This document shows positions 1-64,000 of a stretch of 64,000 bases of DNA, one piece after another. A program made the translations under genes and the position numbers. The stretch is from Streptomyces asiaticus (GTDB taxonomy: Bacteria > Actinomycetota > Actinomycetes > Streptomycetales > Streptomycetaceae). Numbering within the stretch: position 1 is the stretch's first letter; each line of letters starts with the position of its first letter. Location of the stretch: NCBI RefSeq assembly GCF_018138715.1, contig NZ_JAGSHX010000006.1:372001-436000 (forward strand). Direction: 5' to 3'. The notes beneath the pieces are model-generated. The model saw only the letters and a list, made by a program, of their open reading frames with translations. It made no database searches and was not told where the DNA came from.

Positions 1-208
1 CCACCAGATGGGGGCCGTCGGTCGCCAGGTCGAGGAACTTGCCGTGGCGGGACGCCGCCGTGACGGTCCGGCCCTCGAGCGCGCTCAGCGGCGGGTCGTA
101 GGTCTTCAGGACGCTCACCGCCACGGGGAGCACACGGGCGATCTCCCGGCCGACGGCGCGCTCGGCCAGGATCGCGCTGAGGGCCTCCACCTCGGGCAGC
201 TCCGGCAT
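1..208 (-). CDS. Fpg/Nei-family DNA glycosylase, N-terminal fragment
   Basis: The reading frame starts at an ATG at 208 and runs off the left edge of the window, leaving 69 codons. The protein begins MPELPEVE, the signature N-terminus of formamidopyrimidine-DNA glycosylase and endonuclease VIII. In that family Pro2 is the Schiff-base nucleophile and Glu3 is catalytic, and both are present. It would remove oxidised bases in base excision repair. The C-terminal zinc finger and helix-two-turn-helix lie outside the window, so Fpg and Nei cannot be told apart. It diverges from the catalase-like gene at 366 and probably belongs to the flank, not to the antibiotic cluster. Confidence 0.85.
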   Translation of the reverse strand, partial: MPELPEVEALSAILAERAVGREIARVLPVAVSVLKTYDPPLSALEGRTVTAASRHGKFLDLATDGPHLV

Positions 209-365
209 GCCACCAGTGTGCCGCAGGCCGGAGCGGAACCATCCGCGGCGGCCCGGGTGACCGATTCCCCCCGGTGCACCGCTCCGGGCTGCGGCCCCGC
301 GCACCCTCGCTTAGCGTCTCATGTGTTCCCCATCGTCCCTGCCTGCCCCGTACGGAGCGTTCCCC

Positions 366-1700
366 ATGGTCAACACCGGACAGCAGTCCGTATGCGGCGA
401 GGCGGTACGGCACGAGGTGGCGGGCGGGACGGGAGGCGTGGCGTACGAGGGCTATGAGGCGTACGAGGGCGGCAGCCCCGAGGCCGAGCGGCTGCGCTTC
501 CAGAAGCTGACGCACGAGCTGATGCGGATGCAGCGGTACTCCGACGGCACCGACGGCTCGGGTGCCCCGCGGCCGCTGCGCGCCTTCCGCGGCGAGGCGG
601 CGCTGGGCGTGGAGAACGCCCGGCTGCGGTTCCGCGACGACCTTCCGCCGGAGCTGTGTGTGGGATACGCCCGGCCGGGCGCCGAGTACCCGGCCGTGGT
701 GCGGCTGTCCAGCGCGAGCGGCTCCGAGGGGTACGGCGCCACGCCCGATCTGCGCCGGCTGGCGGTACGGGTCCAGGCCGGTCCTGAGGGGACCCACGAT
801 CTGCTGGCCACCAGCTTCCCGGTGTCCCACGCCGCCGACGCGCATGAGTTCATCGCCTTCGCCAAGGCCACGGCGGGCGCGGGGAGCACCGTGGAGAAGG
901 CGTTCGGGCTCTTCGTCCGGCTGCCGCTGGCGGTCGGCTGGGCCACCGCCGACCGGATGCGCCGCAATATGCGGATCGCCACCCGCCACACGGTGGGCTC
1001 GCTGGCCCGCGAGACCTTCTGGAGCCGGGGCGCGATCCTGTGGGGCCCGGCCGGTCCGGTGCGCTACCAGCTGCGTCCGGCGCCCGGCGGCACCCCCGCG
1101 CCCCCGCCCGACGGCGGCGACCCCGACTATCTCCACCGTGAGCTGGCGATGCGGCTGTCCACCGGTGACATCGCCTTCGAGCTGTGTGTGCAGCGCTATC
1201 TGGACGACCGCCGCACCCCGGTCGAGGACGGTTCGGTGGAGTGGCGGGAGAGCGACGCGCCGGTGGTCCCGGTCGCGGTGCTCACCGTGCCGCGCCAGGA
1301 CCTGGACGGCGCCCGGGCCCGGTCCGTGGCCCGCCGGGTCGAGCAGCTGGCGTTCAACCCCTGGCACACCACCGAGGAGTTCCGTCCGCTCGGCAACCTC
1401 AACCGGGCCCGTAAGGCCGCGTACGAGGCCGCCGCGGCGCACCGGCTCGGGCTGCGCTTCCCCGCCGCCGAGCAGCGGTCCACCGCGCCGCTGCCCGTCC
1501 CGGTGCGCGCCGCCCTCGACCTGCCGGTGCGGGCGGCCTTCGACCTGGTCGACCGCTGGGTGCCCTGGCATCGGCTGCCGGCCCCGCTGGGGCTGCTCAA
1601 CCCGGCCGGGCTGGGCCGGGCGCTGCGCCGGTCCGGCCTCGTCGAGGGGGACGACACACCCGACTCCGCGAACCGGTTCAGTCCTGCCGGAAGCGGTTGA
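366..1700 (+). CDS. Catalase-like heme-binding family protein
   Basis: A 444-residue protein. The ATG at 366 is preferred because GGAG lies 8 nt upstream; an ATG at 321 in the same frame has no comparable site. The middle contains the catalase-fold pattern FRGEAALGVENARLRF, and the C-terminal half has a FNPWHTTEEFRPLGN segment followed by NRARKAAYEAAAAHR. This is typical of the diverged y4iL-like catalase family, whose members bind heme but mostly have no proven substrate. I see no signal peptide or membrane segment. Its 3' end overlaps the convergent ccr gene by 23 bp. It may act in peroxide or lipid-hydroperoxide chemistry, but nothing here ties it to polyketide assembly. Confidence 0.6.
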   Translation: MVNTGQQSVCGEAVRHEVAGGTGGVAYEGYEAYEGGSPEAERLRFQKLTHELMRMQRYSDGTDGSGAPRPLRAFRGEAALGVENARLRFRDDLPPELCVGYARPGAEYPAVVRLSSASGSEGYGATPDLRRLAVRVQAGPEGTHDLLATSFPVSHAADAHEFIAFAKATAGAGSTVEKAFGLFVRLPLAVGWATADRMRRNMRIATRHTVGSLARETFWSRGAILWGPAGPVRYQLRPAPGGTPAPPPDGGDPDYLHRELAMRLSTGDIAFELCVQRYLDDRRTPVEDGSVEWRESDAPVVPVAVLTVPRQDLDGARARSVARRVEQLAFNPWHTTEEFRPLGNLNRARKAAYEAAAAHRLGLRFPAAEQRSTAPLPVPVRAALDLPVRAAFDLVDRWVPWHRLPAPLGLLNPAGLGRALRRSGLVEGDDTPDSANRFSPAGSG

Positions 1701-3018
1701 TGGCCGGGAGATGGCGCTCGCGCAGCTCCGGGTCGCGCACCCCCAGCCCCTCCTCCGGGGCCAGGCACAGCACGCCGACCTTCCCGGAGTGGCGGTTGCG
1801 GTGGACGTCCTGGGTGGCCGTGCCGACCGCCTCGAGCGGATAGACCTTGGAGAGCGTGGGGTGCACCATCCCCTTCTCGATCAGCCGGTTGGCCGCCCAT
1901 GCCTCCCGGTAGTTGGCGAAGTGGGTGCCGATGATGCGCTTGAGCGCCATCCACAGATAGCGGTTGTCGTACTCGTGGCGGTAGCCGGACGTCGAGGCGC
2001 AGGTGACGATCGTGCCGCCGCGCCGCGCCACGAACACACTGGCGCCGAAGGTCTCCCGGCCGGGGTGCTCCACGACGATGTCCGGGTCGTCGCCGCCGGT
2101 GAGTTCGCGGATCCGGGACCCGAAGCGCTTCCACTCCTTGGGGTCGGGCGTGGTCGCGTCCTTCCAGAACCGATAGCCCTCCTCGGCCCGGTCGATGACC
2201 AGCTCGGCCCCCATGGAGCGGACCAGTTCGGCCTTGCGCCGCCCGGAGACCACGCACACCGGGAGCGCCCCGCCGTTGACGGCCAGCTGGGTCGCGTACG
2301 AGCCGAGACCGCCGGCCGCGCCCCAGATGAGGGTCACATCGCCCTGTTTCATCTGGGCGCCGTTGCGGGAGACGAGCTGCCGGTACGCGGTGGAGTTGAC
2401 CAGGCCGGAGGACGCGGCCTCCTCCCAGGTGAGGTGGGCGGGCATCGGCATCAGCTGGTTGGCCTTGACCAGCGAGAGCTCCGCGAGCCCGCCGTAGTTG
2501 GTCTCGAAGCCCCAGATGCGCTGCTCGGGGTCGAGCATGGAGTCGTCATGGCCGTCCGGTGAGCGCAGTTCGATGGACAGGCAGTGGGCCACCACCCGGT
2601 CGCCCGGCTTCCAGTGGCGCACCCCGGGACCGGTGCGCAGCACCACACCGGCCAGGTCGGAGCCGAGCACGTGGTAGGGCCGGTCGTGGCGGGCCGCTCC
2701 GGGGTCGTCGGTGCGCGCGTAGCGCTCCAGGAAGCCGAAGGTCGGCAGCGGCTCGAAGATGGCGCTCCAGACGGTGTTGTAGTTGATCGCGCTGGCCATG
2801 ACCGCGATCACCGCCTCGCCCGGGCCCGGTTCCGGGGTGGGCACCTCGCGGATGTGGAGCGACTTCTGGGGGTCCTTGTCCTTGGTGGCCATGCCCTCGA
2901 ACATCTCGGCTTCCTCTTTGAGGATCACCGCGCCCCGATAGGACTCGGGTAGGTTCAAGGCGGCGAAGTCCGCGGCCACCGCATCCTCTGCCAGCACGGC
3001 GCTGATGATGTCCTGCAT
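1678..3018 (-). CDS. ccr: Crotonyl-CoA carboxylase/reductase
   Basis: A 446-residue zinc-less medium-chain dehydrogenase/reductase. It reductively carboxylates crotonyl-CoA with NADPH and CO2 to (2S)-ethylmalonyl-CoA. The family's CO2-pocket residues are visible: Asn in INYNTVW, Phe-Glu in WGFETNYGG, and His in GTHFANYREAW. The nucleotide-binding loop reads WGAAGGLGSYATQLA. Start ATG at 3018 follows GGAGG with a 7-nt gap. The length is normal for Ccr. It is transcribed alone from its own promoter carrying three TAGGGG boxes (3092-3133), so it is likely co-regulated with the PKS. Its product would feed the module 1 acyltransferase, which has an ethylmalonyl-type motif. Confidence 0.95.
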   Translation of the reverse strand: MQDIISAVLAEDAVAADFAALNLPESYRGAVILKEEAEMFEGMATKDKDPQKSLHIREVPTPEPGPGEAVIAVMASAINYNTVWSAIFEPLPTFGFLERYARTDDPGAARHDRPYHVLGSDLAGVVLRTGPGVRHWKPGDRVVAHCLSIELRSPDGHDDSMLDPEQRIWGFETNYGGLAELSLVKANQLMPMPAHLTWEEAASSGLVNSTAYRQLVSRNGAQMKQGDVTLIWGAAGGLGSYATQLAVNGGALPVCVVSGRRKAELVRSMGAELVIDRAEEGYRFWKDATTPDPKEWKRFGSRIRELTGGDDPDIVVEHPGRETFGASVFVARRGGTIVTCASTSGYRHEYDNRYLWMALKRIIGTHFANYREAWAANRLIEKGMVHPTLSKVYPLEAVGTATQDVHRNRHSGKVGVLCLAPEEGLGVRDPELRERHLPAINRFRQD

Positions 3019-3061
3019 GACATGTCCTCCGATGTACCGCTCCGGGCACCCTGTGTCCCGG

Positions 3062-3133
3062 AGGCTATGGCAGCGGCCACGATCCGAATAACCCCTAGCT
3101 CCGTCCAGGTCGCGCCCCCTAGGCGCCCCCCTA
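3062..3133 (-). promoter_or_regulatory. ccr promoter with three TAGGGG boxes
   Basis: Read on the minus strand, TAGGGG occurs at 3133-3128, 3121-3116 and 3097-3092, all in the direction of ccr. The proximal box is followed after 24 nt by TAGCCT (3067-3062), a plausible -10 hexamer, which places the box over the -35 region. The most distal box overlaps the stop codon of the upstream 2,3-dehydratase gene. The same arrangement recurs at three other promoters of the cluster. The binding protein is inferred, not shown. Confidence 0.65.
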
Positions 3134-4537
3134 TACGGCCAGGGAGTGCAGACAGGCGATGAGCGTGCGCGCCTCGACGTTGACGTAATGGCTGTGGCGG
3201 ATCAGGTCGAGCAGCTGACGCACCGCCATCCAGCGGTAGTGCGGCGGCTCCTCGGGGACGGCGCTCAGCTCCGTCTCCACGACCAGATAGCGGTTGAAGG
3301 CGTGGAAGAAGCGGCCGCCCTCCTCGGAGAGCACGGTGTCGAACCGCACCCGGTCGGCCGGTGCCTCCACCACCTCCTCGAGGAACGGCGGCGTGGCTCC
3401 CTCGGGCAGATGGGTGTAGTTGCGCGGGGTGCACTGCACGGTGGGGGCCAGTTCCACCACGTCCGTGTAGCCGGGTTCGGCGCGGGCCTGCACCAGCACA
3501 TGCGGCACCTTGTCGGCGTAGGCCAGCAGGAAGGCGGCCACGCCCGGTCCATGGGGCTCGATCATGGGCTGGGTCCAGCCGCCCACCTCGCGGCCGCCCG
3601 CCGTCACGTCCACGGCCATCACGCTGAAGAAGCGCCCGCTCTCATGGGAGATGCGGTGGGCGTTGCGGTGCCAGCCGGTGGTCTCCCGCAGCGGTATCCG
3701 CTCGGTGAACACCTCGCGCTCGGTGCGCAGTCCGGTGATCCAGCTGAGGATGTCGGCGTCGCGGTGGAGGACGTGCCGCCCCGGCCGTTCCGGCTCCGCG
3801 GCCCCGGGTGATCCGGCGGCCGGGAAGGTCTCCTCCGGGTCCAGCGGGGAGTGCGGCAGACAGGCCAGGACGCTGCGCGCGTCCATGTTCACCAGGTCCT
3901 CCACGGCCAGCAGATGGTGCAGCTGGCCCAGCGTCAGCCAGCGGAAGCCGTCGCGCACCTCGACGTCCGTCTCCGGCGCCACCTCGACCAGCATGTTGCG
4001 GTTGCGCTTGCGGAAGAACCAGCTGCCCTGCTCCGACTGGCGGACGTCGGCGAGCACCCGGTGCCGTTCCGTCCGCTGGAAGTACTCCAGATACGGCACC
4101 GCCCGGCCCTTGTGCACCCGGGTGTAGTTGCTGCGGGTAGCCTGGACGGTGGGCGACAGCTGGAGTCCGCCGTGGTTGCCGGGCTCCATCTTGGCCTGCA
4201 TCAGGAAGTGCGGTACGCCGTCGAAGTCCTTGACCAGGATGCCCAGGATGCCGATCTCCGGCTGGTGGAGGATCGGCTGGCTCCACTCCTCCACGGGCGC
4301 CCCGGGCATCCGCACCCGGATGCCCTCGACGGTGAAGAACCGGCCGGTCTCGTGGACCAGGTTGTGGGTGTCCGGCGCGAAGTCCCAGCCGCGCATCGCC
4401 TCGAACGGGATGATCTCGATCCGGGACTCGTCGGCGTCGACGCGCTCGCGGAACCAGCGCTGGAAGTCGGCGAGGAGGGTCACCGAGCTGTCGACGGTGG
4501 CGGCGGAGCGGATCAGCCGCTCCTGGAGCGTGCTCAC
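3131..4537 (-). CDS. NDP-hexose 2,3-dehydratase
   Basis: About 468 residues in two homologous halves of roughly 220 residues each, the internal duplication typical of the 2,3-dehydratase family (AveBVI/EvaA type). Related segments appear twice: HNLVHETGRFF and HRISHESGRFF, then LSPTVQATRSNYT and LAPTVQCTPRNYT. It removes the C2 hydroxyl of dTDP-4-keto-6-deoxyglucose, giving a 3,4-diketo intermediate for 2-deoxysugars. Several GTG codons are possible starts. I chose 4537 because GTGA then overlaps the stop of the preceding reductase gene, a coupling pattern seen elsewhere in this cluster; 4540 or 4546 cannot be excluded. It is the third gene of the sugar operon. Confidence 0.93.
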   Translation of the reverse strand: MSTLQERLIRSAATVDSSVTLLADFQRWFRERVDADESRIEIIPFEAMRGWDFAPDTHNLVHETGRFFTVEGIRVRMPGAPVEEWSQPILHQPEIGILGILVKDFDGVPHFLMQAKMEPGNHGGLQLSPTVQATRSNYTRVHKGRAVPYLEYFQRTERHRVLADVRQSEQGSWFFRKRNRNMLVEVAPETDVEVRDGFRWLTLGQLHHLLAVEDLVNMDARSVLACLPHSPLDPEETFPAAGSPGAAEPERPGRHVLHRDADILSWITGLRTEREVFTERIPLRETTGWHRNAHRISHESGRFFSVMAVDVTAGGREVGGWTQPMIEPHGPGVAAFLLAYADKVPHVLVQARAEPGYTDVVELAPTVQCTPRNYTHLPEGATPPFLEEVVEAPADRVRFDTVLSEEGGRFFHAFNRYLVVETELSAVPEEPPHYRWMAVRQLLDLIRHSHYVNVEARTLIACLHSLAV

Positions 4538-5520
4538 CACGCCCACGCCTCAGGCCCGGGGCCGCCGTTGCCGATCGGCGGGAACAGCCGGTCCAGTTCG
4601 GCCAGCGCCTCGTCGGACAGCGTCAGCTCCATGGCCTTGAAGGCCCCGGTCAGCTGGTCCAGGCTGCGCGGCCCGATGACCGGCGCGGTGATGCCGGGGC
4701 GTCCCATCACCCAGGCAAGACCCACCTCGGCCGGGTCGGCGCCGAGGCCGTCGCACAGCTTCTCGTACGCGGCGACGGCGTCCCGGTGGACCTCGAGCGC
4801 CTGGGCGGCCCGGCCCTGGGCGGTCTTCATCGCGGTGCCCTCGGCCAGCTTGCGCAGCGCCCCGCTGAGCAGCCCGCCGTGCAGCGGCGACCAGGCGAGC
4901 ACCCCGACCCCGTACCGCTGGGCGGCGGGGATCAGCTCCAGTTCGATATGGCGGGTGACGAGGTTGTACACGCTCTGCTCGGAGACGATGCCGAGGAAGT
5001 GGCGGCGGGCCGCGGCCTCCTGGGCCTCGGCGATGTGCCAGCCGGCGAAGTTGGACGAGCCGACGTAGCGCACCTTGCCCTGCCGGGTCAGCGTCTCCAT
5101 CGCCTGCCACACCTCGTCCCAGGGGGCGTGGCGGTCGATGTGGTGCATCTGGAACAGGTCGATCCAGTCGGTGCCCATCCGGCGCAGCGAGTCCTCGCAG
5201 GAGGCGATGATGTGCCGGGCGGACAGCCCCGAGTCATTGGGCCAGTCGGTCATCGGGTTGAAGACCTTGGTGCCCAGCACGACCTTCTCGCGCCGGCCGC
5301 CTCCTCCCGCGAACCAGCCGCCGAGGAACTCCTCGGTGTAGCCCTTGTGCTTCTGCCAGCCGTACTGGTTGGCGGTGTCGATGAAGTTGACCCCGTGGTC
5401 CAGGGCGGTGTCCAGGATCGCGTGGCTCTCCTCGTCGCTCGCCCTGACCCCGAGGTTCAGGGTGCCCAGGCACAGTCGGCTCACCTTGAGGGCGGTGCGG
5501 CCGAGATAGGTGTACTGCAT
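4534..5520 (-). CDS. Aldo/keto reductase, probable dTDP-hexose 3-ketoreductase
   Basis: A 328-residue (alpha/beta)8 aldo/keto reductase. The catalytic tetrad is visible: Asp and Tyr in FIDTANQYG, Lys in VVLGTK, and His in FQMHHID. Given its place beside the 2,3-dehydratase, it most likely reduces the C3 ketone of dTDP-3,4-diketo-2,6-dideoxyglucose with NADPH, as AveBVIII-type reductases do. The start ATG at 5520 overlaps the stop of the upstream 4-ketoreductase gene by one base (TGATG), so translation is probably coupled. The regiochemistry is inferred from context, because an AKR alone does not define the sugar position. Confidence 0.88.
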   Translation of the reverse strand: MQYTYLGRTALKVSRLCLGTLNLGVRASDEESHAILDTALDHGVNFIDTANQYGWQKHKGYTEEFLGGWFAGGGGRREKVVLGTKVFNPMTDWPNDSGLSARHIIASCEDSLRRMGTDWIDLFQMHHIDRHAPWDEVWQAMETLTRQGKVRYVGSSNFAGWHIAEAQEAAARRHFLGIVSEQSVYNLVTRHIELELIPAAQRYGVGVLAWSPLHGGLLSGALRKLAEGTAMKTAQGRAAQALEVHRDAVAAYEKLCDGLGADPAEVGLAWVMGRPGITAPVIGPRSLDQLTGAFKAMELTLSDEALAELDRLFPPIGNGGPGPEAWAW

Positions 5521-6485
5521 CAGTGTCCTTCGGTACGGGCCGCCGCGGCAGCCGGTCGGCTGGAGGTGGCGGAGGCGGCCCACAGGTCGTGGAGGGATTC
5601 CTTGAGGGCGACCTTCGGGGACCAGCCCATGAGCCGCCGGGCGAGACGGATGTCGGCCTGGGTCCAGCTGCCGCCCTTGCTGTGCACGGCGCCGCTCTCC
5701 TCGCGCACCAGACGGTCGGGCACCTGGGAGGCGGCGATCAGCAGCCCGGCCAGTTCGCGCATGCTGAAGGCGTCGCCCTGCCCGACGTTGAGCACCCGGC
5801 CGGTCACCGGGCTGCTCGCGGCCAGTACCACGGCCTCGGCGACATCCCGGACGTCGATGAAGTCGCGCCGGTCGTCGACGAGGGTGACGGTGAGCGGTGT
5901 CTCCTCGGTGGTGTGGCGCAGCCGGTGGGCGAGGCCGCCGAGGAAGCTGCCCCGTGGGGTGCCCGGCCCGCAGACGTTGGTGACGCGCAGCACGCAGCCG
6001 TCGATACGGCCCGCGTCCGCGGCGCCCAGGACGATCCGGCTGCCGACGAGCTTGGTGCGGGCGTAGGGGGTGCGGGGGGCGGTGGGGTGGTCCTCGGCGA
6101 TGGCCGTGCCGTCGGGGACGGGGCCGTACTCGTGCACCGAGCCGAGATGGACCAGGCGCGGCCGCCTGGGGAGGGCAGCCACGGCGTCCACCAGCCGGTC
6201 CACGAGCGGGATGTGCGAGGCCGTCATGCTCGCCTCGTCGCCCTCCCAGCTGTCGCCCGCGGCGTTGACGACGAGATCGGCGGACTGTGCGGCCCGGACG
6301 ATGTCCTCGCTCGGCGCGGATACCGCGTCAAGCGCCAGAAATCCGACTCCGGAAATGGGTTCGGCGGGTTTTCTCGCTATTGCCAGGACTTCATATCCGC
6401 GCTTGGTGAGAGCTCTACAGATATGTCGCCCGATGAATCCGGTGCCGCCGATGACAACGGCCTGCCGATCTCGGATGTGGCCCAT
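5520..6485 (-). CDS. NAD(P)-dependent sugar 4-ketoreductase (extended SDR)
   Basis: A 321-residue extended short-chain dehydrogenase of the NAD-dependent epimerase/dehydratase family. The cofactor loop is GGTGFIGRHI and the catalytic pair is Tyr and Lys in YARTK. It probably performs the last step to dTDP-2-deoxy-L-fucose, reducing the C4 ketone (AveBIV/UrdR type). I place the start at the ATG at 6485, preceded by GGTGG. A frame-matched ATG at 6521 lies directly against a TAGGGG box and upstream of the likely -10 element, so it is unlikely to be used. It is the first gene of a three-gene sugar operon. Confidence 0.88.
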   Translation of the reverse strand: MGHIRDRQAVVIGGTGFIGRHICRALTKRGYEVLAIARKPAEPISGVGFLALDAVSAPSEDIVRAAQSADLVVNAAGDSWEGDEASMTASHIPLVDRLVDAVAALPRRPRLVHLGSVHEYGPVPDGTAIAEDHPTAPRTPYARTKLVGSRIVLGAADAGRIDGCVLRVTNVCGPGTPRGSFLGGLAHRLRHTTEETPLTVTLVDDRRDFIDVRDVAEAVVLAASSPVTGRVLNVGQGDAFSMRELAGLLIAASQVPDRLVREESGAVHSKGGSWTQADIRLARRLMGWSPKVALKESLHDLWAASATSSRPAAAAARTEGH

Positions 6486-6491
6486 ATCGCC

Positions 6492-6556
6492 ACCGTATTG
6501 GCGCCGCTTCGAGCGGAACAACCCCTACCCTCGTCCACCCCTATCGGGCACCCCTA
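6492..6556 (-). promoter_or_regulatory. Sugar-operon promoter with three TAGGGG boxes
   Basis: On the minus strand TAGGGG occurs at 6556-6551, 6543-6538 and 6527-6522, each followed by T. The two proximal copies start 16 bp apart. The nearest box is followed after 24 nt by TACGGT (6497-6492), a candidate -10 element just ahead of the 4-ketoreductase start. The spacing is the same as at the ccr, PKS and KAS III promoters to within 1 bp. Confidence 0.7.
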
Positions 6557-6577
6557 TTACGGCCCCGACCTGCGATG

Positions 6578-7240
6578 TCATTCGAATAGATGTCGTTTAT
6601 GGGCCTCGCTGACCGCTGCCGCGCGATCCTTCACCCCGAGTTTCTCGTAGACATGCAGAAGATGCGTCTTGACGGTCGCCTGGCTGATGAACAATGCGGC
6701 CGCGGCCTGCCGATTCGTGGCCCCGTCCGCGATAAGCCTGAGCACTTGGAGTTCACGCTCGCTCAGCGGGCCCTGAGTGGGTTTGCGTACCTGGCCGAGA
6801 ACGCGTCCGGTGACCGCGGGCGAGAGGACGGACTGGCCCGAGGAGGCGGATCGCACGGCGCGGGTCAGCTCCTCGCGCGGGGTGTCCTTGAGGAGGTAGC
6901 CGGTCGCCCCGGCGGCCAGGGCGCCCATGACGTCGCTGTCGGTGTCATAGGTGGTCAGCACCAGGATCCGGGCCTCCGGATCGCCGCGCAGCAGCCGTTT
7001 GATGGCCTCCACGCCACCCATCCGGGGCATGCGCAGGTCCATCAGGACCACGTCGGCCGGCTGCCGTTCGTACAGTTCGACGGCCTCGGCTCCGTCACCG
7101 GCCTCGCCGGTCACCGTGAAGTCGGGGTCCCGCTCCAGCACCCCGCGCAGCCCGTCGCGGACCACCGGGTGGTCGTCGACGATCAGGATACGGATGGGGC
7201 TGGGGCCGGGGGTGTCGCCGCCATGGGTGTTTCCGCTCAT
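6578..7240 (-). CDS. NarL/FixJ-family response regulator
   Basis: A 220-residue protein with an N-terminal receiver domain and a C-terminal LuxR-type helix-turn-helix. The receiver carries the acidic pair in IVDDHPVVRDG and the phospho-acceptor Asp in VLMDLRMP. The HTH reads LSERELQVLRLIADGATNRQ and continues through QATVKTHLLHVYEKLGV. The ATG at 7240 overlaps the stop of the histidine kinase gene by 4 nt (ATGA), which supports this start over longer frames. It closes the ABC exporter-kinase-regulator operon and probably controls that operon in response to the kinase. A 13-bp palindrome at 10230-10242 upstream of the operon is a candidate target. Confidence 0.95.
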   Translation of the reverse strand: MSGNTHGGDTPGPSPIRILIVDDHPVVRDGLRGVLERDPDFTVTGEAGDGAEAVELYERQPADVVLMDLRMPRMGGVEAIKRLLRGDPEARILVLTTYDTDSDVMGALAAGATGYLLKDTPREELTRAVRSASSGQSVLSPAVTGRVLGQVRKPTQGPLSERELQVLRLIADGATNRQAAAALFISQATVKTHLLHVYEKLGVKDRAAAVSEAHKRHLFE

Positions 7241-8499
7241 GCACCGGCTTCCTGGGGGATCACGGGGACGGCCGCGCTGATGGCGGTGCCCTCGCCACGG
7301 GAGCTTTCGATGTCCAACGTACCGGCCACCCGGCCCAGTCGGCGCCGCATCGCCACCAGCCCGAGGCCATGGCCGCCGGAGGTCCCGGCCTCGGCCTCCG
7401 CGGCCGCGGAGTCGAATCCGACGCCGTCGTCGAGCACGTCGAGGACCACCACGTCCTCCATGTACGACAGGGTGACGCCCACCTTGGACGCCCGGGCGTG
7501 CTTGGCGATGTTGGCGAGGGCCTCCTGCGCCACCCGGTAGAGCGTGGCCTCCAGTTCGGCGTGGAGCGGGATGGCGGTCCCGTTCGTCGCGAACGCCACC
7601 TTCGGCTCCCGCTCCGGTGACCACCCCTCGACCAGCGACTCCAGGGCGTCCGGCAGGGTCCGGGACTCCAGTTGCTCGGGGCGGAGCGCCTGGACCGAGC
7701 GGCGCGCCTCGGCGAGGCTGTCCCGGGCCAGGTCCTTGGCGGCGACGAGATGGCGGCGCCACACCTGGCGGTCGCCCTCGGCGTGTTCGGCGGCCTCCAG
7801 CTGCCGGATGATGCCGGCCAGCCCCTGGGCGAGGGTGTCATGGATCTCCCCCGCCATCCGCTGGCGCTCGTCGAGCACTCCGGCCTCGCGCGCCTGGGTG
7901 ATCAGCTGGGCGTGGAGTCCGGCGTTCTCGGTGAGCGCGGAGCGGAGCTCGGCCACGGTGCGTTTGCGCCGCTGATGCTGTTCATTGAGCCTGCTCGACA
8001 GCAGGTTGATCCAGCCGATCACCACGGTCTGGAAGGCGATGGCGGCGAGATAGCCGACCACCGCGCCGGTCGTGGGCCGGGGGAAGCCGTCCGGCACGGT
8101 GTTGACGACGAACGAGGTGGCCGCCACGGACACCAGCGCCCAGACGGTCGGCAGCAGCACCAGCGCCTGGAGGAACCCGGTGGCGGCGAACAGCATGAAC
8201 ACCTGGTCCCGCGCCATCAGCGCGGCGGAGAGGGCGAGCAGCCCGGCGAAGTAGACGGCCGTGCGCACCGTGCCGTACGGCTGTCTGCTGCGGCGGCCCG
8301 TGGGCAGGGTGTAGGTGCCCAGGATCCATCCGGCGGCCACGGCCGCGAGGCCCAGCGTGGTGAGCAGCCGCCGGGCCGGTGGCGGGCCGTGGACCAGGCT
8401 CAGGGCCGTGGACAGAGACAGCAGAAGGTAGGGCAGCCCTCCGAACAGGATGTCGGAGTGCCGCTCCCACCGTCCGCCGTCGTCCTTGGACGCGCTCAC
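7237..8499 (-). CDS. Membrane sensor histidine kinase (NarX/DesK-like)
   Basis: A 420-residue kinase starting at GTG 8499, one base after the permease stop. The first 190 residues hold about five or six hydrophobic segments with short loops and no large extracellular domain. The dimerisation and phospho-acceptor motif follows (ERQRMAGEIHDTLAQG, HisKA_3 type, His in EIHDT). The ATPase domain has NIAKHARA for the N box, DDGVGFD for G1 and GGHGLGL for G2. It would phosphorylate the adjacent response regulator. Because it is co-transcribed with an ABC exporter, it may sense the product or membrane stress; the ligand is unknown. Confidence 0.95.
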   Translation of the reverse strand: MSASKDDGGRWERHSDILFGGLPYLLLSLSTALSLVHGPPPARRLLTTLGLAAVAAGWILGTYTLPTGRRSRQPYGTVRTAVYFAGLLALSAALMARDQVFMLFAATGFLQALVLLPTVWALVSVAATSFVVNTVPDGFPRPTTGAVVGYLAAIAFQTVVIGWINLLSSRLNEQHQRRKRTVAELRSALTENAGLHAQLITQAREAGVLDERQRMAGEIHDTLAQGLAGIIRQLEAAEHAEGDRQVWRRHLVAAKDLARDSLAEARRSVQALRPEQLESRTLPDALESLVEGWSPEREPKVAFATNGTAIPLHAELEATLYRVAQEALANIAKHARASKVGVTLSYMEDVVVLDVLDDGVGFDSAAAEAEAGTSGGHGLGLVAMRRRLGRVAGTLDIESSRGEGTAISAAVPVIPQEAGA

Positions 8500-8500
8500 C

Positions 8501-9238
8501 TCACTCCCAGCGGAACAGCTTGGCCGCGGCCGCGGTGGCCGCCACCGCGATCACTCCGAGGACGGTCAGGTGCAGCGTCTGCGGCCACTGGTTCTCCCAG
8601 GAGTCGCGCAGCGCCTGGAGCGCGGCGCCCAGCGGGGTGTAGTCGCCGATGGTGGACACCGTCTCCGGCAGGTCCTCCTTGGGGAGGAACGCGCCGCCGA
8701 AGAAGAGGCTGGGGAAGAGCAGGGACAGGCCCATCGCGGTGGCCGACTTGCTGCTCGGCGCCACGGCCGCGATCACCAGGCCGATGGAGAACAGCGCCCA
8801 GGTGCCCAGGACGAAGCTCACCAGGAAGGCGGGGACGTCACCGGGCAGTTTGGTGTCGAAGGCGGTCTTGCCGACGATGAGCACCAGCACCGCGGAGACC
8901 GCCGCGGTGACCAGGTTGATGAAGAGCTGGGCGAGCAGCAGGTTCCCCGGGTGGATGGGGCTGGCGGCCATGCGCCGCAGGATGCCCTTCTCCCGGTAGG
9001 TCGCGAGGGTCGTGGGCAGCAGGTTGAGGGCCAGCATCGTCAGACACAGCGACATGGCCATCGCGGGGACGAACGCGGCCATCGACGCCTTGGTGGCGGC
9101 GTCGTCGTCGGACTTGGTGGTGACGAAGTGGAAGATGGCCAGCAGCATGATCGGCAGCGCGATGACGAAGAACACCGCGGTGGGATCGCGCAGGAACAGC
9201 TTGCTCTCGACGTAGGTGAGCTTGGTGCGCCCGGACAT
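8501..9238 (-). CDS. ABC-2 type transporter permease
   Basis: A 245-residue integral membrane protein with six predicted hydrophobic segments, the size and layout of DrrB-like ABC-2 permeases. The conserved cytoplasmic stretch YREKGILRRMAASPIHP precedes the second half of the membrane domain. Start ATG at 9238 follows AGGAG. It lies 22 nt after the ATPase gene and directly before the kinase gene, so the four genes form one operon. It likely forms the membrane channel of an exporter for the macrolide or a related compound. Export of elaiophylin is a contextual inference. Confidence 0.92.
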   Translation of the reverse strand: MSGRTKLTYVESKLFLRDPTAVFFVIALPIMLLAIFHFVTTKSDDDAATKASMAAFVPAMAMSLCLTMLALNLLPTTLATYREKGILRRMAASPIHPGNLLLAQLFINLVTAAVSAVLVLIVGKTAFDTKLPGDVPAFLVSFVLGTWALFSIGLVIAAVAPSSKSATAMGLSLLFPSLFFGGAFLPKEDLPETVSTIGDYTPLGAALQALRDSWENQWPQTLHLTVLGVIAVAATAAAAKLFRWE

Positions 9239-9260
9239 GGCAGAAGTCTCCTCGGCGGCT

Positions 9261-10175
9261 TTAGTTGGCGGGCTTGGAGCCGGTCAGGGCGACGAAGGCG
9301 TCATCGAGACTCGCCTGCTCCAGGCGGAGTTCGTTCGCCACGATCTGATTGCGGGCCAGGACGGAGATCACGGCGTAGACGACATTGCCCTTGCCGACCA
9401 CCGTCACCTGGGACTTGGACCGGGTCACACTGCTCACCTCGGGCAGCGAGGTGAGCAGTTCGTCGTCCATCGGGACGGACGGCTTGAAGCGGATGATCTG
9501 CTGCTCATCGACCCGGGACACCAGCCCGGAGGGGGTGTCGAGGGCGACGACCCGACCGGATTCGATGATGGCGATCCGGTCGCAGAGCCGCTCGGCCTCC
9601 TCCATGAAGTGGGTGACCAGCAGCACGGTCACATCCTGCTCCCGGACCTTCTCGATCAGCTTCCAGGTCTCGCGCCGGGCGTGCGGGTCGAGCGCGGTGG
9701 TCAGCTCGTCGAAGACGGCGATCCTGGGCTTGCCGACGAGGGCGAGCGCGATGGACAGCCGCTGCTGCTGGCCGCCGGACAGCGATCCGTAGGCCGTGTC
9801 GGCCTTGCCGGACAGGCCCCAGTCCTTGATGAGCTCGCGCCAGTCGACGGGGTCGCGGTAGAAGGTGCTGTAGAGCTCGAGCGCCTCCCACACCTTCATC
9901 TTGGGGGGCAGCTCGCTCTGCTGGAGCTGGATGCCGATGGACTCGCGCAGCTCGGCGAGGTCCTTGTCCTTCAGCGGGTCGAGACCCATCACGGAGATCT
10001 CGCCGCCGTCGCGCTTGCGCATCCCCTCGATGCACTCCACGGCGGTGGTCTTGCCCGCCCCGTTGGGGCCGAGGATGCCGAAGATCTCGCCCTCCTCCAC
10101 GGAGAAGGACACGTCCTGTACCGCCACGTGATTGCGGTATTCCTTGCGCAGGTTACTGACCTCGATCAGTGGCAT
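9261..10175 (-). CDS. ABC transporter ATP-binding protein (DrrA-like)
   Basis: A 304-residue ATPase. Walker A is GPNGAGKTT, the signature motif is SLSGGQQQR, Walker B ends in IAVFDELTTALDP, and the switch His is in LLVTHFMEE. The Walker B catalytic position reads Asp-Glu as expected. A C-terminal extension of about 80 residues is typical of the DrrA/antibiotic exporter group. The start ATG at 10175 has GGAGG upstream; an in-frame ATG at 10250 would run through the promoter-like palindrome. It powers the permease encoded next door. Confidence 0.95.
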   Translation of the reverse strand: MPLIEVSNLRKEYRNHVAVQDVSFSVEEGEIFGILGPNGAGKTTAVECIEGMRKRDGGEISVMGLDPLKDKDLAELRESIGIQLQQSELPPKMKVWEALELYSTFYRDPVDWRELIKDWGLSGKADTAYGSLSGGQQQRLSIALALVGKPRIAVFDELTTALDPHARRETWKLIEKVREQDVTVLLVTHFMEEAERLCDRIAIIESGRVVALDTPSGLVSRVDEQQIIRFKPSVPMDDELLTSLPEVSSVTRSKSQVTVVGKGNVVYAVISVLARNQIVANELRLEQASLDDAFVALTGSKPAN

Positions 10176-10213
10176 CGGCCCGGGTCCTCCTCGCTCGGTT
10201 CCTTCACTCTTCC

Positions 10214-10242
10214 ACCGTAGGGAGCGGATATCCCCGGGGGAT
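10214..10242 (-). promoter_or_regulatory. Palindrome and -10-like element before the ABC operon
   Basis: A perfect inverted repeat ATCCCC-G-GGGGAT lies at 10230-10242. Ten nt downstream on the minus strand is TACGGT (10219-10214), which fits a -10 hexamer, about 40 nt ahead of the ATPase start. No TAGGGG box is present, so this operon looks independently regulated, perhaps by its own response regulator. Confidence 0.4.
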
Positions 10243-10276
10243 CGGCCCATCGGCTGCCCACCGGGCTGATCCTCCC

Positions 10277-10317
10277 TCCACCGACCGGCCGATCGACCGC
10301 ATCAACCGATCGGTGGA
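10277..10317 (-). terminator. Probable terminator hairpin after the PKS operon
   Basis: A 12-bp stem pairs 10277-10288 with 10306-10317 (11 Watson-Crick pairs and one G-U pair) around a 17-nt loop. It lies 35 nt beyond the stop of the last gene of the long PKS-glycosyltransferase-epimerase operon. There is no U-tract, which is common for Streptomyces terminators. It also separates this operon from the ABC operon promoter. Confidence 0.55.
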
Positions 10318-10351
10318 TGGGGGTCAGCCGGGCCGGGGCGTCCCCGCCGGG

Positions 10352-10948
10352 TCAGCCGCGCCGGGCGTGCAGCGCCCGGCAAACCTCGTAGGACGGCAGC
10401 AGACCGGCCCGCTCGGCCTCGGCCAGCCCGGGGGCGTTCCGGTCGCGCGCGGAGACCAGGTATTCCAGGTCCTTGGGCCAGGGCAGGCCGAGCGCGGGGT
10501 CGAAGGGGTCGATCTCGTGTTCGGCGCCCGGGTTGTACTCCTCCGAGTTGAGGTAGGCCGCCACCGTGTCGTCCCGCAGCGCGATGAAGGCGTGGCCGAG
10601 GCCCTCCTCCAGATACACCGCCCGGTACGAGACGGGATCGAGACGCACACTGTCCCAGCGGCCGAAGGTGGGCGAGCCCACCCGCAAGTCCACCACCACA
10701 TCGAGGAGTTCGCCGCTGACGCAGGTCACCATCTTGGCCTGGCCCGGGGGTACGTCCGCGTAGTGCACCCCGCGGACGGTGCCTCGCCGGGAGACGCTGT
10801 GGTGGTTCTGGCCCAGGCGCAGCGGATGGCCTACCGCAGCGGAGAAGGCCGATTCGGTGTAGTGGGCGACGAACGCGCCGCGCTCGTCCCGGTGGACGTC
10901 CGGGCTGAACTCGTAGGCGCCGGACACCGCCAGCTCGCGCACCTTCAT
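10352..10948 (-). CDS. dTDP-4-keto-6-deoxyhexose 5-epimerase (RmlC family)
   Basis: A 198-residue cupin of the RmlC family. The conserved segment [17 protein letters not shown] contains the general-base His, and further conserved positions lie in [13 protein letters not shown] and in [10 protein letters not shown]. In a 2-deoxy-L-fucose pathway it inverts C5 (5-epimerase), converting the D-series intermediate to the L-series. Some relatives act at both C3 and C5, and the sequence alone does not settle this. The ATG at 10948 overlaps the stop of the glycosyltransferase gene by 4 nt (ATGA). It is the last gene of the PKS operon. Confidence 0.9.
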
Positions 10949-12198
10949 CGGCCGTGCTCCACGGTGAGCTTCTCCAGCACCGGCACCACCTCGTGCGGGG
11001 TGGGGGTGCGCAGGTTCTCCTCGCGCAGCCGCTCGGCGGTCTCCTTGTACGACGCGTCCTTCAGCAGCCGCTCGACGCTCTCCCGCAGCACCTCGGCGGT
11101 CAACTCCGAGGCGTGGACGACGAGTCCGGCACCGGCCTCGTGCAGAGTGGTCCCCTTGTTCCACCAGTCGGCGTAGCGGATGGTGGGGATGAACTGCGGT
11201 ACGCCGCTCGCCAGTGCGGTGCCCCAGGAGCCGAATCCGCCGTGGTGGATGAGGACCGAGGCGCCGGGCAGCAGGGCGTGCAGCGGAACGAAGTCGACGA
11301 TGCGGGTGTTGGCGGGGACCTTCGCCAGCGCCTCGACCTCCTCGGGCGGCAGCGCGGCCACCACGTCGATGTCCATGCCCCCCAGGGTGTCGATCATGTC
11401 GGCCACCGGCATGAAGGTGCCGCCGAGGGCGGCCCGCGCCGAGACCCCGGAGGTCAGCACGACCCGCGGCCGCTCGGGGGCCTCGCGCAGCCAGTCCGGG
11501 ATGTCGGAGGGGCCGTTGTAGGGCAGATAGCGGACCGGGACCCGCTGGACCGGCAGCGGGAGCTGGAGGCTGGTGGGGATCTGGTCGATGGTCCACTGGC
11601 CGACCACGACCTCCTCGTCGAAGGTGCGGTCGTAGCGGGCGAGAATGCCACCGAGCCAGTCGGCCATCGGGTCCTCGCGGCGCTCCTCGGGCTGTTCGGC
11701 GAGGCGGGCCAGGAACACCTCGCGCATCTTCGCGTAGATGTCGATGCACCACAGCAGCCGGGCGTGGGCGGCGCCCACCACCCGGGCGGCCACCGGGCCC
11801 GCGTAGGTGACCGGGTCCCAGATGACCAGGTCGGGCTGGAAGTGGCGGGCGTAGTCCACCAGCTCGTGCACCATGCAGTCGTTGTAGGTCTGGTACGCGA
11901 ACATCACGCTGATCTTGAACTTCATCAGCACCTGTTCCCAGGAGTGCTGATCGAGCTCCGGGGTCGACCAGTCGGAGAGCGGGTTCTCCAGCGACTCGCG
12001 GTTCTGCGTCAGCATCTCGTGGAGATTGTGGTCCTTGCCGACCGAGACGGCCGTCAGACCGGTGTTCTTGATGGACTCGGTCAGCGCGGGGTTGCTGGCG
12101 ACATGCACCTCGTGGCCGGCCGCGGCCAGCGACCAGGCGAGCGGGACCATGGTGAACAGGTGCGATTTCTCGGACACCGTCGCGAAAAGGATGCGCAT
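10945..12198 (-). CDS. Macrolide glycosyltransferase (GT1 family)
   Basis: A 417-residue GT-B enzyme like EryCIII/DesVII. The N-terminal domain starts [15 protein letters not shown] with the usual acceptor-side pattern. The nucleotide-sugar site is in [20 protein letters not shown], the His-Gly-Gly signature of antibiotic glycosyltransferases. It would move 2-deoxy-L-fucose from dTDP to the C13 hydroxyl. Elaiophylin carries two identical sugars and only one such gene is present, so it presumably acts twice on the symmetric aglycone. No P450-like activator gene (DesVIII/EryCII type) lies next to it. It sits 14 nt after the type II thioesterase gene. Confidence 0.93.
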
Positions 12199-12212
12199 CG
12201 TGGGTTTCTCTC

Positions 12213-12998
12213 TCAGTCGATGGGTCGTCGGGTGCGGGCGGTGGCCGCCCGCAGGGTGTCCGTGATGACTCCGGCCACCGCTGCCTTCTGCTCACCCAGG
12301 TAGAAGTGGCCGCCGGAGAAGACCTCCAGCCGGAAGGAGCCCGAGGTGTGCTCCCGCCAGCCCGCCACCTCCGGGGCGGTGACGCGGATGTCGCTGTCAC
12401 CGGTGAGCCCCACGATGTCGCAGGTCAGCCGGGCGCCGGGCCGGTATTCGTAGGTCTCGGCCGCCTTGTAGTCGCTGCGGATGGCGGGCAGGGCCAGCCG
12501 CAGCAGTTCGGTGTCGCCGAGGATCCGGGAGTCGGTTCCGCTGACCAGCCGGAGCTCGGCGATGAGCCCGGCGTCGTCGCGCCGGTGGATGCCCAGGCTC
12601 CGGTGGTGTGAGGGCGCGGGCCGGCCCGAGGCGAAGAGCGCCACGGGCACGGTCCCCAGCTCCCCTTCGAGCAGCCTGGCCAGCTCGAACCCGACGCTCG
12701 CGCCCATGCTGTGGCCGAACAGCGCGATCGGCCGGTGTGCCGTGAGCGGCTTCAGCGCCTGGTAGATCTCGCGCGCCATCGCGTGGATGTCCTCGATGGG
12801 CGCGTCATGGCGGCGGTCCTGCCGCCCCGGGTACTGGACGGCCAGTGCCTCCACGGTCGGCGGCAGCAGCTCGGAGATCGGGAAGTAGAAGCTGGCGGCT
12901 CCTCCCGCGTGCGGCAGGCAGACCAGGCTGACCTCGGCCTCCGGGCGCGGATGGAACCTGCGGAACCACAGGCTCTCATCGGTGACGGGCAACGCCAT
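12213..12998 (-). CDS. Type II (editing) thioesterase
   Basis: A 261-residue alpha/beta-hydrolase. The nucleophile motif is GHSMGA and the catalytic His is in GGHFYL; the oxyanion region reads [12 protein letters not shown]. All are typical of discrete TE II proteins. These enzymes hydrolyse aberrant acyl groups from carrier proteins and restore stalled synthases. ATG at 12998 follows AAAGGAA. It is co-transcribed between PKS5 and the glycosyltransferase, as expected for a PKS proof-reading enzyme. Confidence 0.95.
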
Positions 12999-13051
12999 GG
13001 TCGTTCCTTTCGCGATGCGGGGAGGGCGCCTCTACGGGATGTCCGGGCGGG

Positions 13052-16000
13052 TCAGGCGCCGTCGCGCTCCAGTCGCTCCAGCCAGTCCTCGATGGCCTGG
13101 GCGGTGGGGAGGGAGTGGTCCTCCATCATGGTGAAGTGGTTGCCGCGCACATCGACGATGTCGTGCGGCAGCTCCCAGAAGGACCGCCAGTCGGGCAGCT
13201 CCTCCAGCTTCAGCGATCCGGTGGACAGCGGCTCCAGCGCGCGCACCAGGAGGGTCGGGGTCTCGATCGGCTCGGGGTCCCAAGCGCCGAAGAGGTTGAG
13301 ATACCAGCCCATGGCCGACAGCCGGGCGTCGTCCATGGTGACGAACACGCCCTCGCGCTCGGTCATCCCGTCCATGAGCGAGAGCCCGAACTGGTTGAGG
13401 ATGCTGCTCTTGGGCACGTAGGTGTCCACCAGGACCACCGCGGTCGGCCGGATGCCCATCCGCTCCAGATGTCCCGCCGCCGCGTGGGCGAACCAGCCGC
13501 CCGCCGAGGAGCCCAGGAGCACGATGGGCTGCCCGTCGGCGGCCTTCGCCACCGCCTCGGCCTGGGCGGCCACCACCGCGTCCGCCGTCTCCGGAAGGGG
13601 CTCACCGCGGCCGAAGCCGGGCAGCGCGAGCGCCGACACATCGCGCCGGCCCCGCAGCGAGGCCGCGAACCGCGCGTACTGGTGGATGCCCGCGACCGCC
13701 AGGCACGAGGAGAAGCAGAACAGGTGCTGCTCGGCCGGGCCCTTGCTGAGCCGGACCGGCATCGGCAGCTTCTCCAGGTCGGAGGCGGCGCTGAACCGGG
13801 GCCGCAGCGCCGCCGTGGCGTGCAGCAGGTCGAAGATTTCCTTCCATTTCCCGGTCTCGAACGCCTCGGTGTACAGCGTGCTCAGCGTGGTGGACTCCCC
13901 CGCCGCGGCGGGCGCCGCGCTCGCGGCCGACTGCTCGGACGGGCCCGACTGCCGGGCCGCGGCCAGTTCGGAGCGGAGCCGGGCGGCCAGATCGGCGGGC
14001 GTCTCGTGGTCGAAGACGAGCGTGGCGGGCAGCCTCAGCCCGGTGGCCGCGTTCAGCCGGTTGCGCAGCTCGACGGCGGTGAGCGAGTCGAAGCCGGAGT
14101 CCACGAACTCATGGGCCGGGCCGATGGCGGACGGGTCCGGGTGGCCGAGCACGGTGGCCACCTGCGCGCACACCAACTCCACCAGCACGGCGTCCTGTTC
14201 GGCCTCGGGCAGCGCGGCGAGCCGTTCCCGCAGCGCGGAGCCGCCGCCCGGCGGGCCACCGCGGGTGGTCGCGCCCGCCCGGCGCGCCGGTGTCCGCACC
14301 AGCCCGCGCAGCAGCAGCGGCACCGAACCGGAACCGGCGCCCGCACGCAGCGCCGCGAGGTCGATCCGCATCGGGATCAGCAGCGGGGTGTCCAGGGCGA
14401 GGGCGGTGTCGAGCAGTTCCATGCCCTGCTCCGAGGAGAGCGCGGCCACGCCCGAGCGGGCGGCCCCGGCCGTGTCCGCCGTGCCGGTCATCGCGCTGGT
14501 CGGCGCCCAGAGCCCCCAGGCGAGGGAGTGGGCGGGCAGCCCCTGGGCCCGGCGGGCCTGGGCGAAGGCGTCGAGGAAGCCGTTGGCGGCCGCGTAGTTG
14601 CCCTGGCCCGCGCCGCCGAGCACACCGGCGGCCGAGGAGAAGAGCACGAACGCGGCCAGGTCCAGCTCCCGGGTGGCCTCGTGGAGGTGGAGTGCGGCAT
14701 CGACCTTGGGCCGCAGCACCGTGTCCAGCCGCTCGGGGGTGAGCGAGGAGATCACCCCGTCGTCCAGCACCCCGGCGGTGTGGAACACCCCGGTGAGCGG
14801 GTGGTCGGCGGGCACCTGGGCCACCAGGGCGGCCACGGCGTCCCGGTCGGCGGTGTCGCACGCCGCCACGGTCACGGTCGCGCCGAGCCCGGTCAGCTCC
14901 TCGCGCAGCCGCCCGGCTCCCTCGGCGGCCGATCCCCGGCGGCTGGTCAGCAGCAGATGGCGGACGCCGTGGTAGGTCACCAGGTGGCGGGCGAGCAGCC
15001 CGCCGAGCGTACCGGTGGCGCCGGTGATCAGCACGGTGCCCTCGGGATCCAGCGGACGGGTGGCGCCGGTGGCGCCCTGGGCGCGCGCGAGCCGCGGGGT
15101 GTGCGGCTGTCCGGCGCGCAGCGCGAGCTGCGGCTCCCCGGAGGGGAGCTCCGCCGGGAGCGCCCGTACGGACTCCTCGTGCTCGTCGAGGTCGACGAGG
15201 GTGAACCGGTCGGGGTTCTCCGACTGCGCCGAGCGCACCAGACCCCAGACGGCGGCGCCCGGCAGATCGGTGACCTCCGCGCCGGGCGCGGTGGCCACCG
15301 CGCCCCGGGTGACGAACACCAGCCGGGAGTCGGCGAACCGATCGTCGGCCGACCAGTTCTGGGCCAGCTCAAGGGCGGTGCGCAGGGAGTCCCGTACGGC
15401 GTCGGCCGGGGCGCCGGGCCCGGCGGCGCAGGACACCAGGACCGCCGCGGGGGCGGCCGTACCGGCGTCGACGGCCGCGCCCAGCGCCTCCAGGTCCACA
15501 TACGACTCCAGGTGGACCCCGGCCGCGAAGAGGCTCTCCGTCACCTCCAGCCCGTCGTCGCCGACCAGCGCGGCCCGGGTCAGCGGGGTGGGCCGATCGG
15601 AGCCCGCGAGCGCGGGCCAGTCGAGCCGGAACAGCGACTCGCTGCTCGCGGCGCGGGCGCCACTGAGCTGATCGCCGGTCATCTTCCGCAGCAGCAGGCC
15701 CTCGACGGTGGCCACCGGGCGGCCGGCGGGGTCGGCCACCGCGAGCGCCACGGTGTCCTCCCCGGCCGGGGAGATCCGCACCCGCACCTCGTCGGCACCG
15801 GCGGCGTGCAGCGACACCCCGGTCCAGGAGAACGGCAGCCGCCCCTGCGCCGTCTCCGGGTCCTCCCCGGCGAAGAGGGTGCCGAGGGCGATGCCGTGCA
15901 GGGAGGCGTCGAGCAGGGCCGGGTGGATCCCGTACCCGGCGGCGGCCGGCCGCTGCTCCTGGGCCAGGCTGACCTCGGCGAACACCTCGTCGCCGCGCAG

Positions 16001-19000
16001 CCAGGCGGCGCGCAGGCCCCGGAAGGCCGGGCCGTAGCCGAAGCCGCCCGCCGCGTACCGGTCGTACATGTCGCTGACGTCGAGTTCGGTGGCGTCCGGC
16101 GGAGGCCACGCGGTGAGCTCGGCGGGGGCATCCGGTGTGGCGGTGGCGAGCGTGCCGGTGGCGTGCGGGGTCCACGGCTCGCCGAACCCGGCGCCCTCGG
16201 GGCGGGTGTGGACGTTCAGCGGGCGCCGTCCGCTCTCGTCGGGTTCGCCGACCGTCACCCGGAGGGTGAGCGCGCCACGCGCGGGGAGGATCAGCGGCGC
16301 CTGGAGGGTCAGCTCCTCGACCTGGTCGCAGCCGACCTGGTCACCGGCCTGGATCGCGAGTTCGAGGAAGGCGGTGCCGGGGAAGAGGACCGTGCCGGAG
16401 ACGGCGTGGTCGGCCAGCCAGGGCTGGGCGGCCAGGGACAGCCGTCCGGTGAGCAGCAGGCCGTCGGTGTCGGCGAGTTCGACGGCCGCGCCCAGCAGCG
16501 GATGCCCGGCCGGGCCCAGCCCCGCCGAGGTCACATCGCCCGTCCGGTCCGAGCCGTCGAGCCAGTAGCGCTGCCGCTGGAAGGCGTACGTGGGCAGCTC
16601 CACCCGGCGGGCGCCACGGCCCGCGAACACCTGCTCCCAGTCCACCGCGCCGCCGTGGGCGTGCACCCGGCCCACCCCGGCCAGCAGCGACGCGGCCTCG
16701 CCGCGGTCCTTGCGCAGCAGCGGGACGAACGCGGCGGCGTCGGGGTCGGCGACGCACTCCTGCCCCAGCACGGACAGCACACCGGACGGGCCCACCTCCA
16801 CATAGCGGGTCACGCCCCGGTCCTCGAGGAACCGCACCCCGTCCTGGAACCGCACCGGCTGCCGCACATGGCGCACCCAGTACTCGGGCGAGCACAGCTC
16901 CTCGGCGACCGCCTCGCCGGTCACATTGGACACCACCGCGATCCGGGGGGTGTGGTAGGTCAGCTCACCGGCGACCTTGGCGAACTCCTCCAGCATGGGG
17001 TCCATCAGCGGCGAATGGGCTGCGATACCGATCCGCAGCCGCTTGCTCTTGACGCCGACCGCGTCCGCGATCCGCAGGACGGCCTTCTCCTCGCCGGAGA
17101 TCACGGTGGCCGCCGGGCCGTTGAGCGCGCCCACGGACACCTGGCCCTCCTCGCCCTCCAGATGGGGCAGCACCTCGGCCTCGCCGGTCTGGAGCGAGAC
17201 CATCGCGCCTCCGGCGGGCAGTGCGTCCATCAGCCGGCCCCGGGCCGCCACCAGCGCACACGCGTCCTCCAGCGAGAACACGCCCGCCACATGGGCCGCC
17301 GCCAGCTCGCCCACCGAGTGGCCGACCAGGAAGTCCGCGGTCACGCCCCAGGACTCCACCAGCCGGTACAGCGCCACCTCGGTGGCGAAGAGACCGGTCT
17401 GGGTGTAGAGGGTCCGGTCGAGCAGTTCGGCGTCCTCGCCGAAGACCACGTCCCGCACCGCGTGCCCGGCATGGCCGTCCAGGTGACGGTCGAGCTCGGC
17501 GCAGACGGCGTCGAACGCGGCGGCGAAGACCGGGAAGGCGGTGTGCAGGGCGCGTCCCATGCCGAGCCGCTGTGCGCCCTGCCCGGTGAACAGGAACGCC
17601 GTCTTGCCCGCACCGGCCACCGCGCCGGAGGTGACACCGGAGGCCAACTGGTCCAGTTCGCCGAGCAGTTCGGCACGGCTCGCGCCCACGACCACCGCAC
17701 GGTGGGCGAAGGCGGAGCGGGTGAGCGCCAGCGAGTAGCCGATGTCCACGGGAGACGGCTCGGGCGCGCCCGCCACGTAGGACCGCAGCCGCGCGGCCTG
17801 GGCCCGCAGGGCCTCCTCGGTCCGCCCCGACAGCGGCCACGGCACCAGGTCGGACACGGCGGCGGGCGCGGTGTCCGCGGGTGTTTCATCAGCGGGCGCT
17901 TCGTCCGCGGCGTCCTCGGCGGGAGTCTGCTCCAGGATCACATGGGCGTTGGTGCCGCTGAAGCCGAAGGCGGACACGGCGGCGCGGCGCGGCCGCTCGG
18001 CCTCCGGTTCGGGCCACGGCCGGGCCTCGGCCAGCAGCCGTACCGCGCCCGACTCCCAGTCCACGTTGGGCGTGGGCTCCTCGGCGTGCAGGGTCTTGGG
18101 CAGCACGCCGTGGCGCAGCGCCAGCACCGTCTTGATGACCCCGCCGACGCCCGCGGCGGCCTGGGTGTGGCCGATGTTGGACTTCAGCGAGCCGAGCCAC
18201 AGCGGCCGGTCCTCGGGGCGGTCCTGGCCGTAGGTGGCGAGCAGCGCGCCCGCCTCGATGGGGTCGCCGAGCGGGGTACCGGTGCCGTGGGCCTCGACCG
18301 CGTCCACATCGGCCGCGGTGAGCCCCGCGTCGGCCAGCGCCTGCCGGATGACCCGTTGCTGGGAGGGGCCGTTGGGGGCGGTCAGCCCGCTGCTGGCACC
18401 GTCCTGGTTGGTGGCGGAGCCCGTGACGACCGCCAGCACCTGGTGGCCGTTGCGCCGCGCGTCCGACAGCCGCTCCACGAGCAGCATGCCCACGCCCTCG
18501 CCCCAGCCGGTGCCGTCGGCGGAGGCGGCGAACGCCTTGCAGCGGCCGTCGGAGGCGAGCCCGCGCTGACGGCTGAAGTCCACGAAGGCCACCGGTGTGG
18601 ACATCACCATCGACCCGCCGACCAGGGCCAGGGAGCACTCCCGCCGGCGCAGCGCCTGCGCGGCGAGGTGCAGCGCCACCAGCGAGGACGAGCAGGCGGT
18701 GTCCACGGTGACCGCGGGCCCTTCGAGACCGAAGGTGTAGGCGATACGGCCGGAGGCGATGCTGCCGGAGCCACCGCTGCCCACGTACCCCTCGACATCG
18801 TCCGGCACCTGGCGCAGCCGGGTCGCGTAGTCCTGGTACATCACGCCCGCGAAGACCCCGGTGCGGCTGCCGCGCAGCGCCGCCGGGTCGATCCCGGCCC
18901 GCTCCATGGCCTCCCACGCGGTCTCCAGCAGCAGCCGCTGCTGCGGGTCCATGGCGAGGGCCTCGCGCGGGGAGATGCCGAAGAACGCGGGGTCGAAGTG

Positions 19001-19306
19001 GTCGGCGTCGGTGACGAAGCCGCCTTCGCGCGCATAGCTCGTCCCCGGCTTGTCCGGGTCCGGGTCGTAGAGGGCCTCCAGGTCCCAGCCCCGGTCGGCG
19101 GGGAACTCGGTGACCGCGTCACGGCCGTTCGCCACCAGCTCCCACAGGTCCTCCGGCGAGGCCACGCCACCGGGGTAGCGGCAGGCCATCCCGACGATGG
19201 CGATGGGCTCGTGGTCCTTTGCCTCGGCCTCCTGGAGGCGCTGGCGAGTACGGTGCAGATCCGTGGTCACTCGCTTGAGGTAGTCGCGGAGCTTTGCCTC
19301 GCTCAC
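13052..19306 (-). CDS. Type I PKS, module 7 (KS-AT-DH-KR-ACP-TE)
   Basis: 2084 residues from GTG 19306. Rough domains: docking helix 1-32, KS 33-460 (Cys near 204), AT 570-870 (GHSVG near 663), DH 920-1200 ([11 protein letters not shown] near 965), KR 1330-1610 (LDD motif, B-type; Tyr near 1570), ACP 1705-1775, TE 1830-2084. The AT has malonyl-type GHSVG, but IAAH replaces the usual HAFH near 761. DH and KR look intact, giving the 2,3-double bond. The TE nucleophile motif is GSSAGG, with His in RGNHFTMME and Asp in VLVDTYV. By analogy with elaiophylin the TE joins two chains and closes the 16-membered dilactone. The C-terminal helix pair of PKS4 should dock to its N-terminus. Confidence 0.96.
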
Positions 19307-19344
19307 CGTTTACCGCCCATCTCTTTGAATTCCAACTCCGTGCA

Positions 19345-29502
<10,158 letters not shown>

Positions 29503-29526
29503 TGTCAGCTCCGCAGTCGAGTCTCG

Positions 29527-32500
29527 TCAGAGGTCGTTCTTGTCGTAGGCCATGCGCACGAGGTCATCCACGTCCAGGTCGTCGATGGACTCGGCGGGCT
29601 CCTCGTCCGCCGGTGCGCCGGCGGGGTCCTGGGAACCGGCCAGCCGCAGCAGCTCGTCCAGCAGTCCGGACTCGCGCAGCCGGAGCAGCGGGATGGAGGT
29701 CAACGCCCTGCGGACGTCGGCCTCTTCGGGGTCGAGGGCGGTGGCGTCGGTGGCGGCGGCGTCGTCGGGGAAGAGTTCGGCGCCGATGTGTCCGGCGAGC
29801 TCCTCCGCGCTCGGATAGTCGAAGACGACGGTGACGGGGAAGCGGAGCCCGGTGGCGGTGCCCAGGCGGTTGCGCAGGTCGACGGCGCTCAGGGAGTCGA
29901 AGCCCAGCTCGCGGAAGGCGCGCGTGGCGTCGACGGCCTCGGGGCCGGAGTAGCCGAGGACGGTGGCGATCTGCGAGCGCACCAGCGACAGCACGGCCGC
30001 CTGCCGGTCCGCCGGAGCCAGCTCGGCCAGCCGGTCGCGCAGCGAGGAGGACTCGCCGGTCGCGTCCGCCCGGGTGTCGGCGTCGGCCGCGAGGATCCGC
30101 GCCACCTCGGGCACCTGGCCGATGAGCGGGCTGGGCCGGGCCGAGGTGAAGACGGGGACGAACCGCTCCCAGTCCACGTCGGCGACCACGACCACGGTCT
30201 CGTCCCGCTCCATCACCTGCCAGAACGCGTCGATGGCGAGCCGGGGGGACATGAACGGGATGCCCCGGCCGCGCAGTTGCTCCTCGGCGAGGTTGGCGGC
30301 CATCCCGCCCTCCTCGGGGCTCCAGATGCCCCACACCACCGAGGTGGCGGTGAGGCCACGGGCCCGGCGGTGCTCGGCGAGCCCGTCGAGATAGGCGTTG
30401 GCGGCGGCGTACGCACCGTGTTCGCCACTGCCCCAGACGGCCGAGATGGAGGAGAAGAGCACGAAGGAGTCGAGCGTGTCCCGGTCGAAGAGGGCGTCCA
30501 GGTTCGCCGCGCCCGCGACCTTGGCCTCCGCCGTGTCCGCGAACTCGTCCAGATCGGTGTCGGCGAGCGGGACGAGCACACCGGCACCGGCGATGTGCAG
30601 TACGGAACGGATCGGCGGGCCCTCGGCCTCCACCTTCCGTACGAGCGCCTCCAGCGCGGCGCGGTCGGCCACATCGCACGCGGCCACGGTGACCTTGGCA
30701 CCGAGCTCGGTCAGCTCGGCCTTGAGCTTGTCCGCGCCGGGGGCCTCGGGGCCACGGCGGCTGGTGAGCACGAGGTGTTCGGCACCGGCCCGGGCCAGCC
30801 GGCGGGCGATCTGGGCTCCGACGCCACCGGTGCCACCGGTGAGCAGCACGGTGCCCTCGGGGTTCCACGCGGGGCCGCTGCCCCGGTGCTCCGCGGCCCG
30901 TACCAGCCGCCGGACGAACACCCCGGACGGCCGCAGGGCCAGCTGGTCCTCGTCGTCGACGCGGCCCGCGAGCACACCGCACAGCCGGGTGGTCACCCGG
31001 CCGTCGACGGTGTCCGGCAGGTCGACCATGCCGCCCCAGCGCTGGGGGTGTTCGAGGGCGGCGACCCGGCCCAGCCCCCATACGGCCGCCTGGGCGGGGC
31101 TGTCGAGGGCGTCGGTGCCGCCGACGGACACGCCGCCGCGGGTGGCCAGCCACAGCGGGGCGTCCAGCCCGGTGTCGCCGAGGGCCTGGACGAGGGTGAG
31201 GGTGAGCGCGAGCCCCATGGGCACGCCCGCGTGGGCGGGGTGCGGTGCGTCGGGGAGCCCGAGCAGCGAGAGCACCCCGGCCGGGGCGACCCCGGCGGTG
31301 GCCTCGGCGAGCCGCGCGGCGACCGCGGCGCGGTCGGCCTCGGCCACCTCGACGGTGACGACCGTGGCGCCGTGGGTCTCCAGACCGGCGCGTACGGCGT
31401 CGACGAGCTCGGTGCCGGGGTGTCCGACGGGGTGTCCGACGAGGTTTCCGGCCGGGACCGCGAGCAGCCAGGTGCCGGTCAGGGCCGCCGATGCCGGGTC
31501 CGGCACCCGGTTCCAGGTGACGTGGTAGCGCCAGGAGTCGAGCACGGACCGCTCGCGGCGGCCGCGCCGCCAGGAGGACAGCGCCGGGAGCACGGTCCGC
31601 AGCGACGACCGCTCGTCGTCGGCGTCCACGGCCAGCGCGGCGGTCAGCGCGGCCAGGTCCTCACGTTCGACGGCGTCCCAGAACTCGGCGTCCATCGGGT
31701 CGCCCCCGGTGGCGGCCGCCTGCGCCACGGGCCGCTCCAGCCAGTAACGCTGCCGCTGGAAGGCGTACGTGGGCAAGTCCACCACGGACGCGCCCAGCCC
31801 GGCGAACACCGCCGCCCAGTCGACGGCGACGCCCCGGACGAACGCCTCGCCCAGCGAGGTGATGAACCGCTCCGGACCACCCTCGTCACGCCGCAGCGAC
31901 CCCACGACCACGGCGTCCTCGGCGGTCGCCTGGAGCGGCATGGTCAGCACCGGATGCGGCGACATCTCCAGGAACGTGCCGAACCCCGCGGCCGACAGAG
32001 CCCGCACCGCCGACTCCAGCTCGACCGTCTCGCGCAGATTGGTGTACCAGTACCCGGCGTCCAGAGCCGCGGTGTCCAGGGGTGTGCCCGTGACCGTGGA
32101 GTGGAAGGTGATGTCCGAGGTGCGCGTGCGGATCGGGGCGAGCAGGTCGAGCAACTCCTCACGGAGCGCCTCCACATGGGCCGAGTGGGACGCGTAGTCC
32201 ACCGGGATCAGCTTCGCCCGTACCTCCTCGGCCTCGCACTCCGCCTGAAGTTCACGCAGCGCCTCCGGATCACCGGACACCACGATCGAACCCGGGCCAT
32301 TGACCGCCGCCACCGAGATACGCCCATCCCAGGCCGTGATCCGCTCCCGCACCCGACCGGCACCCTCCGAGACGGACATCATGCCGCCGTGTCCGGCCAG
32401 CCCACGTCCGATGGCCTGCGAGCGCAGCGCCACCACCCGCGCCCCGTCCTCCAACGACAACGCACCCGCCACCACCGCCGCCGCGATCTCCCCCTGCGAA

Positions 32501-34470
32501 TGCCCCACCACAGCCGCAGGAACCACCCCACACGCCCGCCACACCTCCGCCAACGACACCATCACCGCCCACAACGCCGGCTGCACCACATCCACCCGCT
32601 CCAACGCCTTCTCATCCCCCAGCACATCCGCCAACGACCAGTCCACAAACGCCGACAACGCCACCTCACACTCCGCGACCCGCCCCGCGAACACCGGCGA
32701 GCAATCCAGCAACTCCACCGCCATCCCCACCCACTGCGACCCCTGCCCCGGAAACACGAACACCGGCTTCCCGGCGTGGCCCGCCACGCCCTGGGCCACC
32801 AGGCCACCGGGCTCGGCCCGGGTGAGCGCCGTCAGCCCGGCGCGGAAGTCCTCGACGCCACCACCGACCACCACCGCGCGGTGGTCGAAGCGGGCGCGGG
32901 TAGTGGCCAGCGAGAACCCCACGTCCGCCGGGGACGGCTCCGGACCCTCCGCGAGACGCGCCAGCAGCCGCTCCGCCTGCCCGCGCAGACCCGACTCGGT
33001 CTTGGCCGACAGCACCCACGGCACCGCCGCGCCACCCACGGGTGCCACGCCCTCGGTCGACCTGTCCGCGGGCCCGGTGGCCTCGGGGGCCTCGGGGGCC
33101 TGCTCGATGATGGCGTGGGCGTTGGTGCCGCTGGCGCCGAAGGCGGACACCCCGGCGCGGCGGACCCGCCCGGTCTCCGGCCACGGCCGGGCCTCGGTGA
33201 GCAGTTCGACGGCGCCCGAGGTCCAGTCCACGTTGGGCGACGGCTCCTGGATGTGCAGGGTGCTGGGCAGCACCCCGTGGCGGATCGCCTGCACCATCTT
33301 GATCACACCGCCGACCCCCGCGGCGGCGGCCGTGTGGCCGATGTTGGACTTCAGCGAGCCGAGCCAGAGCGGCCGGTCGGCCGGGCGGTTCCCGCCGTAC
33401 GTGGCCAGCAGGGCGTTCGCCTCGATGGGGTCGCCCAGCGACGTCCCCGTGCCGTGTGCCTCCACCACGTCCACATCGGTGCCGGACAGGGTGGCGTTGG
33501 CCAGCGCCTGGCGGATCACCCGCTGCTGGGCACGGCCGTTGGGCGCGGTGAGACCGTTGCTGGCGCCGTCCTGGTTGACGGCGCTGCCGCGGACCACCGC
33601 GAGCACGGTGTGGCCGTTGCGGCGGGCGTCCGAGAGCCGTTCCAGCAGCAGCACCCCGACGCCCTCGCCCCAGGCGGTGCCGTCGGCCGTCGAGGAGAAC
33701 GCCTGGCAGCGGGAGGAGGTGGACAGCGCCCGCTGGCGGCTGAACTCGATGAAGCCGCTCGGCGTGGACATCACGGTGGTGCCGCCGGTGAGCGCCATCG
33801 AGCAGTCGCCCTGGCGCAGCGCCTGGCACGCCATGTGCAGCGCCACCAGCGAGGACGAGCACATGGTGTCGACCGTGACGGCCGGTCCCTCCAGGCCCAG
33901 GGTGTAGGCGACCCGGCCGGAGAGGATGGCGCCCGAGGCGCCCATGGACATCTGGCCTTCGAGCCCCTCGGGGAGTTCGGTCAGACCGCGGGCGTAGTCG
34001 AAGTCGGTGGCGCCCATGAAGATGCCGGTGTCGCTGCCGCGCAGGGTGCCCGGGTCGATTCCGGCCCGTTCGAAGGTCTCCCACACCACTTCCAGCAGCA
34101 GCCGCTGCTGCGGGTCCATGGTGAGGGCCTCGCGCGGCGAGATACCGAAGAACGCCGGGTCGAACTGGTCCACGTCCTGGAGGAATCCGCCCTGGCGGGC
34201 GTAGGTGCGGCCCTCGCGGTCGGGGTCCGGGTCGAAGAGGTTCGGCAGGTCCCAGCCCCGGTCGGCCGGGAAGTCGCGCATGCCGTCCCGGCCTTCGGCC
34301 ACGGCCTGCCACAGGTCCTCGGGGGACCGGATGTCGCCCGCGTAGCGGCAGTTCATCGCCACGATGGCGATGGGCTCGGGGGCCTGCAACTCCTGGATCC
34401 GGCGGTGGGCGGCGCGGAGATGGCCGGTGGCCCGCTTGAGGTAGTCGCGCAGCTTCTTCTCGTTGTCCAT
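29527..34470 (-). CDS. Type I PKS, module 4 (KS-AT-KR-ACP)
   Basis: 1647 residues. KS 33-455, with active-site Cys near 203 in DTMCSSS (Met in place of the usual Ala). AT 560-860 has GHSQG and YASH, predicting methylmalonyl-CoA and the C8 methyl. The KR has no LDD motif; it has Trp 8 residues before the catalytic Tyr (near 1353) and His 3 residues before it, the A2-type pattern. It should make the C9 hydroxyl. ACP Ser is near 1522. The C-terminus ends in an acidic docking tail ([18 protein letters not shown]). Start ATG 34470 follows GAGGAG, 61 nt after PKS2. Confidence 0.96.
31808..32766 (-). repeat. Near-identical AT segment, module 4 copy
   Basis: Partner of 26837-27795. The same diverged patch falls at about 32050-32190. 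Both copies use T- and G-ending codons (TTT, TTG, GAT, GGG) more than the flanking KS and KR regions. Confidence 0.85.
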
Positions 34471-34531
34471 GGTCGTCAGCTCCTCAAGAGGGCCGGAACG
34501 TCGGTGGCGGCCGGGGCGGTGGCGCGGCGGT

Positions 34532-52983
<18,452 letters not shown>

Positions 52984-53050
52984 CACGACCTCAGACTCTT
53001 CTCTCAGTTGAGATTACGACGCGACTGGACTGACCATGATCCGAAAGTCG

Positions 53051-53118
53051 ACGGTATGGGGCGGGAGTCGGCTCAACCACCCCTAACCGCATCCACCCCT
53101 AACCCTTGGCGTAGGGGT
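53051..53118 (-). promoter_or_regulatory. PKS-operon promoter with TAGGGG boxes and inverted copy
   Basis: On the minus strand TAGGGG lies at 53101-53096 and 53085-53080, 16 bp apart. The proximal box is followed after 23 nt by TACCGT (53056-53051), a candidate -10. A third copy at 53112-53117 points the other way, making ACCCCTA-N10-TAGGGGT (53095-53118), a 7-bp inverted repeat just past the stop of the 4,6-dehydratase gene. That repeat could also help end the upstream transcript. Confidence 0.7.
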
Positions 53119-53120
53119 GG

Positions 53121-54095
53121 TCACCTCTTCTTGAGCGGTTCCCACCAACCGCGGTGTGTCATGTACCACTTGGCGGTTTCCGCGAGGCCGTGTCCGAACG
53201 ACATCTCGGGGCGGTAGCCGAGTTCGGCGGAGATTTTCGCGATGTCCACCGAGTAACGGCGGTCATGGCCCTTGCGGTCGGCCACCCGCTCGATCAGGGA
53301 CCGGTCGGCGCCCAGCAGTTCGAGCAGCTGTTCCGTGAGTTCCAGATTGGTCAGTTCGGTGCCGCCGCCGATGTTGTAGACCTCTCCCGGGCGGCCGTTC
53401 TCGGCGACCAGGGCGATACCGCGGCAGTGGTCGTCCACGTGCAGCCAGTCCCGGACATTCCCGCCGTCGCCGTAGAGCGGTACCGGTTTGCCGTCCATGA
53501 GGTTGGTGACGAAGAGCGGTATGACCTTCTCGGGGTGCTGGTACGGGCCGTAGTTGTTGGAGCAGCGGGTCACACAGACGGGCAGTCCATGGGTGCGGTG
53601 GAAGGCCCGGGCCAGCAGATCTGAGGACGCCTTGGACGCGGAATACGGCGAGTTGGGTTCGAGTGGTTCCTCCTCGCTCCAGGAGCCGCTTTCGATGGAG
53701 CCGTAGACCTCGTCCGTGGAGACGTGGACGAACTTTCCGACCTCCGCGTTCGCGGCCGCGTTGAGGAGGGTGTGGGTGCCCAGGACATTGGTGCGCACGA
53801 ATTCCTCGGCGCCGGATATCGAGCGGTCGACATGCGATTCCGCGGCGAAGTGAACCACCAGATCGGTGTCCCGCAGCAGCTTGCCGACGAGCTCGCCGTC
53901 GCAGATGTCACCGCGGACGAAGCGCAGCCGGGGGCTGTCCGCGACCTCGGCCAGGTTGGCCTCGTTGCCCGCGTAGGTGAGCTTGTCGACCACCACGACC
54001 TGGGCGTCCGCCCAAGCCGGGTACGCCCCTGTCAGGGTCTGCCGGACGAAGTGGGAGCCGATGAAGCCCGCGCCGCCGGTCACAACTATGCGCAC
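53121..54095 (-). CDS. rmlB: dTDP-glucose 4,6-dehydratase
   Basis: A 324-residue extended SDR. The NAD loop is TGGAGFIGSHF, the catalytic Thr-Asp-Glu is in VSTDEVYGSI, and the Tyr-Lys pair is in YSASKAS. It converts dTDP-glucose to dTDP-4-keto-6-deoxyglucose, the branch point to all 6-deoxyhexoses. I prefer GTG 54095 (protein MRIVVTGGAGF, GAAGGG 9 nt upstream) to a TTG at 54104. It lies 13 nt after rmlA in the same operon. Length and motifs are complete. Confidence 0.96.
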   Translation of the reverse strand: MRIVVTGGAGFIGSHFVRQTLTGAYPAWADAQVVVVDKLTYAGNEANLAEVADSPRLRFVRGDICDGELVGKLLRDTDLVVHFAAESHVDRSISGAEEFVRTNVLGTHTLLNAAANAEVGKFVHVSTDEVYGSIESGSWSEEEPLEPNSPYSASKASSDLLARAFHRTHGLPVCVTRCSNNYGPYQHPEKVIPLFVTNLMDGKPVPLYGDGGNVRDWLHVDDHCRGIALVAENGRPGEVYNIGGGTELTNLELTEQLLELLGADRSLIERVADRKGHDRRYSVDIAKISAELGYRPEMSFGHGLAETAKWYMTHRGWWEPLKKR

Positions 54096-54108
54096 TGGAG
54101 ACAACCCT

Positions 54109-54981
54109 TCAGCGGTTATTGGCCGCGATATCCATCAGATAGTGTCCGTAGTCCGTCTTGCTGAGCTCCGCACCGAGCTCATAGCAGGCGGCGGCGTCGA
54201 TGAACCCCATGCGGAAGGCTATCTCCTCGAGACAGGCGATCCGCACGCCCTGGCGCTGCTCCAGAAGCTGCACATACTGCCCCGCCTGAAGCAGCGAGTC
54301 ATGGGTTCCGGTGTCCAGCCAGGCGAATCCGCGGCCGAGCCCCACCAGTCTGGCCTTTCCGCGTTCCAGATAGACGCGGTTGACGTCGGTGATCTCCAGT
54401 TCGCCGCGTGCGGAGGGTCTTACGTTCTTGGCGATGTCCACGACGTCGTTGTCGTAGAGATACAGACCGGTGATCGCCAGATTGGATTTGGGGGCGGCCG
54501 GCTTCTCCTCGAGGGAGATCAGCCGACCCCGCTCATCCATTTCCCCGACCCCGTAGCGCTCGGGGTCCTTGACTCCGTAGCCGAAGAGCACACAGCCGTC
54601 GACATGGCTTGCCTCATCGTGCAGCATCTTCGAGAACCCGGGCCCGTGGAAGATATTGTCGCCGAGGACCAGCGCCACCTGTTCGTCGCCGATGAACTCG
54701 GCTCCGATGATGAATGCCTCGGCGATTCCATTGGCTTCGGGCTGCTCGGCGTACTCGATCGAAAGACCCAGCCGGGCGCCGTCGCCGAGAAGCGCGCGGA
54801 ACAGCTCCACATGGAGCGGGGTCGAGATGATCTGGATTTCCCTGACGCCGCCGAGCATGAGCACCGACAGCGGGTAATAGATCATCGGTTTGTTGTAGAC
54901 GGGAAGGATCTGCTTCGACACCGCATGTGTCAAAGGATGCAGTCGGGTACCGCTTCCTCCGGCGAGGACTATGCCCTTCAT
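54109..54981 (-). CDS. rmlA: Glucose-1-phosphate thymidylyltransferase
   Basis: A 290-residue nucleotidyltransferase starting [16 protein letters not shown], which carries the signature nucleotide-binding loop. Further family motifs are [24 protein letters not shown] and [10 protein letters not shown]. It makes dTDP-glucose, the first committed step of the sugar branch. The ATG at 54981 gives the standard family length; a frame-matched upstream ATG would add 35 residues with no homology. The RBS is weak. It is followed by rmlB. Confidence 0.96.
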
Positions 54982-55034
54982 GCGGCCAGAAGCTATCAAC
55001 GCGGCCGGCCCGCGCTCCAGGTCTGTCGCGGCGA

Positions 55035-55070
55035 TAGGGGGGTAATCAGGGGTGGGCATGGAACAGGGGT
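55035..55070 (+). promoter_or_regulatory. Three reversed G-box copies before rmlA
   Basis: TAGGGG at 55035-55040 and CAGGGGT at 55047-55053 and 55064-55070 are read on the plus strand, opposite to rmlA and to the orientation at the other cluster promoters. They lie between the LAL regulator stop and the rmlA start. Whether they serve rmlA is uncertain. Confidence 0.4.
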
Positions 55071-55090
55071 GGCCGCGTGTGGCCACCCCT
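55065..55090 (-). terminator. Hairpin after the LAL regulator gene
   Basis: A perfect 10-bp inverted repeat, AGGGGTGGCC and GGCCACCCCT, around a 6-nt loop. It begins 27 nt past the stop codon of the LAL gene on the minus strand. There is no U-tract. One arm contains a CAGGGGT copy, so the site may combine termination with regulation. Confidence 0.6.
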
Positions 55091-55116
55091 TCCGCGGGAC
55101 ATCGCCCCGTCTTCGC

Positions 55117-57993
55117 TCAGGCGATTTCGTCCACCTGGGCCCGGAGCGCGGTCGGCAGCTGCTGCCGGCTCCTGATATTCAGCTTGCGGTACACCCGCGT
55201 CAAATGCTGTTCCACCGTGCTGATGGTGATGAACAGGCTGGCGGCTATTTCCCGGTTCGTATAACCGTCCACCGCCAGGGCGGCCACCCGGGCCTCGGAT
55301 TCGCTGAGCTTGGTGCCCAGGGACGGCGGCACCGCCGGTTTCGGGCCGAGCGGTCCGGACACCGGCCGCACCACCGGCCGTGGATCGCGGGCCTCCAGAC
55401 CGGAGTCGAGACGGATCCGGGCGCACAGCTCCTCGGCGCCGCACTCCTTGGCCATCCGCCAGGCCCGGCCCATGATGGCGTCGGCCCGCCCCAGCTCCCC
55501 GGATCCGCGCAGCGTACGTCCCAGATCGTCCAGCGCCCGGGCCAGCTCCAGGCGGTCGCCGGAGCACTGGAGCTCCTCGACGGCCTGGCCGAGCAGCCGG
55601 GACCGGTTCTCGATGTCGCCCGCCGCGGCCAGTAACCGCAGGGAGACGCCACGGACCCGGGAGTCCCCGGCGCCGTTCCTGGCCAGCTGTTCGGAGACCA
55701 GGTTGGCGGCCTTCTCCCGGTCGCCGAGCTCCAGCCATGCCTCGGCGGCGTCCGACCGCCAGGGCAGCAGCGCCGGCTGGTCGAGCTCCCACAGCTGGGC
55801 GAGCCGGCCGGCCATGAGGAATTCGCCGAGCGCGGCGTTGATGCGGTTGGTGGCCAGGTAGTAGCGGCCGCGGGCGCGGGTGTAGCCCAGTCCGTAAATG
55901 CTCTTGAACAGCGCCTCGGGGACCGGACGGCTCAGATGCCGCGCCGCCGCGTCATGCTTGCCCATCTCCGTGTACGCCAGGATCTGGCTGGCCAGGGGGC
56001 CGCCGATGAAGACGCTTCCGTCGCGGCCCGGCACGATCTCCAGGGCGGTGGTCGCATAGGCCGCCGACTCCACGAGATTGCCCTGCCGCAGGGCGATTTC
56101 GGCGCGGATCGAGGCGAAGATGGCCCGCCAGCCCGGCGCCCGGCGCCGCTCGGCCTCCTCCATCAGCGCGTCGCACCACGGCGCCGCCTTGTCCGGGCGG
56201 CCCGCGTACACCAGCGCGTTCACCGAATTGACGATGGGCTCGAAGGTGGCGTCGGTGAGCGGCGAGACATCGAGCACCTTCTCCGCCGCGGCCACCGGCG
56301 ACTCCTCGCTCCCCCCGCGGCCGAAGAAGCCGCTGAACGCCGCCGTGATCGTCGACAGCGCGGAGGGTCTGCGGGATCTGAGCTGCGCACGGAGGGCGCC
56401 GCCGTCCTCGCCCTGGCGCGCCGTGGCCCCGGGGGCCCGGTCCTGCGCACCGGACTCCTGGGCCCAGCGGGTGGTCAGCCGGAACTGGGACATCGAGGTG
56501 GGTCCCGCGTTGCTCATCACGGCGTTGAGCCGGCCGATGGCACCGCGCGCCTCCTCGATCCGGCCGTGGGCGAGCAACAGCTCGATCAGCCGCCCGATAT
56601 GGGAGGCGGGCAGCCGGTCGGCGTACAGCGCGGCCAGCGGCTCCTCCAGCATCCGCTCGGACGCCGAGGGGTTGAGCCGCCACATGATCCCGGCGGTGCC
56701 GATCCTGATGCCGGCCCGCAGCTCCTCGTCCGCGCAGGCCGCGTACGCCAGCTCCAGGCAGGCCACCGCCAGCTTGGCGTCGTCCTCGGCGAGCGCCTGC
56801 TGCGCGGCGTCCCGCAGCAGCGGCACCGCCCAGGGCTCGTCCGCGGCCTGGGCGGCGAGCAGATGGCGGGCCACGGCGAGGGTCCCCCCGCCGCCCTGGT
56901 GCAGCAGAACGGCGGCGCGCCGGTTCATGTCCAGCCGGACCTCGGGGTCCATGTCCTCCAGCACCGCGGCCTCGACATACGGGTGACGGAAGGCGAGACC
57001 GTCGACGAGGCCCGCCGCGTCCAGCGCGGCGACTCCGCGGCGGGTTCCGGCGGGGCCGATGCGCAGCAGCCGGCCGAGGAGTTCGAGGGAGGCGGACGCC
57101 CCGAGCACCGCGATGCCCTCGGCCAGCCGGGAGACGGTGCGCCCACTGCGGTAGACGCAGGTGAGCACGGCCTGCACAAACATGTCGCCCACCACGGGCT
57201 CCACTGCGCGGCTGCGCCGTGGGGGCGCCCCCGCGGTGCGGTAATCGTCAATCACCGCGCGTAACAACAACGGATTACCGCCGCTCACCTCATACCAGGT
57301 GTAGGCCACATCGGTGGAATCCGGAAGTCCCAGACGGGTGGTGAGCAGATGTGCCGTCTCGTCCCAGGACAGCCGTTCCAGCCGCAGCCGCTGGAAATTG
57401 GGCTGGCGCAGCAGTTCGGTATTGAAGACCGCGTCTTGTCGTTCGCTGTCCGTCGCCTGTGCGAACACCATGAGGAGTTTGGCGGAGCGCGAACGGGTCG
57501 CCAGGTACAGCAGGTACTGAAGTGACGCCGCGTCGACGAGCTGGAGTTCGTCGACGCAGATCACCACCGGTTCGCGGGAGGCGAGTTCATGGAGTGCGGC
57601 ACGGAACTCCCGGGCTCCCTGGACATGGCTGGGGTTCGTGCCGACGGGGTCGCCACCTGGGGTTTCCCGGGGCGGTGCGGCGTCGAGGGCGCCGTGGTCG
57701 AGCGCCCGGCGCAGATGGTCGGCGGTCGCCCTGGGCAGCCGGGGCGAGTCCAGGAGCTGGCGCAGTGTGCCGAGCGGGGCCCGGTCGGCCGAGGTTCCGT
57801 ATGCCTTGAGGACGAGGGCTCCGGCCTTCGCCGCATGGGCCGTGACGGCTTCGAGCGTATGGGTCTTGCCACAACCGACCGCGCCCTCGACGAGCACGAT
57901 ACCCGCCTCCCCGGACAGGCATCTGGAAAATGCCCGCCGAAGTCTCTCGAATTGCGCGTCGAATTGTCTGGCTCTGGCCGATGAAAACACCAT
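55117..57993 (-). CDS. LAL-family LuxR transcriptional activator
   Basis: 958 residues from ATG 57993 (GGGGG 9 nt upstream; a TTG at 58002 is in frame). The N-terminal ATPase has Walker A GAVGCGKT near 37-44 and Walker B VVICVDELQLVD near 143-154. A long helical middle follows, then a C-terminal LuxR helix-turn-helix (LSESEARVAALAVDGYTNRE continuing to ISTVEQHLTRVYRKLNI). This is the size and plan of large ATP-binding LuxR activators found in many macrolide clusters. Codons 244 (57262-57264) and 787 (55633-55635) are TTA, the rare leucine codon read by the bldA tRNA. It is the only pathway-type activator in the window and the best candidate to bind the TAGGGG boxes. Confidence 0.95.
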   Translation of the reverse strand: MVFSSARARQFDAQFERLRRAFSRCLSGEAGIVLVEGAVGCGKTHTLEAVTAHAAKAGALVLKAYGTSADRAPLGTLRQLLDSPRLPRATADHLRRALDHGALDAAPPRETPGGDPVGTNPSHVQGAREFRAALHELASREPVVICVDELQLVDAASLQYLLYLATRSRSAKLLMVFAQATDSERQDAVFNTELLRQPNFQRLRLERLSWDETAHLLTTRLGLPDSTDVAYTWYEVSGGNPLLLRAVIDDYRTAGAPPRRSRAVEPVVGDMFVQAVLTCVYRSGRTVSRLAEGIAVLGASASLELLGRLLRIGPAGTRRGVAALDAAGLVDGLAFRHPYVEAAVLEDMDPEVRLDMNRRAAVLLHQGGGGTLAVARHLLAAQAADEPWAVPLLRDAAQQALAEDDAKLAVACLELAYAACADEELRAGIRIGTAGIMWRLNPSASERMLEEPLAALYADRLPASHIGRLIELLLAHGRIEEARGAIGRLNAVMSNAGPTSMSQFRLTTRWAQESGAQDRAPGATARQGEDGGALRAQLRSRRPSALSTITAAFSGFFGRGGSEESPVAAAEKVLDVSPLTDATFEPIVNSVNALVYAGRPDKAAPWCDALMEEAERRRAPGWRAIFASIRAEIALRQGNLVESAAYATTALEIVPGRDGSVFIGGPLASQILAYTEMGKHDAAARHLSRPVPEALFKSIYGLGYTRARGRYYLATNRINAALGEFLMAGRLAQLWELDQPALLPWRSDAAEAWLELGDREKAANLVSEQLARNGAGDSRVRGVSLRLLAAAGDIENRSRLLGQAVEELQCSGDRLELARALDDLGRTLRGSGELGRADAIMGRAWRMAKECGAEELCARIRLDSGLEARDPRPVVRPVSGPLGPKPAVPPSLGTKLSESEARVAALAVDGYTNREIAASLFITISTVEQHLTRVYRKLNIRSRQQLPTALRAQVDEIA

Positions 57994-58549
57994 TGCTCGC
58001 AACCCCCGAATGCGACGCGAAGCACTGCTACGGCAGTCCGAACGCCTCCCAGCAAGCTATACACCTACCGGTCACGCCACCATCGCCGCACGTAAAATCA
58101 TCGTTAACGAATTACCAATTCTGAGCGGACTGCCCGACGATCGACAAAAGCGATGCGAGTGAGACACCCCCACCTGGGGCAACACGTGGCAGCCGAAGCG
58201 CACCGACACCCTGACAACCTGCGCCACCCCCGTTCACGTGGGCATTTGTTCGGAACGGCCAGCATACACGAGACCCCCTAGCCGCACCCGGGAAAGCTCT
58301 CGACATCCTTGACTCCGACACGAAGTGGTCATACACAGAGGGTTTCGAGGATCCGTTTCGAACATTTATTTGCCCGTTTTGATCGCCAATGCGGTTCTTA
58401 TGTCTGTTGCCACTGGTAACCGCAAGTGATTCGCCGGGAATTCTCATGCCATAAAGCGGACAGAGGGTGGGCACGCCTATTCCCGCGCCGATGAATTCCG
58501 GAGCCACACACCTCGCCGTTGGACTGTTCCCATGGCATCTGACCCGCCG
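57994..58549. other. Intergenic region upstream of the LAL gene
   Basis: 556 bp without a credible gene, lower in GC than its surroundings. On the minus strand it holds one CTAGGGG (58281-58275) followed after 8 nt by TATGCT, a possible promoter with a leader of about 270 nt. Nearer the gene are a GAATT-ACC-AATTC inverted repeat (58109-58121) and GTTAAC (58103-58108). On the plus strand TTGACT (58309-58314), 17 nt and TACACA resemble a promoter, but no plus-strand gene follows. Confidence 0.5.
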
Positions 58550-60268
58550 CTATCGCTCGTGGAGATGCAGCCCCCTCCCGCCCTTGCGGCCCAGGTGGCC
58601 CGCCTCGACCAGGCGCCGGAGATGGCGTGCCGGGGTCAGGGCCGGGTCCCGGAAGGTGCCGTGCAGAGTGCGCTGGATGGCGAGCGAGACATCCAGACCG
58701 ATCACATCCAGCAACCGCAGCGGGCCCATCGGATAGCCCTGCCCGGCCGCCATCACCGTGTCGATGTCAGCGGCGGTGGCCCAGCCCTCCTCGAGCATCG
58801 CCACCGCGCTGTTCAGATAGGGGAAGAGCAGGGCGTTGACGATGAAACCGGCCCGGTCGGGGCAGTCCACCGCACGCTTGCCGAGCGCCGCGGCCACCGC
58901 GTGCGCCGTGCCGAGCGCCTCCTTGGAGGTCAGCACGGTGTGCACCACCTCGACCAGCCGCATCACCGGGGCGGGGTTGAAGAAGTGCATCCCGATGACG
59001 TCCTCGGGCCGCCGCGTCGCCATCGCGCACTCGATGACGGGCAGGCTGGAGGTGGAGGTGGCGAGCACCGCGCCCGGTGCGCACACCCGGTCCAGATCGG
59101 CGAAGACGGCCCGCTTGACGTCGATGTCCTCCGCCACGGCCTCCACCACCAGATCGCAGGCGCCGAGGGCCTGGAGTTCACATCCCGCGGCCAGTCTGCC
59201 CATCGCCTCGGTGAGCAGCTCGGGCGCCAGCTTGCCGCGCCGCACCCCACGCTCCAGCGAGCGCTCCACGGCGGCCGTGGCCTCTTTAGCCCGCATTTCG
59301 CTCCGGGCCACCAGCACCGTCGGATAGCCGGAGCGCGCGCACACCTCGGCGATCCCGACGGCCATCGTGCCCGAGCCCACCACCCCGATCCGCCGTACCG
59401 CACGGGCCGGTACGGGCTCGCCCAGGCCGTCCGTCTCCCCGCCCCGCGCCGCGCCGCCCGCGCCGTACTCGTAGAAGCCGCGGCCCGTCTTCACCCCGAG
59501 CAGACCGGCGGTCACCATATGGGCCAGGGTGGGCGCGGGCGCGTACCGCGGATCGCCGGTGCGCTCGTACAGCGCCTCCAGGGAGTCCCGCGCGGTGTCC
59601 AGACCCATGGCGTCCAGCTGGGCCAGCGGCCCCATCGGCAGTCCGCAGCCGAGGGTCATGGCGGTGTCGATGCTGTCGCGCGAGGCGTAGCGCCGCTCGT
59701 ACATGGCCACCGCGTTGTTGAGGTACGCCATGGTCAGCGCGCCCCCGACGAAGCCCGGCCGGTCGGGCACCCGCACCGGGATCCGACCCAGGTCGCGTAT
59801 GAGTTCCCGGACGTCGGCCAGGACCGCGTCCGCGGTGAGCGGGGTGCCCACCACCTCCACCGCCGGCTGCTCGCGGTCGGGGCCCAGCGGGAAGAGGTGC
59901 AGCCCCACCGTGCGGTCGGTCCGCCCGGAGCCGACGGCGATCTCGGTCACCGGGAGGCCGGTGGTCGTGGTGGCGAACACCGTCTCCGGCGGGCAGTCGG
60001 CGTGGGCGCGGGCGAGCAGCCCGAGCTTGGTCTCCAGCCGTTCGGGGACCGCCTCGACCACCAGATCGGCCCGCGCGGCGGCCGCCGGGTCGGTGGTGAA
60101 CTCGACGGCGGATCCCGGCGCGGCCACCTCCGCCCGGCCGCGCCGCAGGGCCGGTTCGTCCCGCTCCACGGCGATCACCCGCCGGCCGCCGCGGACCAGG
60201 GCGTCCACGAGGTGGCGGCCGGTGGTGCCGAGCCCGAACACCGCGACGGTGGGGAAGCGCTGTGCCAT
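58550..60268 (-). CDS. Two-domain 3-hydroxybutyryl-CoA dehydrogenase
   Basis: 572 residues from ATG 60268 (AAAGGA 9 nt upstream). It consists of two consecutive 3-hydroxyacyl-CoA dehydrogenase units of about 285 residues, each with its own Rossmann loop (GLGTTG near 10 and GSGTMA in the second half). The C-terminal unit has the full catalytic set: Ser in TSTSSLP, His in GMHFFNP, Glu in RLVEVV, Asn in FIVNALL. In the N-terminal unit the His is kept, but the Asn position is Gly (FVGGALT) and the Ser is Thr. It probably reduces acetoacetyl-CoA to 3-hydroxybutyryl-CoA on the way to crotonyl- and ethylmalonyl-CoA. It follows the KAS III gene by 38 nt. Confidence 0.92.
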   Translation of the reverse strand: MAQRFPTVAVFGLGTTGRHLVDALVRGGRRVIAVERDEPALRRGRAEVAAPGSAVEFTTDPAAAARADLVVEAVPERLETKLGLLARAHADCPPETVFATTTTGLPVTEIAVGSGRTDRTVGLHLFPLGPDREQPAVEVVGTPLTADAVLADVRELIRDLGRIPVRVPDRPGFVGGALTMAYLNNAVAMYERRYASRDSIDTAMTLGCGLPMGPLAQLDAMGLDTARDSLEALYERTGDPRYAPAPTLAHMVTAGLLGVKTGRGFYEYGAGGAARGGETDGLGEPVPARAVRRIGVVGSGTMAVGIAEVCARSGYPTVLVARSEMRAKEATAAVERSLERGVRRGKLAPELLTEAMGRLAAGCELQALGACDLVVEAVAEDIDVKRAVFADLDRVCAPGAVLATSTSSLPVIECAMATRRPEDVIGMHFFNPAPVMRLVEVVHTVLTSKEALGTAHAVAAALGKRAVDCPDRAGFIVNALLFPYLNSAVAMLEEGWATAADIDTVMAAGQGYPMGPLRLLDVIGLDVSLAIQRTLHGTFRDPALTPARHLRRLVEAGHLGRKGGRGLHLHER

Positions 60269-60306
60269 GCCGATGAGTCCTTTCGCTGGCTGGGGCCTTG
60301 GGTTGG

Positions 60307-61341
60307 TCATGGACCGCGGTGGCCGTCCTGCCATGTGAGCAGCGCGGCGCCGAGCGACATCCCGCCGCCGAATCCGGCCAGCAGCAGCAACTCCCCGTCG
60401 CCGAACACGCCCTGCCGCCGGGCGTCGTCGAGCGCCAGCGGGATGGAGGCGGCGCTGGTGTTGCCGTGCTCGGCCACCGTCAGATGAGTGCGCGCCCGCG
60501 GCAGTCCGAGCTCCGGAAGCGCATTGGCCAGCAGCACACCATTGGCCTGATGGGGGATGAAGTGGTCCACGCTCGCGGGGTCCGTGCGGTGCGCGGCCAA
60601 CAGGCGCCTGATCGCGCGCGGCAGCTCGGCCAGGACGTATTCGCTGACCGCGCGGCCCCGCATCCGGAAGAAGTGGCCCCCGTCGGCGAGGGTCTTCTCC
60701 GACGCCGGGGCGCGGCTGCCGCCCGCCGTCACCTCGATCAGGTCATGGAGCGCGCCGTCGCTGGTGAGCAGCGATCCACTGAGGCCGTAGCCGGGACGCA
60801 CGGGTCCGAGCACCACCGCCCCGGCCCCGTCGCCGAAGAGCACGGCGGTCCGCCGATCGGTGCGGTCGATGATGCGGGAGTAGACGTCGGCGCCGATCAC
60901 CAGGGCGTACCGGGCGCCGGACCCGGCGGACAGCAGCCCCGCCGCCGTCACCAGGGCGAAGACAAAGCCGCTGCACACCGCGTTGAGGTCGAAGGCGGCG
61001 GCGCCGGTCGCGCCGATCCGGTGCTGCACCAGACAGGCGGTGGCGGGCTGGGGTTGATCGGGAGTCGAGGTGGCCACCACGATCCAGCCGAGCTGATCGG
61101 CCCCGATCCCGGCGTCCGCGAGGGCGGCGCGGGCGGCCGCCACGGCCAGATCGGAGGTGGCCTCGTGGTCGGCGGCGTAACGGCGGCGGTGGATCCCGGT
61201 CTTCGCCGAGATCCAGTCCGGGGTCACCCCCGCGCGCTCGGCCACCAGCTCGTTGGACACGGTCTCGGCGGGCAGATACGAGCCGGTGCCGAGGATCCCG
61301 ATGGGCCGCCCGCCGGAGGTCCGGACCGGCTGCCCGGTCAT
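60307..61341 (-). CDS. Beta-ketoacyl-ACP synthase III-like enzyme
   Basis: 344 residues, FabH-like. The triad is visible: Cys in DLNAVCSGFVFAL, His in FIPHQANG, and Asn in EHGNTSAASIP. The C-terminal GFGGGMSLGA glycine loop is present. Because the PKS makes its own acetyl starter with KSQ, this enzyme is unlikely to prime the synthase. Being co-transcribed with a 3-hydroxybutyryl-CoA dehydrogenase, it more likely condenses acetyl-CoA with malonyl-CoA or malonyl-ACP to an acetoacetyl thioester for ethylmalonyl-CoA supply. The operon is driven by a TAGGGG-box promoter. Confidence 0.92.
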   Translation of the reverse strand: MTGQPVRTSGGRPIGILGTGSYLPAETVSNELVAERAGVTPDWISAKTGIHRRRYAADHEATSDLAVAAARAALADAGIGADQLGWIVVATSTPDQPQPATACLVQHRIGATGAAAFDLNAVCSGFVFALVTAAGLLSAGSGARYALVIGADVYSRIIDRTDRRTAVLFGDGAGAVVLGPVRPGYGLSGSLLTSDGALHDLIEVTAGGSRAPASEKTLADGGHFFRMRGRAVSEYVLAELPRAIRRLLAAHRTDPASVDHFIPHQANGVLLANALPELGLPRARTHLTVAEHGNTSAASIPLALDDARRQGVFGDGELLLLAGFGGGMSLGAALLTWQDGHRGP

Positions 61342-61470
61342 CTGGGTCTCCCGGCCGGCGCGGCCACCGCCGCCGTCGCCGGTGCCATCGCTGTCGTCGC
61401 TGTGCGCGGGGTGCGGCGGTGCTCGAGAAGAAGCATTGGGTGGTTCCCTCCGGATCCATGCCGGGCATTG

Positions 61471-61530
61471 ACGCTACGGACCGGGCACGGCACCGATAAC
61501 CCCTAACCCATCACCCCCCTAGGCCCCCTA
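61471..61530 (-). promoter_or_regulatory. KAS III-operon promoter with three TAGGGG boxes
   Basis: On the minus strand TAGGGG lies at 61530-61525, 61521-61516 and 61505-61500. The two proximal copies are 16 bp apart, as at the sugar and PKS promoters. The nearest is followed after 23 nt by TAGCGT (61476-61471), a candidate -10. It lies in the 296-bp divergent region between KAS III and the membrane-protein gene at 61638. The leader to the KAS III start is about 125 nt. Confidence 0.7.
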
Positions 61531-61637
61531 CCGAATGAACCCGGTCCGCCGTATGACCCGGCGCATGACGGGCACCCGTCGGAGGTGGTACCGGATATAT
61601 GCAGGCCGAAAGCGCACCGGCCCAGGGAGCGGTCCCC

Positions 61638-63083
61638 ATGGAGTGGTTCACCTCATCCGACTACTGGCTGAGCCGGCTGGTCTTCCAACGGGGGCTGGCC
61701 GCCATCTATCTGATCGCCTTTCTGGTGGCGGCCCGGCAGGGCCGGGCGCTGCTCGGCGAGCGGGGGCTGACGCCGGTGCCGCGCTTCCTGGACCGGGTGC
61801 CGTTCCGCCGCTCGCCCAGCCTGTTCCAGCTGCACTACTCCGACCGGTTCTTCGCCTGCTGCGCCTGGCTGGGGGCCGCGCTGTCGGCCGCGCTGCTGGC
61901 GGGGGCGGCGGACCGGGCGCCGCTTGCGGTCGCGATGGTGGCGTGGCTGGTGCTGTGGCTGCTGTATCTGTCGATCGTCAACGTGGGGCAGGTGTGGTAC
62001 GGCTTCGGCTGGGAGTCCCTGCTGCTGGAGTCCGGGTTCCTCGCCGTGTTCCTGGGCAATGAGCACACCGCGCCGCCCGTGCTCATCCTGTGGCTGACGC
62101 GCTGGCTGCTGTTCCGGGTGGAGTTCGGCGCCGGGCTGATCAAGATCCGTGGGGACCGCTGCTGGCGGGACCTGACCTGTCTGTACTACCACCATGAGAC
62201 CCAGCCGATGCCGGGGCCGCTGAGCTGGTACTTCCACCATCTGCCGAAGCCGCTGCACCGGGTGGAGGTGGCGGCCAACCATGTGGCGCAGCTGATCGTG
62301 CCCGTGCTGCTGTTCACGCCGCAGCCGGTCGCGAGCGTGGCCGCGGGCATCGTCGTGGTCACCCAGCTGTGGCTGGTGGCCTCGGGGAACTTCGCCTGGC
62401 TCAACTGGCTGACCATCCTGCTGGCGCTCCCGGCGGTCGACGGGCGCCGGGCCGCCGAGGTGCTGGGGCTGCCGGGGCCGCCGCACCTCGCCGCTCCCCC
62501 GGTCTGGTACGAGGCGGTGGTGCTGGCCGCCACCGCCCTGGTGCTGGTGCTCAGCTACTGGCCGGCCCGCAATCTGCTGTCGGGCCGTCAGCTGATGAAC
62601 TTCTCGTTCAATCCGGTGCACCTGGTCAACACCTACGGGGCGTTCGGCAGCGTCAACCGCAGCCGGCAGGAGGTGGTGATCCAGGGCACCGACGAGGCGG
62701 TCCTCACCCCGGACACGGTCTGGCAGGACTATGAGTTCCGGGGCAAGCCGGGCGATGTGCGCCGGTTGCCGCGCCAGTACGCCCCGTACCATCTGCGGCT
62801 GGACTGGATGATGTGGTTCGCGGGGCTCTCACCGGGCTACGCCGGGTCCTGGTTCACGCCGCTGATCGGCAAGCTGCTGGTCAACGACCGGGCGACGGTG
62901 AAGCTGCTGCGGACCAATCCGTTCCCCGGAGTGCCGCCCACCCATCTGCGGGCGCGGCTGTATCTCTACCGCTTCACCACCCGGGCGGAGCGGCGGGCCA
63001 CCGGGGCCTGGTGGCACCGCACCCTGCTGAGCGAGTTCCTGCCACCGGTCAGGCTGGAGGATCACGGCTCGTCGCGGGCGTGA
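61638..63083 (+). CDS. Lipase maturation factor family membrane protein
   Basis: 481 residues from ATG 61638 (GGGAG 8 nt upstream; an earlier in-frame ATG at 61599 has no site). It has several hydrophobic segments and the lipase-maturation-factor core: LTRWLLFRVEFGAGLIKIRGD, then CWRDLTCLYYHHETQP and PLSWYFHHLP. A soluble C-terminal part includes EFRGKPGDVRRLPRQYAPYHLRLDW. Vertebrate LMF1 helps lipases fold in the ER; the role of actinobacterial homologues is unknown. It is transcribed away from the cluster and probably belongs to the right flank. Confidence 0.85.
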   Translation: MEWFTSSDYWLSRLVFQRGLAAIYLIAFLVAARQGRALLGERGLTPVPRFLDRVPFRRSPSLFQLHYSDRFFACCAWLGAALSAALLAGAADRAPLAVAMVAWLVLWLLYLSIVNVGQVWYGFGWESLLLESGFLAVFLGNEHTAPPVLILWLTRWLLFRVEFGAGLIKIRGDRCWRDLTCLYYHHETQPMPGPLSWYFHHLPKPLHRVEVAANHVAQLIVPVLLFTPQPVASVAAGIVVVTQLWLVASGNFAWLNWLTILLALPAVDGRRAAEVLGLPGPPHLAAPPVWYEAVVLAATALVLVLSYWPARNLLSGRQLMNFSFNPVHLVNTYGAFGSVNRSRQEVVIQGTDEAVLTPDTVWQDYEFRGKPGDVRRLPRQYAPYHLRLDWMMWFAGLSPGYAGSWFTPLIGKLLVNDRATVKLLRTNPFPGVPPTHLRARLYLYRFTTRAERRATGAWWHRTLLSEFLPPVRLEDHGSSRA

Positions 63084-63093
63084 CACCAGGCGG

Positions 63094-63129
63094 GCCCGGG
63101 TCCCGGCGGCTGTGTGGCGCGGCCCGGGC
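63094..63129. terminator. Possible bidirectional terminator
   Basis: GCCCGGG (63094-63100) and CCCGGGC (63123-63129) can pair around a 22-nt GC-rich loop between two convergent genes. The short stem makes this tentative. Confidence 0.3.
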
Positions 63130-63450
63130 TCAGGCGGTGGCGCCCTTCGCGTTCGGGGTCTCGGCGCCGGGCGGTGGGTTGCGCAGCACGGCGTAGCCGA
63201 CGCCGACGCCCACCGCGATCGGCCATTCCAGGACTCCGGCGAGGCCCATCGCGCCGAGGCCGAGGTAGAGCGGCAGCCCGCCCTTGGCGGGCAGCACCCG
63301 CCGTGCGGTCCTGATCGGCATCGTGGCGATGTTCGCTGTGGCCATGGCGGCACGGGGGACGGTGAAGGTCACCGTGCGGTCGCCGTTCTTCCTCGCGGAC
63401 GTGCCCGTCTTCCGGGTGTCGGCCGTCTTGGATGTGGTCGCTGCGCTCAC
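63130..63450 (-). CDS. Small hypothetical membrane protein
   Basis: 106 residues from GTG 63450, preceded by GGAGG 5 nt upstream. The first 35 residues are polar and basic. A hydrophobic stretch of about 30 residues follows (LYLGLGAMGLAGVLEWPIAV and onward), long enough for one or two membrane passes, then a short tail. I recognise no family with a known function. It lies divergent from the probable cation ATPase gene and may be functionally paired with it. Confidence 0.7.
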   Translation of the reverse strand: MSAATTSKTADTRKTGTSARKNGDRTVTFTVPRAAMATANIATMPIRTARRVLPAKGGLPLYLGLGAMGLAGVLEWPIAVGVGVGYAVLRNPPPGAETPNAKGATA

Positions 63451-63555
63451 GCCTTCCTCCTACCGGACGTCCTTTTGATTACTTTATGACGGAATTAGGT
63501 AAGTATAGGCCGATTTTAGGTTCCCGGCATATCAGGACCGAGGGGAGAGCAGCCC
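63451..63555. promoter_or_regulatory. AT-rich divergent promoter region
   Basis: About 105 bp between divergent genes, containing an AT-rich core (about 63472-63525) in very GC-rich surroundings. Elements such as TTGATT followed after 19 nt by TAAGTA fit a plus-strand promoter only loosely. It is likely to hold the start sites for both neighbours, but I cannot assign them. Confidence 0.4.
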
Positions 63556-64000
63556 TTGCTGCCCATCACTGCGCTCACGGGCCTCGTCTCCGCACCGTCC
63601 CGCGGACTGAACGGTCTGCGGCTGCGGTTCGCGGACATCACCGATGTCCTGCGGGACACCGGCGACGGGCGCGGCGGCCGGAGGGTGTGGGCGCGGGCGG
63701 GCCGGGCTCATGTGGAGGTACGCGGGCTGACCGGCCACGGCGAGGGTCATGAGCGGCTGGTCCAGGAGCTGGAGGACGCGCTGCGGCAGGTGGCGGGCGT
63801 CAACTGGGCCGGGGTGAACGCGGCACTGGGCCAGGTCCTGGTCGACTTCGACGAGGACCGGCTCGGTCCCGACGAGGTGCTGAAGCTGGTCGAGCGCGTC
63901 GAGGAGGCCCATGGGACGGACGGGGACGCCTTCCCGACGAGCCGTCCGCAACCGCCGTTCGCCTCCGCTCCGGCGACGCTGGCCGCGACCGCGCTCGCCG
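63556..64000 (+). CDS. Probable cation-transporting P-type ATPase, N-terminal part
   Basis: The frame opens at TTG 63556 with AGGGGAG about 8 nt upstream and runs off the right edge after 148 codons. Residues about 30-120 resemble a degenerate heavy-metal-associated fold: RVWARAGRAHVEVRGL, then ALRQVAGVNWAGVNAALGQVLVDFDEDRL. They lack the CxxC metal ligands. Large actinobacterial P-type ATPases of about 1500 residues begin this way. The catalytic DKTGT site would lie beyond the window, so the assignment rests on the N-terminus and on resemblance recalled from memory. Confidence 0.6.
   Translation, partial: MLPITALTGLVSAPSRGLNGLRLRFADITDVLRDTGDGRGGRRVWARAGRAHVEVRGLTGHGEGHERLVQELEDALRQVAGVNWAGVNAALGQVLVDFDEDRLGPDEVLKLVERVEEAHGTDGDAFPTSRPQPPFASAPATLAATALA

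What the first reader, a model, noticed from the sequence alone, without database searches (positions are those of the whole stretch)
3062..61530. Cluster-wide TAGGGG box at fixed distance from -10 at four promoters
Upstream of ccr, the sugar operon, the PKS operon and the KAS III operon there are two or three direct TAGGGG copies. The proximal copies (3097-3092, 6527-6522, 53085-53080, 61505-61500) stand 24, 24, 23 and 23 nt from TAGCCT, TACGGT, TACCGT and TAGCGT. The next copy is 16 bp further in three of the four. This places the box near -41 to -36, over the -35 region, as expected for an activator contacting RNA polymerase. It links precursor supply, sugar and PKS genes into one regulon.
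Basis: partly seen in the sequence, partly recalled or inferred. Interest (0 to 1): 0.88.

Follow-up and report, generated by a model that had tools for sequence, protein, structure and literature searches.

The report
Shared DNA switch for polyketide activators
Four gene groups that make one antibiotic carry the same short DNA tag, TAGGGG, at a fixed distance from the promoter, and the same tag and distance turn up beside the matching type of activator gene in many unrelated Streptomyces antibiotic clusters, so it is probably the landing site of that activator family.

Summary
Eleven direct TAGGGG copies sit in four promoters, each proximal copy 23-24 nt upstream of a TANNNT. Chance gives 0.03 close pairs (7 seen) and 0.035 box/-10 sets (4 seen) per window. 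The cluster looks like the elaiophylin/pteridic acid cluster of a Streptomyces violaceusniger-clade strain (inferred). I tested the idea on 60 loci around PikD-type LAL regulators of other genomes of the genus. TAGGGG is the hexamer most enriched in their intergenic DNA. Pairs occur in 29 of 60 LAL loci, 0 of 40 arbitrary and 1 of 20 PKS loci without a LAL gene. The 23-24 nt spacing reappears as a sharp peak, and the next base is T in 15 of 15. The recognition-helix motif TVEQHLT is in 62 of 63 C-termini. Best reading: TAGGGGT is the operator of PikD-type LAL activators, bound as direct repeats beside -35 (class II, MalT-like geometry). Corrections: the box is family-wide, not cluster-specific; the 16-bp period belongs to this cluster and its orthologues. 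About half of the LAL loci show no pair. Binding and transcription starts remain unproven.

The parts
3128..3133 (-). TAGGGG, distal copy, ccr promoter
3116..3121 (-). TAGGGG, middle copy, ccr promoter
3092..3097 (-). TAGGGG(T), proximal box, ccr promoter
3062..3067 (-). TAGCCT, predicted -10, 24 nt from the box
1678..3018 (-). ccr, crotonyl-CoA carboxylase/reductase (TIGR01751, above cut-off)
6551..6556 (-). TAGGGG, distal copy, sugar operon
6538..6543 (-). TAGGGG, middle copy, sugar operon
6522..6527 (-). TAGGGG(T), proximal box, sugar operon
   Evidence: a 16-bp pair lies about 48 kb from the LAL orthologue in G164, G055 and G069 as here, and on another contig in G149
6492..6497 (-). TACGGT, predicted -10, 24 nt from the box; an in-frame ATG at 6485 lies about where transcription would start (possible leaderless mRNA)
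   Evidence: start inferred
3131..6521 (-). deoxysugar genes: epimerase-type gene (5520-6521), 4534-5583 (not annotated here), NDP-hexose 2,3-dehydratase (3131-4546); one operon assumed
53112..53117 (+). inverted box copy facing the direct pair in the PKS promoter; present in all 10 aligned sequences (window plus 9 relatives)
53096..53101 (-). TAGGGG, distal direct copy, PKS promoter
53080..53085 (-). TAGGGG(T), proximal box, PKS promoter
53051..53056 (-). TACCGT, predicted -10, 23 nt from the box (24 in L009 and L108)
10945..52986 (-). long frames taken as type I PKS genes (their domains were not annotated here), type II thioesterase (12213-12998) and activator-dependent glycosyltransferase (10945-12198) downstream of the PKS promoter; one transcript assumed
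61525..61530 (-). TAGGGG, distal copy, KAS III promoter
61516..61521 (-). TAGGGG, middle copy, KAS III promoter
61500..61505 (-). TAGGGG(T), proximal box, KAS III promoter
61471..61476 (-). TAGCGT, predicted -10, 23 nt from the box
58550..61341 (-). KAS III (60307-61341) and 3-hydroxybutyryl-CoA dehydrogenase-like gene (58550-60334): C4 precursor supply
55117..58002 (-). PikD-type LAL regulator, 961 aa: AAA ATPase domain plus C-terminal LuxR HTH with helix STVEQHLTRVYRKL; predicted to bind the boxes

Best explanation
TAGGGGT is the operator ('LAL box') of PikD-type LAL activators. In this cluster the LAL protein (55117-58002) binds two or three direct copies upstream of ccr, the deoxysugar operon, the PKS operon and the KAS III operon. 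The proximal copy abuts the -35 element (predicted -41/-42 to -36/-37), so the bound HTH can touch RNA polymerase sigma region 4 and open promoters that have a TANNNT -10 but a poor -35: class II activation, as for MalT. Distal copies, on varying helical phase, would add affinity or cooperativity through LAL oligomers. C4 precursor supply (KAS III, 3-hydroxybutyryl-CoA dehydrogenase, ccr), deoxysugar and polyketide synthesis are thereby switched together. Shown by computation: sequence, spacing, conservation, enrichment beside LAL genes, shared recognition helix. Inferred: LAL binding, transcription starts, contact with polymerase, activation.
For: (a) Ranking of hexamers in intergenic DNA, 60 LAL loci versus 40 arbitrary stretches of the same genomes: TAGGGG ranks first (160 vs 36 copies in 222 vs 180 kb, p 6.7e-15); same-strand pairs within 40 nt in 25 of 60 vs 0 of 40 loci, also first. 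127 of 267 TAGGGG in LAL loci versus 11 of 96 in controls lie within 400 nt before a called gene on the same strand. (b) Whole loci: pairs at 9-24 nt in 29 of 60 LAL, 0 of 40 arbitrary, 1 of 20 PKS-without-LAL loci; box-23/24-TANNNT in 16 of 60, 0 of 40, 0 of 20. Collapsed to 43 groups: 23 with a pair (Fisher 5.2e-9 vs arbitrary, 1.3e-4 vs PKS) and 13 with box-23/24-TANNNT (3.4e-6 vs both). (c) In these groups TANNNT offsets after TAGGGG peak at 23 (8), 24 (9) and 34 (9), mean of other offsets 0.57, Poisson 8.6e-15 for 23+24; controls 0, 0, 0 of 126 sites. Run backwards, TAGGGG is the top hexamer 23/24 nt before any TANNNT: 17 vs 0.19 expected; controls 0 vs 0.14. (d) The base after the box, not selected for, is T in 15 of 15 such promoters outside ela orthologues, versus 64 of 170 other TAGGGG sites there. 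(e) 62 of 63 LAL C-termini hold TVEQHLT; the 63rd (L095) only because the 75-residue cut begins inside the helix; the five other PikD-type LALs of this genome have it too. (f) In this genome 8 of 13 TAGGGG pairs outside the window lie within 10 kb of another PikD-type LAL gene (my arithmetic), including boxes before the P450, a LAL gene and the gdmH-like gene of a geldanamycin-type cluster. (g) Proximal box and -10 of the PKS and KAS III promoters are invariant in 10 of 10 aligned sequences (window plus 9 relatives), while inter-box spacing drifts by a base in L108. (h) The predicted 3' end of the box, -36/-37, is close to that of the MalT motif of Actinoplanes (34.4 +/- 1.0 nt from the start; PMC7567727 passages).
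Against: No binding, TSS or expression data here. 20 of 43 LAL groups show no pair within about 10 kb, and 30 of 43 (first members) no exact box-23/24-TANNNT. In the other LAL loci of this genome (L029-L032, L034, L036) only 2 of 27 TAGGGG sites have TANNNT at 23 or 24 (one more at 22, two at 35), and the boxes before the geldanamycin-type P450 and LAL gene have none. Genome-wide, pairs are rarer than the reversed control (20 vs 77). Ranked as 7-mers, TAGGGGT is first singly but only third for pairs (6 vs 0 loci, p 0.042). In the backward scan some AT-rich hexamers also score in controls (best 5 vs 0.04, p 6.7e-10), so its p-values are inflated. The pair at C6:8936991 points away from its LAL gene. 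The LAL gene's own single box is lost in 4 of 13 sequences. Other sites are on record for LALs: a predicted 7-nt inverted repeat for FkbN (PMC6022917 passage), palindromes for SCO6993 (PMC9628970 passages) and, recalled only, GTWC-N8-GTAC for RapH, which is reported to co-regulate elaiophylin (PMC10652019 passage).
Confidence: 0.83

Rival explanations
1. A different, separately encoded regulator common in polyketide clusters (a PimM-like PAS-LuxR or another LuxR protein) binds TAGGGG, and the LAL gene is only a neighbour.
For: The half-site of PAS-LuxR regulators, CTVGGGA, resembles TAGGGG and also lies in the -35 region (PMC9774167 passages). RapH, from another cluster, is reported to act on elaiophylin (PMC10652019 passage).
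Against: PKS loci without a LAL gene lack the arrangement: 1 of 20 with a pair, 0 of 20 with box-23/24-TANNNT. No exact PimM palindrome in the window or the 23 box-positive loci (one strand scanned, the motif being its own reverse complement). The LAL helix is shared across sampled loci.
Confidence: 0.1
2. The cluster's NarL-type response regulator (C-terminal part of the frame at 6578-7762) binds the boxes.
For: It lies in the cluster beside the sugar operon and has a LuxR HTH.
Against: Its recognition helix differs (ATVKTHLLHVYEKL). A homologue (tblastn alignment over 150 aa) is present in 3 of 23 box-positive LAL groups (0 of 20 box-negative). Its own presumed operon (10250-6578) has no TAGGGG upstream.
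Confidence: 0.03
3. TAGGGG is the -35 element of an alternative sigma factor rather than an activator site.
For: Fixed distance to a -10-like hexamer.
Against: A 23-24 nt gap is too long for -35/-10 spacing (16-19 nt; general knowledge). Two or three direct copies at varying phase are not expected of a sigma element. Association is with LAL loci.
Confidence: 0.02
4. Chance plus base composition: TAG-containing words are rare in coding DNA and gather in intergenic DNA, so pairs look special.
For: The total count in the window is ordinary, and genome-wide pairs do not exceed the reversed control.
Against: Matched intergenic controls, PKS controls, the offset peak, the unselected T and conservation.
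Confidence: 0.02

Closest known systems
MalT and its MalT boxes (E. coli/Klebsiella; Actinoplanes MalT)
   Same: LAL-type activator; G-rich hexamer boxes, with sites in direct repeat described for MalT; box overlaps the -35 region, 3' end about 34 nt before the start in Actinoplanes (PMC7567727 passages; PMC9628970 passages).
   Different: Box sequence differs (GGA[T/G]GA versus TAGGGGT); Actinoplanes MalT uses an inverted pair. This LAL scores 25.3 bits against the MalT model, cut-off 537, over the HTH only.
PimM and other PAS-LuxR regulators (CTVGGGAWWTCCCBAG)
   Same: LuxR HTH, site in the -35 region of polyketide promoters, half-site contains TVGGG (PMC9774167 passages).
   Different: 16-bp palindrome, not direct repeats; the protein has a PAS domain, not an ATPase domain; no exact palindrome found here.
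PikD / MilR / AveR / GdmRI-GdmRII / FkbN / RapH LAL activators
   Same: Same protein architecture and role as cluster-situated regulators; PikD acts on the pikAI-AIII and desI-V operons (PMC5015266 passages).
   Different: No TAGGGG operator seen in the passages I read. Sites for GdmRI/II were still to be found in 2019 (PMC6784220 passage). FkbN was predicted to use a 7-nt inverted repeat (PMC6022917 passage).
GdmRIII (TetR) site in elaF
   Same: A documented regulator input into the elaiophylin cluster (PMC5500506 passages).
   Different: Different protein family and site (ATNGAGGAC).

Membership tests
PikD-type LAL regulators (the protein) | About 900-1000 aa with N-terminal ATPase domain and C-terminal LuxR HTH | tested here: met
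   961 aa; AAA_16 residues 15-179, GerE 898-949
PikD-type LAL regulators (the protein) | Located in and activating a polyketide cluster | tested here: inconclusive
   Location agrees; activation not testable with these tools
MalT | Full-length match to the MalT equivalog model | tested here: not met
   25.3 bits, cut-off 537, HTH region only
MalT box | GGA[T/G]GA core | tested here: not met
   Repeated box is TAGGGG(T)
Class II activator site (works like MalT) | Site adjoining or overlapping -35 at a fixed distance from -10 | tested here: met
   23-24 nt gap in 4 of 4 window promoters and as a peak in other LAL clusters; -10s are predicted, distance from a mapped start not testable here
Class II activator site (works like MalT) | Loss of activation when box or protein is removed | not testable with these tools
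   needs experiment
PAS-LuxR (PimM) site | 16-bp palindrome CTVGGGAWWTCCCBAG | tested here: not met
   No exact match in the window or 23 box-positive loci
Elaiophylin/pteridic acid cluster | One LuxR-family regulator plus two two-component regulators, with PKS, type II TE, glycosyltransferase, 2,3-dehydratase and exporter genes | tested here: met
   compared with the gene set in PMC5500506 passages; PKS domains themselves not scanned
Elaiophylin/pteridic acid cluster | Sequence identity with the reference cluster BGC0000053 | not tested
   Reference not at hand; close LAL orthologues in S. iranensis and seven other species; S. iranensis carries the pta/elaiophylin cluster (PMC10652019 passages)

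The most novel reading that the evidence does not exclude
TAGGGGT is one shared operator for PikD-type LAL activators across unrelated polyketide clusters. 'Pathway-specific' LALs in one cell then read the same DNA word with the same helix, so cross-activation between clusters (elaiophylin, geldanamycin-type and others in one genome) is the default, and specificity must come from box number and phase, ATP/ligand state or protein level. This would predict LAL regulons and switches for silent clusters from sequence alone.
Probability: 0.62. Interest if true: 0.8.

Novelty: new variant of a known kind. Interest (0 to 1): 0.68.

Why it matters
[quoted passage not shown] A shared box at a fixed promoter position would let anyone read a LAL regulon from DNA, find targets outside the cluster, build LAL-responsive promoters and explain cross-talk such as the reported RapH effect on elaiophylin. 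It turns an open question into a simple gel-shift and promoter-mutation test.

Tried and rejected
Sigma-factor -35 element: rejected, gap too long and copies repeated. NarL-type response regulator of the cluster: judged unlikely, homologue in 3 of 23 box-positive groups. PimM palindrome: no exact match. Generality of the 16-bp period: rejected; TAGGGG-N10-TAGGGG occurs in 38 of 199 genomes of the genus and the reversed control is commoner (for instance in the first 20 rows 5 genomes have a match and 14 a control match); none of 38 pairs in the 43 LAL groups has period 16. GAATTC/AATTCA, ranked fourth and third: not concentrated before LAL genes (10 hits in 8 of 43); left open. Autoregulation of the LAL gene through its single box: not supported, box lost in 4 of 13 sequences. 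RapH signature GTWC-N8-GTAC (recalled): three exact matches in the window, all inside long frames, and one 1-mismatch match ending 25 nt before the LAL start (58028-58043); the 1-mismatch count (88 vs 29.5 expected) exceeds chance, perhaps through codon usage, so nothing is built on it. Extension to other genera: 23 of the 27 genomes with a match lie outside the window's genus, but their neighbourhoods could not be fetched.

Selection notes: the 60 LAL loci were picked from the places listed by E-value and contig length before any motif count. One of them (L108) is an 86% ela orthologue; without it the figures are 22 of 42 groups with a pair, 12 of 42 with box-23/24-TANNNT, 15 sites. The 40 control stretches are arbitrary positions in 30 of the same genomes, some used twice. 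One search scored only the four best candidates per genome, so 'no LAL' genomes may hold some; one search checked the control loci themselves (one arbitrary control, L168, has a 28% LAL-like hit; none of the 20 PKS controls). Three of the nine placements at offset 34 are distal partners of pairs (L099 twice, L126). Gene calls came from a home-made GC3 caller.
Full report
What was claimed and what is there. The finding says that four promoters share direct TAGGGG copies at a fixed distance from a -10 hexamer. All coordinates, gaps and spacings are right. The number of TAGGGG copies in the window is ordinary (16; shuffles 12.98 +/- 3.61); their arrangement is not. In 200 Markov resamples same-strand neighbours within 24 nt averaged 0.03 (7 observed) and TAGGGG-23/24-TANNNT averaged 0.035 (4 observed); no resample had more than one of either. 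The four proximal sites read TAGGGGTT (three) or TAGGGGTG (PKS), so the box abuts the place where a -35 hexamer would lie 17-18 nt before the -10.

Where it is. The genome has 11.88 Mb. The LAL gene has 94-98% identical orthologues in S. iranensis, S. rugosispiralis, S. sabulosicollis, S. violaceusniger, S. antioxidans, S. niphimycinicus, S. endocoffeicus and S. samsunensis. Gene content: ccr (TIGR01751 above cut-off), KAS III, a two-copy 3-hydroxybutyryl-CoA dehydrogenase-like protein, NDP-hexose 2,3-dehydratase and further sugar genes, long frames that I take as PKS genes without having scanned their domains, type II thioesterase, activator-dependent glycosyltransferase, a LAL regulator, a histidine kinase/response regulator pair and an ABC exporter. 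This matches the elaiophylin/pteridic acid cluster as described (one LuxR-family and two two-component regulators, PMC5500506 passages; S. iranensis pta cluster, PMC10652019 passages). I infer the identity; I had no reference sequence.

Test outside the window. If the box is the LAL operator it should recur beside LAL genes of other clusters. I fetched 60 loci of 14-20 kb around PikD-type LALs in other genomes of the genus, 40 arbitrary 20-kb stretches of the same genomes and 20 loci around KAsynt_C_assoc (type I PKS) hits in 14 genomes without a LAL hit. In a ranking of hexamers in intergenic DNA, TAGGGG came first (160 in LAL loci vs 36 in arbitrary loci, p 6.7e-15), and same-strand pairs within 40 nt occurred in 25 of 60 vs 0 of 40 loci, again first; among 7-mers TAGGGGT is first singly but third for pairs (6 vs 0 loci, p 0.042). 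Over whole loci, pairs at 9-24 nt were in 29 of 60 LAL, 0 of 40 arbitrary and 1 of 20 PKS loci, and box-23/24-TANNNT in 16 of 60, 0 of 40 and 0 of 20. After collapsing LALs at 60% identity, 23 of 43 groups have a pair and 13 of 43 the box-23/24-TANNNT; 20 of 43 have no pair.

The spacing recurs. I counted TANNNT at every offset 0-60 after every TAGGGG in the 43 groups. Offsets 23, 24 and 34 had 8, 9 and 9; the mean of all other offsets was 0.57; controls (126 sites) had none at these three. Offset 34 is one helical turn further out, and three of its nine are distal partners of pairs. Starting instead from TANNNT and asking which hexamer lies 23/24 nt upstream, TAGGGG is first with 17 against 0.19 expected and 0 in controls; some AT-rich hexamers score in the controls of that scan, so its p-values are inflated. 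In these promoters the base after the box, which was not part of the selection, is T in 15 of 15 outside the ela cluster type, against 64 of 170 at other TAGGGG sites in the same loci. So the operator is better written TAGGGGT at the proximal position.

What is not general. The 16-bp period is kept in ela orthologues of unnamed relatives (for the sugar promoter in G164, G055 and G069 at the matching distance of about 48 kb from the LAL orthologue, and on a separate contig in G149). In the 43 other LAL groups none of 38 pairs has period 16; 23 lie at 9-13 and 7 at 20-22. TAGGGG-N10-TAGGGG occurs in 38 of 199 genomes of the genus, less often than the reversed control. In this genome, pairs at N1-30 number 20 against 77 for the reversed control: location, not abundance, carries the signal.

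Same genome, other clusters. The genome has six PikD-type LAL genes above 300 bits. Of the 13 TAGGGG pairs outside the window, 8 lie within 10 kb of one of the other five (my arithmetic). Four of these are in a geldanamycin-type cluster (P450, dehydroquinate-synthase-like gene, two LALs, TetR gene, 3-hydroxyacyl- and acyl-CoA dehydrogenases), before the P450, before the second LAL gene and before the gdmH-like gene. A review reports that in one geldanamycin strain one LAL is needed for transcription of the other and that a LAL controls the P450 gene, whereas in another strain post-PKS genes were unaffected (PMC6784220 passages). The boxes fit the former; I could not match gel/gdm numbering to these two LALs with certainty. 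Against the spacing rule, only 2 of 27 TAGGGG sites in these own-genome loci have TANNNT at 23 or 24 (one more at 22, two at 35), and the P450 and LAL promoters have none. One pair (C6:8936991) points away from its LAL gene, and five pairs lie within 10 kb of none of the six LAL genes, one of them (3159625) next to a PKS gene with a box-24-TAGCCT.

Why the LAL. The C-terminal helix STVEQHLTRVYRKL is nearly invariant: 62 of 63 C-termini carry TVEQHLT, the exception being a 75-residue cut that begins inside the helix; the five other LALs of this genome carry STVEQHLT as well. One helix, one box is a simple account of why unrelated clusters share the operator. The response regulator of the cluster has a different helix and a homologue in only 3 of 23 box-positive groups.

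Conservation. In the PKS and KAS III promoters of 10 sequences (window, eight named species, L108) the proximal TTAGGGGT and the -10 are invariant; in L108 the distance between the last two boxes is 15 rather than 16 in both promoters, and the PKS box/-10 gap is 24 rather than 23 in L108 and L009, still inside the allowed pair of distances. The LAL gene's own upstream TAGGGG is lost in 4 of 13 sequences.

How it probably works. By analogy with MalT, whose motif in Actinoplanes ends 34.4 +/- 1.0 nt before the start and overlaps -35 (PMC7567727 passages), the proximal LAL box would end at -36/-37 and place the HTH next to sigma region 4. Distal boxes would load further protomers. Published expression data agree in outline: in a gdmRIII mutant, PKS (elaE), thioesterase (elaF), glycosyltransferase (elaG) and 2,3-dehydratase (elaO) transcripts rise together while the exporter elaI falls slightly (PMC5500506 passages). 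The boxes lie before the PKS and sugar operons and not before the exporter operon, if elaI is that exporter. GdmRIII binds elaF directly, so this is only consistent, not proof.

Known or new. Searches of the open PMC library (listings only, plus passages of the papers named here and one section of PMC6022917) showed me no LAL operator with TAGGGG; one search matched 101 papers, of which 20 were listed and none opened for this string. Two subscription papers, on FkbN and on RapH, are not held, nor is the dRNA-seq paper I tried. I recall that the RapH paper gives GTWC-N8-GTAC; that is memory, not a result. The mechanism is of a known kind (class II, MalT-like); the operator and its family-wide use appear new within those limits.

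Noticed in passing
53112-53117 (+): An inverted TAGGGG faces the direct pair in the PKS promoter (CCACCCCTA ... TTAGGGGTGG) and is present in all 10 aligned sequences; it could be an opposed LAL site.
   Followed up: partly
58003-58552: The 550-nt region before the LAL gene has long conserved blocks (for example around AATTCGTTAACG) while its single TAGGGG is lost in 4 of 13 sequences, so the LAL gene is probably driven by another regulator.
   Followed up: partly
6485-6497 (-): The predicted start of the sugar operon falls on an in-frame ATG: possible leaderless mRNA.
   Followed up: no
L069-L128 intergenic DNA: AATTCA and GAATTC rank third and fourth among hexamers enriched in LAL loci; not concentrated before LAL genes.
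   Followed up: partly
L081, L083, L086: Related LAL clusters carry TAGGGG-N4-TAGGGG followed by GTTTGAAGGGG (seen by eye), a triple-box variant; in L081 and L086 a CAGGCT lies where a -10 would be.
   Followed up: no
58550-60334 (-): The 3-hydroxybutyryl-CoA dehydrogenase-like protein matches its families in two stretches of one frame, as if duplicated in tandem.
   Followed up: no
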